A stretch of 64,000 nucleotides of DNA from Allofranklinella schreckenbergeri (GTDB lineage: Bacteria; Pseudomonadota; Gammaproteobacteria; Burkholderiales; Burkholderiaceae_C): positions 124,001 through 188,000 of the forward strand of contig NZ_RDQM01000003.1 of the NCBI RefSeq assembly GCF_003703475.1. Direction: 5' to 3'. Numbering within the stretch: the first letter of the stretch is position 1; each line of letters opens with the position of its first letter. The notes under the pieces are model-generated. The model saw only the letters and a list, made by a program, of their open reading frames with translations, did no database searches and had not been told where the DNA came from. A program made the position numbers and the translations under genes. Below are positions 1 through 64,000 of the stretch, piece by piece.

Positions 1-1
1 G

Positions 2-67
2 GGCGGCGGGCGCTGGGCGCTGGATCGGCTGCTGCGGCGCGACCGCTGCGGCGCTAAACGGGCGTGA
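2..67 (+). CDS. C-terminal end of an upstream gene, possibly DoxX family (partial)
   Basis: Only about 21 codons lie inside the window, read in the frame that ends at the TGA at 65-67. The visible peptide contains GRWALDRLLRR, which resembles the C-terminal helix of DoxX-family membrane proteins (commonly G-x-G-x-x-S-L-D-x-L-L-x-R-R). A second frame stops at TAA 55-57 but gives only a low-complexity Ala/Arg peptide, so it is less attractive. DoxX-like genes often sit beside MNIO (DUF692) clusters that also carry an ECF sigma and anti-sigma pair, and such a pair follows here. The family call is a weak inference from a short tail. Confidence 0.3.
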   Translation, partial: GGGRWALDRLLRRDRCGAKRA

Positions 68-101
68 AGATGGATTTCGGGTGAAGGGGTTTTTGTTTTT
101 T

Positions 102-172
102 AATTCAAATGGAAAAAATTATGCCTTGTTTTGGCATGATGGTTATGAAATGATTTTTTCTTTGATGTGTAA
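102..172 (+). repeat. Dispersed AT-rich intergenic element, copy R1
   Basis: Left end ATTCAAATGGAAAAA, core TGCCTTGTTTTGGCATGAT, right end TTTTTTCTTTGATGTG. It lies between the partial upstream gene and the ECF sigma factor gene. It belongs to the 19-copy family described in the findings. Confidence 0.8.
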
Positions 173-313
173 ATAAACGATGGCCTCCACTCCCGATCTC
201 CACCAAGCATGTGCGCATCAGGGGCAAGCCCTGCAGACAAAGGCCGGGTTGGTATGACCAGTGCCGCCACAGCGACCCGCCGCCCGGATCGCGCGCACTA
301 TCATCGCCGCCCT

Positions 314-928
314 ATGACAGCCCATCCCCCTTCCCAGCCTGCGGCGCTGGATGTGCAAGCCCTGGCCGATGCCTGGCGCCAGCCCATGTTGCGCTTTGCC
401 TTGTTGCACCTGCAACCGCCGGAAGAAGCCGAAGACGCCGTGCAAGACGCCTTGCTCGCTCTGTTGGGCGCCCAGCCCACAGCGCTCACGCAGGGCGATC
501 CGCGCCGCTACCTGTTTGGCATCCTCAAACACAAAATCACCGACCGCCTGCGCAGCAAATACCGCCCAGAGGTGCTCTACCAGGAAGCCTTTGAAGACGA
601 GCTGGACAATGTGCTGTTCGATGACCGCGCCCATTGGCATGAAGGCGTGGCGCCAGCCTTGTGGAACAACCCCGAAGGCCAATTGCAAAGCCAGCAGTTT
701 CTGGCCGTGGTCGATGCCTGCGTGCACCGCCTGCCAGCCAAAATCGCGCGTGTTTTCAGCATGAAAGAACTGCTCGAATGCGACGCTGCCGAAGTTTGCG
801 AAACCCTGGGCCTGAGTCGCGCCGATTACTGGCAGTGCATGAGCCGCGCGCGCAAGCAGCTGCAACTTTGCCTGAGCCAGCATTGGTTTGAACAACCCCC
901 ACCGCAGCAGAAAGGCCGCCAACCATGA
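314..928 (+). CDS. ECF-type RNA polymerase sigma factor
   Basis: This 204-residue protein has the two-domain ECF layout. Region 2 spans roughly residues 20-85 (acidic AEDAVQDALLALL followed by RRYLFGILKHKITDRLR), and region 4 with its helix-turn-helix spans roughly 140-195 (CETLGLSRADYWQCMSRAR). It would direct core polymerase to a small stress regulon. The stop overlaps the start of the next gene (ATGA at 925-928), which encodes a likely anti-sigma factor, so the two are translationally coupled. No good Shine-Dalgarno sequence decides the start. ATG 314 matches the usual ECF length, while ATG 254 or 209 would add a low-complexity extension. The paired architecture resembles the neisserial NMB2144/NMB2145 system, an association from memory rather than a search. 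Confidence 0.85.
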   Translation: MTAHPPSQPAALDVQALADAWRQPMLRFALLHLQPPEEAEDAVQDALLALLGAQPTALTQGDPRRYLFGILKHKITDRLRSKYRPEVLYQEAFEDELDNVLFDDRAHWHEGVAPALWNNPEGQLQSQQFLAVVDACVHRLPAKIARVFSMKELLECDAAEVCETLGLSRADYWQCMSRARKQLQLCLSQHWFEQPPPQQKGRQP

Positions 929-1137
929 AGTGCGCCCAATACATTTTCAAGCTCACCTCCGGCCAGCTGGAGCAGGCCAGCGCCAGCGAACGCATGGAAG
1001 CGGCCTTGCACCGCCTGGTGTGCCGCCCATGCCGCGACTTCACCCAAAACGATGCGGCATTGGATGCCATCCTGGACGCGTACAAAAGCCAATTGCAACA
1101 GCCGCAACCGCCGCCATCAGCCCCATCCCGGGAGTGA
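925..1137 (+). CDS. Small zinc-motif (ZAS-type) anti-sigma factor
   Basis: This 70-residue soluble protein has the motif HRLVCRPC (H-x3-C-x2-C, about residues 29-36), the signature of zinc-binding anti-sigma factors. It has no membrane segment, so it would act in the cytoplasm by binding the ECF sigma factor encoded immediately upstream. Its ATG overlaps the sigma stop codon, giving strong coupling and near-equal production. The C-terminus is a Gln/Pro-rich tail. The sensing signal cannot be read from sequence. Thiol or metal stress is plausible because of the Cys pair. Confidence 0.75.
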   Translation: MKCAQYIFKLTSGQLEQASASERMEAALHRLVCRPCRDFTQNDAALDAILDAYKSQLQQPQPPPSAPSRE

Positions 1138-1205
1138 GGGCAAGCCAGCCATGTGTGGGGCTTTGCCTTGGCCTGCTGCGCTCAAGAAGCGCATAAAAAG
1201 CGCGC

Positions 1206-1232
1206 AAAAAAGAAGCCGCCCGAAGGCGGCTT
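1206..1232 (-). terminator. Intrinsic terminator of tRNA-Leu
   Basis: On the minus strand an 8-bp stem (AAGCCGCC / GGCGGCTT) closes a UUCG tetraloop and is followed by CTTTTTT. It lies 40 bp beyond the tRNA 3' end. On the plus strand it could also weakly end the anti-sigma transcript. Confidence 0.85.
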
Positions 1233-1271
1233 TCTAAGAGGAATTTCCATTTTGCGTAGAAATTCAATGGA

Positions 1272-1356
1272 TGGTGCCGGAGGCCGGAATCGAACCGGCA
1301 CGCCTCGCGGCGGCGGATTTTGAGTCCGCTGCGTCTACCAATTTCACCACTCCGGC
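1272..1356 (-). tRNA. tRNA-Leu (anticodon CAA)
   Basis: The minus strand folds as a class II tRNA of 85 nt including an encoded CCA. The acceptor stem GCCGGAG pairs with CTCCGGC. The anticodon arm is GCGGA-CTCAAAA-TCCGC, giving anticodon CAA. There is a long variable arm and a standard GGTTCGATTCC T-arm. An open reading frame starting at 1271 on the plus strand reads through this tRNA and must not be used as the cysM start. Confidence 0.97.
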
Positions 1357-1393
1357 AGGAATGCGAAGCCGTGATTATGGCACATTACAGCGC

Positions 1394-2296
1394 ATGAAAT
1401 TCCAAACTATTGAAAATATTGTGGGTCGAACGCCCTTGGTAGCTTTGCAGCGTATCGACGCCGATGTGTGCCAGCAGCGTGGCAATGTATTGCTGGCGAA
1501 GCTGGAAGGGCATAACCCGGCAGGCTCGGTCAAGGATCGGCCCGCGTTATCGATGATTGCCCGCGCGCAGGAGCGCGGTTTGATTCGCCCGGGGGATACC
1601 TTGATTGAGCCGACTTCCGGCAACACGGGGATTGCCTTGGCGATGGCGGCGGCCATCAAAGGCTATCGCATGGTGCTGGTGATGCCGGAGGATTTGTCGA
1701 TTGAGCGTGCGCAGACGATGAAGGCCTATGGTGCCCAGTTGATTCTCACGCCCAAGAGCGGCGGCATTGAGGCTGCGCGCGATGTGGCGCAGGCGATGGT
1801 GGCGCAAGGCAAAGGGGTGATGCTCAACCAGTTCGCCAACGCGGATAACCCGCGCATCCATTACGAAACAACCGGGCCGGAGCTTTGGGAGCAAACCCAC
1901 GGGCGCATCACGCATTTCGTCAGCGCGATGGGCACCACGGGCACCATCATGGGCGTGTCGCGTTTTTTGAAGGAAAAAAATGCGGCAGTGCGTGTCATCG
2001 GCGCGCAGCCGGGGCCAAACTCGCGCATTCCGGGTATTCGCAAGTGGCCCGAAGCCTATCAGCCAGCCATTTACGAGCCTGAGCGTGTGGATGAGCTGGT
2101 GCCCGTCGATCAAGAGGACGCCGAGCAGGCATGCCGACGCCTGGCGTGCGAGGAGGGCATTTTTGGCGGTATCTCCTCTGGCGGCGCGTTGTGGGTGGCC
2201 TTGCAGGTCAATGCCCAGGTGCGCAATGCCGTCATCGCGTTTGTCGTGTGCGATCGCGGTGATCGTTATCTCTCCACCGGGGTGTTCCCCGCCTGA
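1394..2296 (+). CDS. cysM: Cysteine synthase B (O-acetylserine sulfhydrylase)
   Basis: This PLP enzyme makes L-cysteine (or S-sulfocysteine from thiosulfate) from O-acetylserine. The 300-residue length fits CysM. The PLP lysine is K47 in NPAGSVKDR, followed by the PTSGNTGIALA substrate loop and the glycine-rich phosphate-binding GTTGTIMG. The start ATG 1394 gives the conserved N-terminus MKFQTIENIVGRTPLV. Earlier in-frame starts lie inside tRNA-Leu and are rejected. The next gene begins 14 bp downstream and ends in a TusA-like sulfur-carrier domain, so the pair may be co-transcribed around sulfur metabolism. Confidence 0.93.
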   Translation: MKFQTIENIVGRTPLVALQRIDADVCQQRGNVLLAKLEGHNPAGSVKDRPALSMIARAQERGLIRPGDTLIEPTSGNTGIALAMAAAIKGYRMVLVMPEDLSIERAQTMKAYGAQLILTPKSGGIEAARDVAQAMVAQGKGVMLNQFANADNPRIHYETTGPELWEQTHGRITHFVSAMGTTGTIMGVSRFLKEKNAAVRVIGAQPGPNSRIPGIRKWPEAYQPAIYEPERVDELVPVDQEDAEQACRRLACEEGIFGGISSGGALWVALQVNAQVRNAVIAFVVCDRGDRYLSTGVFPA

Positions 2297-2310
2297 TTTC
2301 TCACTCAACC

Positions 2311-3222
2311 ATGCAACATTACGAAGTTCGCTATTGCACCCATTGCGCCAGCGCCCTGGCCTGGATTGAACTGCAAGAGGATGGTGGCGCGAAGCAACGC
2401 CTGCGCTGCCCCACCTGCGGCTGGACGCACTGGAACAACCCCACGCCGGTGCTGGCAGCGATTGTGGAGCTGGACGGAAAAATCCTGCTGGCGCGCAACG
2501 CACTCTGGAAGGATCGCTTTTTCGGCTTGATTACCGGCTTCATGGAGGCGGGCGAAACGCCCGAAGAAGGCATTGCCCGCGAGGTGCTGGAGGAAACGGG
2601 CCTGGAGGTGTTGAGCGCCACGCTGGTGGATGTGTCCGATTTCCAGCGCAAAAACCAAGTGCTCATTGCTTACCACGTGCTGGCGCGCGGTCAGGTGCGG
2701 CTCTCGCCCGAGCTGTCGGAATACCAACTGGTGGAGCCTGCGCAGGCGCAGGCGTGGAATACGGGCACGGGTAAAGCGTTTCAGAAATGGCTGCGCGCGC
2801 AAGGCTATGAGCCGGTGGTGTTCGATCGCTACGCGCGCCTGGTGGCCGAGGCAGAGGCAGCGGGCGAGCATGGTGCAATCACCGTGCAGCCGCCCGCGCC
2901 CCCGTCTGGCCCGTCCGGAGTGCAAGGCACGGCGGCGCTGCCAAGCGGGGAGGGCGGTATGAGTGATAGGCGTGATATGGGCGATGACGTGGCCGCCGTG
3001 GCGCAAGAAGTGGATGCCAAGGGCCTGCGCTGTCCGCAACCGATCTTGCGCGCCAAGAAGGCTCTGGCTGGGCTGCAAAGCGGCCAGTTGCTGCGCGTGT
3101 TGGCGACCGATGCCGGCTCTTTGCAAGACTTTGCTGCCTTTGCCAAGCAAACGGGCAATGCCTTGGTGGAGCAGCACACGGATGCCGAAGGGACGCACCA
3201 TTTCGTGCTGCGCAGGCGTTGA
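2311..3222 (+). CDS. Zinc-ribbon Nudix hydrolase fused in frame to a TusA-like sulfur-carrier domain
   Basis: A single 303-residue frame holds two modules. Residues 1-40 contain a zinc ribbon (C9, C12, C33, C36) as in NudC-like enzymes. Residues 76-98 are a perfect Nudix box (G-x5-E-x7-R-E-V-L-E-E-x-G-L), predicting metal-dependent cleavage of a nucleoside diphosphate-linked substrate. A Pro/Gly/Ala-rich linker (about 190-220) leads to a TusA/SirA-like fold at about 233-303 with the CPxP motif CPQP; C241 is the likely persulfide cysteine. An internal ATG at 2959 has a good ribosome site (GGGAGGGCGG, 5-nt spacing) and would yield a stand-alone 87-residue TusA-like protein from the same frame. 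It may therefore be a true fusion, a dual-start gene, or two genes that recently lost their stop. Confidence 0.85.
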   Translation: MQHYEVRYCTHCASALAWIELQEDGGAKQRLRCPTCGWTHWNNPTPVLAAIVELDGKILLARNALWKDRFFGLITGFMEAGETPEEGIAREVLEETGLEVLSATLVDVSDFQRKNQVLIAYHVLARGQVRLSPELSEYQLVEPAQAQAWNTGTGKAFQKWLRAQGYEPVVFDRYARLVAEAEAAGEHGAITVQPPAPPSGPSGVQGTAALPSGEGGMSDRRDMGDDVAAVAQEVDAKGLRCPQPILRAKKALAGLQSGQLLRVLATDAGSLQDFAAFAKQTGNALVEQHTDAEGTHHFVLRRR

Positions 3223-3296
3223 GGCGCACCCTGAAATGCCTGATTCCGAGCCTGGCTCCAAAGTTTTGGTGCGGCTGTTCTGGATTTTGGTTGTTT

Positions 3297-3371
3297 CCAA
3301 ATCAAAAGATTTTTTGCTTTATGCGTATATTGCCGAAATAGGGTGATTTATTTTCCTATTGAATGGTAATT
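3297..3371 (-). repeat. Dispersed AT-rich intergenic element, copy R2
   Basis: Read on the minus strand it gives CCTATTTCGGCAATAT as the core and ends in ATCTTTTGATTTGG. It lies between the convergent Nudix-TusA and PaaK-like genes. Confidence 0.75.
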
Positions 3372-3377
3372 TTCAAG

Positions 3378-3421
3378 AAAAAAAGCGTGCCGCCCAGTCT
3401 AAACGAGCAGGGCGGCACGCT
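3378..3421 (-). terminator. Terminator of the ligase/ABC operon
   Basis: A perfect 12-bp stem (AGCGTGCCGCCC / GGGCGGCACGCT) with a 14-nt loop is followed on the minus strand by a run of seven T. It lies downstream of the last gene of the minus-strand operon (stop at 3504). Confidence 0.85.
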
Positions 3422-3503
3422 GTTTGGCAAAGGCGCTGAATGCGGCTGGAATAGACGCTGAAGCCTTCTTTCCAGGCCTTTGCTGCGTGTTTTTTTGGTT
3501 TGT

Positions 3504-4769
3504 TTATTGATAGCTGCGCGCGTCTTCAATGACTTTGCCGTCGTTGGGCAGGCTACCGGGGGGGAGCAATTCCACCTCGCCGCGCAGTTTGGTGACTTCG
3601 CGGATGGCATCGGCGATTTGATTGGCCAGGCCCGCAGCCACTTCCGTGCTTTCGACCTGGAGCACCATGTGGTCGTTGGCCATTTCGCCGCTGACAACCA
3701 GGCGCGCCTTGCCCACTTGCGGGAAACGTTTGATGATTTCCGCCACTTGGGCGGGGTGGACGAACATGCCGCGCACTTTGGTGGTTTGATCGGCGCGGCC
3801 CATCCAGCCTTTGATGCGGGTGTTGGTGCGGCCCGTGGGGCACTGGCCGGGCAGCACGGCGGAGAGATCGCCCGTGCCAAAGCGGATAAGGGGGTAGTCC
3901 GTATTGAAGGTGGTGACGACGAGTTCGCCCACTTCGCCCTCAGCCACCGGCTCGCCCGTGCCCGGGCGCACGATTTCCACCAGCACGTTTTCGTCCAGCA
4001 CCAGGCCTTCGCGGGCGCTGGTTTCGTAGGCGATCAAGCCCAGATCGGCGGTGGCGTAGCACTGGTAGGCGGCGATGCCGCGCTGGGCGAACCAGTCGCG
4101 TAGCGAAGGCGGGAAGGCTTCGCCCGAGACCAGGGCTTTGCGCAGGCTGGAGACATCGAGCTTGAGCTCTTGCGCTTTTTCAATGATGAGCTTGAGGAAA
4201 CTGGGCGTGCCTGCATAGCCTGCGGGGCGCAGCTCGGCGATGGCTTGGGCTTGCTGCTCAGTCTGGCCGGTGCCGCCAGGAAATACGGTGCAGCCCAGGG
4301 CGTGGGCGCCGGTTTCCATCATGGAGCCAGCGGGGGTGAAGTGGTAGCTGAAGCCGTTGTGGATGAGTTCGCCCGCGGTAAAGCCCGCCGCACGCAAGGC
4401 GCGGGCCATGCGCCAGTAGTCGGCGCGCGCGCCTTCGGGTTCGTAAATGGGGCCGGGGCTGGAGAAGATGCGGGGCATGGCCGCGCCAAAGCCGATGGCG
4501 GCAAAACCGCCAAAGACTTGGCTGGAATCTTGCGGCGCGGCGGCGCGGCGGGCTTTCTGGCGCTCCAGCAGCTCGTATTTGCGCGTGACGGGCAGGCTGG
4601 CAAGCGCGGCGCGGCTGGTAATGGATGCGGCATCCACGCCCTGGAGAATTTCGGCAAAGGCGCTGGCGTTGGTCTGGGCGTGGGCGATTTGCGCGGGCAG
4701 GGCGGCCAGCAAGGCGGCTTCGCGCGCATCGGGACTGCGCGTTTCCAGCGCGTCAAGGGTGGTGCTCAT
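3504..4769 (-). CDS. PaaK-like AMP-dependent CoA ligase family protein with degenerate A3 loop
   Basis: This 421-residue protein has the phenylacetate-CoA ligase fold: RAAGFTAGELIHNGFSYHF, the TPSFLKLI region, a YATADLGLIAYE AMP-contact segment and a C-terminal GRADQTTKVRGMFVHPAQV hinge. The canonical phosphate loop (SSGTTGKP in PaaK) is replaced by SSPGPIYEP at residues 103-111, so classical ATP handling is doubtful. The start at 4769 is set by the ribosome site AGGAGACAACC. The same site precedes the binding-protein and LivH genes, evidence that they are one regulated set. It is the last gene of the operon. The substrate is unknown; an aromatic or other carboxylic acid is suggested by family. 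Confidence 0.8.
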   Translation of the reverse strand: MSTTLDALETRSPDAREAALLAALPAQIAHAQTNASAFAEILQGVDAASITSRAALASLPVTRKYELLERQKARRAAAPQDSSQVFGGFAAIGFGAAMPRIFSSPGPIYEPEGARADYWRMARALRAAGFTAGELIHNGFSYHFTPAGSMMETGAHALGCTVFPGGTGQTEQQAQAIAELRPAGYAGTPSFLKLIIEKAQELKLDVSSLRKALVSGEAFPPSLRDWFAQRGIAAYQCYATADLGLIAYETSAREGLVLDENVLVEIVRPGTGEPVAEGEVGELVVTTFNTDYPLIRFGTGDLSAVLPGQCPTGRTNTRIKGWMGRADQTTKVRGMFVHPAQVAEIIKRFPQVGKARLVVSGEMANDHMVLQVESTEVAAGLANQIADAIREVTKLRGEVELLPPGSLPNDGKVIEDARSYQ

Positions 4770-4961
4770 GGTTGTCTCCTGTAGGGGTGTCCAAACTCGG
4801 TCGCAGCAAGTGCAGCGGCGGTTTTGGGGACACTCTTGTGATTTTTCTCTGTGGTGCAAAACGGCCCAAGGCTGTGCGCACGCAAACCCTGGCGGCCAGA
4901 GCGCACGCAATGGCCACGGGGCCGCTGGTTTGACTGGCGGGAACCGGACATCTGGCCGGCA

Positions 4962-5774
4962 TTAGGCCAGCCAGCGCTTGCGGCGTTTGTAGCTCTTGAT
5001 TTCGCGAAAGCTCTTGCGGCCTTCGCCGCCAACGCCAAGGTAGAACTCTTTCACGTCGGAGTTGTCGGCCAATTCGCGTGCGGGGCCGTCCATCACGATA
5101 CGGCCCGATTCCATGATGTAGCCGTAGTCGGCGTATTTCAGGGCCATGTTGGTGTTTTGCTCGGCCAGCAGGAAGGTGACTTTTTCCTTGGTGTTGAGGT
5201 CTTTGACGATGTGAAAGACTTCTTCCACGATTTGCGGCGCCAGGCCCATGGAAGGCTCATCGAGCAAGACGATGGAGGGGTTGGTCATCAGCGCACGGCC
5301 GATCGCGCACATTTGCTGCTCGCCGCCGGAGGTGTAGGCGGCCTGGCTGGTGCGGCGCGTTTTCAGGCGGGGGAAGTAGTTGTAAACCTTCTCCAGATTG
5401 CGGGCGATTTCGGCCTTGTCGGTGCGGGTGTAAGCGCCGGTAAGCAGGTTTTCCTCAATCGTCAAGTGGGCAAAGCAGTGACGCCCTTCCATGACTTGCA
5501 CCACGCCGCGATTGACCAGGTCGGCGGGCGAGAGGTTTTCGATGCGTTCGCCGCGCAGCTCAATACTGCCTTTGGTGACTTCGCCACGCTCGGCCTTGAG
5601 CAGGTTGGAGATGGCGCGCAGGGTGGTGGTTTTTCCCGCGCCGTTGCCGCCCATGAGCGCGACGATGCTGCCTTCGGGCAGGGTCAGCGACACACCTTTG
5701 AGCACCAGAATGACGTGGTTGTAGATGACTTCAATGCCGTTGACGCTGAGGATGGTGTTGGATTCTTGGCTCAT
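4962..5774 (-). CDS. livF: ABC transporter ATP-binding protein, LivF type
   Basis: This 270-residue ATPase is of the branched-chain amino acid (HAAT) importer class. Walker A is GGNGAGKTT at residues 42-50, the signature is SGGEQQMCAIGRAL, and Walker B is IVLLDEPSMGLAP. It energises import together with LivG and the LivH/LivM permeases in this operon. The C-terminus is about 30 residues longer than typical LivF and ends in a basic SYKRRKRWLA tail. It is separated from the upstream binding-protein gene by 132 bp containing a hairpin. The real substrate need not be an amino acid, because the operon also carries two ligase-family genes. Confidence 0.9.
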   Translation of the reverse strand: MSQESNTILSVNGIEVIYNHVILVLKGVSLTLPEGSIVALMGGNGAGKTTTLRAISNLLKAERGEVTKGSIELRGERIENLSPADLVNRGVVQVMEGRHCFAHLTIEENLLTGAYTRTDKAEIARNLEKVYNYFPRLKTRRTSQAAYTSGGEQQMCAIGRALMTNPSIVLLDEPSMGLAPQIVEEVFHIVKDLNTKEKVTFLLAEQNTNMALKYADYGYIMESGRIVMDGPARELADNSDVKEFYLGVGGEGRKSFREIKSYKRRKRWLA

Positions 5775-5819
5775 GGTGCGAGCTCCTGGGGGATGGAGGT
5801 CTGAAATGCTGAGGGTGAG

Positions 5820-5848
5820 GGGCGGGCTTGCAGATGTGCCGCCCGCCC
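5820..5848 (-). terminator. Intra-operon hairpin between binding protein and LivF genes
   Basis: GGGCGGGC (5820-5827) pairs with GCCCGCCC (5841-5848) across a 13-nt loop, with no T-run after it. Stable hairpins after a binding-protein gene often protect its mRNA or attenuate read-through. That role is inferred. Confidence 0.4.
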
Positions 5849-5906
5849 GTCAAACCGGGCGCGTGGACAGCTCAGGCACGATGCCTGGCCGCCCCCGCCA
5901 AGCCCT

Positions 5907-7205
5907 TTAGTTGCAGTCGCTGCGGCGGGTCACTTTCTTGTCCGCAGCGTATTTGTCGGCGTATTCCTTGACCAAGGGGCCTACGACTTTCTGGTCAGCC
6001 TGGTACCAGTCGGAGACGACCTTGAACTTGCTGCCGTCCCACTGTGCAATACGCGCCCAGTCGGCGCCAACGTGGTTGGAGCAGCTGGTCTTGAAGGGAC
6101 GTACGACGCCGTTAAAGCCCAGCTCTTTCAGGCGCTCTTCGGTCAGGTCCAGGTTCTCCAGGCCCCAGCGCACTTGCTCGGGGGTGACGGGTTTGCCTTT
6201 GCCGAACTTTTCCTGAGCTGTGCGGATGGCTTCCACTTGCAACATGGCGATGACCATGCCGCGGGTGTGCGCAGCTTGACCCAGCACATCGGCAGAGGAG
6301 GAGCTGCCTTGGCCCTTGTCGTACAGCTCGGCCTTGAGGGCGTCGTGGATGGGGCCTTTCTCGGCGGTGTTGTGGATGGTCACGGCGTTGTAGCCCTTGG
6401 CGCCAGCGCCCAGTTCCTTGACGTCGTGGTCAGAGCCAGCCCACCAGATGGCGTAGATCTTGTCGCGGGCGTAACCTGTGGCCTGGGCCTCGCGCACGGC
6501 GGTGGGGGTCATCACGCCTGCGCTCCACAGCAGCACGTAATCGGGGCGTTTTTGACGGATTTGCAGCCAAGTGGCTTTTTGCTCCACGCCGGGGGCGGTC
6601 ACGGGCAACAGCATCAGCTCAAAGCCGTCCATTTCGGCGCGTTTTTGCAGCAGCACGATAGGCTCTTTGCCATAGGGCGAGTCGTGGTAGACAAGGGCGA
6701 TTTTCTTGCCCTTGAGGCTGCCTTTTTCGCGCTTGGCGATGTCTTGCAGCATGGCGTCAGCAGCCGTCCAGTAGGTGCCCAGCAGGGGGAAGTTCCACTC
6801 GAACACGCCGCCATCTGCCGATTGCGACAGGCCGTAGCCGGGGGTGATGACGGGCATCTTGTCGTTGGGCGCTCGGTCGCTGACTGCAAAGGTGATGCCT
6901 GTGGACATGGTGTCAAAGCCGGGCGCGCCGCCGTTTTGCCCTTTCATGCGCTCATAGCACTCCACGCCCTTGGCCGTGTCGTAGCCCGTCTCGCATTCTT
7001 CGTATTTGAGTTTGACGCCGTTGATACCGCCGCGGGCGTTGACCAGCTTGTAGTAATCGAGCTTGCCATCAGCCCATGGCACGCCCAGCGGAGCGAACTG
7101 GCCGGTGCGGTACACCAGAGCAGGCACGTACTGCTCTTGCGCCTGAACGGCGGCGCCCGCGCCCAGCAGAGCCAAGGCGGAAAGGGTGACGAGGGTTTTC
7201 TTCAT
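5907..7205 (-). CDS. ABC transporter substrate-binding protein, LivK-like family
   Basis: This is a periplasmic type I binding protein of 432 residues with a clear Sec signal peptide (MKKTLVTLSALALLGAG, cleavage near AVQAQ at about residue 21). The body contains VYHDSPYGKEP and the WAGSDHDVKELG segment typical of this HAAT subfamily. The start at 7205 has an AGGAGACAACC ribosome site directly upstream; the longer frame to 7334 overlaps the promoter-proximal end of LivM and lacks a signal. It would capture the ligand for the LivHMGF channel. Ligand specificity is not readable. Co-localised CoA-ligase-family genes point toward a carboxylic acid. Confidence 0.88.
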   Translation of the reverse strand: MKKTLVTLSALALLGAGAAVQAQEQYVPALVYRTGQFAPLGVPWADGKLDYYKLVNARGGINGVKLKYEECETGYDTAKGVECYERMKGQNGGAPGFDTMSTGITFAVSDRAPNDKMPVITPGYGLSQSADGGVFEWNFPLLGTYWTAADAMLQDIAKREKGSLKGKKIALVYHDSPYGKEPIVLLQKRAEMDGFELMLLPVTAPGVEQKATWLQIRQKRPDYVLLWSAGVMTPTAVREAQATGYARDKIYAIWWAGSDHDVKELGAGAKGYNAVTIHNTAEKGPIHDALKAELYDKGQGSSSSADVLGQAAHTRGMVIAMLQVEAIRTAQEKFGKGKPVTPEQVRWGLENLDLTEERLKELGFNGVVRPFKTSCSNHVGADWARIAQWDGSKFKVVSDWYQADQKVVGPLVKEYADKYAADKKVTRRSDCN

Positions 7206-7257
7206 GGTTGTCTCCTTTGCGTGGTGGTGAAGAAAGGGGGTGTATGCGTGGCGGCCA

Positions 7258-8322
7258 TCAGTGGGGGAAGGGCCATACGCGCAATTTCTGGCGGGCGGTG
7301 GACCACAGACGGGCCAGCCCATGCGGCTCGACAATGAGGAAGAACACGATCAGCGCGCCGAAAATCATGTGCTCCAGATAAGTCGCGGCAGCGGTGGACA
7401 GGGGGATGCCCAGCCAATGCGGCAGGTAGTTGAGCAGCAGCGGCAGCATCACGAAGAAGGCCGCGCCGAACAGGCCACCGACGATGGAGCCCAGACCGCC
7501 GATGATGATCATGAACAGCAGGCGGAAGGACATATCCAGGTTGAAGGCCGAAGGCTCCCAGGCTCCCAGGTGGACAAAGCCCCAAAGTGCGCCCGCCACA
7601 CCGACGATGAAGGAGCTGACGGCAAAGGCGCTGAGCTTGGCGTAGGTGGGGCGAATACCGATCACGGAAGCGGCCACGTCCATGTCGCGGATGGCCATCC
7701 ACTCGCGGCCTACGGCGCTGCGCACCAGGTTTTTCGCCAGCAGACCGAGCACGCACAGAAAACCCAGGCACAGCAGATATTTCTCCATCGGGGTGTCGAT
7801 GGCCCAGCCCAGGATGTGCAGATCGCCTGCGCTGACCGAGCCGGAAGAGGAATGGTTGGTGATCCAGGCGGCGCGGCTGGAGAGCCAGTCCATGAAGAAC
7901 TGTGCGGCCAGGGTTGCCACCGCCAGATACAGGCCGCGGATGCGCAGGCTGGGAATGCCCACCAACATGCCAAACAGCATGGAAACCACCCCGCCGCCCA
8001 GCAGGGCCAGGATCAGAGGCATGCCATCGATGCGCGCTTGCAGGTTGAAAGCAGCGTAGGCGCCAGCGGCCATGAAAGCGCCTGTGCCCAGCGAGATCTG
8101 CCCGCAATAGCCCACCAGGATATTCAGCCCCACGGCGGCCAGCGCCATGATGACGAAGGGGATGAGCACGGCTTTGTAGAAATAGTCGCTGGCCACCATG
8201 GGCACCAGGATGAAGGCCGCTGCCACGATGAGCAGAATGGCCCAGCGATCCTGCGTCACGGGGAAGATTTGCTGATCGGCCCGGTAGCTGCTCTTGAACT
8301 GGCCGTTTTCTCTGTAGAACAT
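7258..8322 (-). CDS. livM: ABC transporter permease, LivM type
   Basis: This 354-residue inner-membrane permease has about ten hydrophobic segments. Characteristic stretches are NILVGYCGQISLGTGAFM near the N-terminal third and GGLGSIVGGLFGAA near the C-terminus, both hallmarks of LivM. It pairs with LivH encoded immediately upstream (46-bp gap) to form the channel. The ribosome site AGGAGATACATAG precedes ATG 8322. It sits fourth in the minus-strand operon. Confidence 0.9.
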   Translation of the reverse strand: MFYRENGQFKSSYRADQQIFPVTQDRWAILLIVAAAFILVPMVASDYFYKAVLIPFVIMALAAVGLNILVGYCGQISLGTGAFMAAGAYAAFNLQARIDGMPLILALLGGGVVSMLFGMLVGIPSLRIRGLYLAVATLAAQFFMDWLSSRAAWITNHSSSGSVSAGDLHILGWAIDTPMEKYLLCLGFLCVLGLLAKNLVRSAVGREWMAIRDMDVAASVIGIRPTYAKLSAFAVSSFIVGVAGALWGFVHLGAWEPSAFNLDMSFRLLFMIIIGGLGSIVGGLFGAAFFVMLPLLLNYLPHWLGIPLSTAAATYLEHMIFGALIVFFLIVEPHGLARLWSTARQKLRVWPFPH

Positions 8323-8368
8323 CTATGTATCTCCTGTTGTCTGTGCGTCTTAAAGCTGCCTTCGACGC

Positions 8369-9301
8369 TCAAACGCGGTCGATGATCTTGTCGCCGAACA
8401 AGCCTTGCGGGCGCACCAGCAAGAAGCCCAGTGCCAGCACGTAGGCAAACCAGTTTTCAATACCGCCGCCCAGATAGGGGCCCAGGTAAATTTCGGAGAG
8501 CTTTTCGCCCAGACCGATGATGAGGCCGCCGATGATGGCGCCGGGCACGGAAGTCAGTCCGCCCAGAATCACCACTGGCAAAGCCTTGAGCGCCACCAGC
8601 GAGAGCGAGAACTGCACCCCGGCTTTGGAGCCCCAGATGATGCCGGTGACCAGCGCCACGCCGCCTGCGACGGCCCAGACGATGACCCAGATGCGCGAGA
8701 GCGCAATGCCGATGGACTGGGCTGCCTGGTGGTCGTCGGCCACGGCGCGCAGGGCGCGGCCTGTGCGGGTTTTCTGGAAGAACAGCGACAGACCAGCCAC
8801 CAGCACGGTAGCGATGAGGGCGGCATAGAAGTCCTCCTTGTTCACCATTACACCGCCGTCAAACAGGTTTTCGAGCACAAAGACGGGATCCTTGGGCATG
8901 CCGACATCAATGCCATAGACGCCACTGCCGTAAAAGAGCGGGCCCAAGCCATCCAGGAAATAGGCAATGCCCAGCGTGGCCATGAGCAGCGCAATCGGCT
9001 CTTGCCCAACGAGATGGCGCAGCGCCAGCTTTTCAATCAGCATGGCAACGATCACCATGGCCGCCATGCTGATGACCATGGCCAGCACCAGCGTCCACCA
9101 GGTTTGCTGTTCCAGGCCAAACCAGCCAGGCAGCCACTCGGCAAAGCGGGCCATGGTCAGCGCGGCGAACAGCACCATGGCGCCTTGGGCAAAGTTGAAC
9201 ACGCCGCTGGCCTTGAAGATGAGCACAAAGCCCAACGCCACCAGCGAATACAGCATCCCGGTCATCAAGCCGCCGAGAATCGCTTCAAGAAAGAAGGCCA
9301 T
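8369..9301 (-). CDS. livH: ABC transporter permease, LivH type
   Basis: This 310-residue polytopic membrane protein carries the LivH landmarks SGVFNFAQGAMVLFAA (about residues 32-47) and KALPVVILGGLTSVPGAIIG near the C-terminus. It forms the transport channel with LivM. The start at 9301 follows an AGGAGACAACA ribosome site. The gap to livG upstream is 18 bp, consistent with one transcript. Confidence 0.9.
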   Translation of the reverse strand: MAFFLEAILGGLMTGMLYSLVALGFVLIFKASGVFNFAQGAMVLFAALTMARFAEWLPGWFGLEQQTWWTLVLAMVISMAAMVIVAMLIEKLALRHLVGQEPIALLMATLGIAYFLDGLGPLFYGSGVYGIDVGMPKDPVFVLENLFDGGVMVNKEDFYAALIATVLVAGLSLFFQKTRTGRALRAVADDHQAAQSIGIALSRIWVIVWAVAGGVALVTGIIWGSKAGVQFSLSLVALKALPVVILGGLTSVPGAIIGGLIIGLGEKLSEIYLGPYLGGGIENWFAYVLALGFLLVRPQGLFGDKIIDRV

Positions 9302-9319
9302 TGTTGTCTCCTGTTGTTC

Positions 9320-10105
9320 TCAGTGCCCGGATCCCAGGTAGGCGCGGATCACGTCTTCGTTGTGGATGACTTCGTCGGGCGAGCCATCGCCAATCTTCTT
9401 GCCGTAGTCCAGCACCACAACGCGGTCGGAAATATCCATCACCACGCCCATGTCGTGCTCGATCAGCACGATGGTGGTGCCGAATTCGTCATTCACGTCG
9501 AGGATGAAGCGGCACATGTCCTGCTTTTCTTCCACGTTCATGCCGGCCATCGGCTCGTCGAGCAGCAGCACTTGCGGCTCCATGGCCAGGGCGCGGCCCA
9601 GGTCCACGCGCTTTTGCAAGCCGTAGGGCAGGGTGCCCACCGGGGTTTTGCGGTAGGCCTGGATTTCCAGGAAATCGATGATGTGCTCGACGAATTCGCG
9701 GTGCGCGATCTCCTCCTTCTCTGCCGGGCCAACGCGCAACGCCTGCATGAGGATGTTGCTTTTGATCTTGAGGTTGCGCCCGGTCATGATGTTGTCGATC
9801 ACGCTCATGCCCTTGAACAACGCCAGGTTCTGGAAGGTGCGCGCCACGCCCATTTCCGCCACCTGACGGCTATTCATGTGGCTGAAGGTCTTGCCACGGA
9901 AGGTGATGGAGCCTTCGCTGGGCGTGTACACGCCGTTGATGCAGTTGAGCATCGACGACTTGCCCGCGCCGTTGGGGCCGATGATGGAGCGGATTTCGTG
10001 CTCCTTGACGTTGAAGGAAATGTCGGTGAGCGCCTTGACGCCGCCAAAGCGCAGGCTGATGTTCTTGATGTCCAGGATGACATCGCCGATTTTTCTGCTG
10101 CTCAT
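9320..10105 (-). CDS. livG: ABC transporter ATP-binding protein, LivG type
   Basis: This 261-residue ATPase has Walker A GPNGAGKSS at residues 43-51, the Walker B/D-loop VLLLDEPMAGMN and the switch segment VLIEHDMGVVMD. It is the LivG partner of LivF. Only two bases separate its ATG from the stop of the upstream AMP-ligase gene, so transport and ligase genes are tightly co-expressed. The signature region reads LPYGLQKRVDLGRAL rather than LSGGQ, which is usual for LivG proteins. Confidence 0.9.
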   Translation of the reverse strand: MSSRKIGDVILDIKNISLRFGGVKALTDISFNVKEHEIRSIIGPNGAGKSSMLNCINGVYTPSEGSITFRGKTFSHMNSRQVAEMGVARTFQNLALFKGMSVIDNIMTGRNLKIKSNILMQALRVGPAEKEEIAHREFVEHIIDFLEIQAYRKTPVGTLPYGLQKRVDLGRALAMEPQVLLLDEPMAGMNVEEKQDMCRFILDVNDEFGTTIVLIEHDMGVVMDISDRVVVLDYGKKIGDGSPDEVIHNEDVIRAYLGSGH

Positions 10106-10107
10106 GC

Positions 10108-12039
10108 TCAGGCTGCCTTTCTTGCCGCGGGATAGGTTTTCGCGTCGAGGATTTGCAAGGTGGCGCTGACGCTGCCGGTGCGCCCGTCCTCGAACTTCAC
10201 CTGGGTTTCAATGAACTGTTCCTTCTTGCCGCCATACAGCGCGTCGATCAGCACGGCGTACTTTTCGGCTACGAAGTTGCGGCGAATCTTGCGTGTGCGC
10301 GTGAGTTCGTCGTCGTCCGGATCCAACTCCTTGTGCAGCACCAAAAAGCGCTTGACCTGGGTCGCTTCCATGCCTTGCTCGCTGGCCAGCTCCTGGTTCA
10401 CTTTGGCAATGCACTCGGCAATCATCTCCAGCACGGGTTGCTTGCCCGCCAGATCGACGTAGCCCGCATAAGGCAGGTTACGCTTTTCGGCCCAGTTGCC
10501 CACGGCTTCGAAGTCGATGTTGATGAAGGCGCAGACCTCGTCGCGGTTGTGCCCAAAGCACACGGCTTCCTTGATTTGGGGGAAGAACTTGAGCTTGTTC
10601 TCGATGTAGTTGGGCGCGAACATGGCGCCACCGTTGAGGCGGCCCACGTCCTTGGCGCGGTCGATGATGCGCAGTTGGCCGTCGTGGTCGATCACGCCCG
10701 CGTCGCCGGTGAGGAAGTAGCCATCGGCATTGATGACTTCGGCGGTGGCGTCGGGGCGCTTGTAGTACTCCTTGAGCACGGAAACGCCTTTGACCAGCAC
10801 TTCGCCGTTGTCGGCGATCTTCAGCTCAATGCCGGGGGCGGCTTCGCCCACGGTGTTGATCTTGACGCGGCCGTTTTGCTGCAAGCAGACGTAGGCGCAG
10901 GTTTCCGTCTGGCCGTAGAGCTGTTTGAGGTTGATGCCGATGGAGCGGTAGAACTTGAACAGCTCCGGCCCGATGGCCGCGCCAGCGGTATAGGCCACGC
11001 GGATGCGCGAAAAGCCCATCACGTTACGCAACGGCCCATAGACGAAGAAGTTGCCCAGGGCGTATTTGAAGCGGTCTGCCGTGCTGACGGGTTTGCCGTC
11101 CAGGATGTCCGAACCCACGCGCTGGGCCAGCTCCATGGCGCGAGCGTACATCTTGCGCTTGAAGGGCGAGGCGTCCTCCATGCGGATGGAGACGGAAGTC
11201 AGCAAGCCTTCGAACACGCGCGGAGGGGCGAAGTAGTACGTTGGCCCGATTTCCTGCAAGTCGATTTGCACCGTGGCCGAGGACTCAGGGCAGTTGATGG
11301 TAAAGCCCGCCACCAGCCATTGCGCGACGGAGAAGAGGTGATCCCCCACCCAGGCCGGAGGCAGGTAGGAGATCACGTTGTCGTCCTTGTTCAGGCCATC
11401 GACCTTCACGCCGCCAGCGGCGGAGCTGGCGAAAGAGCGGTGCGTCTGGCACACGCCCTTGGGTTTGCCCGTCGTGCCCGAGGTGTAGAGGATGACCGAG
11501 ACGTCATCGGGCTGGCCGGCCTTGACCATGGCCTCGTAGGCGCCAGGATTCTTGGCATCCCACTGGCGGCCCAGCTCCATCAGTTTCTCCACGCTGATCA
11601 GCCCCTCATGGGTGTAGGAGCGCATGCCGCGCGGGTCGTCGTAAACAATCCAGTTGATCGGATAACCCTCGCGGATTTCCAGCAGCTTGTCCACCTGCTC
11701 CTGGTCTTCGGCGAACACGATGCGCGCGTTTGCATCGGCCACCACATAGGCCATTTCGGCTGCCACGGCGTCCTGGTACATGGGCACTGGCACGGCGCGC
11801 AGCGATTGCGCGGCCAGAAAGCTCATGTAGGCATACGGGCGGTTGCCCGACACCAGCGCCAGGTTCTCGCCCTGGCTTAGCCCTAGCGAGGCGAAGCCGC
11901 AGGCCAGGTGGCGCACATCGCGCGCCACATCGGCCCAGCTCCAGGTCTGCCAGATGCCGTACTCCTTTTCGCGGATTGCCGCATCCTGCGGGCGTTGCTG
12001 CGCATGTTGCTGCAACAGCCTGGGGAATGTCGTCTCCAT
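10108..12039 (-). CDS. AMP-binding acyl-CoA synthetase (long-chain type)
   Basis: This 643-residue adenylate-forming ligase is the first gene of the operon. The intact A3 motif YTSGTTGKPKG lies at residues 185-195, the A5 region reads LYGQTETCAY and the A7 region reads YFLTGDAG. It would activate a carboxylic acid to its CoA thioester, probably the ligand brought in by the adjacent importer. The start at 12039 gives METTFPRLLQQHAQQRP, the usual N-terminus of this family. Upstream in-frame starts only add low-complexity residues. Contrast its intact P-loop with the degenerate one in the PaaK-like protein at the other end of the operon. Confidence 0.88.
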   Translation of the reverse strand: METTFPRLLQQHAQQRPQDAAIREKEYGIWQTWSWADVARDVRHLACGFASLGLSQGENLALVSGNRPYAYMSFLAAQSLRAVPVPMYQDAVAAEMAYVVADANARIVFAEDQEQVDKLLEIREGYPINWIVYDDPRGMRSYTHEGLISVEKLMELGRQWDAKNPGAYEAMVKAGQPDDVSVILYTSGTTGKPKGVCQTHRSFASSAAGGVKVDGLNKDDNVISYLPPAWVGDHLFSVAQWLVAGFTINCPESSATVQIDLQEIGPTYYFAPPRVFEGLLTSVSIRMEDASPFKRKMYARAMELAQRVGSDILDGKPVSTADRFKYALGNFFVYGPLRNVMGFSRIRVAYTAGAAIGPELFKFYRSIGINLKQLYGQTETCAYVCLQQNGRVKINTVGEAAPGIELKIADNGEVLVKGVSVLKEYYKRPDATAEVINADGYFLTGDAGVIDHDGQLRIIDRAKDVGRLNGGAMFAPNYIENKLKFFPQIKEAVCFGHNRDEVCAFINIDFEAVGNWAEKRNLPYAGYVDLAGKQPVLEMIAECIAKVNQELASEQGMEATQVKRFLVLHKELDPDDDELTRTRKIRRNFVAEKYAVLIDALYGGKKEQFIETQVKFEDGRTGSVSATLQILDAKTYPAARKAA

Positions 12040-12487
12040 GCTTGATCTCCGTGCCCTTGTGCTCCACGGAATGGCTGCCGAGCATTGCCGCCATTCCTGC
12101 CTTGTCGGCCTGTTTGCATTTGCATGACAGACCGCGCTTGATGAGATGGCGCGCATGGTATCGGCAACTTTGACGCTTTAGTGTCCAGTCGACGACATTT
12201 TTGGGTAAACCCTATAGAGGGCTATCCCTTGGGTGGAGGGGCTGGTTGGGCGCAGTCGTCCCTCATGCGGCAGGCGGGAAATGGGTTCAATGTGTTTTGT
12301 TACAATTCAAATGTAAAATTGATTTGAATACCCTATTGCCTAAACAAGAAAATATTTTTGTCTATTGATTTGTAATAAAAAGAGGGTGCAGCGTTTTTGG
12401 GCATTTCGCGCGTTGGGCTTTGCACTGGGCGGCCGACAGGCGGCTGCGGCTGCCGGGCGGCAATGATGCGGGGATAATCGTGCCCCC
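12040..12487. other. Divergent intergenic region, ligase/ABC operon versus aroC
   Basis: These 448 bp without a gene hold the promoter side of the minus-strand ligase/ABC operon, a short run of nested dyads around 12203-12221 (GGGTAAACCC overlapping CCCTATAGAGGG), and repeat copy R3 at 12302-12377. No convincing small gene or RNA is visible. The dyads are only 4-bp arms and are offered as possible operator sequence at low confidence. Confidence 0.5.
12302..12377 (-). repeat. Dispersed AT-rich intergenic element, copy R3 (diverged)
   Basis: Read on the minus strand: ACAAATCAATAGACAAAA, then CTTGTTTAGGCAATAGGG, then TTTTACATTTGAATTG. It is a diverged copy, the only one lying between clearly divergent genes. 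Confidence 0.65.
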
Positions 12488-13555
12488 ATGAGCGGCAATA
12501 CCTTTGGAACCCTATTTCGCGTCACCAACTTTGGTGAATCCCACGGCCCGGCCATTGGCTGCGTAATCGACGGCTGCCCGCCGGGCATGGCCTTGTGCGA
12601 GCAGGACATTCAGCGCGAGCTGGATCGGCGCCGCCCTGGCACCAGCCGCTTCGTCACCCAGCGCAACGAACCCGACCAGGTGGAAATCCTCTCGGGCGTG
12701 TACGAGGGGCGCACCACGGGCACGCCGATTGCGCTGCTGATTCGCAATGTGGACCAGCGCAGCAAGGATTACGGCGAAATCGCCCGCCAGTTCCGCCCCG
12801 GCCATGCCGATTACACCTACTGGCACAAATACGGCATCCGCGATCCGCGCGGCGGCGGGCGCTCCTCGGCGCGGCTGACCGCGCCCACCGTGGCCGCCGG
12901 GGCCGTGGCGCGCAAATGGCTGAACGAGCGCTACGGCACTGAGCTGCACGCCTTCATGGCGCAACTGGGCAGCATCGACATCCCCTTTGAATCGCTGGAC
13001 TACGTGGGGCAAAACCCCTTTTTCGCCCCCGCGGCCAATACCGAGGCGCTGGAGCAATACATGGACGCGCTGCGCAAAAGCCACGACTCCTGCGGCGCGC
13101 TGGTGCGCGTGGTGGCGCGCAATGTGCCCGTGGGCCTGGGCGAGCCCATTTACGACCGGCTCGACGCCGATATCGCCTACGCCATGATGGGGCTGAATGC
13201 CGTCAAGGGCGTGGAAATCGGCGCGGGCTTTGCCAGCGTGCGCCAGTTGGGCAGCGAGCACGGCGACGCCATCACGCCCGATGGCTTTCTCACCAACCAC
13301 GCTGGCGGCATCCTGGGCGGCATCAGCACGGGGCAGGATATTGACGTGAAGATCGCCATCAAACCCACCAGCTCCATCCTCACCCCCCGGCCCTCCATTG
13401 ATGTGGACGGCAACCCCGTGCAAGTCGTCACCAAAGGCCGCCACGACCCCTGCGTAGGCATCCGCGCCGCCCCGATTGCCGAGGCCCTGCTGGCCTTGGT
13501 GCTGATGGATCACGCCCTGCGCCACCGCGCCCAGAACGGGGATCGGCCTTTCTGA
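12488..13555 (+). CDS. aroC: Chorismate synthase
   Basis: This 355-residue enzyme performs the last common step of aromatic biosynthesis, converting 5-enolpyruvylshikimate-3-phosphate to chorismate with reduced FMN. Signatures are [17 protein letters not shown] at the N-terminus, the basic active-site stretch [20 protein letters not shown] and [10 protein letters not shown]. Length and start agree with the family. It appears monocistronic and ends in a very strong hairpin terminator formed inside repeat copy R4. Confidence 0.97.
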
Positions 13556-13561
13556 GGTATT

Positions 13562-13644
13562 CCAAATCAATGTGTTGAAAGAAAAAGCCTTTCGGCATGG
13601 TGGTCATGCCGAAAAGCTTTTTTCTTTTTCCTTTGATTGGTAAT
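13562..13644 (+). repeat. Dispersed AT-rich intergenic element, copy R4 (hairpin-forming)
   Basis: The ends AAATCAATGTGTTGAAAG and TTTTTCCTTTGATTGG match the family, and the core TTTCGGCATG is present. Unlike the others, the core is followed by its own inverted copy, making a strong terminator. Confidence 0.75.
13582..13630 (+). terminator. aroC terminator formed by repeat R4
   Basis: The stem is 10 bp of TTTCGGCATG / CATGCCGAAA (13590-13599 / 13605-13614), one mismatch, then GC and five A-T pairs. The loop is GTGGT, and T-rich sequence follows. The A-run on the left arm would make it active on the minus strand as well. Confidence 0.85.
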
Positions 13645-13700
13645 TGGCGTTGTATTCCAGGCATGCCCCCGGATAAATACAGGGTAATTTTTCGTGATCT

Positions 13701-13722
13701 AATAAAACGAATTGTTCTTATT
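13701..13722. promoter_or_regulatory. Candidate Fur box upstream of the siderophore receptor
   Basis: The sequence AATAAAACGAATTGTTCTTA plus TT is an imperfect dyad (8 of 11 positions symmetric) resembling betaproteobacterial Fur boxes, 10 bp before the receptor start codon. Iron repression of a TonB siderophore receptor is expected for the family. Confidence 0.35.
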
Positions 13723-13731
13723 GGTTTTGAA

Positions 13732-15885
13732 ATGCAACCCTCTCCCAAGCTGTTTTCCCATATTTCTCTGGCTGTTTTAACGCTGTTAAGCCTGTCTGCT
13801 CAGGCGCAGCAGGTGTCGGCGACTGCTGCGCCTGGCAGCGAGATCGCTGAAGACGATTACGCTGCCGTCATGCCCACGGTGTTTGTGACGGGCACTTCCG
13901 AAAACAGCACCACCAAGGGCTATATCGGCTACGACCAGGCCGATGTCACCCGCACGGATTTGACGGTCAAGGAAACGCCGCAAGCCGTGGATGTGCTGGA
14001 CATCCAGAAGAACAAAAACTACGGCACCAACGACCTCAGCTCCATCCTGGAGGGCAACGCCGGTATTGACGCCACTTACGACATGCGCGGCGAGAGCATC
14101 AAGATTCGCGGCTTTTCGGCCGACGCCAGCGACATTTACCGCGACGGCGTGCGCGAAAGCGGTCAAGTGCGCCGCTCCACCGCCAATATCGAGCGTGTGG
14201 AAATCCTCAAAGGCCCATCCTCCGTGCTTTACGGCCGCAGCAGCGGTGGCGGCGTGATCAACATGGTCAGTAAATACGCCAACTTCACCCCGCGCCGTAG
14301 CTTGGGTTTGAGCTACGGCTCCTGGGCGGCCCGCAGCGCCACTGTGGATTTGAACCAGCTCGTGAGTGAAAACGTCGCCGTGCGCTTGACGGGAGAGGTC
14401 AGCAAGGCCAACTCCTGGCGCTCCACCGTGCACAGCAAGGGGCATATGATTTCGCCCAGCGTCACCGTGCGCGCAGGCAACCTGGTTTGGACGGGGCAAT
14501 ACACTCACGACAGCGCCCGCCGCGTGCCTGATCGCACTCCCAGCCGCGACGTTTACAACGCCATGGGCATCGACTACCGCACCGGCTTCGCCCGTGATGG
14601 CGACTTTGTGCGCGACGATCTTTCCGTGCTGCGCTCCGACCTGCGTTACGACCTCAACGATCAGTGGAATCTGCGCTGGCAACTGGCCGGCCGCAAAGCC
14701 GAGCAAAACTTCGACCACTACTACGCAGGCAGCTACAACGCCAAAACCCGCCTGCTGCGCCAAAACTATTACTGGCAGGAAACCGCCAACAAAACCCTCA
14801 GCAGCGGCCTGACGGCCAATGGACGTTTCAGCACCGGGCCGCTGGCACACAAGCTCACCGTGGGCCTGGATTGGGCCAAGGAGGAGCGCTTGCCCAAGCT
14901 GGCCACCTGCACCGGCCCCAGCGCCATCACTGCCTGCGTGCGGGACATCGATCCCTATGCCTCGCCATCAAGCTGGGGTCGCGTTGGCCAGCGCCCGGCT
15001 TTGACGGCCAATAACCAGCACGAAGCCCGCTCCACGGCGCTGTTTGTGCAAGACCTTATCGCTTTGCGCCCGGATGTGAAGGTGTTGCTGGGCGGGCGCT
15101 ACGACCGCTACACATTCCAGTCCACCAACATCGCCAGCAAAAGCAGTCGCTACAGCGGCAGCAGCTTCAACCCCAACGCGGGTTTGGTTTGGGATGTCAC
15201 CCCCGAGCACACGGCTTACGCCTCCTGGAGCCGCAGCTTCGCCCCTTACGGCGGCAATGGCTATCTGGGGGTTGATGCCGCTGCCGATCCCGTGACTTTT
15301 AACGCCGATCCCGAGCAATCGACCCAGTTCGAGCTGGGCCTCAAGAGCGATTGGCTGGATCGCAACCTCAGCACCACGCTGGCGATCTACAACCTGGAGC
15401 ACACCAATATCCGCTATCGCCCCGATGCGGTGAACGAACCCACCGTCTGGGCCGTGCGCGGCAAGGAGCGCTCACGCGGGATTGAGCTGAACGTCCTGGG
15501 CCGTGTCAGCACCGACTGGTACGTGCGCGGTTCGTTGGGCCTGATGTCGGCCAAAGTGGTGGAAAACCGCCAGAACCGCGCCGAAGAAGGCCGCTACCTG
15601 ACCAACACCAGCCGCATCAGCAGCAACGCTTTCGTGCGCTATGCCCCCAACCCTTGGTATGCCGAAGTCGGCGTCACCCATTTGGGCAAGCGTTATTACT
15701 ACGTCAGCAATGTTGAGCATGGCTTGCCTGCCTTTACCCGCGTGGATGCCATGGTCGGCTACAACGCCGCCCCCTGGACTTTTACCCTGGCCGTGCAAAA
15801 CGTGTTCGACAAACAATATTGGCGCTCCAGCGCCATGCCCGGTTCTCCCCGCGCGGTGACTTTCAAAGCCAGTTACGAGTTTTGA
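13732..15885 (+). CDS. TonB-dependent siderophore receptor
   Basis: This outer-membrane receptor of 717 residues has a signal peptide (LAVLTLLSLSAQAQ, about residues 10-25), a plug domain from about 60 to 190 with IKIRGFSADASDIYRDGVR and VEILKGPSSVLYG, and a beta-barrel ending in the aromatic terminus TFKASYEF. These are marks of the FhuA/FpvA siderophore class. It would import a ferric-siderophore using TonB energy. The start ATG 13732 places the signal peptide correctly; the frame continues upstream to 13597 but that sequence lies in repeat R4 and lacks a signal. No TonB box can be assigned with certainty (PTVFVTG near residue 46 is a candidate). No siderophore biosynthesis genes are nearby. 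Confidence 0.9.
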   Translation: MQPSPKLFSHISLAVLTLLSLSAQAQQVSATAAPGSEIAEDDYAAVMPTVFVTGTSENSTTKGYIGYDQADVTRTDLTVKETPQAVDVLDIQKNKNYGTNDLSSILEGNAGIDATYDMRGESIKIRGFSADASDIYRDGVRESGQVRRSTANIERVEILKGPSSVLYGRSSGGGVINMVSKYANFTPRRSLGLSYGSWAARSATVDLNQLVSENVAVRLTGEVSKANSWRSTVHSKGHMISPSVTVRAGNLVWTGQYTHDSARRVPDRTPSRDVYNAMGIDYRTGFARDGDFVRDDLSVLRSDLRYDLNDQWNLRWQLAGRKAEQNFDHYYAGSYNAKTRLLRQNYYWQETANKTLSSGLTANGRFSTGPLAHKLTVGLDWAKEERLPKLATCTGPSAITACVRDIDPYASPSSWGRVGQRPALTANNQHEARSTALFVQDLIALRPDVKVLLGGRYDRYTFQSTNIASKSSRYSGSSFNPNAGLVWDVTPEHTAYASWSRSFAPYGGNGYLGVDAAADPVTFNADPEQSTQFELGLKSDWLDRNLSTTLAIYNLEHTNIRYRPDAVNEPTVWAVRGKERSRGIELNVLGRVSTDWYVRGSLGLMSAKVVENRQNRAEEGRYLTNTSRISSNAFVRYAPNPWYAEVGVTHLGKRYYYVSNVEHGLPAFTRVDAMVGYNAAPWTFTLAVQNVFDKQYWRSSAMPGSPRAVTFKASYEF

Positions 15886-15918
15886 TGCTCTTGTAATGGC
15901 TCCTGCATAAAAAATGCC

Positions 15919-15952
15919 AGGGGCCTATGCAGCCTTGGCAGACAAGGCCCCT
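15919..15952 (+). terminator. Weak hairpin after the siderophore receptor
   Basis: AGGGGCCT (15919-15926) pairs with AGGCCCCT (15945-15952) across an 18-nt loop. There is no T-run. It sits just before a stronger terminator. Confidence 0.4.
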
Positions 15953-15961
15953 ACCACCGAG

Positions 15962-15998
15962 AACGGCCCGGCTCCATAAATGGAGCCGGGCCGTTTTG
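15962..15998 (+). terminator. Strong terminator after the siderophore receptor
   Basis: A perfect 15-bp stem (AACGGCCCGGCTCCA / TGGAGCCGGGCCGTT) closes a TAAA loop and runs into TTTT. It separates the receptor from the aminotransferase gene. Confidence 0.88.
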
Positions 15999-16053
15999 CC
16001 ATGCACAGCCTCTTAAAATTTCCCCCCTTTCCCTCCAACTGAGCACCAATACC

Positions 16054-17241
16054 ATGACGTTTCGCCTTTCTTCCCGCGCCGAGCAAACCCGGCCTTTTTA
16101 TGTGATGGAAGTCGCCAAGGCCGCGCAGCGCTGGATTGCGGAGCAGGGGGATCAGCCGCCGATGATTTATCTGAACATCGGCGAGCCCGATTTCACCGCG
16201 CCAGAGCGGGTGCAGCAGGCGGCAGTGGCAGCCATCCAGAAGGGGCAGACGCAATACACCCCGGCGCTGGGGCTGGATGCTTTGCGCCAAGCCATCAGCG
16301 ATTGGTATGGCGGGCGCTTTGGGCTGGATGTGGCGCCGCAGCGCATTGTGGTGACGGCCGGAGCATCGGCGGCTTTGCATCTGGCCTGCCTGGCCTTGCT
16401 GCAAGAGGGCGACGAGGTGCTGATGCCCGATCCGAGCTATCCCTGCAACAAGCAGTTTGTGCAGGTGGCAGGCGCGCGGGCGGTGTCCATTGCCGTAGGG
16501 GCGTCAAGCCGCTTTCAGTTGACGGCGCAGCAGGTGGCCGAGCATTGGGGGCCGCGCACGCGCGCCGTGCTGTTGGCTTCGCCTTCCAACCCGACGGGCA
16601 CTTCGTTGCCCAAGGAGGAGCTGGCCGCGATTGCCGAGGTGGTGCGCGCGCGCGGCGGGGTGTTGCTGGTTGATGAGATTTACCTGGGCTTGTCTTATGA
16701 CGCGGCCTATGGCCAAAGCGCCCTGGCGCTGGGCGAGGACGTGGTCAGTATCAACAGCTTCAGCAAATATTTCAATATGACGGGCTGGCGCCTGGGCTGG
16801 TTGGTGCTGCCGCCAGCTTTGGTGGCGCCGGTGGAGCGCCTGGGCCAAAACCTCTTTATCTGCCCCAGCACGATTGCCCAGCATGCGGCGCTGGAGTGCT
16901 TTCACCCCGAAAGCATTGCCGAGTACGAGCGCCGCCGCCAGGCGTTTGGCGAGCGTCTGACGCGCTTTGCCGCGCCGCTGGGCGAGCTGGGCCTGCACGT
17001 GCCGGTGCAGCCCGATGGAGCTTTTTACGTCTGGGCCGATTGCCGCGAGGCGGCGCGCCGCCTGGGCGTGCAGGGCAGTTGGGATTTTGCGTTCGCCTTG
17101 CTTGAGCGCGCGCGCATTGCCGTGGCGCCAGGGCGCGATTTTGGCGATCAGGGCATGGAAAACTACGTGCGCTTTTCCGTCGCCAATTCAATGGACAACC
17201 TGCAACAGGCCATTGCGCGCATGCGCGATTTGCTGGCCTGA
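16054..17241 (+). CDS. PLP-dependent class I/II aminotransferase
   Basis: This 395-residue fold type I aminotransferase belongs to the AspB/AlaA-like group. The catalytic lysine is K238 in SFSKYFNMTGWRLGW. Other marks are YLNIGEPDFTAP near the N-terminus, the cofactor contacts SPSNPTGTSLP and VDEIYLGLSYD, and VRFSVANSMDNL at the C-terminus. It exchanges amino groups between an amino acid and a 2-oxo acid in the cytoplasm. Substrate specificity cannot be fixed by eye. It stands alone between a strong terminator and a long intergenic region. Confidence 0.88.
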   Translation: MTFRLSSRAEQTRPFYVMEVAKAAQRWIAEQGDQPPMIYLNIGEPDFTAPERVQQAAVAAIQKGQTQYTPALGLDALRQAISDWYGGRFGLDVAPQRIVVTAGASAALHLACLALLQEGDEVLMPDPSYPCNKQFVQVAGARAVSIAVGASSRFQLTAQQVAEHWGPRTRAVLLASPSNPTGTSLPKEELAAIAEVVRARGGVLLVDEIYLGLSYDAAYGQSALALGEDVVSINSFSKYFNMTGWRLGWLVLPPALVAPVERLGQNLFICPSTIAQHAALECFHPESIAEYERRRQAFGERLTRFAAPLGELGLHVPVQPDGAFYVWADCREAARRLGVQGSWDFAFALLERARIAVAPGRDFGDQGMENYVRFSVANSMDNLQQAIARMRDLLA

Positions 17242-17410
17242 AGCGTCCCTGCGTGGTCCGTCTTTGCCCTTGCCGTGGCGCAGGGGTGCGGGTTGCTGTG
17301 CGCCTCTTGCGCAGCAGCCCTATTTGATATTTCCGTTTCACTGATTGCGATGGCGGTTTGGCGCTTTCGCGGTGTTGCCGCGCGCGATTTTCTCCGGCTT
17401 AGTCATTTTT

Positions 17411-17488
17411 GCATATCAAAAGAAAAAATTAAATGCTATTTAGGCATATCTGTATTGAAATAAATTTTCTTTTGTTTTGAAATTCAAT
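17411..17488 (+). repeat. Dispersed AT-rich intergenic element, copy R5
   Basis: Left CATATCAAAAGAAAAAATT, core GCTATTTAGGCATATC, right AATTTTCTTTTGTTTTGAAA. It ends about 25 bp before the candidate operator of the Sit operon. Confidence 0.7.
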
Positions 17489-17513
17489 TTATTGAAGCAG
17501 TGGCTATATTTTG

Positions 17514-17533
17514 AACATAGCCTTATCTATAAT
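17514..17533 (+). promoter_or_regulatory. Candidate MntR box overlapping the sitA promoter
   Basis: AACATAGCCTTATCTATAAT matches the enterobacterial MntR box (AACATAGC-N4-GCTATGTT) at 13 of 16 positions: 8/8 in the first half and 5/8 in the second. It covers the TATAAT-like -10. A manganese-loaded repressor there would block transcription. A second dyad, GGCTAT-N9-ATAGCC, overlaps it. Confidence 0.45.
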
Positions 17534-17602
17534 CGCGCAGCCGCTCCCGGGGTGAAGCAAGAGTTCTCCGGGGGCCATTGCAACTACCGCAAGGGGAATT
17601 TT

Positions 17603-18571
17603 GTGAATCAACGCATGAATCGGCGCCATTGGGCGCGCAAATGGTTGGTGGCGCTGGCTGGTGTGGCTGCGCTGGGTGTGGGGCAGCCGCTGTGGGCGCA
17701 AGCGCCGGGCGATGCGGGGCAAAAGCCGTTCAAAGTGGCCACGACGTTCACCATCATTGCGGATATGGCGCGCAATGTGGCGGGCGATGCGGCGGTGGTG
17801 GAGTCCATCCTCAAACCGGGCGCGGAGGTGCATGGCTACCAGCCTACGCCGGGCGATTTGGTGCGCGTGCAAGGGGCGGATTTGGTGTTGTTCAACGGCA
17901 TGAATCTGGAGACATGGTTCGAGCCGTTTTTCCGCCGCCTCAAGGGCGTGCCAGCGGTGCTGGTCACGCAAGGGGTGCAGCCCATTGCCATCGGGGAAGG
18001 GCCGTATGAGGGCAAGCCCAATCCGCATGCGTGGATGTCGCCTACGGCGGCGATGCAGTATGTGGACAACATCCGCGATGCGCTGGTCAAGCACAACCCC
18101 GCCCACGCGCAGACCTACCGCGACAACGCCGAGCGCTACAAGGCGCAAATCCAGGCGCTGGTGGAGCCGATCCGCCAAACGCTGGCCGATGTGCCCGAGG
18201 CCAAGCGCTGGCTGGTATCCAGCGAGGGGGCGTTCAGCTATCTGGCGCGCGATTTCGGCCTGCGCGAGCTGTACCTCTGGCCCATCAATGCCGATCAGCA
18301 AGGCACGCCCCAGCAGGTGCGCCGGGTGATCGATGAAGTGCGCAAGCACCAGATTCCCGTGGTGTTCAGCGAGAGCACGATTTCGCCCGAGCCAGCGCAG
18401 CAAGTGGCGCGCGAAAGTGGTGCGCGCTATGGCGGGGTGTTGTATGTGGATTCGCTCTCTGCATCCGATGGCCCTGTGCCGACATACCTGGATTTGCTGC
18501 GCGTGACGACGCAAACCATTGCCCAGGGCTTGAGTGGCGCCGCCGCTGGCGGCGAGCAGGCCAAGCCATGA
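17603..18571 (+). CDS. sitA: Metal ABC transporter substrate-binding protein (Mn/Fe type, SitA/PsaA-like)
   Basis: This 322-residue cluster A-I binding protein has an N-terminal signal segment (about residues 10-33, ending PLWAQA). The four metal ligands are visible: H77 (EVHGY), H142 (PHAWM), E208 (SSEGAF) and D283 (YVDSL). The 66 and 75 residue spacings of the last three match PsaA, where the Glu (rather than the His of ZnuA) marks manganese/iron rather than zinc proteins. It would deliver Mn(II) or Fe(II) to the SitCD channel. GTG 17603 is chosen because AAGGGG lies 6 nt upstream; ATG 17615 is the alternative. The stop overlaps the next ATG. Confidence 0.9.
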
Positions 18572-19539
18572 TGGAGCGCTTGCCCGAGGCGGATTTGCGC
18601 GCCGCAGCCGCTGGCACGCAGGTGTTGGGGCTGAGCGTGCAAAACGTCAGCGTGGTCTATCGCAACGGCCATACCGCCTTGCGGCAGGCGAGCTTTTCCA
18701 CGCCCCTGGGCAGCATCACGGCGCTGGTGGGCGTCAATGGCAGCGGCAAATCCACCCTGTTCAAAGCCATCATGGGGCTGGTGCAGCTCGACGAAGGCGA
18801 AGTGCGGGTGATGGATTTGTCCGTACGCGAAGCCCTGCGCCGCCGCCTTATCGCCTATGTGCCGCAGAGCGAGGAGGTGGATTGGAATTTCCCCGTTCTC
18901 GTCGAAGACGTGGTGATGATGGGTCGCTACGGCCACATGGGTTTGCTGCGCCGCCCGCGCCCGGTCGACCGCGAGGCGGTGGCGCAGGCGCTGGCGCGCG
19001 TGGACATGGCCGAGCTGCGCAAGCGCCAGATTGGCGAACTCTCTGGCGGGCAGAAAAAGCGCGTTTTTCTCGCCCGCGCCCTGGCGCAGGAAGCGCGCGT
19101 GATCTTGCTCGATGAGCCTTTCACCGGCGTGGACGTGAAAACGGAGGACGGCATCATCGACTTGCTGTGCGCCCTGAGGCGCGAGGGGCGGGTGATGCTG
19201 GTTTCCACCCACAACCTGGGCAGCGTGCCCGAGTTTTGCGATCGCACGGTGCTGGTGCGCAACACCGTGTTGGCCTACGGGCCGACGGCGGAGGTGTTCA
19301 CGCACGACAACCTGGCCCAGGCCTTTGGCGGCGTGTTGCGCCACTTCGATCTGCCCGCCGAGCCGATGGCCCAGGGTGCGGTGGTGGGCATCATGAGCGA
19401 TGACGAGCGCCCGCTGGTGTTGCTCGATGGCCGTTCCTCGGTGCGGGGCGTGCCTGCCGATCCGCTGCGCGGCGCTGGCGCGGTGGCCGCGCCCCAAACG
19501 GAAGGGCATGGCCAGAAAACGCCGGGGAATGATGTTTGA
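18568..19539 (+). CDS. sitB: Metal ABC transporter ATP-binding protein (SitB/YfeB-like)
   Basis: This 323-residue ATPase has Walker [10 protein letters not shown] at residues 55-63, signature [15 protein letters not shown] and Walker [13 protein letters not shown]. The segment [19 protein letters not shown] is typical of the SitB/YfeB/MntB group. Its start overlaps the sitA stop (ATGA). A C-terminal extension of about 60 residues after the usual end ([12 protein letters not shown] and beyond) is low complexity, ends next to repeat R6 and may be dispensable. Confidence 0.9.
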
Positions 19540-19550
19540 GTCTTTTTTAT

Positions 19551-19620
19551 TCAATCAAAGGAAAACTTTCTTGTTTTATATCAAGCCGTAATAGGTATAT
19601 TTTCATTCCTTTGATTTGTA
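19551..19620 (-). repeat. Dispersed AT-rich intergenic element, copy R6, inside the Sit operon
   Basis: Minus-strand reading: AAATCAAAGGAATGAAAA, CCTATTACGGCTTGATA, GTTTTCCTTTGATTGA, with near-perfect inverted ends. It separates sitB from sitC by about 100 bp in an otherwise overlapping operon. Confidence 0.85.
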
Positions 19621-19644
19621 GAAAAGGTGATCTTGGGGAGGGCG

Positions 19645-20574
19645 ATGAACGAGGTCTTCATGGATGCAGGATGGCTTGCCACATTGGCGCAGCCGCTGCA
19701 TTACAGCTACATGCGCACGGCCATGTGGGTGTGCATGCTGGTGGGGGCGGTGTGTGCGCTGCTCTCGTGCTTTTTGATGCTGCGCGGTTGGTCGCTGGTG
19801 GGCGATGCGCTCTCGCATGCCATCGTGCCAGGTGTGGCGGGCGCGGCCATTCTGGGCTTGCCCCTGGCGGCCGGGGCCTTTCTCTCGGGCGGCATGGCGG
19901 CTGGCGCCATGCTGTGGCTGGGGCAGCGCGGCAGGCTCAAGCAGGATGCGGCCATTGGCCTGGTGTTCACGGCGTTTTTCGCGCTGGGCTTGTTTCTCGT
20001 CTCGCTCTGGCCGCGCTCGATCAGCGTGCAAACCATCATCATGGGCAATGTGCTGGCCGTCTCGCCCGAGGATGCGCGGCAGTTGCTTGGCGTTGCCGCC
20101 GTCACGCTGCTGGCCCTGCTGCTGAAGTGGAAGGATTGGATGCTGATTTTTTTCGACGAAATCCACGCTCGCAGCGCAGGCCTGGCCGTTGCCAGCCTGA
20201 AACTGGTTTTCTTTGCTTTGCTGGCCGCTTGCACGGTGGCGGCCATGCAGGCCGTGGGGGCGTTTTTGGTGGTGTGCCTGATCGTCACGCCGGGCGCGGC
20301 GGCCAGTTTGCTCAGCGATCGCTTCGGGCACGTGCTGCTGTGGGCTGCTGCCATTGGCGGCAGTTGCGGGCTGCTGGGCGTGTATGTGAGCTACTTCATC
20401 GATGGCAACACCGGCGCGGTGATTGCGCTGCTGCAAACGCTGGTGTTCGCGCTGGCCTTCTTGTTTGCCCCCAAGCACGGCTTGTTGCGGGCGGCGCGGG
20501 CGCGGCAAGAGCAAGAAGCGGTGGCGGTGGCTGGCGGGCCGGCAAGCGGCAGCGCGCCTGAGCGTGCGCCATGA
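19645..20574 (+). CDS. sitC: Metal ABC transporter permease (SitC/YfeC-like)
   Basis: This 309-residue inner-membrane permease of the ABC-3 family has about eight hydrophobic helices. Family segments include LMLRGWSLVGDALSHAIVPG, and VGAFLVVCLIVTPGAAASLL near the C-terminal third. ATG 19645 has GGGAGG about 4 nt upstream; an in-frame GTG at 19627 is closer to repeat R6 and lacks such a site. The C-terminal tail (RQEQEAVAVAGG and beyond) is a low-complexity extension. Together with SitD it forms the metal channel. Confidence 0.9.
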   Translation: MNEVFMDAGWLATLAQPLHYSYMRTAMWVCMLVGAVCALLSCFLMLRGWSLVGDALSHAIVPGVAGAAILGLPLAAGAFLSGGMAAGAMLWLGQRGRLKQDAAIGLVFTAFFALGLFLVSLWPRSISVQTIIMGNVLAVSPEDARQLLGVAAVTLLALLLKWKDWMLIFFDEIHARSAGLAVASLKLVFFALLAACTVAAMQAVGAFLVVCLIVTPGAAASLLSDRFGHVLLWAAAIGGSCGLLGVYVSYFIDGNTGAVIALLQTLVFALAFLFAPKHGLLRAARARQEQEAVAVAGGPASGSAPERAP

Positions 20575-20585
20575 GGGGGGAAGCG

Positions 20586-21419
20586 ATGACCTGGCTCTCG
20601 TCTTTATGGGTGCCGCTGCAATTCGATTTTGTGCAGCAGGGCATGGTGATGGCGGCCTTGGTGGCCCTGCCGATGGCCTTGCTCTCTTGCCTATTGGTGC
20701 TCAAGGGCTGGGCCTTGCTGGGCGATGCGATTGCGCACGGGGTGTTCCCCGGCGTGGTGCTGGCGTATTTGCTGGGCTGGCCGGTGTTGCCCGGCGCTTT
20801 TGCCGCTGGCATGGCGTGTGCGCTGCTCAGCGGCTATTTGCAGGCCAACAGCCGCATCCGGCAGGACACGCTGATGGGTGTGGTGTTCTCCGGCATGTTC
20901 GCCCTGGGCCTGCTACTGCACAGTTGGGTGCGCGCCAGCGTGCATCTGGACCATTTGCTGTTTGGCGATTTGCTGGGCGCAGGCTGGGGCGAGGTGGCCG
21001 AAGTGGCCCTGCTGGCCGGGGTGATTACCCTGTGGATGGCGCTGCAATGGCGCGACCTCATGCTGCACGCTTTCGATGCCACCCAGGCGCGCGCCGTGGG
21101 GCTGCGTGTGCGGCTGCTGCACTACGGCCTGCTGGCGGCGGTGTCGCTGGCGGTGGTGGCGGCGCTGAAGGCCGTGGGCGTGGTGTTGGCCGTGGCGCTG
21201 CTGATTGCGCCAGGGGCCACGGCTTTGCTCTGGGTGCGCCGCTTTGGCCCCATGCTGCTGCTGGCCAGCGCGCTGGCGGTGACGTGCGCCGTGCTGGGGG
21301 TGTATGTCAGCTTCATGCTCGACAGCGCGCCCGCGGCCACCATCGTGCTGGTGATGAGCGCCGCGTTTGTGTTCAGCCTGCTGTGGCAGGCGGTGGTGGC
21401 GCACATGCGCCGGGCGTGA
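20586..21419 (+). CDS. sitD: Metal ABC transporter permease (SitD/YfeD-like)
   Basis: This second permease of the pair (277 residues) is homologous in layout to SitC: VLKGWALLGDAIAHGVFPGV near residue 45 and VGVVLAVALLIAPGATALL in the C-terminal half. ATG 20586 is preferred because of the strong AGGGGGGAA site; ATG 20571 overlaps the sitC stop and would add five residues. Two different permeases, rather than one, is the SitCD/YfeCD arrangement and supports a manganese/ferrous-iron system. It is the last gene of the operon. Confidence 0.9.
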   Translation: MTWLSSLWVPLQFDFVQQGMVMAALVALPMALLSCLLVLKGWALLGDAIAHGVFPGVVLAYLLGWPVLPGAFAAGMACALLSGYLQANSRIRQDTLMGVVFSGMFALGLLLHSWVRASVHLDHLLFGDLLGAGWGEVAEVALLAGVITLWMALQWRDLMLHAFDATQARAVGLRVRLLHYGLLAAVSLAVVAALKAVGVVLAVALLIAPGATALLWVRRFGPMLLLASALAVTCAVLGVYVSFMLDSAPAATIVLVMSAAFVFSLLWQAVVAHMRRA

Positions 21420-21460
21420 GGCGCTCTGGTGTAGCACGTTGCAGCACTGCGCGGCAGTTT

Positions 21461-21487
21461 GCAGCGTTGCAGCGTTGCTGCGTTGCT
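21461..21487 (+). repeat. Short 8-bp tandem repeat
   Basis: GCAGCGTT, GCAGCGTT and GCTGCGTT follow one another with period 8 in the 143-bp gap before the glycosyltransferase gene. It may be simple slippage sequence. Confidence 0.5.
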
Positions 21488-21562
21488 GAGGGATGTGGGC
21501 TGCGCATCCCTTGTCCCGCATCCCACATAATCGGCGCCCTCGCTCACTGTTTACGTTTTGTC

Positions 21563-22555
21563 ATGCATTCCCACGTCCCCAGCGCCGAGCGCCTTGCCGC
21601 TGATGCCGCCATTGCGGTCGTCATCCCCAGCTACAAAGTCACGCGCCACATCATGGGCGTGCTGGCCCAGATGCCGGCTTGCGTGCGGCGCGTGTATGTG
21701 GTGGACGACGCTTGCCCCGAGGGCAGCGGCCAGTTGGTGCAGCAGCAATGCCAGGATCCGCGCGTGCAGGTGATCTTCCACGAGCAAAACCAGGGCGTGG
21801 GCGGCGCGGTGATGACGGGCTACCGCCGCGCGCTGGAGGAGGGCATGGAGGTGGTGGTCAAGGTCGATGGCGACGGCCAAATGCCTCCGGCGCTGATTCC
21901 GCGCTTTGTCAAACCCATCCTGACGGGGCGGGCCGATTACACCAAGGGCAACCGCTTTTACCGCCCCCAAACCCTGCATGTCATGCCCAAAGGGCGCTTG
22001 CTGGGCAATTTGTGCCTGTCGTTCTTCACCAAAATCAGCAGCGGTTATTGGCCCAACATGGATCCGGCCAATGGCTACACGGCCATTTCGGCGCAGGCGC
22101 TGGCGGCGCTGCCGCTGGAGAAAATCGCCCGCCGCTACTTTTTTGAAACCGACATGCTGTTTCGCCTGGGCACGCTGCGCGCGGTGGTGTACGACGTGCC
22201 GATGGACGCGGTTTATGGCGATGAAGTCTCCACCTTCAACGCCAGCCGCCTGCTGCCGAGCTTTCTGGCCAGCAGCCTCAACCGCACGTTCAAGCGCTAC
22301 ATCTACAACTATTGGGTGCGCGACTTCAACCTGGGCTCGATCTACAGCCTGTTTGGCGTGTTGCTGGCGCTGTTTGGCAGCGTGTACGGCGCGTGGAAAT
22401 GGATGCTGAGTGCAGCCACCGATGTGCCCGCAACCAGCGGCACGGTGATGCTGGCGGGCATGAGCGTGATGATCGGCGTGCAATTGCTCATTGCCTTTAT
22501 CCAGTTCGACGTCAGCAATGTGCCCACGCGGCCGATTTCCGATGCGCTGGATTAG
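21563..22555 (+). CDS. Family 2 glycosyltransferase with C-terminal membrane segments
   Basis: This 330-residue protein has the GT-A fold of polyprenyl-phosphate glycosyltransferases. The nucleotide-sugar site is AVVIPSYKVTRHI, and the metal-binding DxD equivalent is VDGDGQMPP with D102 and D104. About 230 residues of catalytic domain are followed by two hydrophobic helices (LGSIYSLFGVLLALFGSVYG and the VMLAGMSVMIGVQLLIAFI region), as in DPM1/GtrB-type enzymes. It likely transfers a sugar to a lipid carrier for envelope glycan or O-antigen modification. No other glycan genes are adjacent, so the sugar is unknown. Confidence 0.87.
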   Translation: MHSHVPSAERLAADAAIAVVIPSYKVTRHIMGVLAQMPACVRRVYVVDDACPEGSGQLVQQQCQDPRVQVIFHEQNQGVGGAVMTGYRRALEEGMEVVVKVDGDGQMPPALIPRFVKPILTGRADYTKGNRFYRPQTLHVMPKGRLLGNLCLSFFTKISSGYWPNMDPANGYTAISAQALAALPLEKIARRYFFETDMLFRLGTLRAVVYDVPMDAVYGDEVSTFNASRLLPSFLASSLNRTFKRYIYNYWVRDFNLGSIYSLFGVLLALFGSVYGAWKWMLSAATDVPATSGTVMLAGMSVMIGVQLLIAFIQFDVSNVPTRPISDALD

Positions 22556-22634
22556 GAGGTGTGATGTACCCTGCGCTTGCTGGGTGTGGGGGCCGCCTCT
22601 AACCCGCTTGGCCTTGGCGGAAAACAACAGCAAA

Positions 22635-22676
22635 AAAACGGCCGCTGCCCTTTTGGGATGGGGCAGCGGCCGTTTT
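22635..22676. terminator. Bidirectional terminator between glycosyltransferase and heme receptor
   Basis: A perfect 16-bp stem (AAAACGGCCGCTGCCC / GGGCAGCGGCCGTTTT) with a 10-nt loop, A-run on the left and T-run on the right. It can end both convergent transcripts. Confidence 0.9.
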
Positions 22677-22696
22677 GTCGTGCATCAAGAAAATTA

Positions 22697-22765
22697 TACA
22701 TCAAAGTAAAATCAATTTGATGTTCATCATGCCTAAAAATGCATGTATTTTTTCTTTTTGATTGA
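22697..22765 (-). repeat. Dispersed AT-rich intergenic element, copy R7
   Basis: Minus-strand reading: CAATCAAAAAGAAAAAAT, TTTTTAGGCATGATGAAC, GATTTTACTTTGATGT. It lies just beyond the heme receptor stop codon. Confidence 0.75.
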
Positions 22766-22770
22766 AAAAA

Positions 22771-25023
22771 TCAGAAGCTGGCGACCAGCGACAGGCTGAA
22801 TTTTCGCCCTGGCTGGCTGTAGGCATCCAGCGTGGGCAGCTTGGCGCTCAGGCCTTGCACATCACCCCAGCGCCAGTATTTGCGGTTGGTGAGGTTGTGC
22901 ACGGTGGCGTTGAGGCGCACGTCGCCGCTGGCGTGGCGCAGCAGGCGCCATTGGCCGCCCAGGTCAAAGACGGTGGAGGTGGCGGGGCGGAAGTACTCCA
23001 CCGCGCCGGCGCGGGGATCGGAGGTGCTGGCCACGTCTTTGGCTTTCTTGCCTTGGCGATGCACCATGTCCAGCCGCAGCGACCAATCCGCCGTGGCATA
23101 GCGCAGGCCCAGGTTCAGGCGCGGGGGCTGCACGCTGTTGATGGGCTTGCCGGTGCTCTTGTCGCGCCCGCGCGCCATGCTGAACGCGGCGGGCATCGAC
23201 AGGCTGCCGCCGGCCATGTCGCCCAGGCGGTATTCGCCCGCGATCTCGAAGCCGCTGATGTTGGCGCGGCCGATGTTGACGGCGCGAAAGACCAGCGGAT
23301 CGCCCGGGCGGCCGGTGCCGCGAACGGTTTGGTTGTCGAGGATGAAGTCGCGGTAGCGACCGTGGAAGACGGCCGCTTCCAGACGCCAGTTCTGCCCCTG
23401 GCCTTTGAGGCCCAGCTCCACGTGCTGGGCTTTTTCGGGCTTGAGGTCGGGGTTGGCCTCGGTGCGGTAGTGGCCGATGGGGTTTTCAAAGAAGCGGTTG
23501 AGCTGGTCGGCGCTGGGGGTGCGAAAGCCGGTGGCCCATTGGCCATAGAGCGTCCAGTCCTGGCTCAAGTCCAGCGTGGCGCCCAGGCGCGGCGAGAGGG
23601 CCGAGCCGCTTTTGCCGCTGGCTTGGCCGGCAAAGCCGGTGGGATCGACGCTGATGCGGTATTTGTCCCAGCGCAGGCCGGGAATCAGGCTCCAGCCATT
23701 GCCGATGATTTCGTTTTGCACGAACAGGCCCACGGCGCTTTCCGTGGTGTTGGGAAAGCGCTTGAGCGGGAAGGTTTCGCCCGCCGGGGGGGTGACGCCG
23801 GTTTGCAGGTTATCGGCCTTGGTGCGGGCGTAATCGACGCCGTAAGCAAGTTTGTGCGCCAGATCGCCGCTGCGCAGGGTTTTCTCGGCCTGGGCGCTGA
23901 CTTGCCAGAGGTTTTCATGGTCGAGCACGTCGCGCACCTGGCCGGGGCGGTTTTTGCGGGTGTTTTCAAAGTGCTCCAGCGAGCGCAGGCGCTGGTGCGC
24001 CACGGTGGTGCGCAGGGTGTCGGCGATTGGGGCATCGAGCTCAAAGCGGCCTTGCCAGCTCAGGCGCTTGCGGCGGTTGTCGGTGTCGCCTTTGGCGGTG
24101 AGCGTGGTCACGCCGCGCGAGACGGAGCCGTATTGCGAGAGCAGTTCCAACTCGTCGCGCTTGCTGACGTATTCGGCGCTGAAGCTGTGGCTTTGGCGCG
24201 CGCTGGGCGACCAGACGAGCTTGCCCAGCAAAGCGGCGTCGCGGGTGTCCTCAGGGTTGGGTTTGGTGCGCAGCTCGCTGGCGCTGTCGTTGTCGCCGCG
24301 CGTATCCAGGGCGTGGCCCTTGAGAGCGCTGGCCGAGAGCAGCCATTGCACGGATTCGCTGGCCTGCCCGGCCACGGTGGCGCCGGCGCGTACGGAGCGG
24401 CTTTGGCCTTCATACGCCAGGCCCGCCTGGCCGCCCAGGGGCTTGCCGTTCTTGAGGTAGCTGCCGGGTTGGCGCGTGAAGAACTGCACCACGCCGCCAA
24501 TGCCGTCGGAGCCGTACAGCGAGGAGGAGGGGCCTTTGATGATTTCCACTCGCTCCAGCAGGCCGAAATCGACGTTGTCGCGGCTGGAGGCGCCAAAGCT
24601 GTAATTGCGCGGCATGCGCACGCCATCGACCAGCATCAGCACGCGGTTGCCGTCCAGCCCGCGGATGTTGAAGCCCGCGTTGCCGCTACGGCCATCGCGG
24701 CTGTTGATGGTCATGCGGTTGGAGCGGCGCTCCACCGTCACGCCGGGCAGGGTTTCGGCCAGCTCGCGGATGTCGTCGATTTGCGCTTCTTCGAGCTGCT
24801 GCGCTTCCACCACCTGGGCGCTGGCGGGCACTTCACGCAGGGCGCGCTCGCTGCGGCTGCCGGTGACGAGCACAGCGGGCAATTCGTTGGCGGCCGAGGC
24901 CTCGCCCGTTGCCGGGGCGTTTTGGGCGTGTGCAGCGGCTGCGCCCAGGCTCAAAGCGCACAGGCAGGCCAGGGCAATGGGGTGGGGCCACTGGCGAGGT
25001 TCGGATTGGTGTGTGTGTTGCAT
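22771..25023 (-). CDS. TonB-dependent heme/hemoglobin receptor
   Basis: This 750-residue outer-membrane receptor has a signal peptide (LACLCALSLGAAAAHAQ). The plug carries NELPAVLVTGSRSER, GFNIRGLDGNRVLMLVDGVR and VEIIKGPSSSLYGSDGIGG. The motifs FRTPSADQLNRFF and ANPDLKPEKAQHVELG correspond to the conserved FRAP and NPNL regions of heme receptors such as HemR and HmbR. It ends in SLSLVASF. It would take up heme or heme-protein iron. ATG 25023 puts the signal peptide at the N-terminus; the frame runs further upstream without a plausible start. A Fur-like box lies about 25 bp upstream. No hemTUV or heme oxygenase genes are adjacent. Confidence 0.88.
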   Translation of the reverse strand: MQHTHQSEPRQWPHPIALACLCALSLGAAAAHAQNAPATGEASAANELPAVLVTGSRSERALREVPASAQVVEAQQLEEAQIDDIRELAETLPGVTVERRSNRMTINSRDGRSGNAGFNIRGLDGNRVLMLVDGVRMPRNYSFGASSRDNVDFGLLERVEIIKGPSSSLYGSDGIGGVVQFFTRQPGSYLKNGKPLGGQAGLAYEGQSRSVRAGATVAGQASESVQWLLSASALKGHALDTRGDNDSASELRTKPNPEDTRDAALLGKLVWSPSARQSHSFSAEYVSKRDELELLSQYGSVSRGVTTLTAKGDTDNRRKRLSWQGRFELDAPIADTLRTTVAHQRLRSLEHFENTRKNRPGQVRDVLDHENLWQVSAQAEKTLRSGDLAHKLAYGVDYARTKADNLQTGVTPPAGETFPLKRFPNTTESAVGLFVQNEIIGNGWSLIPGLRWDKYRISVDPTGFAGQASGKSGSALSPRLGATLDLSQDWTLYGQWATGFRTPSADQLNRFFENPIGHYRTEANPDLKPEKAQHVELGLKGQGQNWRLEAAVFHGRYRDFILDNQTVRGTGRPGDPLVFRAVNIGRANISGFEIAGEYRLGDMAGGSLSMPAAFSMARGRDKSTGKPINSVQPPRLNLGLRYATADWSLRLDMVHRQGKKAKDVASTSDPRAGAVEYFRPATSTVFDLGGQWRLLRHASGDVRLNATVHNLTNRKYWRWGDVQGLSAKLPTLDAYSQPGRKFSLSLVASF

Positions 25024-25046
25024 GAGGGGAAGAAGATGTTTCGAAG

Positions 25047-25063
25047 AATGAAAATGGTTTGCA
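25047..25063 (-). promoter_or_regulatory. Candidate Fur box of the heme receptor
   Basis: On the minus strand the sequence is TGCAAACCATTTTCATT, close (14 of 17) to the common Fur-box form TGCAAATGATTATCATT. It sits in the expected promoter position for an iron-repressed receptor. Confidence 0.5.
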
Positions 25064-25255
25064 ATTTTATGACGGTTTGGTTTCAGTGCGTAACTCTGCG
25101 CCCATGCAGCAGCTGGAGGATGTTTGGGTACATGCCTGCTTGTCGCCCAGCCGCTACACGCACGCAGGCAGGGCAGGCCGGTTTTTGGCGCTTTGGCTTG
25201 ACGTGTGCGCCGCGCGTGCACAATGGCGCGCTGATTTTTTGGCAGGCGAGAGGCA

Positions 25256-26392
25256 GTGTTGAACCACACACCACAATTGGAAAGCCGCGCAGGCGAGGGC
25301 GGCCCACAGATCGTGCTCCAGGGCGCCTGGGATGCGGTGGCATTGAGCGACCGTCGCGTCTGGCGCGGCCTGCAAAAACAATTGGAGCGCGTGCGCGTCG
25401 GGGCGTCAGGCGGCGCGCAGGCCAGTTGGGATTTGCGCCAGGCGCAGGGTTTCGATCACGTCGCGGCGCAGACGCTGTGGCACTACTGGGGCGGCCGCAT
25501 GCCCGCCCAGGTGCAGGCCAATGACAGCCAACGGGCGATTCTGGCGCGCGTGCAGCAGCTCAGCGGCGCGCCCTTGCCCCAACCCGAGGGCGGCTGGTTG
25601 CGCAATATCGAATGGCTGGGTCAGGCTTATCTCAACGGTTTCAAACACGCGGCGGCGGTGTTGCGGCTGGTGGGCCAGTTATTCCTGGATGTGCTGCGCG
25701 CCTTGCGCAACCCGGCGCGTGCGCCCTGGCACGATTTTTCCGCCCATGTGTTTCGCATGGGCGCGCAGGCGCTGCCCATCACGGCCCTGGTGGGCTTTTT
25801 GATCGGGGTGGTGATTGCGTATTTGCTGGCGCTGCAATTGCGCCAGTTCGGCGCGGATGCTTTCATCGTCAACATCCTGGGCATTTCCCTCACGCGCGAG
25901 TTGGGGCCGCTGCTGGCGGCGATTTTGGTGGCGGGGCGCTCCGGCTCGGCCATTACGGCGCAGATTGGCGTGATGCGCGTCAATGAGGAGCTGGATGCCA
26001 TGCGCGTGATGGGCATCTCCCAGGGCTTTCGGCTGGTGTTGCCGCGCGCAATGGCGCTGGCGCTGGCCATGCCGCTGGTGAGTTTGTGGACGACGATGGC
26101 CGCCTTGCTCGGCGGCATTGGCGCGTCGAATTTCGCGCTGGATGTCTCGCCCGCCTACTTTTTGCAAACCTTGCCCCAGGCCGTCGATATCGCCAATCTG
26201 TGGTTGGGCATGGGCAAATCGGTGGCCTTCGGTCTGGCCATTGCCTTGATCGGCTGCTACTGGGGTCTGTGGGTCAAGCCCAATACCGAGAGCCTGGGCA
26301 GCGGCACGACGGCATCGGTGGTGACTTCGATCACGGCGGTCATCGTCATTGATGCGGTGTTTGCCATCATTTTCAGAAACGTGGGGTTTTGA
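25256..26392 (+). CDS. MCE-type lipid ABC transporter permease with N-terminal STAS-like domain
   Basis: This 378-residue protein has a soluble N-terminal domain of about 100 residues (QIVLQGAWDAVAL, WDLRQAQGFDHVAAQTLWHYWGG) resembling an MlaB-type STAS domain, fused to an MlaE-family permease. The permease carries QALPITALVGFLIGVVIAYL and the conserved ILVAGRSGSAITAQIGVM and NEELDAMRVMGI segments. It would form the inner-membrane core of a lipid transporter. Translation probably starts at GTG 25256 (GAGAGG upstream). The ATPase gene overlaps its stop (TGATG). Confidence 0.88.
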   Translation: MLNHTPQLESRAGEGGPQIVLQGAWDAVALSDRRVWRGLQKQLERVRVGASGGAQASWDLRQAQGFDHVAAQTLWHYWGGRMPAQVQANDSQRAILARVQQLSGAPLPQPEGGWLRNIEWLGQAYLNGFKHAAAVLRLVGQLFLDVLRALRNPARAPWHDFSAHVFRMGAQALPITALVGFLIGVVIAYLLALQLRQFGADAFIVNILGISLTRELGPLLAAILVAGRSGSAITAQIGVMRVNEELDAMRVMGISQGFRLVLPRAMALALAMPLVSLWTTMAALLGGIGASNFALDVSPAYFLQTLPQAVDIANLWLGMGKSVAFGLAIALIGCYWGLWVKPNTESLGSGTTASVVTSITAVIVIDAVFAIIFRNVGF

Positions 26393-27234
26393 TGGAACGC
26401 CAAACCCAAGAGCAAACCCAAGCGCAGCCCATGCAGCCAGATCGCGAGCAGGGCGCTCGCGAGAGCGAGGCCATCGTGCGCATCGACAAGCTCTGGACGA
26501 CGTTCGGCCAGGGTGAAGCCGCGTTTTCCGTGCACCAGGATTTGGATTTGCAGGTGCGCCGCGGCGAAATCCTCACCATCGTGGGCGGCTCGGGCACGGG
26601 CAAAACCGTGCTGCTGCGCCACATTCTGGGGCTGACACGCCCCAGCCAAGGCACGGTCAAGATCAATGGCGTGGATGCGGCCGATCTGCCCGGGCCGGGC
26701 GCATCGGCGCGCATTGGCATGCTGTTCCAGCACGGGGCCTTGTTTTCGGCCTTTTCGGTGCTGGAGAACATCGCCTTCCCCCTGCGCGAGCAAGACAGCC
26801 TGCCCGAGGCCGTGGTGCAGCAAGCCGCAATGGTCAAGCTGCAAATGGTGGGCCTCAAGCCCGAGCACGCGCAGCGCATGCCATCGGACCTCTCAGGCGG
26901 CATGATCAAGCGCGTGGCGCTGGCGCGTGCGCTCATCATGGATCCGCCCTTGTTGCTGCTGGACGAGCCAACGGCCGGGCTGGATCCGCATGGCTCGGAC
27001 GAATTTTGTGAACTGTTGCGCGAGCTGCATGCCCAATTGGGGCTGACGGTCATCATGGTCACGCACGATCTGGATACGCTCTACGCCCTGAGCACGCGCG
27101 TGGCCGTGCTGGCAGAGAAGAAAGTCATCATCGCCGCGCCGCCGCGCGAAGTGGCGCGCTTTGCGCATCCGTTCATCGAACAATTCTTCCAGGGCGAGCG
27201 CGGTCGTCGCGCCCTGGCGCCCACGCCGCTGTAA
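26392..27234 (+). CDS. MCE-type lipid ABC transporter ATPase (MlaF-like)
   Basis: This 280-residue ATPase has Walker A GGSGTGKTV at residues 65-73, a Q-loop FQHGALFSAFSVLENI, signature LSGGMIKRVALARAL and Walker B LLLLDEPTAGLDP. This signature with LSGGM is the MlaF subgroup. The N-terminus has an extra Gln-rich stretch of about 25 residues. Start ATG 26392 overlaps the permease stop. It powers lipid movement between the envelope membranes with the permease and the MCE protein downstream. Confidence 0.9.
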   Translation: MERQTQEQTQAQPMQPDREQGARESEAIVRIDKLWTTFGQGEAAFSVHQDLDLQVRRGEILTIVGGSGTGKTVLLRHILGLTRPSQGTVKINGVDAADLPGPGASARIGMLFQHGALFSAFSVLENIAFPLREQDSLPEAVVQQAAMVKLQMVGLKPEHAQRMPSDLSGGMIKRVALARALIMDPPLLLLDEPTAGLDPHGSDEFCELLRELHAQLGLTVIMVTHDLDTLYALSTRVAVLAEKKVIIAAPPREVARFAHPFIEQFFQGERGRRALAPTPL

Positions 27235-27285
27235 GCCGGTTTTCCCCATTTCCGGCAGCCACTTACCCTTACCGAGACCTTGCAC

Positions 27286-28263
27286 ATGGAAAACAAATCA
27301 CATGCGATGGCCGCTGGCATTTTCGTGCTGGCGCTGCTGGCCGCCCTGGCTGGGCTGGCCATCTGGCTCACGCGCGACCAAGGCAGCTACCACACCTATG
27401 AAATGTCCACGGCCCAAGCCGTCACCGGCTTGCAGCCCCAGGCGGCCGTGCGTTACAAGGGCGTGAACGTGGGCAAGGTGACCCACATCGGCTTTGACCG
27501 CCAGGCCGCGGGCAACGTGCTCATCCGCATCACGGTGGACGACAGCACGCCCATTCGCCCCACCACCTACGCCTCGCTGGGCTACCAGGGCGTGACGGGC
27601 CTGGCCTATATCGATTTGGACGAAGCGGGCGTGTCGCTGGCCGATCTGGGCACCTCCCCAGGCGGCTACAAACGTCTGCACATGCGCCAATCCAGCCTCA
27701 GCCAACTGGCTGCCATGGGGCCGGAAGTCATCGCCGACGTGCGCGAAACCATGGCGCGCATCAACCAATTGCTCAGCGACGACAACCAGCAAACCCTGAT
27801 CGGCACGGTGGAGCGCTTTGGCACTGTGGCGCAAAATATGACGACGCTGACGCAAAGCGTCGCCGCGCTGACGCAAAAAGTCGATCAAAGCTGGGGCCAG
27901 GATATCGCCCCTGCCATCGCCCAACTGGGCGGCGACATGGGCCGCAGCATGAAGACGCTGGAGCAAACGGCCAAAAGCATCGACGCCATGAGCCGTGAAA
28001 TCGGCAAGGTCGCCCACCTGCTGGGCCAGCAAGGCGGCACGGTGGACCAACTCGGCCACACCGCCCAGGCCTTTGCAGGCGCGGCCGAAACCATCAACGC
28101 CGCCACCCTGCCCAGGCTGCAACGCACGCTGGATGAGGTGGGCGCAGCGGTCAAAGAAGTGGGCCAATTCGTGCGCAGCCTCAACAGCAACCCGCAATCG
28201 CTGCTCTACGGCCCCAACACCAGCCGCCCAGGCCCTGGCGAAAAAGGTTTTGCCAAGCCCTGA
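27286..28263 (+). CDS. MCE-domain (MlaD-like) substrate-binding subunit
   Basis: This 325-residue protein is anchored by one N-terminal helix (AAGIFVLALLAALAGLAIWL). It is followed by an MCE domain at about residues 40-120 (VTGLQPQAAVRYKGVNVGKV, TTYASLGYQGVTGLAYIDL) and a long helical C-terminal region rich in Gln/Thr that may form a tunnel or coiled coil. It would sit in the periplasm as a hexameric ring that carries lipids. ATG 27286 is chosen over the upstream TTG 27280. The operon ends with a lipoprotein gene after repeat R8. Confidence 0.88.
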   Translation: MENKSHAMAAGIFVLALLAALAGLAIWLTRDQGSYHTYEMSTAQAVTGLQPQAAVRYKGVNVGKVTHIGFDRQAAGNVLIRITVDDSTPIRPTTYASLGYQGVTGLAYIDLDEAGVSLADLGTSPGGYKRLHMRQSSLSQLAAMGPEVIADVRETMARINQLLSDDNQQTLIGTVERFGTVAQNMTTLTQSVAALTQKVDQSWGQDIAPAIAQLGGDMGRSMKTLEQTAKSIDAMSREIGKVAHLLGQQGGTVDQLGHTAQAFAGAAETINAATLPRLQRTLDEVGAAVKEVGQFVRSLNSNPQSLLYGPNTSRPGPGEKGFAKP

Positions 28264-28283
28264 ATGCTGAACACGTTTCCAAT

Positions 28284-28354
28284 TGTAAATCAAGGGAATA
28301 AAAATATGCCTGTTTCGGCATGATGGGTATGAAGTGAATTTTCCTTTGATTTAA
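28284..28354 (+). repeat. Dispersed AT-rich intergenic element, copy R8
   Basis: A near-consensus copy: GTAAATCAAGGGAATAAAA, TGCCTGTTTCGGCATGAT, AATTTTCCTTTGATTTAA. It lies between the MCE gene and its accessory lipoprotein gene. Confidence 0.9.
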
Positions 28355-28382
28355 AACCCTGTTTGCTGTCGAAAGCCACACC

Positions 28383-29051
28383 ATGATGCATCGCCTCTCC
28401 TCCCTGCTGGTTGCGGCCAGCGCCGCTCTTGCCCTGGCTGGCTGCGCCACGCTGCCCGAGCCGCCATCGCCCACCGTGTTGTACGACTTTGGCGCCGCAG
28501 CCCCGGCGCAGCCTGCCGCGCAACCGGCCAGCCAGACATCCAGCCAGGCACCCAACCAGCCGCCCAGCCTGCTGTTGGCCAGCGTCAGCGCCAGCGGCTT
28601 GCCCACCGACAGCCAAGTCATGCTCTACCGCCTGGCTTATGCCGACGATTTGCAACTGCGCGGCTACCAAAACGCCCGCTGGAGCCAGCCCGTGCAGCGC
28701 CTGTTCGAGCAGCAACTGCGCCAGCAGCTCGAACGCACGCGGGTGGTGCTCGATGCCGATTTCAGCCCGGCGCGCCTGCGTGAGGACGGCATCGCCCCGC
28801 CGGTGCTGCGCGCCGATGTGGAGCGTTTCGAGCAAGTCTTCCCCAGCGACAGCGCCAGCGGGGCCATCGTGCGCGTGCGCGCCACCGTCGTGCGCAGCAG
28901 CGCTCAGGGCGATCAGGTGCTGGGCCAGCGCGTTTTTGAACGCAGCGCCAACGCCGCCAGCGCCGACGCCAGCGGCGGTGCCCAAGCCATGGCCCAGGCC
29001 GCCCGCCAAGTCGCCGCCGATATCGACGCCTGGCTGGCGCAGTTGAAGTAA
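28383..29051 (+). CDS. ABC-type transport auxiliary lipoprotein of the MCE system
   Basis: This 222-residue lipoprotein has a clear lipobox (LALAGC, lipidated Cys at about residue 21), a Pro/Gln/Ser-rich linker, then a domain matching the ABC-transport auxiliary (PqiC-like) family: SVSASGLPTDSQVMLYRLAY and QNARWSQPVQRLFEQQLR. It would be tethered to the outer membrane and meet the MCE ring. Linked lipoproteins of this kind are usual for MCE operons of the STAS-permease type, which lack a separate MlaC. Confidence 0.82.
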   Translation: MMHRLSSLLVAASAALALAGCATLPEPPSPTVLYDFGAAAPAQPAAQPASQTSSQAPNQPPSLLLASVSASGLPTDSQVMLYRLAYADDLQLRGYQNARWSQPVQRLFEQQLRQQLERTRVVLDADFSPARLREDGIAPPVLRADVERFEQVFPSDSASGAIVRVRATVVRSSAQGDQVLGQRVFERSANAASADASGGAQAMAQAARQVAADIDAWLAQLK

Positions 29052-29193
29052 ACCGCCCATCGCCCAGCCCAACGCGTTTGCGCGAAGCGGGGCGGGCCGT
29101 GGCTTTGCGTGCCGCGCCCTGCCTCCCCGCACCGCGCCCCACCGCCGTCCACCCATCACCGCCTACCGCCCATTTCCCTTGCAGTCTTGCCCC

Positions 29194-29925
29194 ATGCGCC
29201 CTTTGCCGCACACTCCGTCAGACGCCCCGCACCCGCTGGATCTTTCCCTCTACCTCGTGACCGACGCCGCCTTGTGCGAGCGCGCCGGGCGCAGCGTCTT
29301 GCACACCGTGCAACAAGCCGTGGAAGGCGGGGTGCGCGTGGTGCAAATCCGGGAAAAACACGCCTCGGGCCGCGCTTTTCTGGCCTTGGTCGAAGCCGTC
29401 GCCCGCGCGCTGCCCGCGCATGTCGCCTTGCTGGTCAACGACCGCATCGATGTGTTTCTGGCCGCGCGCGCCGCTGGGGCGCGGGTGGCGGGCGTGCACA
29501 TCGGCCAATCGGAAATCCCCGCCGCGCTGGCGCGCCAGATCATCGGCCCCGAGGCCATTGTGGGCTTGAGCGCCAACGCCCCCGTCACGCTGGACGAAGC
29601 CCAGGCGCTGGGGGCGGCGGGCGTGGTCGATTACGTGGGCATCGGCCCACTGCACCCCACCGCCACCAAACCCGATGCCGATGCAGGCAAAGGCTTGCCC
29701 GCGCTGACCGCCTTGCGCGCGCGCGCCACGCTGCCCGCCGTGGCCATTGGCGGGGTGACGGCGGCCGATGTCCCCGCCCTGCGCGCAGCCGGTTTCGATG
29801 GCGCAGCCGTGGTCAGCGCCATTTGCGCCGCGCCCGATGCCTGCGCGGCGGCACAAACCCTGCGTGCCGCCTGGGACGCAGCCATTGCCCTCCGAACCCC
29901 TCATGTGAAAGCGATTGCGCCATGA
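29194..29925 (+). CDS. thiE: Thiamine phosphate synthase
   Basis: This 243-residue TIM-barrel enzyme joins hydroxymethylpyrimidine pyrophosphate with thiazole phosphate to give thiamine phosphate. Visible are VVQIREKHASGRAFL (pyrophosphate site), LLVNDRIDV, DYVGIGPLHPTATKPDA and VAIGGVTAADV. The start ATG 29194 gives a normal length. Its stop overlaps the thiD start (ATGA at 29922-29925). No TPP riboswitch is visible in the 142-bp upstream gap. Confidence 0.93.
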   Translation: MRPLPHTPSDAPHPLDLSLYLVTDAALCERAGRSVLHTVQQAVEGGVRVVQIREKHASGRAFLALVEAVARALPAHVALLVNDRIDVFLAARAAGARVAGVHIGQSEIPAALARQIIGPEAIVGLSANAPVTLDEAQALGAAGVVDYVGIGPLHPTATKPDADAGKGLPALTALRARATLPAVAIGGVTAADVPALRAAGFDGAAVVSAICAAPDACAAAQTLRAAWDAAIALRTPHVKAIAP

Positions 29926-30737
29926 TTCCACGCGTTCTCAGCATCGCTGGCACCGACCCCACCGGCGGCGCTGGCATCCATGCCGATCTCAAAAGCATTG
30001 CTGCCAACGGCGGCTATGGCATGGCGGTGGTCACCGCCCTGGTGGCCCAGAACACCCAGGGCGTGCGCTCCATCCACGTGCCGCCCATGTCGTTTCTGCG
30101 CGAGCAGCTCGACGCCGTGAGCGACGATGTGGAGATCGACGCCATCAAACTCGGCATGCTGGGCAACACCGACATCATCGCCACCGTCTCCGACTGGCTG
30201 GCCGCACACCGCCCGCCCGTGCTGGTGCTCGATCCGGTGATGGTGGCCACCAGCGGCCATCGCCTGCTCGATGCCGAGGCCGAAGCGGCCCTGCGCCAAC
30301 TGCTGCCCCTGGCCGACCTCATCACCCCCAACATGCCCGAGCTGGCCGTGCTCGCCGATGCCCCCCTGGCCCAAAGCTGGGACGAGGCGCTGGCCCAGGC
30401 CCGCCAAGTCGCCCGGCAATACCAGGTGCACGTGCTGGCCAAGGGCGGCCACCTGGGCGGCGCGCACGCGCCCGACGCGCTGCTGACGCCCGACGGCCAG
30501 CAAAGCGACTACCCCGCCGCACGCGTGCCCACGCGCAACACACATGGCACGGGCTGCTCCTATTCCGCCGCGCTGGCCACGTTGCGCCCGCAACTGCCCT
30601 CATGGGCCGAGGCGGTGGCCCGCGCCAAGCTCTGGCTGACCGATAGCATCGCCCACGCCGATACGCTGAACGTGGGCCAGGGCCACGGCCCCATCCACCA
30701 TTTCGCCACGCTCTGGCGCGCCCAGTCCGCTGGTTGA
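29922..30737 (+). CDS. thiD: Hydroxymethylpyrimidine/phosphomethylpyrimidine kinase
   Basis: This 271-residue ribokinase-fold enzyme phosphorylates HMP twice to the pyrophosphate used by ThiE, its operon partner. Signatures are SIAGTDPTGGAGIHADLKS at the N-terminus, KLGMLGNTDII, and the catalytic NTHGTGCSYSAALA near residue 210. Substrate-site GTDPTGG replaces the more common GSDSSGG, a variant that occurs in betaproteobacterial ThiD. ATG 29922 overlaps the thiE stop. Confidence 0.93.
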   Translation: MIPRVLSIAGTDPTGGAGIHADLKSIAANGGYGMAVVTALVAQNTQGVRSIHVPPMSFLREQLDAVSDDVEIDAIKLGMLGNTDIIATVSDWLAAHRPPVLVLDPVMVATSGHRLLDAEAEAALRQLLPLADLITPNMPELAVLADAPLAQSWDEALAQARQVARQYQVHVLAKGGHLGGAHAPDALLTPDGQQSDYPAARVPTRNTHGTGCSYSAALATLRPQLPSWAEAVARAKLWLTDSIAHADTLNVGQGHGPIHHFATLWRAQSAG

Positions 30738-30753
30738 TGGGTTGCTTGAATTT

Positions 30754-30820
30754 CCAGATCAAAAAAAACTCCATGGCTTGATGGATTTGCCATGGAGGGG
30801 TGATTTTTTTGCTTGATGAT
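30754..30820 (+). repeat. Dispersed AT-rich intergenic element, copy R9 (diverged, hairpin)
   Basis: The ends AGATCAAAAAAAACTCC and TTTTTTTGCTTGATGATG and the inner GGCTTGATGGATTT fit the family. An inner inverted repeat CTCCATGGC / GCCATGGAG makes it a likely terminator for thiD. Confidence 0.55.
30768..30813 (+). terminator. thiD terminator within repeat R9
   Basis: CTCCATGGC pairs with GCCATGGAG across an 11-nt loop; GGGTGATTTTTTTG follows. It sits between convergent thiD and the TRAP binding-protein gene. Confidence 0.6.
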
Positions 30821-30951
30821 GGGTATTTTCAGGGTCAAGCCTTGGCCCTGGCGGGTAGGCGCTTGCCATGCAAGCTCCGCTTTGCGTGGCAAGGCCCTCT
30901 ATGCAATGGCCACAATGGCCAGCGCTTGGGGCGCGGCCTGGGCAAGGCTGT

Positions 30952-31986
30952 TTAACGGCCAGCAACGGCCTGCTCGGCTTTTTCCACCAGCGCTTCGCCG
31001 ATGTGCTTTTTCCACTTGGCGTACACCTCGCGCGTGGCGTTGACGAACTGCTGGCGCTCGGCATCGCTGAGGTGGTGCACTTGCACGCCCTTGGCTTGCA
31101 GGTCTTGCCACTGGCTTTGGTCGCTGCCCGTCATCCCTTTGCGGGCGATCTCCACCTGCTGCTTGGCGGCATCGACGGCAGCCTGGCGCACGATGGCCTG
31201 GTCTTCGGCGCTCCAGGATTTCCAGACGTTTTCCGCCACAACGAAGATCAGCGGATCGGCCACATAGCCCCAGGCCGTCAAATGCTTTTGACCCACGCTC
31301 TCCAGCTTGGCGGCGGCGAAGACGGAGATGGGGTTTTCCTGCCCATCCACCGCGCCCGAGGCCATCGCCGGCTGCGCATCGGCCCAGCTCATTTGCACGG
31401 GGTTGGCGCCCAGGGCCGTCATGGTGTCCAGATACAGCGGCGAGCCGACCACGCGCAGCTTCAGCCCCTTCATGTCCTCAGGCGTGCGAATGGGGTGCTT
31501 GGAGTTGGAGACTTCCCGGAAGCCGTTTTCGCCCCAGGCCAGCGGCACCACGCCGCGCTTGGAGAGCACACCAAACAAATCCTGCCCCACCTGGCCTTGG
31601 GTGAGGGCATCGATGGCCTTGTAATCGGGCATCAGAAAAGGCATGGAAAACAGGTTCAACTCCTTGACCTGGGGCGACCAGTTGATCGTCGAGCCCACCG
31701 CCAGATCGATCACGCCTTGGCGCAGCGCGGTGAATTCGCGCGTCTGGTCGCCGCCCACCAGCGATGCGCCAGGGTAGAGCTTGATATTGATGCGCCCCTG
31801 CGTGCGCTCGCGCACCAGATCGGCCCAGATTTCACCGCCCTTGCCCCAGGGGAAGGCGGTACCCAGCACCAGCGACATTTTGTATTCGCTCTTGTAATTC
31901 TTCGTTTGCGCCAGCGCAGGCGATTGAGCGGCCAGGCCCAGGCCAACGGCTGCACAGAGGGCAAGAAGGGTTTTGTGAAGTTTCAT
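30952..31986 (-). CDS. TRAP transporter substrate-binding protein, DctP family (orphan)
   Basis: This 344-residue periplasmic protein has a signal peptide (LLALCAAVGLGLAAQSPALAQ). The DctP-family body includes IKLYPGASLVGGDQTREF, the carboxylate-contact region GLKLRVVGSPLY and WADAQPAMASGAVDGQENP. TRAP binding proteins deliver organic acids to a DctQ/DctM membrane pair, but neither gene is nearby: the neighbours are thiD and a DMT exporter. It must use a membrane pair encoded elsewhere or have another role. Upstream on the same strand, a gap of 116 bp separates it from the DMT gene. Confidence 0.87.
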   Translation of the reverse strand: MKLHKTLLALCAAVGLGLAAQSPALAQTKNYKSEYKMSLVLGTAFPWGKGGEIWADLVRERTQGRINIKLYPGASLVGGDQTREFTALRQGVIDLAVGSTINWSPQVKELNLFSMPFLMPDYKAIDALTQGQVGQDLFGVLSKRGVVPLAWGENGFREVSNSKHPIRTPEDMKGLKLRVVGSPLYLDTMTALGANPVQMSWADAQPAMASGAVDGQENPISVFAAAKLESVGQKHLTAWGYVADPLIFVVAENVWKSWSAEDQAIVRQAAVDAAKQQVEIARKGMTGSDQSQWQDLQAKGVQVHHLSDAERQQFVNATREVYAKWKKHIGEALVEKAEQAVAGR

Positions 31987-32102
31987 GGCGAGTGTTCCTC
32001 ATGGAGTTGAAAAAACCAAGCCTGGCCGTCGTGTGCCGGGCAACGGCGAATATTAGAGCGTCTTGCCTCCCGAAAACCCCAGTTGGGGCGTGTTCTTGCG
32101 CG

Positions 32103-33020
32103 CTATGCGCCCCGAGCGCGGCTGAACAGCCCAATCCCCGCAATCACCAGCACCGTGCCCACCGCCAGCCAGGGTGTGAAAGGCTCTTGCAAGATCAGAA
32201 TGCCCAAGGCGATGGTAGAGAGCGGGCCGACCATCCCTACCTGCGCGGCCAGCGCAGCGCCCAGGCGCTCAATGGCCAGCATCACCAACAGCACGGGCGC
32301 CGCCGTGCAAAGCGTGGCATTGAGCAGCGACAGCCACAGCACTTCGGGCGCCACGATGGCCGCGCTCAAAGGCCGCAGCAGCAGGAATTGCCCGATGCAA
32401 CACAGGCAGGCAAACGAGGTGGCCCAACCCACCAGGCGCAGCGAGCCGATGCGCTGCACATACTCGCCGCTGAAAAACAGGTACAGGGCATAGCTGCATG
32501 TGGACGCAAACACCAGCGAAGCGCCCCAAGCCGTGGCCGCAGTGGGCGCCACGCGCAATTCCAGCCCAAACACCAGCAAAGCCCCCGCATAACTGACGCC
32601 GACGGCCACCATTTGCGCCCGGCTGACGCGCCGCCCGCGCAGCAGCCAGCCCAGCAGCATCACCAGCGTGGGGCAGAGGTAGAGGATGAGCCGCTCCAGG
32701 CTGGCGCTGATGTATTGCAGCCCCGCAAAATCGAGCATGCTGGCCAGGTAATAACCCGAAATGCCCAGCCCCACGATGCCCCATTGATCCCTGGCCGACA
32801 GCGGCGGCTTGCCGCGACCGGCCAGCCAAGCCATGAGCACAAACAACGGCAGCGCAAACAGCATGCGGTACATGATGAGCGTGACGGCATCCACCCCATG
32901 GCGGTAAGCCAGCTTGACGATGATGGCCTTGCCGCTGAAGGCGATGGAACCCAGCGCCGCCAAAGCCAGGCCGGAGAGGAGTTGGCGCGTGTCTTGGGGC
33001 TGGGGGATGGCGGTCGTCAT
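32103..33020 (-). CDS. EamA/DMT-family transporter
   Basis: This 305-residue protein has ten predicted membrane helices arranged as two EamA repeats. Features include ALGSIAFSGKAIIVKLAYRH in the first repeat and LGAALAAQVGMVGPLSTIAL with EPFTPWLAVGTVLVIAG in the second. It is probably an exporter of amino acids or other metabolites. Substrate is not predictable. Upstream on the same strand lie a terminator and tRNA-Ser. Confidence 0.85.
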   Translation of the reverse strand: MTTAIPQPQDTRQLLSGLALAALGSIAFSGKAIIVKLAYRHGVDAVTLIMYRMLFALPLFVLMAWLAGRGKPPLSARDQWGIVGLGISGYYLASMLDFAGLQYISASLERLILYLCPTLVMLLGWLLRGRRVSRAQMVAVGVSYAGALLVFGLELRVAPTAATAWGASLVFASTCSYALYLFFSGEYVQRIGSLRLVGWATSFACLCCIGQFLLLRPLSAAIVAPEVLWLSLLNATLCTAAPVLLVMLAIERLGAALAAQVGMVGPLSTIALGILILQEPFTPWLAVGTVLVIAGIGLFSRARGA

Positions 33021-33144
33021 GGCGCGCTTTGCGGTGCGGAAAACCTGTTGCGATGAAGCTGAGCCACTTCGTATCTATTTCTCATCATGTCCGGAGCCGC
33101 ATTGGCGGGACAGGTGGCGAGCGAGTAGGCCGGAAGGTAAAGAA

Positions 33145-33174
33145 AAAGCCAAGTGAAATCAATCACTTGGCTTT
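33145..33174 (-). terminator. tRNA-Ser terminator
   Basis: A perfect 12-bp stem (AAAGCCAAGTGA / TCACTTGGCTTT) with a 6-nt loop is followed on the minus strand by TTCTTT, immediately after the tRNA 3' end. Confidence 0.88.
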
Positions 33175-33180
33175 CTAACC

Positions 33181-33271
33181 TGGCGGAGAGAGCGGGATTC
33201 GAACCCGCGGTAGGCTATTAACCTACACACGCTTTCCAGGCGTGCGACTTAAACCACTCATCCATCTCTCC
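33181..33271 (-). tRNA. tRNA-Ser (anticodon GGA)
   Basis: This class II tRNA of 91 nt has an encoded CCA. The acceptor stem GGAGAGA pairs with TCTCTCC. The anticodon arm CACGC-CTGGAAA-GCGTG gives anticodon GGA. The long variable arm is TAGGTTAATAGCCTA. It is followed by its own terminator. Confidence 0.97.
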
Positions 33272-33326
33272 GGAAACCGCGCATTGTACCTGCAATTTCA
33301 GCACTTGCGCGGCAATTGGGTGCGGT

Positions 33327-33857
33327 TTAGTTCAGGCGGGCGATTTCGCCGTTGCGCACTTGCACGCGGTCGTTGATGCGCAGGCCGCCGGTGTCGGTTA
33401 CGTCATAGACGCGGTATTGGCCATTGTCCACGCGGATGGTGATGCGGTAGCCGTAGATTTGGCCGTTTTGCCCATCCATGCGTTGCTCAATGGTGTTGCC
33501 GGCCATGGCGCCGCCAACGGCGCCAGCGATGGTGGCAGCGGTGCGGCCGCGCCCGCCGCCGACCTGGTTGCCCAGCAGGCCGCCCACCACTGCACCCAGC
33601 ACAACGCCTGCGCCGGTGCTGCCACGGTGGGCGTTTTGCAGCGCCTCGATGTTGGTGACGTAGCCGTACTCCAGCACGTTCACGGGCGCGCGGGTGGGGG
33701 CGGGAGCGCCGTAGCCGGGCTGTTGATAGCCGGGTTGTTGGTAAGCGGGCTGCTGGTAGCCGCCTTGCTGGGGGTAGAGCGGGGTGCTTTGGCAACCGGC
33801 CAAGGTCAAGGCGGCTGCGCAGGCGCTGGTGAGCAAGGTGGTGCGGATGGTGGACAT
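33327..33857 (-). CDS. Glycine-zipper 2TM-domain outer-membrane lipoprotein
   Basis: This 176-residue lipoprotein has a lipobox (LTLAGC, Cys near residue 21), then a Tyr/Gln/Pro repeat region built on YQQPGYQQPGYG, then a glycine-zipper segment (AGVVLGAVVGGLLGNQVGGG and IAGAVGGAMAGNTIE). The C-terminus contains ITIRVDNGQYRVYDV. This is the SlyB/PcP-like layout of outer-membrane lipoproteins involved in envelope integrity. The start at 33857 has a GAAGGAG ribosome site. Confidence 0.85.
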   Translation of the reverse strand: MSTIRTTLLTSACAAALTLAGCQSTPLYPQQGGYQQPAYQQPGYQQPGYGAPAPTRAPVNVLEYGYVTNIEALQNAHRGSTGAGVVLGAVVGGLLGNQVGGGRGRTAATIAGAVGGAMAGNTIEQRMDGQNGQIYGYRITIRVDNGQYRVYDVTDTGGLRINDRVQVRNGEIARLN

Positions 33858-34021
33858 GGGCTTCTCCTTCATCAAGAACAGGAATCACATAACGGGCGCC
33901 ATCCTAGCGCCTGGGGGCTTGAGGCGGGATAGGGCTTGTGTAAAAGCTCGTAAATAAAGGGGGCGCGAATGTGTGGGACGGTTGCGGGGCGGTGCGGCTT
34001 TGAGCGCGCTTTAACCACGTT

Positions 34022-34471
34022 TTAATCGGTGCCGGTGGAGCCGTAGCCGCCGCTGCCGCGGCTGGATTGGTCGAAGTTTTCGACGATGTTCCACGTCGCT
34101 TGCACGACGGGGACGATGATGAGCTGGGCGATGCGGTCCAGCGGGGCGATGGTGATGGGCTGGCTGCCGCGGTTCCAGGCGCTGACCATCAGCTCGCCCT
34201 GGTAGTCGCTGTCGATGAGGCCGACGAGGTTGCCTAGCACCAGGCCATGTTTGTGGCCCAGGCCGGAGCGCGGCAGGATGAGGGCGGCGTAGCCGGCATC
34301 GCGCAGGTGGATGGCCAGGCCGGTGGGGATGAGGGTGGCGTTGGGGCCAGGCTCCAGCGTTAGGGGCGCTGGCAGACAGGCGCGCAAATCCAGCCCGGCG
34401 CTGCCGGGGGTGGCGTAGGTGGGCATTTGCGCGCGCAGGCGTTCGTCGAGGATTTTGACGTCGAGGTGCAT
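34022..34471 (-). CDS. dut: dUTP diphosphatase
   Basis: This 149-residue trimeric dUTPase removes dUTP and supplies dUMP for dTMP synthesis. All five motifs are visible: [38 protein letters not shown] and the C-terminal [12 protein letters not shown] that closes the active site. Two copies of the dispersed element lie directly upstream. Confidence 0.95.
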
Positions 34472-34492
34472 GGGCTGGGCTGGATTGTTTTC

Positions 34493-34562
34493 CAGATCAA
34501 TGGTGATTCAAGGTTGTGGCGTATCAAGCCATAACGGGGCGATTCTTTTGCTTTTTGATGGG
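34493..34562 (-). repeat. Dispersed AT-rich intergenic element, copy R10
   Basis: Minus-strand reading: CATCAAAAAGCAAAAGAAT, CCCCGTTATGGCTTGATA, CACCATTGATCTGG. It is head-to-head with R11, 7 bp away. Confidence 0.75.
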
Positions 34563-34569
34563 TTTTTAT

Positions 34570-34643
34570 TGTAAATCAAAAGGCAAAAAAATATCCTGTT
34601 TATGGCTTGATATGCGTAAATTTGATTTTACTTTGATGTGAAA
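34570..34643 (+). repeat. Dispersed AT-rich intergenic element, copy R11
   Basis: GTAAATCAAAAGGCAAAAAA, ATCCTGTTTATGGCTTGAT, TTTTACTTTGATGTGAAA. It is back to back with R10 between dut and the alpha/beta hydrolase gene. Confidence 0.85.
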
Positions 34644-35630
34644 TCAGTTTTGGGGCCGAAAGAGAAACTCCTCCACCGCCCGGATTTGCTCGTCCTGCAC
34701 CAAGGTGGGGGCATGGCCGACGCCGGGAAATTCGATCAGCTGGGCTTTTGGGCCGCGCGCGGTCATGGCCTGGGCGGTGGCGGGGCTGAGCAGGTCGGAG
34801 TCTTGCCCGCGCAGCAGCAGTGTAGGGGCGGTGATGGCGTCGTAGAGGCTCCACATCAGCTCTTGCGCGGCCGGGCTGGGGGCGGTGGCGGTTTGGAAGA
34901 TGTGGGCGATGGCCGGGTCGTAATGCAGGGTCAGGCGGCCGTTGTCCAGCGCCCGAAATTGCGGGCGCGAGAGGGCCTGCCACTGTGCATCGGTGTGGGG
35001 GCCGAAGGCGGCGGCGATTTGGCGCAGATAGGCCGCGCCTTCTTGCTCGCTGGCAAATTCCAGCGGCTTGCCCAGATATTGGCCGATGCGCTCAATGGCG
35101 CTCCACTCCAGGGCGGGGCCCACGTCGTTGAGCACCAGGCGGCTGATGGGCAGGGGCAAGCCGGGCAGGGTGATAAAGCCCATGCCGATCAGCCCGCCCA
35201 TGCTGGTGCCGATCCAGTCCAGTCGGGTGATGGGCTGGCCTGCGCTGGCGGCTTCTTGCACCAATTGGCCCAGCAGGGCGAGCATGTCGTTGACGTACTG
35301 CGGCACCTGGTATTGGGCGGGATCGGCCAGCCAGTCGCTTTGGCCGCGCCCGGCAACGTCGGGGCAAACCACGCGCGCGCGCCGCGCCAGCCGCGCGGCC
35401 AGGGCGTCGAAGTCGCGGCCGTTGCGGGTGAGGCCGTGCACGCAGACGATGAGGTGGCCCAGATCGGGCGCGTCGGCGCTGCCCGCGGCCTGGGCGGCGG
35501 CCCAATCCGTCCAATCCCAATAGGCCATGCGGTGGGTTTGGGCATGGCCGATGCCGTTGGGGTTGTTTTTGCTGGCGCCGGGGCAGTGAACGTAGCGCAG
35601 GCGGGGCAGGGCGGGGGATGTGGCTGTCAT
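34644..35630 (-). CDS. Alpha/beta-fold hydrolase
   Basis: This 328-residue hydrolase has the nucleophile elbow GTSMGG (Ser of the triad), the oxyanion segment LIVCVHGLTRNGRDFD, the probable acid in LRGQDSDLLS and the histidine in GVGHAPT near the C-terminus. The PDVAGRGQSDWL segment is typical of a Comamonadaceae subfamily of esterase/lipase-like proteins. Start ATG 35630 is used; a few extra residues would come from 35648. Its stop codon lies at the very end of repeat R11. Substrate unknown; a polyhydroxyalkanoate or ester role is possible but unsupported. Confidence 0.85.
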   Translation of the reverse strand: MTATSPALPRLRYVHCPGASKNNPNGIGHAQTHRMAYWDWTDWAAAQAAGSADAPDLGHLIVCVHGLTRNGRDFDALAARLARRARVVCPDVAGRGQSDWLADPAQYQVPQYVNDMLALLGQLVQEAASAGQPITRLDWIGTSMGGLIGMGFITLPGLPLPISRLVLNDVGPALEWSAIERIGQYLGKPLEFASEQEGAAYLRQIAAAFGPHTDAQWQALSRPQFRALDNGRLTLHYDPAIAHIFQTATAPSPAAQELMWSLYDAITAPTLLLRGQDSDLLSPATAQAMTARGPKAQLIEFPGVGHAPTLVQDEQIRAVEEFLFRPQN

Positions 35631-35842
35631 GGCGTTTCTCACGGGCAAGGGGTGGGCGTGGTGCGCGCTGTTGCCGAGGGCTTGAGCGGCCTTGGCGGCC
35701 TGGCGCGGCGCTTTCGGGGCAGGGCAAAGCTGCGAAAATGCGGCCCGCCAATTTACCGCATACGCTGGCGGGCGCGGCGCACTTTGGCCGCGCTGGCGCT
35801 TGGCTGTGCATCCCCATTTTCTGACTCACGGAGGCCACTTTC

Positions 35843-36628
35843 ATGAATCTCAAAGGCAAAACAGCGCTGGTCACAGGCTCTACCAGCGGCATCGGGCTGG
35901 GCATTGCCAAAGTGCTGGCTGCACATGGCGCCAACATCGTCGTCAATGGTTTTGGCGATGCGACGCAGCCACAACAGGAGATTGAGCGCGCAGGCGCGGC
36001 CCACGGCATCCGCACGGCTTATCACGGCGCGGATTTGAGCCAGCCAGCACAGATCGAGGAGCTGATGGCATTCGCCCAGCGCGAATTCGGCCAGGTGGAT
36101 GTGCTGGTGAACAACGCCGGCATTCAGCACACGGCCACGATCGAGAACTTCCCGCCCGAGCGCTGGGACGCCATCATCGCCATCAACCTCAGCAGCGTGT
36201 TCCACACCACGCGCCTGGCGCTGCCGGCGATGCGCAAGGCTAACTGGGGGCGCATCATCAACATCGCCTCGGTGCACGGGTTGGTGGCTTCGGCAGAAAA
36301 ATCCGCCTACGTGGCCGCCAAGCACGGCGTGGTGGGCCTGACCAAGGTGGCGGCGCTGGAGACAGCGACCACGGGCGTGACGGTCAACGCCATTTGCCCG
36401 GGCTGGGTGCTCACGCCGCTGGTGCAAAAGCAGATTGACGCGCTGGCGGCCAAAAACGGCATCAGCAACGACGAAGCCACACGCCAGTTGCTGGGTGCCA
36501 AGGAGCCTTCGCAGCGCTTTACCACGCCCGAGGAGCTGGGCGAGCTGGCGGCATTTTTCTGCTCGCCCGCGGGCGAGAACATCCGCGGCGTGGCCTGGAA
36601 CATGGATGGCGGCTGGGTAGCGCAGTAA
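35843..36628 (+). CDS. 3-hydroxybutyrate dehydrogenase (SDR family)
   Basis: This 261-residue short-chain dehydrogenase has the cofactor motif TGSTSGIGLGIA, the NNAG motif, the catalytic YVAAKHG (Tyr and Lys) with the upstream Ser in IASVHGLVAS, and AICPGWVLTPLVQKQI. These, with the length, match D-3-hydroxybutyrate dehydrogenases that oxidise 3-hydroxybutyrate to acetoacetate in PHB turnover. A GGAGG ribosome site precedes ATG 35843. It diverges from the hydrolase gene over a 212-bp promoter region. Confidence 0.9.
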   Translation: MNLKGKTALVTGSTSGIGLGIAKVLAAHGANIVVNGFGDATQPQQEIERAGAAHGIRTAYHGADLSQPAQIEELMAFAQREFGQVDVLVNNAGIQHTATIENFPPERWDAIIAINLSSVFHTTRLALPAMRKANWGRIINIASVHGLVASAEKSAYVAAKHGVVGLTKVAALETATTGVTVNAICPGWVLTPLVQKQIDALAAKNGISNDEATRQLLGAKEPSQRFTTPEELGELAAFFCSPAGENIRGVAWNMDGGWVAQ

Positions 36629-36693
36629 GCGCCTGAGCAAACTCCCGGCAAGCCTGCGGGGCGGTGATCGCCGCGCAGGCACTGTTTCCTTTT

Positions 36694-36768
36694 ATACAAT
36701 TCAAGAGAAATTTGAATTATTGCCCATATTGCCGAAATGTCGTTATTTTATTTCTTTTTGATTTGTAA
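36694..36768 (-). repeat. Dispersed AT-rich intergenic element, copy R12
   Basis: Minus-strand reading: CAAATCAAAAAGAAATAAAA, GACATTTCGGCAATATGGGC, TTTCTCTTGAATTGTA. It lies between the dehydrogenase gene and upp. Confidence 0.75.
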
Positions 36769-36795
36769 AAATAACCTGTTTCAGCCCCTTCAGCC

Positions 36796-37437
<642 letters not shown>

Positions 37438-37497
37438 GCGCCCAAGCGGACCTCAAGCAGCCCCTGCCCCCCAGGAAAAATCAAGGGAAAACCGCCC

Positions 37498-38007
37498 ATG
37501 CCCCAGCCTGCCAGCCAAAGCGCACCCCAGCCAACGCCCGTACAAGCCCAGCCGTGCCCATTGTGTGCAGGCGCGGGCGGGCGCGTGGTTTTTCAAGATG
37601 CACATGTGCGCGTGGTGCATGTGGACGAAGATCCTGCCCTGCCCGCGTTTTACCGTGTGATTTGGCAACGCCACGTGCGCGAATGGAGCGATCTGGACGA
37701 GGGCGCGCAAATCCATTGCATGCGCATCCTCACCGCGCTGGAGCGCGCCATGCGCGCCACCATCGCGCCCGACAAGATCAACCTCGCCAGCTTGGGCAAC
37801 ATGGTGCCGCACCTGCACTGGCACGTAATCGCCCGCTACACCTGGGATGCCTATTACCCCGCCCCCATATGGGCCGCGCCGCACACCCGGGCCGAGGATG
37901 CGCCCACCGAGCGCCTGCAAGGCCTGCAATGGCTGAAAGACCAACGCCCCCAGCTTGAAGAACGCATGCGCAGCGCTTGCGCCGAGGCGCCTGCATTGCT
38001 GGAGTGA
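37498..38007 (+). CDS. HIT-family protein
   Basis: This 169-residue member of the histidine-triad superfamily has the nucleotide phosphate-binding motif HLHWHVI. CPLC near residue 20 and the N-terminal FQDAHVRVVHVDEDPALPAF fit the family, but the N-terminus has an extra Gln/Pro-rich stretch of about 18 residues. It likely hydrolyses a nucleotide conjugate. It follows upp by 60 bp. Confidence 0.88.
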   Translation: MPQPASQSAPQPTPVQAQPCPLCAGAGGRVVFQDAHVRVVHVDEDPALPAFYRVIWQRHVREWSDLDEGAQIHCMRILTALERAMRATIAPDKINLASLGNMVPHLHWHVIARYTWDAYYPAPIWAAPHTRAEDAPTERLQGLQWLKDQRPQLEERMRSACAEAPALLE

Positions 38008-38126
38008 GGGTCGGCACTCGCCGCGCCCGCTCGCTTGCCAAGGCAGCCAGCCTTGGCGGCGCGCGCCGCCTTGCGATTACACGGTTTTGGGGCCAGCGCG
38101 GGGGGGCGCAAAGTGCATAACACGCT

Positions 38127-39431
38127 CTAATCGGCCTCATCTGGCTGTGGGGCAGGCTCCACGCAGGGCTTGCCGATGCCAATGACGTAGAGCTTGTTGC
38201 GCGCGCGCGTTGCGGCGATGTAGAGCTGGCGCTGTTTTTCTTCGATCTCCAGCTCCGAGGAGGGCGGCTCGCCCGAATCAACGATGACGACGACCTCGAA
38301 CTCCAGCCCCGCGCAGGCTTGCAGGCTCATGATTTTGACGGTGTCCGAATACGGGTCGTAATCGCCCGCGCCCCGGCGCAGTTGGCGCGGCACGCGCTGG
38401 TAGCGCAGGGCGCCATCGCACACGTCCATTTGAAAGCGGTTGTCGCACAGCACGGCCATCTTGCGCCAAGGGATGCCTTCCAGGCTGTGCGCCTGCTGCA
38501 ACAGCTCCACCGCCTTGCGGCCCTGCTCGCGCAAGTTGCTCATGGGGAAGAACAACACCGCCGGGCCTGCCCGCCCGCTGCTTTGCGGTTGCAGGCGCGG
38601 GATGCCGTTGGCATCCGCCTCAATCGGCTCAACCAAGGCGCCCGCCATGCGCATGATGGCGTTGAAAGCTGGCTCCGTATTGCGCCGGTTGACCGTCAAG
38701 CGTTGGATGCTGTCTGTGCGAATGCCATGCTGGTCGAAGCGGATGCGCTCGGTGCGTTTGCGTTTGAGCAGGCTTTGGGCATCGTCGTAATACAGCACCA
38801 GATGGTTGTCCGGGCTGGCGGGCAATTGGGCCAGCATGCTCAGCCAGGGGGCTTCGAAATCGTGCGCCTCATCCACCAGAACGGCTGCGTATTGCCCGGC
38901 AGGAATCGCGCCGGTGGAGAGCGCATGGATGACGCGCTGCACCAAATCCTTGATCTGGGCCGAAGGCGGCATTTCCTTGGGCGGCGGCGGCAGGTGAAAG
39001 GCCATCAACTGCTCGCGGCACCAGCGGTGAAAATGCCGGGCAATGACGTGGCGCGCCAGCCCGCGGCGCGCAAACTGGCTTTGCAACCAGACGGCCAGCG
39101 GCTCGTTGTAGCAAAGCACGAGGATGGGGGCGGTGTTCTGCTCCGTGCGTTTGGCCGCCAGACGCTGCACATGGTGCAGCAGCCTCACGGTCTTGCCCGC
39201 GCCGGAAACGCCATGGACGATGTGGTGGCCTTTGTAAGCATCGGCAGTTTGCGATGCGGTCTGTGAGGCGATGGCATCAAGCTCGCTGCGAAACTGCTGT
39301 TCCGTCTCCACCGCAAGGGGGGCCTTGTCCTTTTGGGGCGTGCGCGGCCCGCGGCGGGAAATCTTCGCCACCGCACGACCGAAAACCGAATCCGGACCAA
39401 AAATACTCTCGGTGTCTGGAGCCAATGCCAT
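38127..39431 (-). CDS. Small UvrD/Rep-like superfamily 1 helicase
   Basis: This 434-residue protein contains the SF1 motifs in order: motif I GVSGAGKT (about residues 74-81), LVLCYNEPLAVWLQ (Ia), motif II VDEAHDF, motif III YYDDAQSL, motif V SLQACAGLEFEVVVI and motif VI QLYIAATRARNKLYV. Related proteins usually carry an N-terminal NERD nuclease-like domain of about 150 residues; here only about 70 residues precede motif I. It may be an N-terminally shortened helicase. It sits between the HIT and DUF971 regions and carries no linked nuclease or defence gene. A perfect dyad lies about 50 bp upstream. Confidence 0.8.
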   Translation of the reverse strand: MALAPDTESIFGPDSVFGRAVAKISRRGPRTPQKDKAPLAVETEQQFRSELDAIASQTASQTADAYKGHHIVHGVSGAGKTVRLLHHVQRLAAKRTEQNTAPILVLCYNEPLAVWLQSQFARRGLARHVIARHFHRWCREQLMAFHLPPPPKEMPPSAQIKDLVQRVIHALSTGAIPAGQYAAVLVDEAHDFEAPWLSMLAQLPASPDNHLVLYYDDAQSLLKRKRTERIRFDQHGIRTDSIQRLTVNRRNTEPAFNAIMRMAGALVEPIEADANGIPRLQPQSSGRAGPAVLFFPMSNLREQGRKAVELLQQAHSLEGIPWRKMAVLCDNRFQMDVCDGALRYQRVPRQLRRGAGDYDPYSDTVKIMSLQACAGLEFEVVVIVDSGEPPSSELEIEEKQRQLYIAATRARNKLYVIGIGKPCVEPAPQPDEAD

Positions 39432-39476
39432 ACACGATGCCTACGGCCAAAGTGTCACAAAACTGTGTCAAAAATC

Positions 39477-39496
39477 TGCAAATCTCCTGATTTGCA
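39477..39496. promoter_or_regulatory. Candidate operator: TGCAAATC-N4-GATTTGCA
   Basis: A perfect 8-bp inverted repeat with a TCCT spacer lies in the 245-bp gap upstream of the helicase gene. The segment CCTGATTTGCAA is identical to one in the lactate-permease/XRE promoter region at 63 kb. Confidence 0.5.
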
Positions 39497-39676
39497 ACAT
39501 ATCGTGGGCATCATACTATGGCTATTCCATGCATGGGACGGCTGCATTGCAGTGCACTCAGTATGCCAATCTCACATGTGTAAATCGTGTGACCTCTTGA
39601 AGTCGCAGCAAATGCCGCTACATGCATGCGCCATGCGGGGGAGCTTTTCCGCCGCCATGATGGAAAGGGTTGTCGT

Positions 39677-40003
39677 TTGAACAATGTGATCGCAATGGTG
39701 GCCAGCGCCTTGCTGTTGGCTTTGGGCTTGATGGCCGGGGCGGCCTTGTTTTTTGTTTTTCTGTTTGCGGTGGCCGGGTTTTGGCTGGTGTTTCAAGTGC
39801 GGCGGATTTGGGCGCGCCTGACGGGCAAACCCGTGGGGGCGTGGACGGCGGGGCGTTTTGATCCGCGCAACGGCTTTCAATACGGTTACCAATCGATGAA
39901 CCGTTACGCCCGCGCCCGTGCACAGCAGCAGCGCATCCAGGCCGATGTGACCGATGTGGAGCCGCGTGCGCCGCAAAGCGGGGCATCTGAGGCGAAGGAG
40001 TGA
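39677..40003 (+). CDS. Small membrane protein of unknown function
   Basis: The 108-residue product has a hydrophobic N-terminal region (ASALLLALGLMAGAALFFVF then LFAVAGFWLVFQV, likely one or two helices), followed by a basic, Gln-rich soluble tail. I do not recognise a characterised family. TTG 39677 is preferred because AAAGGG lies 7 nt upstream; GTG 39686 and ATG 39695 are alternatives. It precedes the DUF971 gene by 71 bp and may be co-transcribed. Confidence 0.6.
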   Translation: MNNVIAMVASALLLALGLMAGAALFFVFLFAVAGFWLVFQVRRIWARLTGKPVGAWTAGRFDPRNGFQYGYQSMNRYARARAQQQRIQADVTDVEPRAPQSGASEAKE

Positions 40004-40074
40004 GCGCTTCCAACTGGCGAACAAGCCGTTGGATAAGCCGTTTGGTAGCAAAAGAATGGAAAAGGACGAACACG

Positions 40075-40530
40075 ATGGCTGGCCTTGACGCGCAACCCCC
40101 CGCGCCTACCCACATCACGCTGCACGGCCAGTCCCGTGCATTGGAAATCGGCTTTGCCACGGGCGAAGTTTTCCGCCTGCCTTTTGAGTTGCTGCGTGTG
40201 TATTCGCCTTCCGCGCAGGTGCAAGGGCATGGCCCGGGGCAAAGCGTGCTGCAAACCGGCAAGCGCCTGGTGGATATCGTGGGCATTGAGCCTGTGGGGC
40301 ATTACGCCATCCAGCCCCGTTTCAGCGATGGGCACGATAGCGGCATTTACACTTGGGCCTATCTGTATGAAATGGGCCAGCAGCAGGCCGCGTGGTGGGC
40401 CGATTACGAAGCCCGCCTGGCCGCCGCAGGCGCGAGCCGCGATGCGCCGCAAATGCCCTACCAGGCAGAGTCGCCCAGTCCGGCAGGCGGAGGCTGTGGG
40501 GGCGCGGGCGGCTGTGGCTGCGGCCGTTGA
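40075..40530 (+). CDS. DUF971 (gamma-butyrobetaine hydroxylase-like N-terminal domain) protein
   Basis: This 151-residue protein contains the DUF971 fold (ALEIGFATGEVFRLPFELLR, VGHYAIQPRFSDGHDSGIY, YTWAYLYEMGQQ). Such domains are linked to iron-sulfur or metal biology, but function is not established. Its C-terminus is a Gly/Cys tail (GGGCGGAGGCGCGR) with four Cys that could bind a metal. ATG 40075 has AAAGGA upstream. In related genomes a ubiE gene often follows; here a terminator follows instead. Confidence 0.85.
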   Translation: MAGLDAQPPAPTHITLHGQSRALEIGFATGEVFRLPFELLRVYSPSAQVQGHGPGQSVLQTGKRLVDIVGIEPVGHYAIQPRFSDGHDSGIYTWAYLYEMGQQQAAWWADYEARLAAAGASRDAPQMPYQAESPSPAGGGCGGAGGCGCGR

Positions 40531-40606
40531 GGGGCTGGCTTTGCAACTTTGCAGTGCAGCCTCTCGATTGCATCGGATTCATGGGGCCGAAAGGCCGCCA
40601 CAAAAC

Positions 40607-40650
40607 AAAAATCGCTTTCTGGCAAACGTGTCGGCCGGAAAGCGATTTTT
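40607..40650. terminator. Bidirectional terminator between DUF971 and BMP genes
   Basis: AAAAATCGCTTTC (40607-40619) pairs with GAAAGCGATTTTT (40638-40650), with A-run left and T-run right. It serves both convergent transcripts. Confidence 0.85.
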
Positions 40651-40712
40651 TATGCAGCGGGGCGGCGGGGTCAGCTGCCACCGTCCCAAAGCCTTTGAAC
40701 AGGCGCTTGGCC

Positions 40713-41942
40713 TTATTGACCTGGCACTTTGCCTTCCACGCCTTGCACGTAGAAGCGGATGCTGGTGAGGAAGTCGTCGTCGGCTACGCGATCGGCGGCC
40801 AGCACTTCTTGACCGTCCTGGCCGAGGATGGGGCCTTTCCAGATATGGAAGCTGCCGTCCTTGAGGCCTTGCTTGACGGCGGCAACCTTGTCTTTCACTT
40901 CTTGCGGAATATCGTCGGCCAGGCTTACCAAATCGATTGCGCCTTCCTTCACGCCCCACCAGTATTTGCCGCTTTTCCAGGTGCCATCGATGACCGATTG
41001 CACGCTATAGGTGTAGTACGGCTCCCAGTTGATGATGGCCGAGGCCAGGTGCGCCTGTGGGCCGTAGGCGGTCATGTCCGAATCCCAGCCGAAGGCACGC
41101 TTGCCTTTTTCCTGCGCGGTTTTGAGCACGGCGGCGGAGTCGGTGTTCTGGAACAGGATGTCCGCGCCATTGTTGATGAGCGATGTAGCCGCTTCGGTCT
41201 CTTTGGGCGGGTTAAACCATTCGTTGACCCAGACGACTTTGGTGGTGATCTTGGGATTGACCGACTGCGCGCCCAGCGTGAAGCTGTTGATGTTGCGGAT
41301 GACTTCGGGGATGGGCACGGAGCCGACCACGCCCAGCACATTCGATTGCGTCATGGCGCCTGCCACGATGCCGGCCATGTAAGCGCCCTCGTAAGTGCGG
41401 CTGTCGTAGGCGCTGAGGTTGGCGGCGGTTTTGTAGCCGGTGGCGTGCTCGAATTTGATGTTGGGGAAGTCTTGCGCCAGGCGGGCCATGTAATCCATGT
41501 AGCCGAAGGTGGTGCCGAAGATGATGGTGTTGCCCTCGGCGGCAAAGCCGCGCAGGATGCGCTCGGCATCGGCGGACTCGGGCACGCTTTCGACGAATTT
41601 GGTCTGCACCTTGTCGCCCAGTTTGGCGACCATGGCCTGGCGGCTGTTGTCGTGGGCAAACGTCCAGCCGCCGTCACCGACCGGGCCAATGTATGCAAAG
41701 GCGACTTTGACGGGCTGCGTGGCGGGCTTGGCTTCGGCCTGCTTGTCCGCTGGCGCAGCGTTGCTGGCGGGCGCGGCAGGAGTGGCGGGTGCGGATGCAG
41801 GCGCGGCGTTGGAGGCGGGCGGCTGCGGTGTGGCGGCGGGCGCGCTGGGCGCTTCCTGCTTGCCGCATGCGGCGAGGGCGGCAGCGGCCAGCAGCGCGGT
41901 GGCGCCATGCAGGGCCAGACGGGTGGCGGAGTTGGTGCTCAT
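40713..41942 (-). CDS. BMP-family ABC transporter substrate-binding lipoprotein
   Basis: This 409-residue lipoprotein has a lipobox (LAAC at about residue 25), followed by a long Ala/Pro/Asn-rich linker (repeats of PASNAAPASAP), then a BMP domain: VAFAYIGPVGDGGWTFAHDN, FGTTFGYMDYMARLAQ, and WDSDMTAYGPQAHL. BMP proteins of this group bind nucleosides or purines. It is encoded last in the minus-strand operon after two permeases and a double ATPase. The GGAG site precedes ATG 41942. A terminator follows. Confidence 0.9.
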   Translation of the reverse strand: MSTNSATRLALHGATALLAAAALAACGKQEAPSAPAATPQPPASNAAPASAPATPAAPASNAAPADKQAEAKPATQPVKVAFAYIGPVGDGGWTFAHDNSRQAMVAKLGDKVQTKFVESVPESADAERILRGFAAEGNTIIFGTTFGYMDYMARLAQDFPNIKFEHATGYKTAANLSAYDSRTYEGAYMAGIVAGAMTQSNVLGVVGSVPIPEVIRNINSFTLGAQSVNPKITTKVVWVNEWFNPPKETEAATSLINNGADILFQNTDSAAVLKTAQEKGKRAFGWDSDMTAYGPQAHLASAIINWEPYYTYSVQSVIDGTWKSGKYWWGVKEGAIDLVSLADDIPQEVKDKVAAVKQGLKDGSFHIWKGPILGQDGQEVLAADRVADDDFLTSIRFYVQGVEGKVPGQ

Positions 41943-41994
41943 GGGGTTCTCCAAGATCAAGACAAAAACAAACAGCGAAAAAGAAAGGGCCTGC

Positions 41995-42915
41995 TCAACG
42001 CGGCGAAAAGCTTTTGCCCAGCGAGGCGGGCATGTTGGTGCGAATCCAGGTGGGGTTGCGCGAGATCAGCACCAGCACCACGATGGTGACGACGTAGGGC
42101 AGCATGCTCAGGAACTGGCTGGGGATTTGCACGCCCGAGGCCTGCAAATCCAACTGCAACACCGTCATGCCGCCAAAGAGGTAAGCGCCCAGCAAGATGC
42201 GCCTTGGGCGCCAGGTGGCAAAGGCGGTCAGCGCCAGTGCGATCCAGCCCTGGCCGGCCACCATGCCTTCGGCCCACAGCGGGCTATAGACGGTGGACAG
42301 ATAAGCGCCCGCCAGCCCGCACAGTGCGCCGCCCAAGGCTGTGCACAGCAGGCGAATGCCGCGCACGTGGTAGCCCAGGGCGTGGGCGGCCTCGGGCGAT
42401 TCGCCAATGGAGCGCAGCAGCAGGCCGGGGCGTGTGCGGGTGTAGAAATGCATCATGGCCCAGGCCAGCGCGATGGTGAGATAGGCCAGCGGATGCAACT
42501 GGAACAGTGGCCCCACCAGGGGCAAATCCGCCAGCAGGGGAATGGCGAAGTCGATCGAGCCAGGCAGGCTCTCTTGCACATAGCCCCGGCCCACATAGGC
42601 CGAAAAGCCCATGCCGAACAGGCTGAGCGCCAAGCCGCTGGCGTATTGGTTGGTGTGCAGGAAAATCACCAGCAGGCCAAACAGCGCCGCCAGTACGGCC
42701 CCGGCGGCAGCGCCTGCCAGCAGCCCCAGCGCAAAGCTGCCGCTGTGCACCACGGTGGCATAGGCGGCAATGGCTGCGCACAGCATCATGCCTTCGGCGC
42801 CCAGATTGATGATGCCGACCTTCTCGTTGATCAGCAGGCCCAGCCCGGCCAGAGCAAGCACGGTGCCTGCGTTGAGCGTGGCGGCCAGGGGAACAAGCCA
42901 GTTGAGGGCGTCCAT
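41995..42915 (-). CDS. BMP-type ABC transporter permease 2 (NupC/YufQ-like)
   Basis: This 306-residue permease of the RbsC/LivHM-like family has about eight helices. Family segments are NAGTVLALAGLGLLINEKVG, INLGAEGMMLCAA and the conserved loop LLRSIGESPEAAHALGYHV. It forms a heterodimer with the permease encoded just upstream, whose stop codon it overlaps. Probable role: nucleoside import. Confidence 0.88.
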   Translation of the reverse strand: MDALNWLVPLAATLNAGTVLALAGLGLLINEKVGIINLGAEGMMLCAAIAAYATVVHSGSFALGLLAGAAAGAVLAALFGLLVIFLHTNQYASGLALSLFGMGFSAYVGRGYVQESLPGSIDFAIPLLADLPLVGPLFQLHPLAYLTIALAWAMMHFYTRTRPGLLLRSIGESPEAAHALGYHVRGIRLLCTALGGALCGLAGAYLSTVYSPLWAEGMVAGQGWIALALTAFATWRPRRILLGAYLFGGMTVLQLDLQASGVQIPSQFLSMLPYVVTIVVLVLISRNPTWIRTNMPASLGKSFSPR

Positions 42916-44066
42916 TACGGCGTTCCTTTCGTGGGCGAGGGGGCAGGGGGCTGGGCCGCGCTGGCGGCTGGCGCAGGGTTGAGAGCCTGCGCAGCGGCGG
43001 CCAGCGGGCGGGGCTTGAGGCGCACGCGGTAGTTGATGAGCGTGTCGCACGCCAGCAGGCAAAACAGCAGCAGCCCCTGGAACATGCTGGAGAGCGATTT
43101 GGGCAGCCCCAACTGCGATTGCGAGACTTCGCCGCCGATGACGAACATGCTCAGCAACACGGCGGAAAACACCATGCCAAAGGGGTGCAGGCGGCCCACG
43201 AAAGCCACGATGATGGCCGTAAAACCATAGCCGACGGGGATGTGCGGGTTGAGCTGGCCGACGGGGCCGATGGCCTCCAGCGCGCCCGCCAAGCCCGCCA
43301 GGGCGCCCGAGGTCAGCAGCGCCGTCCACAGGGCGCGCCGGGCGGAAAAGCCCGCGTAGTGCGCCGCTGCGGGCGCCAGGCCGCCCACTTGCTGGGCAAA
43401 ACCGGCCTTGGTGCGAAAGAGAAACAGCCACATCAGCAGCCCGGCCAGCAGCGCAATCCACAGGCCCGCATTGGCGCGCGAGCCAGCCATCAGCCGAGGC
43501 AATTGGGTGACGGCCTCGAAGCTGGGCGTGCGCGGGAAGTTGTAGCCTGCCGGATCTTTCCAGGGGCCATACACCAGGTAATTGAGCAGCTGCACGGCGA
43601 CGTACACCAGCATCAGGCTCACCAGAATTTCATTGGTGTTGAAGCGGTCGCGCAGCAGGGCGACGATGCCGGCCCAGAGCATGCCGCCCGCGCAGCCCGC
43701 CAGCAAAATCAGCCCGACGATCCAGCCGCCCGTATTCGGCCCGGCCTGCAAGGCCACCCAGCCGCCGGCGATGGCGCCCAGCACGAACTGGCCTTCAGCG
43801 CCGATGTTCCAGACGTTGGAGCGAAAGCACAGCCCCAGGCCCAGGGCGATGAGCAGCAGGGGTGTGGCCTTGAGCATGATTTCGCCCCAGGCGTAGGCGT
43901 TTTTGATGGGCTCCCAGAAGAAGGCGTACAAGCCTTGCAGCGGCGATTTGCCCGAGAGCGCAAACAGCGCCGCACCCAGCAACATGGTCAGCGCCAGCGC
44001 AAGAAAGGGGGACAGGTACGCCCACAGCCGCGAGGGTTGGGGGCGGGCCTCAAGGGTAAGTCTCAT
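42915..44066 (-). CDS. BMP-type ABC transporter permease 1 (NupB/YufP-like)
   Basis: This 383-residue permease has about ten membrane segments: SPFLALALTMLLGAALFAL at the N-terminus, CFRSNVWNIGAEGQFVLGAI, GFTAIIVAFVGRLHPFGMV and a Pro/Ala-rich C-terminal tail. ATG 44066 is chosen. A TTG at 44105 in the same frame would start inside repeat R13 and is unlikely. Neither start has a clear Shine-Dalgarno site, so translation may rely on the upstream transcript. Confidence 0.85.
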   Translation of the reverse strand: MRLTLEARPQPSRLWAYLSPFLALALTMLLGAALFALSGKSPLQGLYAFFWEPIKNAYAWGEIMLKATPLLLIALGLGLCFRSNVWNIGAEGQFVLGAIAGGWVALQAGPNTGGWIVGLILLAGCAGGMLWAGIVALLRDRFNTNEILVSLMLVYVAVQLLNYLVYGPWKDPAGYNFPRTPSFEAVTQLPRLMAGSRANAGLWIALLAGLLMWLFLFRTKAGFAQQVGGLAPAAAHYAGFSARRALWTALLTSGALAGLAGALEAIGPVGQLNPHIPVGYGFTAIIVAFVGRLHPFGMVFSAVLLSMFVIGGEVSQSQLGLPKSLSSMFQGLLLFCLLACDTLINYRVRLKPRPLAAAAQALNPAPAASAAQPPAPSPTKGTP

Positions 44067-44100
44067 GCCGTTGAAAGTGTGGGGCTGCGAGTGGTTTTGT

Positions 44101-44173
44101 TTCAATCAAAAAGAAAAATGACTTTATTTCTAACTTGCCTAAATGGCAAAGTTTTGTTTCTTTTTGATTTGCA
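44101..44173 (-). repeat. Dispersed AT-rich intergenic element, copy R13, inside the BMP operon
   Basis: Minus-strand reading: CAAATCAAAAAGAAACAAAA, TTTGCCATTTAGGCAAGTTA, TTTTTCTTTTTGATTGAA. The ends form a 13-bp perfect inverted repeat (AATCAAAAAGAAA / TTTCTTTTTGATT). It separates the ATPase and permease genes. Confidence 0.85.
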
Positions 44174-44215
44174 ATTGAATGCCATCGAGCAGCGCGAAAA
44201 GGGTTCACAAGAGGG

Positions 44216-45850
44216 TTAGACCAAAGTGGCAATCTCCAGCGGGAGGGAGGGGGCGGTTTGCGGATCGTCCTGCGTCCACAACCCGCTCATCCACAGGCCG
44301 ATTTTCTCGACGCTGGCCTGCGCGCGCGGCAACGAGGGCGAGAGTGTACCTTTGGAGATCACATACAGGCGGTCGCTGATTTCGAACAACTCATCGAGCT
44401 CCTCACTGACGACCAGCACCGCGCAGCCCTGGTCGGCCATGCGCAGAATCTGGGCGCGGATTTGCGCCGAAGCGCCCACATCGACCCCCCAGGTTGGCTG
44501 CGCGAGGATCAGAATGCGCGGCTGCGCGCCCATTTCGCGCCCGAGGATGTACTTTTGCAAATTCCCGCCCGAGAGCGAGCGCGCCGCTGCATGGCTGCCT
44601 GCTGCACGCACGCCGAAGTCGGCAATGATGGATTGCGCGGCGGCGCCCAGCGCGCGCGGGCTGAGCCAGCCCAGCGGGGGCTTTTCCAGCCCGCGCGTGA
44701 GCAGCAGGTTGTGCGCCAGGCTCATGCTGGGCACGGTGGCGCGGCCCAGGCGCTCCTCGGGCACGAAGTGCAGCCCGTGCTGGCGGCGGCGCTGGGCCGG
44801 GGGCAGGGCGGCGGCATCTTGCCCGAACAGGCGCACGCTGCCGGGCAGGGCGCGCACGTCCTCGCCCGAGAGCACTTGCAGCAGCTCGTTTTGCCCGTTG
44901 CCGGAAATGCCCGCAATGCCCACCACCTCGCCCGCGCGCACCTGCAAATGCACATCGTGCAAATCGGTGCCGTACACATGCGTGCTGGGCAGACTCAGGC
45001 CGTGCACCTCCAGCGCGTTGGCGCCGATGCGGCTTTGGCGCGGTTGCGCGCGCGGCGGCTCAATGCCAATCATCAAGCGCGCCAGCGAGGCATCACTTTG
45101 CTGGCGCGGATTGACCACGCCGCGCACCTTGCCCTGGCGAATGACGGTGCACACGTCGCACAGCTCGCGGATTTCATGCAGTTTGTGGCTGATGTAGAGC
45201 ACGCTGCACCCCGAATCGGCCAGGCGGCGCAGCACCTTGAACAGCCCTTGCACCGCCTGTGGCGTGAGCACGGAGGTGGGTTCATCGAGAATCAGCAGCT
45301 TGGGATGCGCCACCAGCGCGCGCAGGATTTCCACCTTTTGGCGCTCGCCCACGCTGAGCGTGTGCACGGGGCGGTCGTGCTCCAGATCCAGGCCGAACAC
45401 GGTGGCGGCTTCATCCAGCAGCACGTCCAGCATCTCGCGGCTCATGCTCCACTCCTGGCCCAGCCAGATGTTCTCGGCCACGGTGAGCGAGTCGAACAGG
45501 TTGAAGTGCTGGAACACCATCGCCACGCCCAAATGGCGCGCATGCTGGGGCGAGCGCATGTGCACGGGCTGGCCGTCAAAGACGATCTCGCCCGCGTCCG
45601 GCGCGGTGGCGCCGTAGATGATCTTCATCAGCGTGGACTTGCCAGCGCCGTTTTCACCCAGGATGGCGTGAATCTGGCCACGCTCGACGCACAAATCAAT
45701 GCCATCGTTGGCCACAACGCCGGGGTACGTCTTGGTGATGCCGCGCAATTGCAGGCGGGGCGGCTGGGGCGAATTGAGCTGGGACAGCTCCGCCGATTCC
45801 AGCTCGGAGAGCGGGCGCGCAGGGGGAGGCGGGGAAACAGGTCTGGACAC
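44216..45850 (-). CDS. BMP-type ABC transporter double ATPase (NupA-like)
   Basis: This 544-residue protein has two ABC ATPase halves. The N-terminal half has Walker A GENGAGKST, signature LSVGERQKVEILRAL and Walker B LLILDEPTSVLTP. The C-terminal half has signature LSGGNLQKYILGRE and a degenerate Walker B (LILAQPTWGVD), as is usual for this sugar/nucleoside subfamily. It energises the two BMP permeases. It is the first gene of the operon and is followed by repeat R13. Confidence 0.9.
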   Translation of the reverse strand: MSRPVSPPPPARPLSELESAELSQLNSPQPPRLQLRGITKTYPGVVANDGIDLCVERGQIHAILGENGAGKSTLMKIIYGATAPDAGEIVFDGQPVHMRSPQHARHLGVAMVFQHFNLFDSLTVAENIWLGQEWSMSREMLDVLLDEAATVFGLDLEHDRPVHTLSVGERQKVEILRALVAHPKLLILDEPTSVLTPQAVQGLFKVLRRLADSGCSVLYISHKLHEIRELCDVCTVIRQGKVRGVVNPRQQSDASLARLMIGIEPPRAQPRQSRIGANALEVHGLSLPSTHVYGTDLHDVHLQVRAGEVVGIAGISGNGQNELLQVLSGEDVRALPGSVRLFGQDAAALPPAQRRRQHGLHFVPEERLGRATVPSMSLAHNLLLTRGLEKPPLGWLSPRALGAAAQSIIADFGVRAAGSHAAARSLSGGNLQKYILGREMGAQPRILILAQPTWGVDVGASAQIRAQILRMADQGCAVLVVSEELDELFEISDRLYVISKGTLSPSLPRAQASVEKIGLWMSGLWTQDDPQTAPSLPLEIATLV

Positions 45851-46086
45851 GGTTTGTCAAAGCATTAACGCCCGGCAGACGATGAACAGACAAGGCCGGG
45901 CGCAGCCGCGTATTATCCCCGCCCCGCTCCTTGCGGAATCGGTTGCGGTCTGTTGCAGGGGCCGTCTGCCGGTGCTTTTTTTGCATTTTTTTGCTTTCCT
46001 GCCCAATTGCGCTGCGCCTTTTTTCCGAGCGGGCTTTTCTCTCGCATCCGTTCTCCCGCCCTCTTTGCCTACTCCCTTGAAACCCC

Positions 46087-46998
46087 ATGTCCGATACCAC
46101 TTTGCCTCAGGCCCAGCCGAGCGCCCCAGGCGCCGATCCCCATGACAACCCCCACGCCACCGCCCGCGCCAATCCGCTCGGCCGCGACGTCGCCTACCCC
46201 GACCGCTACGACCCCGGCCTGCTCTTTCCCATCGCGCGCGCTGCTCAGCGCGAAGCCCTGGGCCTGCGCGGGCGGCTGCCCTTTGTCGGCGCCGATAGCT
46301 GGACGGCCTTTGAGCTGAGCTGGCTCAACTCGCGTGGCAAACCCCAAATCGCCATCGGCCACTTTCACTTTCCCGCCGAAACGCACAACATCATCGAGAG
46401 CAAATCCTTCAAGCTCTATCTCAACAGCTTCAACAACACCCGCTTCGACAGCGCCGACGCTCTGCGCCAAACCCTGCTGACCGATTTGACCGAAGCCGCC
46501 TGGCGCGGCGCGCCCGTGCAAGCCAGCCTGGGCGTGCGCCTGGTGCCGCCGCAAGACTTCGACGCCGAGCCGCTGGCCGAACTCGACGGGCTGGATCTGG
46601 ACCGCCTGGATGTGGAGTGCAGCGACTACCACCCCCGTCCCGAGCTGCTGCACAGCGACCGCAGCCAGGCCCACGTCAGCGAAACCCTCACCAGCCGCCT
46701 GCTCAAAAGCAATTGCCCCGTCACCGGCCAACCCGACTGGGCCAGCGTGCAAATCGCCTACCACGGCCACCCCATCGACCAGGCCACGCTGCTGCAATAC
46801 ATCGTGAGCTTTCGCAACCACACCGGCTTTCACGAAAACTGCGTCGAGCGCATCTTTGTCGACATCTGGCAGCGCTGCCAGCCCGTGCAACTGAGCGTCT
46901 GGGCGCGCTACACCCGCCGCGGCGGACTGGACATCAACCCTTTTCGCAGCAGCCAGCCCCAGGCCCTGCCGCGCAACGTGCGCACGGCGCGGCAGTAG
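46087..46998 (+). CDS. queF: NADPH-dependent 7-cyano-7-deazaguanine reductase
   Basis: This 303-residue type II (YqcD/QueF-long) enzyme reduces preQ0 to preQ1 in queuosine synthesis. The NADPH-binding region [17 protein letters not shown] is visible, as is the catalytic cysteine C210 in [11 protein letters not shown] and the Glu-containing [13 protein letters not shown]. The N-terminus is about 25 residues longer than usual (Pro/Ala/His-rich). It appears monocistronic; no preQ1 riboswitch is visible in the 236-bp upstream gap, which is pyrimidine-rich. Confidence 0.93.
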
Positions 46999-47005
46999 TT
47001 ATTTT

Positions 47006-47078
47006 TCATATCGAAAAGCAAAAAAATGGCCTTGCTATGGCTTGTTGTATGGCTATGCTGTTTTACTTTGATGTGTAA
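47006..47078 (+). repeat. Dispersed AT-rich intergenic element, copy R14
   Basis: CATATCGAAAAGCAAAAAAA, GCTATGGCTTGTTGTATGG, TTTTACTTTGATGTGTAA. It is the first of a tandem pair between convergent queF and mmsB. Confidence 0.75.
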
Positions 47079-47094
47079 TACATGAATTTCTTTT

Positions 47095-47168
47095 TATATT
47101 TCAAAGGAAATAAAATTGCATTGTTTCGGCTTGATGGTTCAGGGGTTGGGTTTCCTTTGATGTGAATA
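47095..47168 (+). repeat. Dispersed AT-rich intergenic element, copy R15
   Basis: TATTTCAAAGGAAATAAAA, GCATTGTTTCGGCTTGATGG, GGGTTTCCTTTGATGTGAA. Second of the tandem pair, 16 bp after R14. Confidence 0.88.
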
Positions 47169-47181
47169 ATCATGCTGCATG

Positions 47182-47217
47182 AAAAAAGCCCTGCGCTGGC
47201 TTCCAACGCAGGGCTTT
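47182..47217 (-). terminator. mmsB terminator
   Basis: An 11-bp stem AAAGCCCTGCG / CGCAGGGCTTT with an 11-nt loop and a T-run on the minus strand, 30 bp after the mmsB stop. Confidence 0.85.
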
Positions 47218-47247
47218 GTCATGGCAAAGGCCGATGGGCTTTGCTGA

Positions 47248-48144
47248 TCAGGCTTGCTTTTGCAGCATCTTGATGATGCTGGAGAAATCCTCGCCGCCGT
47301 GGCCGCCGATGCTGTGGGCGGCGTAGATGCTGCGGGCCATGGCCCCCAGCGGGGTGCTGGCCTTGGCGGTGACGGCGTTCTCAAGCGCCAGGCCCAGGTC
47401 CTTGAGCATCAAGTCGGTGCCGAAGCCGCCGGTGTAGCCGCGTGTGGCGGCCGATGCCTCTTGCACGCCGGGCACGGGGTTGTAGACCTCCAGCGTCCAG
47501 TTGCCGCCGGAGCTGCGGCGCATGATTTCAGAGAGCACTTTCGGATCCAGCCCGTTGGCCATGCCCAGCGCCAGCGCCTCGCTGGTGCCGATCATCAAGA
47601 TGCCCAGCAGCATGTTGTTGCAGATTTTGGCGGTCTGGCCCGCGCCCACGTTGCCGGCGTGGAAGATGTTTTTGCCCATTTTTTCCAGCAGCGGGCGGGC
47701 GCGCTCCAGCGCGGCGTCGCTGCCGCCGACCATGAAGGTCAGCGTGCCCGCGGCCGCGCCTGCGGTGCCGCCGGAGACGGGCGCGTCGATGAAGTCCACG
47801 CCCTTGGCAGCGGCGGCCTTGCCCACTTTGCGGGCGGTGTCGGCGGCGATGGTGCTGCTGTCGATGATGAGCGTGCCCGCAGGCATGTCGGCCAGCAGGC
47901 CGGGCTGCTCGGCGGTGCCAATAAACATGCCTTCGACGTGCTGGCTGGCCGGCAGCATGGTGATGACGACCTCGGCGCCTGCGGCGGCTTCTTTGGCGCT
48001 GCCTGCGACGCGGATGCCTTGCTCGGCGTGGAACTTCTTGGCCGCTTCGGACAGGTCAAAGCCGCTGACTTCGTGGCCTGCCTTGTGCAGGTTCAAAGCC
48101 ATGCCGCTGCCCATGTTGCCCAGGCCGATGAATGCGATTTTCAT
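47248..48144 (-). CDS. mmsB: 3-hydroxyisobutyrate dehydrogenase
   Basis: This 298-residue NAD-dependent enzyme of valine catabolism oxidises 3-hydroxyisobutyrate to methylmalonate semialdehyde. Visible are the Rossmann motif FIGLGNMGSGMALNL, the substrate site DAPVSGGTAGAAAGTL, the catalytic lysine region GAGQTAKICNNML and KDLGLALENA near the C-terminus. The start at 48144 follows an AAGGAGACTC ribosome site. MmsA, which uses its product, is encoded 3.5 kb away on the same strand. Confidence 0.93.
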   Translation of the reverse strand: MKIAFIGLGNMGSGMALNLHKAGHEVSGFDLSEAAKKFHAEQGIRVAGSAKEAAAGAEVVITMLPASQHVEGMFIGTAEQPGLLADMPAGTLIIDSSTIAADTARKVGKAAAAKGVDFIDAPVSGGTAGAAAGTLTFMVGGSDAALERARPLLEKMGKNIFHAGNVGAGQTAKICNNMLLGILMIGTSEALALGMANGLDPKVLSEIMRRSSGGNWTLEVYNPVPGVQEASAATRGYTGGFGTDLMLKDLGLALENAVTAKASTPLGAMARSIYAAHSIGGHGGEDFSSIIKMLQKQA

Positions 48145-48200
48145 GAGAGTCTCCTTGGAAAGGGTTGTTGAGAGTTGAGGGAAAAAGGGGTGAAAGAGCG

Positions 48201-48641
48201 TCAATGCCGCAATGCGGCCGCGCCGCCGCCAGCCCATAGCCCGGCGGCCACGGCCAGCAGGCCCAGGCCCACGCTGGCCAGCACATAGCCCAAGGCCAGC
48301 GCCCACTGACGCTGGAGCAGCAGCGTCAGCGCCTCCAGCCCGAAAGCGGAAAAGGTGGTGAAGCCGCCCAGCACGCCGGTGAACAGAAACAGCCGCAGCG
48401 CGGGGCCAAGCCAATCGCCGCGCAGCGCCAGGCCCGCCAGCAGGCCGATGGCCAAACAGCCCAGCAGATTGACCGCCAGCGTGCCCCAGGGCAGCGGCGC
48501 CAGCCCTGCCGAGGGCGCGGTGGCAGCGCTCAGGCGCAGGCTCAGGGCGTAGCGGGCGATAGCACCCAGCAGGCCGCCCAGGCCGACCCACATCCAATAG
48601 GGCAGGGCGGCACTGGAGGCGGTGTGCAGCGGCGTGCTCAT
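48201..48641 (-). CDS. crcB: Fluoride ion channel CrcB (Fluc)
   Basis: This 146-residue membrane protein has four helices. The Fluc motifs GGLLGAIARYALSL, WGTLAVNLLGCLAIG and GVLGGFTTFSAFGLE are present. It exports fluoride as an antiparallel dimer. Its start overlaps the stop of the TfoX-like gene, so it is made from the same transcript. No fluoride riboswitch precedes the pair. Confidence 0.93.
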   Translation of the reverse strand: MSTPLHTASSAALPYWMWVGLGGLLGAIARYALSLRLSAATAPSAGLAPLPWGTLAVNLLGCLAIGLLAGLALRGDWLGPALRLFLFTGVLGGFTTFSAFGLEALTLLLQRQWALALGYVLASVGLGLLAVAAGLWAGGGAAALRH

Positions 48642-49048
48642 GCGCGCAGTCCTTTTGTCCGCTGACCCGCCTGTTGCCGTGCTCGCTGACGGGGCGCTGC
48701 CTTGGCCAGCGGGTTGTAGGCCAGGGCCTGCTCGATCCAGGTCTGAAACTGTGCCTTGGTTTGCAAGCTGGCCCATTCCACGAACACATAGCCGCGCATG
48801 ACGCGCTGGCCGTGGCGCATTTCGCGCGTGCCGGGGCGCTCCAGCGCGGCGTCGTGTTGCTCGGGGTGGATGCGGCACAGCAGCTCGTCCTCGCCCACGC
48901 CCAGGCACAGCTTGCCGTTGACCATGAAGGCGTAGCCGCCGAACAGGGTTTTTTCTGCCACTTCGGCGCTGGGCGCGCAGGCCAGCAAGGCATCGCGCAC
49001 GGCGTCGATGCGTTGCAGGGTGTGCGGGTCGAGGGGGCGGGCGGCCAT
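48638..49048 (-). CDS. TfoX/Sxy N-terminal domain protein
   Basis: This 136-residue protein holds the TfoX N-terminal fold: EVAEKTLFGGYAFMVNGKLCLGV and PGTREMRHGQRVMRGYVFV. It has a basic Gln/Arg-rich tail (PRQRARQQAGQRTKG). Full-length TfoX regulates competence in gammaproteobacteria, but single-domain proteins of this kind have no established role. Its stop overlaps the crcB start. Confidence 0.85.
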   Translation of the reverse strand: MAARPLDPHTLQRIDAVRDALLACAPSAEVAEKTLFGGYAFMVNGKLCLGVGEDELLCRIHPEQHDAALERPGTREMRHGQRVMRGYVFVEWASLQTKAQFQTWIEQALAYNPLAKAAPRQRARQQAGQRTKGLRA

Positions 49049-49073
49049 GCGGCGGGGCAGCGGCTGCGTTGGC

Positions 49074-50234
49074 TCAGCGGATCACATCCGGCGCGTCGCC
49101 GTCGAGCATGCGGCGGGCGATGATGACGCGCATGATTTCGTTCGTGCCTTCCAGAATCTGGTGCACGCGCGCGTCGCGCAGCAGGCGCTCGAGCGGGTAT
49201 TCGCGGATGTAGCCGTAGCCACCGTGCAGTTGCAGCGCCTCGTTGATGACTTTGAAGCCAAAGTCCGTGGCAAAGCGCTTGGCCATGGCGCAGTAGGTGG
49301 TGGCGTTGGGGTCCTGGCGGTCGAGCTTGCTGGCGGCCAGGCGCACCATCTGGCGTGCGGCCACCAGTTCGGTGGCCATGTCGGCCAGCTTGAATTGCAG
49401 CGCCTGGAAGGTGGAGATGGCCTTGCCGAACTGCTGGCGCTCCTGGATGTAGCGCTGCGCCTGGGCCAGCGCGCCCTGCGCGCCGCCGACCGAGCAGGTG
49501 GCGATGTTAATGCGTCCGCCGTCCAGCCCCTTCATGGCGATCTTGAAGCCTTCGCCTTCGTTGCCCAGCAGGTTGTGCGCGGGGATGCGCACGTTGTCGA
49601 AGCTGATGGTGCGCGTGGGCTGGCTGTTCCAGCCCATTTTTTGCTCTTTTTTGCCGTAGCTGATGCCCTCGGCGTTGGCGGGCACGGCAAAGGCCGAAAC
49701 GCCCGATGCGCCGGGGCCGCCGCTGCGCGCCATGAGCACCAGCACGTCGGTGCTGCCCGCGCCCGAGATGAAGGCCTTGCTGCCGTTGATGACGTATTCG
49801 TTGCCCACCAACTCGGCGCGGGTCTTGAGCGAGGCGGCGTCAGAGCCTGCGCCCGGCTCGGTCAGGCAGTAGCTGGCGAGCTTTTGCCCGCTGGTGAGCT
49901 GCTCGCCCCATTCCTTGCGCACTTCGTCGCCGCCCCAGGTGCCCAGCATCCAGGTGGCCATGTTGTGGATGGTGATGAAGGCGGTGGTGGAGGGATCGAC
50001 CGCGGCCATTTCTTCAAACACGAAGGTGGCATCCAGCCGCGGCAGGGCCAGGCCGCCGATGGATTCGGGCGCGTACAGGCCGCAAAAGCCCAGCTCGCCG
50101 GACTTGGCAATGGTTTCCTTGGGGAAGTGGCCTTCCTCATCCCATTGCGCGGCGTAGGGGGCCAGCTCGGCCTGGGCGAAGGCGCGCGCGGTTTCGGCAA
50201 AGGCCAGTTGGTCTTCGGTGGGTTCAAAGTGCAT
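49074..50234 (-). CDS. Acyl-CoA dehydrogenase, probably isobutyryl-CoA dehydrogenase
   Basis: This 386-residue flavoenzyme has the acyl-CoA dehydrogenase layout: YCLTEPGAGSDAASLKT (substrate/FAD site), TQ-like AFISGAGSTDVLVLM and LHGGYGYIREYPLERLLRD. The catalytic base is E362 in ILEGTNEIM. Its position between mmsA and mmsB on the same strand points to valine catabolism (isobutyryl-CoA to methacrylyl-CoA), although SCAD-type enzymes look alike. The start at 50234 has a GGAGACACTCC ribosome site. Confidence 0.87.
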   Translation of the reverse strand: MHFEPTEDQLAFAETARAFAQAELAPYAAQWDEEGHFPKETIAKSGELGFCGLYAPESIGGLALPRLDATFVFEEMAAVDPSTTAFITIHNMATWMLGTWGGDEVRKEWGEQLTSGQKLASYCLTEPGAGSDAASLKTRAELVGNEYVINGSKAFISGAGSTDVLVLMARSGGPGASGVSAFAVPANAEGISYGKKEQKMGWNSQPTRTISFDNVRIPAHNLLGNEGEGFKIAMKGLDGGRINIATCSVGGAQGALAQAQRYIQERQQFGKAISTFQALQFKLADMATELVAARQMVRLAASKLDRQDPNATTYCAMAKRFATDFGFKVINEALQLHGGYGYIREYPLERLLRDARVHQILEGTNEIMRVIIARRMLDGDAPDVIR

Positions 50235-50320
50235 GGAGTGTCTCCTTGGGTTGTTGTGGTTTGAGGGATGCGTTGGTTTTTCAGTCGCTGCGGCTGGCCC
50301 GGTCTCTCCAGCCTACCGGC

Positions 50321-50773
50321 TTACCATTTGCCTATGACAACGGCCAGCATGCCCGCCGCAATCAGCGGGCCGACGGGCACGCCCTTGAAGAAGGCTACGC
50401 CGATGACGGTGCCCACCATCAGGCCAGGCACTAGGCCGGGGTGCTCCATCATTAGCGGCAGGCCGCGCCCGCCCAGCCAGGCCACCAGCACGCCCACCGC
50501 CACGGCCAGCAGCGATTGCCAGTGGGTGAAGCTGCGCAGCACATCGGCCAGGGCGATTTTGCCGCTGGCAATGGGCGCCATGACGCCGATGAACAATATG
50601 GTGATGCCCAGATTCAGGCCGTGCTTTTGGATCCAGGGAAAGTACTGCTGCAAGGGCGTCATGCGCACCAGCAGCAGGGCCAGCATGGCGTAGGTGATGC
50701 TGTGGTTCTGGCTGACGATGCCCAGGGCGGCGATGGCCAGCAACAACAGCAAAACGGGGTCGAAGGCGGGCAT
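50321..50773 (-). CDS. DUF441 (YeaL-like) membrane protein
   Basis: This 150-residue inner-membrane protein has four hydrophobic segments. Family regions are [40 protein letters not shown] and [20 protein letters not shown]. Function unknown. It sits between the acyl-CoA dehydrogenase and an LprI-like gene; the upstream gap is 40 bp. Confidence 0.85.
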
Positions 50774-50813
50774 GGGCGCAAAAAATCTTCATCGCAATGG
50801 GCATCGCGTGCGC

Positions 50814-51209
50814 TCATTCCACGCTGTAGCCGTGCATCAGCCAGTGGCGCAGGGCTTGGCGGCGCAGGGCGTGCTGCTCGATCATGCAGGCGTGGTGTGC
50901 GCTGGCTGCGGGCGCGTGCAGGTCTGGCCCGGCGGGGGCTGCTTGCTGGCAATGCTGGCGCGCGGTGCGCCGCCATTTGTTCTGGTTGCCGCGCAGGGCG
51001 GGGCGTTCATGGGCCGAGAGCACCAGCAGCACGTCGCCATACAGGGTTTCGGTGGCATCGCGCACGGCCTCGAAGTCTTGCAGCGTGCAGGTGGCGGCGG
51101 TGCAAGCGGGCGAGGCCGGGGCCAGCGCTTGCGCCTGGGCCAGTGGCGCAGCGGCGCTCAAGGCCAGGGCGGCGATGGCAACAAAAAACAGGGGCGGGCG
51201 CAGGCGCAT
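50814..51209 (-). CDS. Secreted LprI/DUF1311-like small protein
   Basis: This 131-residue protein has a signal peptide (FFVAIAALALSAAAPLAQA). The mature part contains LQDFEAVRDATETLYGDVLL, then NQNKWRRTARQHC and CMIEQHALRRQAL, which fit the Cys-paired helical layout of LprI-type lysozyme inhibitor domains. The family call is by pattern only. It lies 13 bp downstream of the monooxygenase-like gene. Confidence 0.6.
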   Translation of the reverse strand: MRLRPPLFFVAIAALALSAAAPLAQAQALAPASPACTAATCTLQDFEAVRDATETLYGDVLLVLSAHERPALRGNQNKWRRTARQHCQQAAPAGPDLHAPAASAHHACMIEQHALRRQALRHWLMHGYSVE

Positions 51210-51222
51210 GGCGGTGAAGCGG

Positions 51223-51534
51223 TCAGTCGGTGCGGATCTCGCCGCGCTCGTTGTCCACTACCACGGGGCTGTCGAACCAGGCAATCTGCGGCTCGCAGTG
51301 GTATTTGTCGCGCACGAAGTCTTTCCATTCCTCCGTGTACAGCGCTTGGGCATGGGCCTTGCTCTGCCAGGTGTAGATGCCGCCAGCGGTGCGTCCATCC
51401 TCACTGACGATGTAGCGCTTGTGCAGCAGCCCGGCCACGCTTTGGTACTTGGGCGCGGTGCTCTCGAAAATGCGCTGGGCCTCCTGCCGCGTGACGGGCT
51501 GGGGCAGGGCAAAAGTGGTGACGGTGACGAACAT
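51223..51534 (-). CDS. Small YdhR-like monooxygenase-fold protein
   Basis: This 103-residue protein resembles the ferredoxin-like ABM/YdhR fold: VTVTTFALPQPVTRQEAQRI, GLLHKRYIVSEDGRTAGGIY, then TWQSKAHAQALYTEEWKD and a C-terminal CEPQIAWFDSPVVVDN. ATG 51534 gives the conserved start; the frame extends upstream without a better site. Enzymatic activity is not established. Confidence 0.75.
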   Translation of the reverse strand: MFVTVTTFALPQPVTRQEAQRIFESTAPKYQSVAGLLHKRYIVSEDGRTAGGIYTWQSKAHAQALYTEEWKDFVRDKYHCEPQIAWFDSPVVVDNERGEIRTD

Positions 51535-51619
51535 CGGCAAATCCTGCGGGCATGGCAATGCGGGGCATGCATGATGGCAAATGCGGTGGATGCGGGCACA
51601 CAGGCGTGCCGTGCACCCA

Positions 51620-51654
51620 CCGCAAACGGCCAGCAACTTTGGGGTTGCTGGCCG
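51620..51654 (-). terminator. mmsA hairpin terminator
   Basis: A perfect 11-bp stem CGGCCAGCAAC / GTTGCTGGCCG with a 6-nt loop, followed on the minus strand by TTTGCGG. The T-run is short, so termination may be partial, which would allow read-through to the small genes. Confidence 0.65.
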
Positions 51655-51667
51655 CTGCAGCCCGTGC

Positions 51668-53188
51668 TTACTTCAGGCTGATGGTGGTGTTCAGGCCACC
51701 GGTGGACTTGTCGTCAAACCAGCGCGCCGTCACCGTCTTGGTCTGTGTGTAGAACAGGATGACCTGCTTGCCGTATGGGCCCAGATCGCCCAGCTTGGAC
51801 GCGCGCGAGCCGCTGAACGAGAACAGGGGCACGGGCACGGGAATGGGCACGTTGATGCCGACCTGGCCGACGTCGATGTCCTCCTGGAACTTGTGCGCCG
51901 CCGCGCCCGATTGCGTGAAGATGGCCGTGCCGTTGCCGTTGGGGTTGGCGTTGATGAACTCGATGGCCTCTTCCAGCGTAGCGGCCTCGACCACGCACAG
52001 CACGGGGCCGAAGATTTCCTGATCGTAAATGGCCATGCCGGGCTTGACGCCGCTGAAGATGGTGGGGCCAACGAAGTTGCCCTTCTCAAAGCCAGGCACG
52101 TTGGGCTTGCGGCCGTCGAGCTCCAGCTTGGCGCCATCGGCCACGCCGCGCTCGATCAGCCCTTCGATGCGCGAGAGCGCGGCGCAGGAGATCACCGGGC
52201 CCAGATCGGCGCCTTGCTCGGTACCGGCGCTGACCTTGAGCGTCTTGGCCTTTTCCACCAGCTCGGGCAGCCATTTTTGCGCCTCGCCCACCAGCACTAC
52301 CACCGGCAGGGCCATGCAGCGTTGGCCTGCGGCGCCAAACGATGCGCCGGCGATGGCGTTGAGGGTTTGCTCCTTGTTCGCATCGGGCAGCACGATGGCG
52401 TGGTTCTTCGCGCCCATCATGCACTGCACGCGCTTGCCAGCCAGGCTGGCGCGGTTGTAAACGTGCGTGCCGACCTTGGTGGAGCCCACAAAAGACACGG
52501 CCTTGATATCAGGGTGATCGCAGATGGCGTTGACGGCCATCTCACCGCCGTGGATGACGTTGAGCACGCCGGCGGGGATGCCCGCTTCCAGCGCCAGCTC
52601 GCACAGGCGCATGGTCACCATCGGGTCTTGCTCGGAGGGCTTGAGCACGAAGGTGTTGCCCGTGGCAATGGCCATGGGGAACATCCACAGCGGGATCATG
52701 GCCGGGAAGTTGAACGGCGTAATGCCTGCGCACACGCCCAGCGGTTGCAGCAGGGTGTAGGTGTCCACACCGTTGGCCACGTTGTTGGCCAGCTCGCCCA
52801 GTTGCAGGTTGCCCACGGATGCGGCGTGCTCCACCACTTCCAGGCCGCGGAACACATCGCCCTCGGCGTCGGGCAGGGTCTTACCTTGCTCGGCCGTCAG
52901 CAGCGCGGCCAGCTCTTTCATGTTGGCGCGAATCAGCTCCTGGTATTTCAGGAAGATGCGTGCGCGTGCGCCGATGGGGGTTTTGCGCCAGGTCTTGAAG
53001 GCTTCCTTGGCAGCGGCCACGGCCTGGTTGATTTCGTCCTGCGTGGCAAAGGGCACGCGGGCCAGCACCTCTTGCGTGGCGGGGTTGATGACTTCGCGCC
53101 ATTCGGTGGTCTTGGATTCGACAAACTGGCCGTTGATGAGCAGTTTGACGGTAGGGGCCTTCAGGCCCTGTTCGCTGATAGCGTTCAT
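51668..53188 (-). CDS. mmsA: CoA-acylating methylmalonate-semialdehyde dehydrogenase
   Basis: This 506-residue aldehyde dehydrogenase converts methylmalonate semialdehyde to propionyl-CoA in valine catabolism. The catalytic cysteine is C291 in [34 protein letters not shown] and the C-terminal [16 protein letters not shown] are MmsA features. The start at 53188 follows a CTGGAGACAACGC ribosome site. Two GCAAATTTGC palindromes lie 80-132 bp upstream, a likely operator. Its pathway partner mmsB and an acyl-CoA dehydrogenase lie downstream on the same strand. Confidence 0.93.
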
Positions 53189-53267
53189 GCGTTGTCTCCA
53201 GAGTAGGCAAAACGGATGCGGTGCGCGGGATTGCGACCGCCACCCGTAAGCGGCGCTATCTTAATTT

Positions 53268-53319
53268 GCAAATTTGCTCCATCAAGTGGAGATGTTGCAA
53301 TGTTTCTTTGCAAATTTGC
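53268..53319. promoter_or_regulatory. Twin GCAAATTTGC operator sites upstream of mmsA
   Basis: Two perfect 10-bp palindromes GCAAATTTGC (53268-53277 and 53310-53319) are spaced exactly 42 bp start to start, four helical turns. Such an arrangement fits co-operative binding or looping by a dimeric regulator of valine catabolism. Confidence 0.55.
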
Positions 53320-53371
53320 ACAAAGGAGATTGCCCTGAAATACGGCGAGCCAAGCTTCAGGGAGGATAAAT

Positions 53372-53442
53372 TACCAATCAAAGGAATAAAAATTGCCATG
53401 TTTCGGCTTTATATACATCAAGTGATGATTCCTTTGATTGGA
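53372..53442 (+). repeat. Dispersed AT-rich intergenic element, copy R16
   Basis: CCAATCAAAGGAATAAAAAT, GCCATGTTTCGGCTTTAT, GATTCCTTTGATTGGA. The ends form a perfect 12-bp inverted repeat (AATCAAAGGAAT / ATTCCTTTGATT). Confidence 0.9.
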
Positions 53443-53462
53443 TGAATTGGGTATTGGGCGCG

Positions 53463-54212
53463 CTACTTCAGCCAGCGGGCAAGGCTGCGCAGCAGCAGGG
53501 ATAGACCTGCGGACCAGAGTTCGTCCTGGAACATCTCCGTCCACCCCGGCTCCTCGCGGCGGCGCTGGCGCTCCCGTTCGCGGTTTTGCTGGTGCATGCG
53601 CTCCTTGGCCAGCACCACGGCGGCGCTGGTTTCATCCACACGGGCGTGCGGATCGACCGGCGCGGGCGCTTGCTGGTAGCGCTCCAGCGCTTTTTCCACC
53701 GCTTGCGGATCCAGCAGCGAAAAGGCCGAGCGGCAATACGGGCAGGCATGGTCGCGGCGCAAATCGACCGAAGCGCCGCAACTGCTGCAATGGATAGTGC
53801 GCACCTTCTGTGCCAGCCGTTCAATCTCCGCCGGGGCCAGGTGGCGCACAAAGCCCTTTTCCACCATGAAGGAGGAAAAAGTGGAAAACCGCCCGTGCGT
53901 CGCGCAGCGGTACACGATGTAGCTGCCGCTGATGGTGCGATCGCTGCCGCGCGCCAGCGGCTCGGCGCAGCGCGGGCAATGCATGCGTTCCCTGAGCGGG
54001 CTGTGCGGCGCATCGCGGTGGGCGTGCAGGGTTTTGAACAGCGCCAACACGCTGCGCGCACTCAATTGCAGGCTTTCCAGCCGGTCAAACCAAATGCCGT
54101 GGCAGGCAAAGCACAAATCCAGCTCCACCGGGCCGTTGCGGGCCTCCAGGCTGAGTGCTTGCATGGGCTGGCGGCAGGAAGGGCAGGCGGGGGTGTGCAA
54201 GGGAGTGGTCAT
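53463..54212 (-). CDS. Multi-zinc-ribbon (TFIIB-type zinc finger) protein of unknown function
   Basis: This 249-residue protein has three Cys-pair groups: CPSC and CFAC (residues 9-36, the zf-TFIIB pattern), CPRC with a later C-x-x-H (about 79-105), and CSSC with CPYC (about 142-162). A helical, Arg/Gln-rich C-terminus and a short hydrophobic end (AGLSLLLRSLARWL) follow. Zinc binding is likely; no function is established. It follows repeat R16 on the opposite side of the mmsA promoter. Confidence 0.75.
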   Translation of the reverse strand: MTTPLHTPACPSCRQPMQALSLEARNGPVELDLCFACHGIWFDRLESLQLSARSVLALFKTLHAHRDAPHSPLRERMHCPRCAEPLARGSDRTISGSYIVYRCATHGRFSTFSSFMVEKGFVRHLAPAEIERLAQKVRTIHCSSCGASVDLRRDHACPYCRSAFSLLDPQAVEKALERYQQAPAPVDPHARVDETSAAVVLAKERMHQQNRERERQRRREEPGWTEMFQDELWSAGLSLLLRSLARWLK

Positions 54213-54423
54213 GGTGTGAAGGGGGCGGAAAGTTCATAACACGCTCGGATGCAGCCTGCGCCCCAAATGCTTGAATCGGAATGGCACAGCCTGCAATAAG
54301 GGTTGATTTTGCAGCAGTTTTCAACCATTTATTCAAAATATTCACCAATCCGTGGAAGGGGAATTCATTAACATTGAATGGTTTTGTTTTTGGTTGTCGC
54401 AGGTTTTTTTGGTTGAATATCGC

Positions 54424-55338
54424 ATGATGGATTCAGGCATGGGGTGGGTTTCTCTGGGCTTGCTGGCGGGCATTATTCTGGGTACTTATGATTTTTTGAC
54501 GAAGATTGCCTTGAAGGAAAAAGGCGTTCTGGAGGTTGTTTTCTGGTGCTCCGTGCTCGGGGGGCTGATGTGGTTGCCGTTTTTTATTCTCCCGACATCA
54601 TATAAAGATGCTTTGCAGGCATTTCATTTGTCACCGCAGGATTTGACGGTGGCGCAGCAGATGGCCGTATTGCCCAAATCCATTTTGATGGTGGCGACCT
54701 GGGTGCTTTCTTATTATTCGGTCAAGTTCTTGCCCCTTTCCATTTCGGCGGGAGTCAGGGCCAGCGGCCCGTTATGGACGGCTTTGGGCGCCATGCTGTT
54801 TTTGTCAGAGGTTTTGAGTTGGACGCAGTGGCTGGGGCTTGCCGTGGCGATGGCCTCTTATTATCTGTTTTCCCTTATAGGGAAAAAGGAGGGGATTTCC
54901 TTTGGGCGCAATGTGTGGGTTTTGTGCATGCTGGCAGCCACCTTGATGTCTTCGGCCAATGCCTTGTACGACAAATACATTCTCTCGACTTTGCATCTGG
55001 ATTTGGCGGCGGTGCAGGCGTATTCGGCGCTTCAACGCGGCGGGTTGGCTTTGTTGCTGCTGCCCTGGATTTTCAGAGAGGTGGAGGCATTAAGCCTTTT
55101 GCGCAGGAATTGGGCGATCCCCGCAATCGCCTTTGCTTATGTGCTGGCTGAATATATTTACCTGGCAGCCGTGCGTCAGGATGGGGCAATGATTTCCGTC
55201 ATCTCGGTTTTGCGCCGCACGAATTTGGTGATGGTTTTCCTGCTTTCGGCCATTTTCTTTCGGGAGCTTTACATTCCCCAGAAAGTGGTGGCGATTTTGG
55301 GTGTTTTGCTGGGCATTGCATTAACCGTTTTGCACTGA
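54424..55338 (+). CDS. EamA/DMT-family transporter in a lower-GC segment
   Basis: This 304-residue protein has ten hydrophobic segments in two EamA repeats (GLLAGIILGTYDFLTKIAL, VRASGPLWTALGAMLFLSE, VISVLRRTNLVMVFLLSA). It is probably an exporter. Base composition is visibly lower in GC than its neighbours, with AT-ending codons such as TTT, ATT and AAA frequent. The start is uncertain: ATG 54424 fits the family length, while a GTG at 54352 lacks a ribosome site. It converges with the LysR gene, one base apart from the stop codons. Confidence 0.75.
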   Translation: MMDSGMGWVSLGLLAGIILGTYDFLTKIALKEKGVLEVVFWCSVLGGLMWLPFFILPTSYKDALQAFHLSPQDLTVAQQMAVLPKSILMVATWVLSYYSVKFLPLSISAGVRASGPLWTALGAMLFLSEVLSWTQWLGLAVAMASYYLFSLIGKKEGISFGRNVWVLCMLAATLMSSANALYDKYILSTLHLDLAAVQAYSALQRGGLALLLLPWIFREVEALSLLRRNWAIPAIAFAYVLAEYIYLAAVRQDGAMISVISVLRRTNLVMVFLLSAIFFRELYIPQKVVAILGVLLGIALTVLH

Positions 55339-55339
55339 T

Positions 55340-56215
55340 TTATCCGCTGGCAGCAATGGAGCGAATCCATTGAATGACAGTTTCTCCATAGCGCGACAAC
55401 ATGGCGCGCTCCGAGGCCAGCAGAAAATAGGATTGCGCGGAGGGAATGGCCACGTCGGAAATGCGAACGAGGCTGCCGTCTTGAAGCAGGCGCTGGACGA
55501 GTGAGCGCCTGCCCAGCGCAATACCTTGCAGATTCAGGGCTGCATCAAGCAAAAATCCGGTATCGGAATAGGTGATATTGCGCTGGAGGGCAGAAACAGG
55601 GATGCCAGCGGCTTGCATCCAGGGTTGCCATGGTTGGCGGCTGTGCGTGAGCAGGTCTGCACGTTCGAAAAGCTCGCAGAGACTGCCGTGGCCGAGTTGC
55701 TGGAGATATCGGGGGGCGGCAACGGGAAACCACTCGTCTTTGAGCAATAGCTCGCAATAATGCGCTTGCGGGGTTTTGCTGGAAAACCGGATGGCAATAT
55801 CGGCTTCGCCTTGGTCGATATTGGCGATTTGGGTGGTTGGATGCAGGGTGATGGAGATGCGGCTGTGGGTTTTATGAAAATTCGTTAATGCGGGGAGTAA
55901 ACAAAACCTTGCAAAAGACGGGAGCGCGCTGATGCGCACCACATCGCGCTCCAGCGTCAGGTTGCTGAAGGCGGTTTCGAGGCTGGCCAGCGATGCGCGC
56001 ACTTGATGGTGTAAATAAGCGCCTTCGGGGCTGAGGGTGACGTTGCGGGTGGTGCGATGGAACAGCGTGGTTTTCAGGATTTGCTCAAGTTCCCGGATTC
56101 TGTGGCTGATGGCGCTGTTGGAAAGGTGCAGTTCCTGGCTGGCAGCGGTGAAACTTTGCAGCCGTGCGACGGCATCGAATGCGACGATCAGGTGAATGGG
56201 GGGAATATTGCGCAT
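55340..56215 (-). CDS. LysR-family transcriptional regulator (GcvA-like group)
   Basis: This 291-residue regulator has an N-terminal winged helix-turn-helix (residues 1-65: LIVAFDAVARLQSFTAASQE, NSAISHRIRELEQILKTTLF) and a periplasmic-binding-like effector domain (ISALPSFARFCLLPALTNFH, then SYFLLASERAMLSRYGETVI). Like the converging transporter gene it is lower in GC than the surroundings, so the two may have arrived together and may form a regulator-exporter pair. The effector is unknown. Confidence 0.87.
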   Translation of the reverse strand: MRNIPPIHLIVAFDAVARLQSFTAASQELHLSNSAISHRIRELEQILKTTLFHRTTRNVTLSPEGAYLHHQVRASLASLETAFSNLTLERDVVRISALPSFARFCLLPALTNFHKTHSRISITLHPTTQIANIDQGEADIAIRFSSKTPQAHYCELLLKDEWFPVAAPRYLQQLGHGSLCELFERADLLTHSRQPWQPWMQAAGIPVSALQRNITYSDTGFLLDAALNLQGIALGRRSLVQRLLQDGSLVRISDVAIPSAQSYFLLASERAMLSRYGETVIQWIRSIAASG

Positions 56216-56271
56216 ATTTGCGGGGAAATATGGAATGCCTGATTTTCACGCGGGCTGCGCGGTTTTGCAGT

Positions 56272-57546
56272 TCATGTTTCTTCCGGCAAAAACGATTGCT
56301 GCAAATCGCTGAGGAAATCAAAACCGCGCGCGGTGGGGCGGATGTGGCCGGGGTGGGGTTGCTCGAGCAGGCCGCGGGCGATGGCTTGCTCAATGGCCGG
56401 TTGCACGCTGGAGAGGGGCAGGCCGGTGCGGGCGTGGAAGTCTTGCAGTGCAAAGCCCTGGCGCAGGCGCAGGGCGCACAGCATGTATTCAAAGGGCAGT
56501 TCGCGGCGGGGGATGTCGCTCTCTTGCGCGATGGGGGCGCCTTGCAGGGCGGCGGCGGTGTAGCGCTGGGGGTCGCGCAGGCGCACCTGGCGCACGATGC
56601 GGTGGGCGAAGCTGAGTTTGCTGTGCGCGCCGGCGCCGATGCCCAGGTAGTCGCCAAATTGCCAGTAGTTGAGGTTGTGCTGGCAGGTGTGGCCGCCTCG
56701 GGCGTAGGCGGAGACTTCGTAGCGTTCCAGCCCTGCTGCGGCGGTGGCAGCGGTGATGGCGTCGAGCATGTCATAGGCCAGGTCGTCGTCGGGCAGGGCG
56801 GGGGGCGGGTATTTGGCGAAGTAGGTGTTGGCTTCGATGGTGAGGTGATAGACGGACAGGTGCGGCGGTTGCAGGGCCAGGGCGGTGTGCAGGTCCTGGG
56901 CAAAAGCGGCCATGTCCTGGCCGGGCAGGGCGTACATGAGGTCGAGGTTGAAGGTCTCGAAGGCGTCGCGGGCTTCTTCCACGGCGGCGAGGGCCTGGGC
57001 GCGGTTGTGGATGCGGCCCAGGCGTTGCAGCAGGGTATCGTTAAAGCTTTGCACGCCGATGGACAGGCGCGTGACGCCTGCGGCGCGGTAGGCGGCGAAG
57101 CGGTCCGTCTCGAAGGTGCCGGGGTTGGCTTCCAGGGTGATTTCGCAGCCGGGCAGCAGCCGCAGACGCGCACGCACGCTGGCGAGCAGGCTGTCGATGT
57201 GCGCGGCAGAGAACAGGCTGGGGGTGCCGCCGCCGATGAAGATGCTGATGACCTGGCGGCCCCAGATGAGAGGCAGGGCGGCGTCCAGATCGGCTTCGAG
57301 CGCTTGCAAATAGCGCCCGATGAGGGCGGGATCAAGGGCCGACGCCGGCGTTTGTGCCCGAGGGCTGGCGTGGGAGTTGAAGTCGCAATAAGGGCATTTG
57401 CGCACACACCAGGGCAGGTGGATGTAGAGCGCCAGCGGCGGCAGCTCGTGCAGTTGCAAGATGCCGGGGCGCAGGTAGTGCTGGATGCCGGCGGGGCGCT
57501 GGCCGGATGCCGCCGACTCGGCGCCAACGATGCTGGGAAGGGGCAT
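56272..57546 (-). CDS. hemW: Radical SAM heme chaperone HemW
   Basis: This 424-residue protein has the radical SAM CxxxCxxC cluster C47, C51, C54 in WCVRKCPYCDF, followed by FIGGGTPSLFS and SIGVQSFNDTLLQRLGRIHN. The C-terminal HemW domain (GAGAHSKLSFAHRI) distinguishes it from coproporphyrinogen oxidase HemN. It inserts heme into respiratory proteins. The N-terminal extension (about 35 residues before LALYIHLPWC) is longer than usual, so a later start is possible. In many betaproteobacteria it follows rdgB; here pldA is adjacent. Confidence 0.9.
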   Translation of the reverse strand: MPLPSIVGAESAASGQRPAGIQHYLRPGILQLHELPPLALYIHLPWCVRKCPYCDFNSHASPRAQTPASALDPALIGRYLQALEADLDAALPLIWGRQVISIFIGGGTPSLFSAAHIDSLLASVRARLRLLPGCEITLEANPGTFETDRFAAYRAAGVTRLSIGVQSFNDTLLQRLGRIHNRAQALAAVEEARDAFETFNLDLMYALPGQDMAAFAQDLHTALALQPPHLSVYHLTIEANTYFAKYPPPALPDDDLAYDMLDAITAATAAAGLERYEVSAYARGGHTCQHNLNYWQFGDYLGIGAGAHSKLSFAHRIVRQVRLRDPQRYTAAALQGAPIAQESDIPRRELPFEYMLCALRLRQGFALQDFHARTGLPLSSVQPAIEQAIARGLLEQPHPGHIRPTARGFDFLSDLQQSFLPEET

Positions 57547-57570
57547 GCGGCAGTTTTTGGTGTTTATTTT

Positions 57571-57644
57571 TACAAATCAAAAGGAAAATAAATATGCTTT
57601 TTTCGGCATGATAGGTTTGAAGTGAGTTTTCCTTTGATGTGATT
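57571..57644 (+). repeat. Dispersed AT-rich intergenic element, copy R17
   Basis: ACAAATCAAAAGGAAAATAA, TATGCTTTTTTCGGCATGAT, AGTTTTCCTTTGATGTGA. A near-consensus copy between hemW and pldA. Confidence 0.9.
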
Positions 57645-57646
57645 GG

Positions 57647-58924
57647 TCAAAAATCGAGCAGGCTTAGCCCGACGGAGAAAACGGTGCGGCGACTGTTGTA
57701 GTCGATCAGGCTGTCGCCATAGCCGTGGAACAGGCCGGTGACCAGGCGCAGGTTGCTTTTGCCGCCCGCGAAGCCTTGGCCCAGGGCGTGGCTCCATTCG
57801 AGTCTGGCCGAGCCGCGGGCTTTGTCGCGCATGGCGTGGCGCAGCGTCAGTTGCAGGCTGTTGCGGCTGCTGAGTTCCCAGAGGCTGATGAGTTCGGCGC
57901 GGCCGATGGTGTCGCTGATCTCGGGGTTGTCGTCTTTGATGTTTTTCTCGCGCTGGCGCTTCCAGAAGCGCGCTTGCACAGTCCAGTGGGGGGTGAGGTC
58001 GGCGCCGAGCATGGCGTAGTAGCGGTTCCAACTGCGCGAGAGGGGGATGCTTTGGCCGTTGGATTGGTGGTTGATGCCCAGGCCCGCATAGCGCAGGCGC
58101 ACGCCGCCGGGCAGCGACCATTCGAGCGGATAGACGTAGATCAGCTCCGGCTCGTGGTCGGTGTTGCGAAAGGGGCGCGAGAGATCGCCGTTGAAGGCTT
58201 GCCAGCTTGCGCCCAGGGTGTAGCCAAACCAGAGCGAGTCGCGCTTGCTGGGGTGGCCAAAGGTGAGCAGGCCGCTGGCGAGCTTGGTGCGCACCGACAG
58301 TTGCAGGCGCAGTTCGTGGCGCTGGTAGTCGCGCCACTCGGCCAGGCCGTGCGAGGGGCTGAGGGGCTGGCGGTTGATGCGGTTGCTCCAGGCCGCGCCA
58401 ATGGTCAGGGGGCGGTAGCCGCGAAAGCGGAAGTTGCCGCAATCGGTATCGGTGTTCAGCTCCCAAAAGCGCGAGGTGCGGTCGAAGGCGGGATTGCGGC
58501 AGCCGTCGTTGCTGGCAATGATGAGCTGGGCGGGCGAGGGGGCGTTGGTGTCTGCCCCGGCAGCAGTGGTGTGGGTGGGGATTGGGGTGTTTTCGGCGCT
58601 ATCAGCGCTATCGGCATGAAGGGGCGCGTCTTGCGGGGCGGTTGTGGCTGCCACAGGCGCAGTGGGGGCCGATTCGGGCCGCTGGCCGCTGGCCCAGCGG
58701 TCGTAACAGGCCAGGCGCTGGGTGTCGTCCGGCAGGGCGGCGCAGGCTTGCCAGCGCGCAGCGCCGGGGAGGGAGGGCGTTGGGTTGCTGGTTGGGGCGG
58801 CGGCCAGCGCGGGCAGGGTGAACAGGCCCAGGCTGAGCGCGGCAGGCAGCGCAAGGGGCCAGCGCAGGCGTGGCGAGGCGGGTTGTCCAGCTGGGGTGTT
58901 TTCCAAATCGAAAAGGGTTTTCAT
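57647..58924 (-). CDS. pldA: Outer-membrane phospholipase A
   Basis: This 425-residue OMPLA enzyme hydrolyses phospholipids that reach the outer leaflet. The catalytic site YAGLGINHQSNGQS holds H286 and S288, and the third residue N300 is in SRSWNRYY; the spacing equals that of the E. coli enzyme (H142, S144, N156). An N-terminal hydrophobic segment (LALPAALSLGLFTLPALA) is the likely signal, preceded by about 20 charged residues. A Pro/Thr/Ala-rich insert (about 85-130) is unusual for the family. Confidence 0.9.
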   Translation of the reverse strand: MKTLFDLENTPAGQPASPRLRWPLALPAALSLGLFTLPALAAAPTSNPTPSLPGAARWQACAALPDDTQRLACYDRWASGQRPESAPTAPVAATTAPQDAPLHADSADSAENTPIPTHTTAAGADTNAPSPAQLIIASNDGCRNPAFDRTSRFWELNTDTDCGNFRFRGYRPLTIGAAWSNRINRQPLSPSHGLAEWRDYQRHELRLQLSVRTKLASGLLTFGHPSKRDSLWFGYTLGASWQAFNGDLSRPFRNTDHEPELIYVYPLEWSLPGGVRLRYAGLGINHQSNGQSIPLSRSWNRYYAMLGADLTPHWTVQARFWKRQREKNIKDDNPEISDTIGRAELISLWELSSRNSLQLTLRHAMRDKARGSARLEWSHALGQGFAGGKSNLRLVTGLFHGYGDSLIDYNSRRTVFSVGLSLLDF

Positions 58925-58971
58925 TTTTGAAGCTTGAAGACTGGGCGGCGCGCGTGCAGGCGGCTATGCAT

Positions 58972-59451
58972 TCAGGGCGCGGGTGTTGCGGCGGCTGTAT
59001 TGGCGCAGTGATCGCATGTGCCATACAGCGTCAATTCATGGGCTTTGAGCACGAAGCCCTGGGGCAGCAGGGCGGCGAAGGTTTCGTGGCAGCCGCCGAC
59101 GTCGAACACCTTGCCGCAGCTTTCACAGCAGAAATGGTGGTGGTGCTCATGGCCTTTGCAGGACAGTTCGTAGTACAGCCTGTCGCCTGGCAGGGGTACG
59201 AGGCTGAGTTCTCCAGCCTCCACCATGGTTTTGATGTTGCGATAGACGGTGGCGATGCCCAGGCGGGGGACGATTTTCTGGGCCGCTTGCAGTATTTCCG
59301 GCGGGGAGAGCGGGCGGCCTTCGGCGGCCATGGCGGCGCGAATGGCAGCGCGTTGGCGGGTGGAGCGCTCTCTTGGGCGCGCTTCGGGGCTGGCTGGGTG
59401 CGCCATAGGGTCGCAGGAGTGCGATGGGCAGGTGTGAGGGGTGGGTTTCAT
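58972..59451 (-). CDS. Fur-family metalloregulator (Fur/Zur/PerR type)
   Basis: This 159-residue regulator has the Fur layout: a winged helix domain (RQRAAIRAAMAAEGRPLSP, IATVYRNIKTMVEAGEL), a His-rich regulatory site GHEHHHHFCCESCGKVFDV, and a Cys-rich C-terminus (CDHC). Two C-x-x-C pairs form a structural zinc site. Whether it senses zinc, iron or peroxide cannot be decided here. Start ATG 59451 is used; ATG 59406 (removing 15 residues with CPSHSC) is an alternative, and neither has a clear ribosome site. Confidence 0.85.
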   Translation of the reverse strand: MKPTPHTCPSHSCDPMAHPASPEARPRERSTRQRAAIRAAMAAEGRPLSPPEILQAAQKIVPRLGIATVYRNIKTMVEAGELSLVPLPGDRLYYELSCKGHEHHHHFCCESCGKVFDVGGCHETFAALLPQGFVLKAHELTLYGTCDHCANTAAATPAP

Positions 59452-59499
59452 GCAAGCGGGTGGGGGAAATCGGTTGCAGTCGGGGGCGATGGCGGCGCT

Positions 59500-60192
59500 T
59501 CAGAGGGGCGTATCTGGCGTCTGGTCGGCGATGTCGTTCAACTCATCGGCCATGGCTTCGTAAACGCTTTTGCGGATGGCAAATTCCAGCTCTTTGCGAA
59601 TGGTGGGCAGCAGGGCGCGTGTTTGGCGTTCGACGACGGTGGCGATGACTTCACCGATGCGCGCTGCCATGAGGCTGTCAACGCGCTGAACGACGCGATG
59701 CACCAATTGCTCCTCAAAATCGGGCGGAAAAAGCGCGCGGATGTGGGCGGTGGCGTAAGCGGCTGGGGCCACGGCGCTCTGGGGTGGGGCCGCTGGGGGT
59801 GCTTGATCGGCATGGTTGATCCAGTCGCCCAGCTCCAGCTTGTCCCAATCCATGGCAATGGGCGCTGGCTGTACGGGGGCCGGTTGTGCGGGCGCTGGCG
59901 GCGGTATGGGCTCATCGGTCACCACCGCATTGAGGGTGGGGATGTAGGGCGGCGGCGGGGCTTCTGGCTGCGCGGGGGCATCGGGGCGGCGCAGCAAGCG
60001 GCCGATTTGCGGCGCTTGCAGGGCGTCTGAGGCGGGGGCGGATGCAAAAGAGGGCGCGTCGGCAGGCTCGCGCTTTGGGGCTGGCTCTTTGCCCACGCCT
60101 TCGACCACTTCCGTCAGCGTGGGCACAAAGCGCACGGCGCGCACGGCGGGCACGGCGGCCTGGCCGTCTGCGCGCTTGCTGGATTCATCCAT
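59500..60192 (-). CDS. Hypothetical protein, Pro/Ala-rich with helical C-terminus
   Basis: The 230-residue protein has a disordered Pro/Ala-rich first half (PAQPAPVQPAPIAMDW) and a helical second half (LFPPDFEEQLVHRVVQRVDS, VVERQTRALLPTIRKELEF) of unknown function. The start at 60192 overlaps the end of holC by 8 bp, so it is co-translated. Similar linked genes occur next to holC in related bacteria, but no function is known to me. Confidence 0.65.
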   Translation of the reverse strand: MDESSKRADGQAAVPAVRAVRFVPTLTEVVEGVGKEPAPKREPADAPSFASAPASDALQAPQIGRLLRRPDAPAQPEAPPPPYIPTLNAVVTDEPIPPPAPAQPAPVQPAPIAMDWDKLELGDWINHADQAPPAAPPQSAVAPAAYATAHIRALFPPDFEEQLVHRVVQRVDSLMAARIGEVIATVVERQTRALLPTIRKELEFAIRKSVYEAMADELNDIADQTPDTPL

Positions 60193-60637
60193 GGGGGTTG
60201 GCCTCCAAATCATGTCCGTGCAAGGCGTAGCCGCGCTGCTGGTAATAGCGCCAGCGCGCGCGTGCGCGCTGGCGGTCGGCCTCGTCGTGGCGCAGCACGA
60301 GTTCATAGACGTGTTCAAAACGGCTGAAGGCGGGCTGTACTTCGTCCCACAGGGTGAGCAAGGTGTTGGGGTGCTCGGGCGGCTCGGCTTCCATATTCGC
60401 GCACAGCCAGATGGGCGATGGCGCCTGGGGGGGCTGGGCGTTGGTGGGGGCTGGCAGCCAGTTGTGGGCGACAAAGTCGCTGGCATTCATGTGCCAGAGC
60501 ATGTCGTCAAGCGTTTGCAATGTGGGGTCAGGCGCTGTCAGCAAGATGGGGCGCGCTTGCATCAAGGCTTTGCGCGCCAAGCGGCAGGCAAAGGAGAGCT
60601 TGTCAGGTACGTTGAAGTAGAAATGCACGTCCGTCAT
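60185..60637 (-). CDS. holC: DNA polymerase III chi subunit
   Basis: This 150-residue protein links the polymerase III clamp loader to single-strand-binding protein. Family segments are VHFYFNVPDKLSFACRLARK near the N-terminus, then LDDMLWHMNASDFVAHNWL and a Pro-rich NTLLTLWDEVQPAFSRFEHV. The start ATG 60637 gives MTDVHFYFN. The next gene overlaps its end. Confidence 0.88.
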   Translation of the reverse strand: MTDVHFYFNVPDKLSFACRLARKALMQARPILLTAPDPTLQTLDDMLWHMNASDFVAHNWLPAPTNAQPPQAPSPIWLCANMEAEPPEHPNTLLTLWDEVQPAFSRFEHVYELVLRHDEADRQRARARWRYYQQRGYALHGHDLEANPHG

Positions 60638-60747
60638 AAGGGGGCGATTATCGGTCAGCGCTGGCTGCTGCATTGGCGCCCTGGCCGGCTTTGCGGTGTT
60701 GCGGGCAAAAAAAGGGAAAATGCAAAGTTTTGTGACCAGGTTCCCCC

Positions 60748-61737
60748 ATGTTTGCTGCACGCCGCCTTCGGGCTTTGCTTGATCCGTTCACGCTGATTTT
60801 GATTGGCGTGGTGTTGCTCGCCACGCTTTTGCCGGCGCAAGGCCGGGCCGAGGAGGGGTTTCGCTGGCTCACGCACGCTGCCATTGCTTTGCTGTTTTTC
60901 ATGCACGGGGCCAAGCTGTCGCGCCAGCAGGTGATCGCGGGGATGACGCATTGGCGGCTGCATTTGGTGATTTTTGCGTGCACGTTTGTGCTGTTTCCGC
61001 TGCTGGGCTTGCTGCTCAAGCCGCTGGCCGAGCCGCTGGTGGGGCCGTCGCTGTACATGGGCATTTTGTATATGTGCGCGCTGCCAGCGACTGTGCAATC
61101 GGCCATTGCGTTCACCTCGCTGGCGCGCGGCAATATCCCTGCGGCCATTTGCAGCGCGGCGGCTTCGAGTTTGATCGGGATTTTTCTCACCCCGCTGCTG
61201 GTGCTGTGGCTGCTGGGCGCGGGCGGCGATCAGGTCGCTGGCGGGGGCACGCTGGAGGCGATTCGCAAAATCGTGGTGCAACTGCTGATCCCCTTCGTGG
61301 CAGGGCAAATCGCCCGGCGCTGGATTGGCGACTGGGTGGCGCGCAACCGACACTGGCTCAAAAATGTGGATCAGACTTCCATCGTGCTGGTCGTCTATAC
61401 CGCCTTCAGCCAGGCCGTCAACCAGGGGCTGTGGGCGCAGGTGCCAGCCGTCAATCTGGTGGCGTTGCTGGTGCTGTGCTGCGTCATGCTGGCTATCGTG
61501 CTGGCGCTGGTGTGGTTTGTTGCCAAGGCGCTGGGCTTTGACTTGGCCGACCGCATCACCATTTTGTTTGGCGGATCGAAAAAAAGCCTGGCGACGGGCG
61601 TGCCCATGGCCCAGGTTTTGTTTTCGGCCAGCTCCATGGGGGCGATGCTGCTGCCCATCATGATCTTTCACCAAATCCAGCTCATGGTCTGCGCCGTGCT
61701 GGCGCAGCGTTTTTCGCAACGGCCGGAAGATGAATGA
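60748..61737 (+). CDS. Bile acid:sodium symporter family transporter (SLC10A7/YfeH-like)
   Basis: This 329-residue protein has about ten membrane segments. FFMHGAKLSRQQVIAGMTHW, YMCALPATVQSAIAFTSLAR and the conserved GGSKKSLATGVPMAQVLF are marks of the SLC10A7/YfeH subgroup. Substrate is unknown (organic anion or bile-acid-like). It is divergent from holC over 110 bp and is followed by repeats R18 and R19. Confidence 0.85.
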   Translation: MFAARRLRALLDPFTLILIGVVLLATLLPAQGRAEEGFRWLTHAAIALLFFMHGAKLSRQQVIAGMTHWRLHLVIFACTFVLFPLLGLLLKPLAEPLVGPSLYMGILYMCALPATVQSAIAFTSLARGNIPAAICSAAASSLIGIFLTPLLVLWLLGAGGDQVAGGGTLEAIRKIVVQLLIPFVAGQIARRWIGDWVARNRHWLKNVDQTSIVLVVYTAFSQAVNQGLWAQVPAVNLVALLVLCCVMLAIVLALVWFVAKALGFDLADRITILFGGSKKSLATGVPMAQVLFSASSMGAMLLPIMIFHQIQLMVCAVLAQRFSQRPEDE

Positions 61738-61751
61738 TGCGGATCGGGAAT

Positions 61752-61825
61752 TACATATCAAAAAGAAAATAAATCACCCTGTTTCGGCTTGATGGGCAAT
61801 GGTGTGGTTTTCTTTTGATGGATAA
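61752..61825 (+). repeat. Dispersed AT-rich intergenic element, copy R18
   Basis: TACATATCAAAAAGAAAATA, CACCCTGTTTCGGCTTGATG, GTTTTCTTTTGATGGATAA. First of a tandem pair between convergent genes. Confidence 0.85.
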
Positions 61826-61841
61826 TGCTGTAAATTGGATT

Positions 61842-61915
61842 TTGTGAATCAAAGGCTTGAAAAATGCCGTTTTATGGCTTGATAGGCATGATGCGCCATT
61901 TCCTTTGATTGATAA
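61842..61915 (+). repeat. Dispersed AT-rich intergenic element, copy R19
   Basis: TGTGAATCAAAGGCTTGAA, TGCCGTTTTATGGCTTGATA, CATTTCCTTTGATTGATAA. Second of the tandem pair, 16 bp after R18. Confidence 0.85.
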
Positions 61916-61930
61916 AAGCAGGCGTGCCGC

Positions 61931-63373
61931 CTACCCGCCCCACAGCATCATCGCATTGTGCGCAGCCATCGCCAGCACCGAAGGCAGCGCCGCCAGCAGC
62001 ACCATGCGCTGCACCCAGGCCCGCTGCTGGGCCGCTTGCAGCGGGCACAGCCGCACCGCCATCTCCACCTTGGCAGGTGAAGCCATCAACAGCAAAGCCG
62101 CGCTGACGTTGTGCGTGGCCATGAACGGCAGCAACGGCGCGCCGATTTGCAAAGCCATGCGCGCCTGGGTATCGGCCAGCATGGCATTGGCGCCAGTGTT
62201 CGAGCCTGTGACAAAACCACCCAAAGCGCCCACAAACGGCGCGAGCAGCGCATAGCCGCCGCCCAGCGATGCCAGCGCTTGCGCCAGCCGCGCCGCCATG
62301 CCCGAGAGCGATAGCACCAGCCCCAACGCGATGTACAGCACAGCCACCAAAGCCACATTGCCCCAGCCCTGCACCGCGCGGGCCAGCCGCGCCCGCGCGG
62401 TTTGCCGCCAGCCATGCCCGCCTGTGCGCCACAGCACAAAACCAATGGCCATCCACAGCCACCAGGCGGGCGAAGTCAGCACCGCGCCTGCGCCGCCATG
62501 CCAGCCCCCAACATGCAAGCCATAGCGGGCCAGCAGCAAGCCGCCCAGCACAATGGCATACGCTTGCAAAGCCGGTTTGGCCAAAGGTGGCCAGGCAGGC
62601 CAGGCCCCGGGGCGAAAGGCCAGGTGAAACCCCATCACCGCCAACGCGCCCAAAGCACCCGCAGGCGGCGTGCCCGCCAGGCTATTGGCCAGCAGCACCG
62701 CCAGCCATAAAACCTGGGCCGAAACGCTGGCCAGACCCAGCGCCTGCCAGCGTTGCCCAGGCCCGCTCGCCAGCCAGGCCGCTACCCAGCCCGCCACTAT
62801 GAAGGGGGGCAAACTCAACCAGGCCGAGGACACACCCAAGGCATCCACCGGCACCCCCGCCATCTGCGCCGCAATCAAAGTACCCGGCCCCATCGACCCC
62901 CAAGGCACGGTGCACAAGCCCAGCAACCCCACCAGCGCCGCCCGTGCGGGCGACAGCCCGAAATGCAACAGCAACGGAATGCCCACCGTCACCCCAATGC
63001 CAAAGCCGGTGACCGATTCGGCAAACGGCGTGGCCCCATGCACCACCAGCAACACCGCCGCCACGCCCGAGCCTGCGCGCTGGCGCAACCAATCCGCCAA
63101 GGCCGCTTGCGCCCCGCTGGCCTGCAACAAGTGGCTTAAAGCCAACCCGCCGCCGATGATGCAAACCACCTCCAGCACGACGGGCAGCCAGTGCAGTGCA
63201 GCGGCTTGGAGCGCTGGCGCATCAGGCAAGGCATAGGCCCCCATCCAGCCGCCCCATGCCGCCAGGCCCAGCGCCAATGCCAACCCCATCCAGGCCGCGC
63301 GCAGCGATGAAATCCCCAGGAACAAGCCCCCAAGCACCACCAGCACGGGTAACAATGCCGCCCAAGCCAACAT
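61931..63373 (-). CDS. L-lactate permease family (LldP/LctP-like) transporter
   Basis: This 480-residue membrane protein has at least twelve hydrophobic segments. Family signatures are ATPFAESVTGFGIGVTVGIP and ALGGFVTGSNTGANAMLADT. It probably imports lactate, glycolate or a related 2-hydroxy acid by proton symport. ATG 63373 is used; the longer frame to 63403 would start inside the operator region. It is divergent from an XRE-cupin regulator, its probable controller. It is shorter than the E. coli protein (551 residues). Confidence 0.87.
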   Translation of the reverse strand: MLAWAALLPVLVVLGGLFLGISSLRAAWMGLALALGLAAWGGWMGAYALPDAPALQAAALHWLPVVLEVVCIIGGGLALSHLLQASGAQAALADWLRQRAGSGVAAVLLVVHGATPFAESVTGFGIGVTVGIPLLLHFGLSPARAALVGLLGLCTVPWGSMGPGTLIAAQMAGVPVDALGVSSAWLSLPPFIVAGWVAAWLASGPGQRWQALGLASVSAQVLWLAVLLANSLAGTPPAGALGALAVMGFHLAFRPGAWPAWPPLAKPALQAYAIVLGGLLLARYGLHVGGWHGGAGAVLTSPAWWLWMAIGFVLWRTGGHGWRQTARARLARAVQGWGNVALVAVLYIALGLVLSLSGMAARLAQALASLGGGYALLAPFVGALGGFVTGSNTGANAMLADTQARMALQIGAPLLPFMATHNVSAALLLMASPAKVEMAVRLCPLQAAQQRAWVQRMVLLAALPSVLAMAAHNAMMLWGG

Positions 63374-63395
63374 GATGAATCTCCAAAATTCCCTG

Positions 63396-63418
63396 ATTTG
63401 CAAATTTTATTGCAAATA
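63396..63418. promoter_or_regulatory. Candidate operator of the permease/XRE divergent promoter
   Basis: ATTTGCAAAT (63396-63405, perfect palindrome) is followed by TATTGCAAATA (63408-63418), with TTGCAAAT repeated at 12-bp spacing. It lies between divergent start codons and is a likely binding site of the adjacent XRE regulator. Confidence 0.55.
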
Positions 63419-63446
63419 GAGGAATTGAAGGGCCGAATAAACCCTT

Positions 63447-64000
63447 ATGCGCACTCCATCCGACGATCTTCCCCGCCGTGACGCGGCCTTTGGCGCGGCC
63501 GTGCGAGCGCGGCGCGCCCAGATGGGCATTACTTTGGAACAACTGGCCCAGGCCACGGGCATTTCTCGCAGCGCGCTCTCGCGCATTGAGCGCGATGAAT
63601 TGGGCACCAGCCTGAATTACGGCTTGGCGATTGCCCAGGCCTTGGGTTGTGATCTGGCGGAACTGGTCGTGCAGGAGGCGGCGCGCATCACCCGCGCTGC
63701 CGATGTCACGCGCTACACCGATCCAGCCTCAGGCGTGCAGCGCCTGGCCCTCGCACGCCCCGCACCGGGCATGGAATGGGTGGCCTACACACTGCCGCCC
63801 GGCGCGCAAAGCAGCCATTTCGCACCCCATCCCAGCGGCACGCGAGAGGTTTTTCACATCATTGCAGGGCAAGTGCAAATCCACATGGCAGAGGAATCCT
63901 TCACCCTCAGCGCTGGCGATACGGCCACGCTGCGCGCCGACGTGCCCCACGGCTTTCGCAATATTGGTGACGAGCAAGCCCATTTCATGCTGCTGATCTC
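63447..64000 (+). CDS. XRE-family regulator with C-terminal cupin domain (partial, runs off the window)
   Basis: At least 184 residues are visible. Residues about 15-70 are an XRE helix-turn-helix (VRARRAQMGITLEQLAQATG, SRSALSRIERDELGTSLNYG), and from about 115 a cupin begins (REVFHIIAGQVQIHMAEESF, LSAGDTATLRADVPHGFRN). This domain pair is typical of regulators that sense a small metabolite through the cupin. Divergent from the lactate-permease gene with a palindromic operator between, so it probably controls that transporter and itself. The C-terminus is outside the window. Confidence 0.87.
   Translation, partial: MRTPSDDLPRRDAAFGAAVRARRAQMGITLEQLAQATGISRSALSRIERDELGTSLNYGLAIAQALGCDLAELVVQEAARITRAADVTRYTDPASGVQRLALARPAPGMEWVAYTLPPGAQSSHFAPHPSGTREVFHIIAGQVQIHMAEESFTLSAGDTATLRADVPHGFRNIGDEQAHFMLLI

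What the first reader, a model, noticed from the sequence alone, without database searches (positions are those of the whole stretch)
102..61915. Nineteen-copy dispersed family of ~75-bp AT-rich intergenic elements with inverted ends
The same element recurs at least 19 times in 64 kb (R1-R19), in both orientations (12 plus, 7 minus). Its layout is constant: left end AAATCAAARGAAAA, 8-10 A-rich bases, core close to TGCCTGTTTCGGCATGAT, 10-15 variable bases, right end TTTTCCTTTGATTTG. It is AT-rich in a GC-rich chromosome, never lies in a protein gene and codes for nothing. The ends change together in several copies (AAAGG with CCTTT in R15 and R16; AAAAAG with CTTTTT in R13), which suggests pairing or a shared recognition site is maintained. 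At about one per 3.4 kb, the density would imply many hundreds per genome if the window is typical. It resembles a MITE or REP-type family but I do not recognise the sequence, and no transposase or RAYT gene is nearby.
Basis: seen in the sequence. Interest (0 to 1): 0.88.

Follow-up and report, generated by a model that had tools for sequence, protein, structure and literature searches.

The report
Conserved 75-base palindrome repeated about 700-fold
One bacterial lineage carries roughly 700 copies of a short AT-rich palindrome, mostly just behind its genes; the copies no longer appear to move, yet the same letters in each have been kept since two sister species split, which suggests that the cell uses them.

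Summary
A matrix scan finds 19 copies in the window; a profile finds 218 in 864 kb sampled from this 2.82-Mb genome, so about 710 in all. The organism is related to Vandammella animalimorsus (Comamonadaceae). Sister species G005 has the same density. Of 399 family genomes searched, this one included, only two others match, with 3 and 1 hits.

The element is 74-75 bp: inverted arms (TTACAAATCAAAAGGAAA) around an asymmetric core (TTTYGGCA). It sits close behind stop codons, most often between convergent genes, in random orientation to the adjacent gene (69:70).

Of 58 sampled copies in regions shared with G005, 57 are in both. In 41 of these pairs well-conserved positions differ at 2.2% and poorly conserved ones at 26.7%; conservation among copies predicts divergence (Spearman -0.84). 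Copies look immobile and constrained where they sit. No RAYT was found; fragments are rare.

Best reading: a REP/MITE-like family that spread once and became a maintained DNA site at gene 3' ends. The binding protein is unknown. A new variant of a known kind.

The parts
97..167 (+). element copy 1 (71-nt coordinates; the full element runs about 3 nt further at its right end)
   Evidence: score 90.2; E 5e-16; present in G005
3300..3370 (-). element copy 2
   Evidence: present in G005
12306..12376 (-). element copy 3, upstream of aroC
   Evidence: present in G005; not seen in the 260 bases printed on either side of aroC in the other genus members looked at
13558..13645 (.). element copy 4, long hairpin variant (84 nt) directly after the aroC stop; orientation ambiguous; this copy alone resembles an intrinsic terminator
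17407..17477 (+). element copy 5, upstream of a znuA-like gene
19553..19623 (-). element copy 6, between ABC-transporter ATPase and ABC-3 permease genes (znuC-like, znuB-like)
22699..22769 (-). element copy 7, 3' of a TonB receptor gene
28281..28351 (+). element copy 8
30757..30827 (-). element copy 9 (divergent)
34496..34566 (-). element copy 10, back to back with copy 11
   Evidence: found in G005 by the model though below the later profile cut-off
34568..34638 (+). element copy 11
36699..36769 (-). element copy 12, between 3-hydroxybutyrate dehydrogenase and upp
44105..44175 (-). element copy 13
47003..47073 (+). element copy 14, directly 3' of queF; tandem with copy 15 at 90-bp spacing
47092..47162 (+). 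element copy 15
53369..53439 (+). element copy 16
57569..57639 (+). element copy 17, best match to the model
   Evidence: 70.4 bits
61750..61820 (+). element copy 18; tandem with copy 19 at 90-bp spacing
61840..61910 (+). element copy 19

Best explanation
The family was copied to several hundred intergenic sites in the ancestor of this species and its sister G005, probably by a transposase that I did not find. It has not visibly moved since. Each resident copy is now kept by selection as a site on double-stranded DNA. Two inverted arms (ATCAAA...TTTGAT) and a central asymmetric TTTYGGCA word, held at fixed distances, are bound as one complex by an unknown host protein. Because the sites sit just behind stop codons and between convergent genes, the likely role is marking or insulating transcription-unit ends, for example docking a nucleoid protein or topoisomerase as enterobacterial BIMEs are reported to do (recalled). 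Shown: copy density, lineage restriction within the genomes searched, sharing between sister species, position-specific constraint, placement, orientation neutrality. Inferred: spread by transposition, selection rather than another cause of the constraint, the protein, and its job.
For: Ortholog divergence is 2.2% at positions conserved in at least 90% of copies (16 of 738 sites) against 26.7% at positions under 60% conserved (230 of 861); Spearman -0.84 (41 pairs). Inside elements gaps are 0.5% of sites against 3.5% in flanking intergenic DNA, so length is held while letters vary. 57 of 58 sampled syntenic copies are shared, and 53 of 53 in the reverse direction. Placement: 51 of 76 convergent, 124 of 291 tandem and 19 of 90 divergent intergenic regions of at least 75 bp are occupied; orientation to the adjacent gene is 69 same, 70 opposite. 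The transcribed strand does not fold better than its complement (133 tandem copies, p 0.73), which argues against an RNA role. Of 218 profile hits 214 are near full length, 4 partial; relaxing to E 10 adds 5, the same number as in the reversed control.
Against: No binding protein was identified. Arms and core halves pair slightly better than shuffled halves, which a hairpin-based role would also predict, and the element's plus strand folds slightly better than its minus strand (p 0.005). Placement near stop codons could simply reflect the DNA where an insertion does least harm. Part of the contrast could come from mutation or exchange rather than selection: fast positions change more than flanks (0.116) or 4-fold sites (0.090), and the interior transition/transversion ratio (1.1) lies between intergenic (1.7) and paralogue (0.53) values. 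Two of 4 promoter-like matches in 46990-64000 overlap copies 17 and 18 (4 found, 3.1 expected).
Confidence: 0.5

Rival explanations
1. It works in RNA: the palindrome folds behind the stop codon in the 3' UTR and slows ribosome release or blocks exonucleases, as reported for E. coli REPs within about 15 nt of a stop codon.
For: In tandem gene pairs 74 of 134 copies lie less than 20 nt behind the upstream stop. Native arms pair better than shuffled arms. Mean folding z is -2.5 against mononucleotide shuffles. Passages of PMC12306157 describe REPs close to stop codons acting on translation.
Against: The transcribed strand is no more stable than its complement (p 0.73 for 133 tandem copies; p 0.93 for 78 near a stop). 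The most invariant letters (TTT.GGC, ATCAA) are conserved as letters, not as exchangeable pairs, and RNAalifold finds no consensus structure on 18 copies. Orientation is random although the core is asymmetric.
Confidence: 0.22
2. It is only a spent selfish repeat (MITE or REPIN-like) that is slowly decaying; its sequence pattern reflects what the lost transposase needed.
For: Inverted ends, lineage-restricted burst, absence at the 5 of 5 sites whose flanks could be matched in G008, and hundreds of copies that needed copying.
Against: Decay should hit all positions alike, but arm and core positions stay nearly fixed in resident copies between species. Fragments are rare.
Confidence: 0.17
3. Copies are kept alike by ongoing exchange (gene conversion) between copies rather than by selection.
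For: It would keep consensus positions constant and shuffle variable ones; fast positions diverge at 0.25-0.40 against 0.116 in flanks, and Ti/Tv is intermediate.
Against: Interior differences per ortholog pair run from 1 to 15 with a single broad peak (42 pairs), whereas random paralogues differ at 42% of 39 interior sites (about 16), so whole-interior replacement is not evident. Copies are only about 63% alike, poor substrates for homologous exchange. Fast 4-fold A/T sites (0.43-0.45) suggest the neutral rate may itself be high.
Confidence: 0.08
4. It is a bidirectional intrinsic transcription terminator.
For: Found at gene 3' ends, convergent pairs preferred. One window copy (13558) does form a strong stem followed by T-rich sequence.
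Against: Most window copies show no GC-rich stem followed by a U tract, and none of 21 terminator-like matches in 46990-64000 lies in one of the 6 copies there. Outside the elements, canonical terminators are not significantly rarer in regions with an element than in regions without (27 of 51 against 14 of 25 convergent, p 1.0; 26 of 124 against 46 of 167 tandem, p 0.22).
Confidence: 0.04

Closest known systems
REP / BIME (enterobacteria, Pseudomonas)
   Same: Many extragenic palindromic copies, mostly behind genes and between convergent or unidirectional ORFs (PMC3733652, abstract and passages seen).
   Different: REPs there are 20-40 bp with a GTAG or CGTC end; this is 75 bp, 29% GC, has an asymmetric conserved core, and no RAYT was found in the genome.
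REPIN (paired REPs with RAYT)
   Same: Two conserved inverted ends (71 bp between the two 16-mers in one group) around a less conserved middle whose length and folding matter (PMC3116915, passages seen).
   Different: No RAYT found, an extra conserved core in the middle, few fragments, and sharing between sister species at 57 of 58 sampled sites.
MITEs such as the Correia element
   Same: Short, non-coding, terminal inverted repeats, many copies in one lineage (PMC10969869, passages seen).
   Different: No target duplication stands out, the one multi-copy IS whose ends were read has other ends, and copies are constrained while resident.
Beta-proteobacterial repeat element, BRE
   Same: A short intergenic repeat (~90 bp) in Bordetella and Comamonadaceae, sometimes in tandem (PMC3110155, one section and passages read).
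   Different: Bordetella BREs average 69% GC and at most 29 copies per genome were listed; this is 29% GC with about 710 copies. BRE letters are not printed in the text seen, so no alignment was made.

Membership tests
REP/REPIN | RAYT (Y1 HUH) transposase in the genome | tested here: not met
   PF01797: 0 matches in G000 and G005; present in 5 of 10 genus members and 5 of 14 controls. G005 is only about 80% complete.
REP/REPIN | Extragenic palindromes, predominantly 3' of genes | tested here: met
REP/REPIN | GTAG or CGTC tetranucleotide at one end | tested here: not met
   Profiles of arms and flanks of 217 copies show no such tag
MITE | Terminal inverted repeats on a short non-coding unit | tested here: met
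   Left arm and reverse complement of right arm have nearly the same profile
MITE | Target-site duplication | tested here: inconclusive
   Best cases over several thousand length/offset combinations are 5 and 7 of 217 copies (6 bp, about 1 expected) and 31 of 217 (2 bp, 15 expected), at unrelated offsets; 5 matched sites in G008 too diverged to read junctions. Age could have erased it.
MITE | Autonomous relative with the same ends | tested here: inconclusive
   PF01609: 17 matches in two genomes, 12 fetched as loci; only the ends of the multi-copy IS were read, and they differ. Elements occur in 2 of the 12 loci but not at that IS's ends. PF13358 and PF00665 give no match; other transposase families were not searched.
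MITE | Insertion polymorphism between close relatives | tested here: not met
   57 of 58 sampled syntenic copies shared; the exception lies in a 1.3-kb indel that takes in about two thirds of a gene
Intrinsic terminator | GC-rich stem followed by U tract | tested here: not met
   Not a family feature, though the copy at 13558 has one
Known RNA family (Rfam 15) | Match at gathering score | tested here: not met
   Only two tRNAs reach it in the whole window; around copy 17 only an E 0.11 match outside the element and an E 3.4 match overlapping it
BRE | Sequence similarity to published BRE | not tested
   Sequence not printed in the text seen; GC content argues against it

The most novel reading that the evidence does not exclude
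A single bacterial lineage has built a genome-wide punctuation system: about 700 copies of a protein-organised 75-bp DNA site, one behind about half of the gene ends that face an intergenic gap (219 of 419 in the sample), made by an ancient burst of copying and since held by selection copy by copy, independent of transcription direction.
Probability: 0.3. Interest if true: 0.82.

Novelty: new variant of a known kind. Interest (0 to 1): 0.62.

Why it matters
Whether REP-like repeats are selfish or useful has long been argued (recalled), and active copying usually blurs the answer. Here copying appears to have stopped before two sister species split, so constraint can be read directly from the same copy in both, and it is strong and concentrated in arms and core. 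If a host protein is found, this would be a clear case of a repeat family recruited as chromosome or transcription-unit punctuation, testable by pull-down, ChIP and copy removal.

Tried and rejected
Intrinsic terminator: not a family feature, and canonical terminators are not significantly rarer beside the element; the copy at 13558 alone looks like one. Conserved RNA structure: RNAalifold predicts no pair on 18 copies; arm covariation exists but is small; no transcribed-strand preference. TA target duplication, suspected from TTACAAATC...GATTTGTAA: the right-end TA is weak. Parent insertion sequence: the multi-copy IS read here has other ends, although one of its copies lies about 35 bp from an element; a 1.3-kb insertion holding a copy proved to be largely a manC-like gene. 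Similar repeats in neighbours: a count of repeated 12-letter words in 14-54 kb from each of ten relatives was uninformative, because the same count showed nothing in the G000 control stretch, and of five G000 stretches tried later only one listed a word that could be the element's. Phage and plasmid origin: the exact core word in viral contigs gave 0 matches, a weak test; plasmid and phage searches gave 5 and 6 records covering under half the query at E 0.2-0.7. Hypermutation or positive selection in the spacers was considered and not claimed, because 4-fold A/T sites also change at 0.43-0.45. Published description: five paper searches (others listed rows of 9, 2,151, 40, 226 and 11 papers) listed none that by title or abstract start describes this repeat; they cover only the open PMC library.

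Limits: gene positions come from my own simple gene finder. G000 stretches were chosen by me after seeing the hit list, so density could be slightly biased. Only 58 of 218 sampled copies lay in regions that I could compare with G005. Rows dropped: one search used 51 of 53 pairs; one search kept 42 same-length pairs and one search used 41; one search used 188 of 217 copies for positional counts; one search compared only those 188; one search used 212. Flanks include coding DNA, those do not. One search searched lone arms and cores at a strict threshold (14 entries: 7 from two complete copies missed or cut by a stretch end, 2 one site on both strands, 5 single words); one search repeated this with the profile at E 10. 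Searches over more than 40 genomes use stricter filters that lose weak matches. G006 was matched to V. animalimorsus, and G001 to Lampropedia cohaerens, by contig coordinates shared records, not by a name in the handle.
Full report
What was checked. An iterated 71-position weight matrix on both strands returns 19 sites scoring 42-98 bits, then a gap to -5. Eleven are plus and eight minus; the copy at 13558 is a longer hairpin variant whose strand is ambiguous. A sequence-only model of 18 copies (R1) then scored 150 of 1462 first-look candidates in the whole genome, all 150 below E 1e-12, with the list full. To get a density I took stretches: a profile from the sampled copies finds 218 in 864 kb of this genome (G000) and 102 in 401 kb of its sister G005, both about 25 per 100 kb, and none in the reversed G000 sequence. 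That implies about 710 copies in 2.82 Mb.

Whose genome. Chorismate synthase from the window is closest (90%) to Vandammella animalimorsus, then Corticibacter populi and Lampropedia cohaerens, among named records (which may leave out the window's own record). G005 is 99% identical at that protein and aligns to the window at 94-96% DNA identity in its long blocks.

Distribution. Among 10 genus members (G000 included) G000 and G005 fill the list; G006 has 3 matches, G008 and G009 one each, the other five none at E 0.001; at E 10 the three have 5, 3 and 2. Of 399 family genomes only G000, G006 and G008 match, one genus of 141 (G005 and G009 had no row with a match there). G006's copies lie in two segments that are 96.5% and 90% identical to G000. 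G008, close to G006 at acnD (98% protein identity), lacks the prpC-acnD copies, and its prpC is only 79% identical to that of G006. For the gene beside G006's other copy, G000 has a 95% identical protein and G008 only a 30% one. So G006's copies look imported with genes from this lineage, most clearly at prpC.

Anatomy. Consensus over 188 copies of 74-75 nt: TTACAAATCAAAAGGAAA, an A-rich stretch, CCTTGTTTYGGCATGATGG, about 11 variable bases, TTTTCCTTTGATT and a looser right end. The left arm and the reverse complement of the right arm have nearly the same profile. ATCAA and TTT.GGC are near invariant. Total length is 74 or 75 in 188 of 217. Same-strand neighbours closer than 100 bp lie 90 or 92 bp apart in six cases and 82 in one; in the five pairs measured the members are only 48-65% alike, so these are not recent duplicates. 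GC is 29%.

Placement. Of intergenic regions of at least 75 bp, 51 of 76 convergent, 124 of 291 tandem and 19 of 90 divergent hold a copy. In tandem pairs the median distance to the upstream stop is 16.5 nt and to the downstream start 73.5 nt (n 134). Of 419 gene 3' ends followed by at least 85 nt, 219 have a copy in that gap (both genes of a convergent pair count). Next to a stop codon the element points with the gene 69 times and against it 70 times. Five of 124 copies overlap a predicted CDS by more than 15 nt, each by 16-24 nt at its 3' end.

Immobile. Of 218 sampled copies 58 lie in regions comparable with G005. Of these, 53 align and are recognised in both, 3 more sit between alignment blocks with a copy in G005, one (34496) is aligned and found there by R1 though below the profile cut-off, and one lies in a 1.3-kb indel that takes in about two thirds of a manC-like gene; from the G005 side 53 of 53 are shared. 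Among 188 copies the closest pair is 87% identical and the median nearest relative 76%. Flanks show no convincing target duplication. At the 5 sites where flanks could be matched within 500 bp, all in G008, no element was there; in one of them G008 has other DNA in a longer gap. Of the 218 hits 214 cover at least 65 profile columns and 4 cover 45-64; relaxing to E 10 adds 5 (4 partial), and the reversed sequence also gives 5, so remnants are rare.

Constrained. Between ortholog pairs, positions conserved in at least 90% of copies differ at 16 of 738 sites (2.2%), intermediate positions at 185 of 1464 (12.6%), and positions under 60% at 230 of 861 (26.7%); rank correlation -0.84, p 7e-21 (41 pairs). 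ATCAA positions differ at 0-3% and TTT.GGC at 0-5%, apart from the free base in the core at 40%. Gaps are 0.5% of element sites against 3.5% in flanking intergenic DNA and 1.5% in intergenic regions without an element. A spent repeat should decay evenly. The fast positions exceed element-free intergenic (0.070) and 4-fold sites (0.090), but 4-fold A/T sites change at 0.43-0.45, so neutral change may explain them; exchange between copies is not excluded.

DNA or RNA. Native arms pair better than arms drawn from different copies (-9.73 against -8.58 kcal/mol, 0 of 5000 permutations, 212 copies), and so do the core halves, but not the spacers. Some arm types travel together, for example AATAGG with TTCCTATG (4 of 4) and AAAGGA with TTCCTTTG (14 of 32). 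The effect is small, single-position mutual information shows no clear arm-to-arm pattern, and RNAalifold finds no consensus pairs. If an RNA hairpin were selected, the transcribed strand should fold better than its complement; in 133 tandem copies it does not (p 0.73), nor in the 78 closest to a stop (p 0.93). With random orientation and conserved letters, this favours a site on double-stranded DNA. The element's own plus strand folds slightly better than its minus strand whatever the transcription (-14.6 against -13.7, p 0.005); I have no explanation.

Mobility machinery. No RAYT match in G000 or G005. The DDE_Tnp_1 search gave 12 matches in G000 and 5 in G005; 12 loci were fetched, and the multi-copy IS of about 850 bp among them ends in AGARCCTGTTCAAAATCTTTT, unlike the element. 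Two of the 12 loci hold elements, in one case about 35 bp outside an IS end, which looks like chance. DDE_3 and rve give nothing. Other transposase families were not searched, so the copying engine is unknown.

Verdict. The interpretation as a REP/MITE-like family is right in kind but incomplete: the family no longer appears to move and is maintained. I commit to a protein-bound DNA site at transcription-unit ends at 0.5, because the protein and its job are inference. It differs from REP and REPIN in size, composition, central core and absence of a detectable RAYT, and from BRE in composition and number.

Noticed in passing
window 53260-53330 and 63385-63420 (related words near 39475-39500): A TTTGCAAATTTG-like palindromic word recurs in these AT-rich intergenic stretches outside the element and could be an operator shared by a few loci.
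   Followed up: no
L153:8818-8985 (G006) with L212 (G000) and L211 (G008): The prpC-acnD region of G006 is 96.5% identical to G000 across the gap with two elements, while G008 has close acnD, only 79% prpC and no elements: a likely recombination import that carried elements between lineages.
   Followed up: yes
pooled G001 loci L042, L160, L164: Repeated words (AAGGCGTAACCC, ATGGCGGGTTAC) turn up in loci of a genome that has two Y1 transposase hits and look like a real RAYT-REP system; which locus holds them was not checked.
   Followed up: no
G000 sample: L190 17176/17266, L142 17399/17489, L141 10047/10139, L192 1788/1880, window 47002/47092 and 61750/61840: Same-strand tandem elements sit 90 or 92 bp apart although, in the five pairs measured, the members are no more alike than random copies, so the spacing itself seems kept.
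   Followed up: partly
G000 sample, gene ends facing the element's left end: Distances from stop codon to the left end fall on 2 modulo 3 in 36 of 69 cases (23 expected); not seen for the right end. Counted by hand after the fact.
   Followed up: no
window 13558-13645: The copy directly behind aroC is a long hairpin (MFE about -27 kcal/mol), unlike most of the family and terminator-like; the G005 ortholog is at the same place with many changes.
   Followed up: partly
window 54271-55338: An AT-rich stretch around a weakly scoring ORF at 54649-55338 stands out from its surroundings and may be foreign DNA.
   Followed up: no
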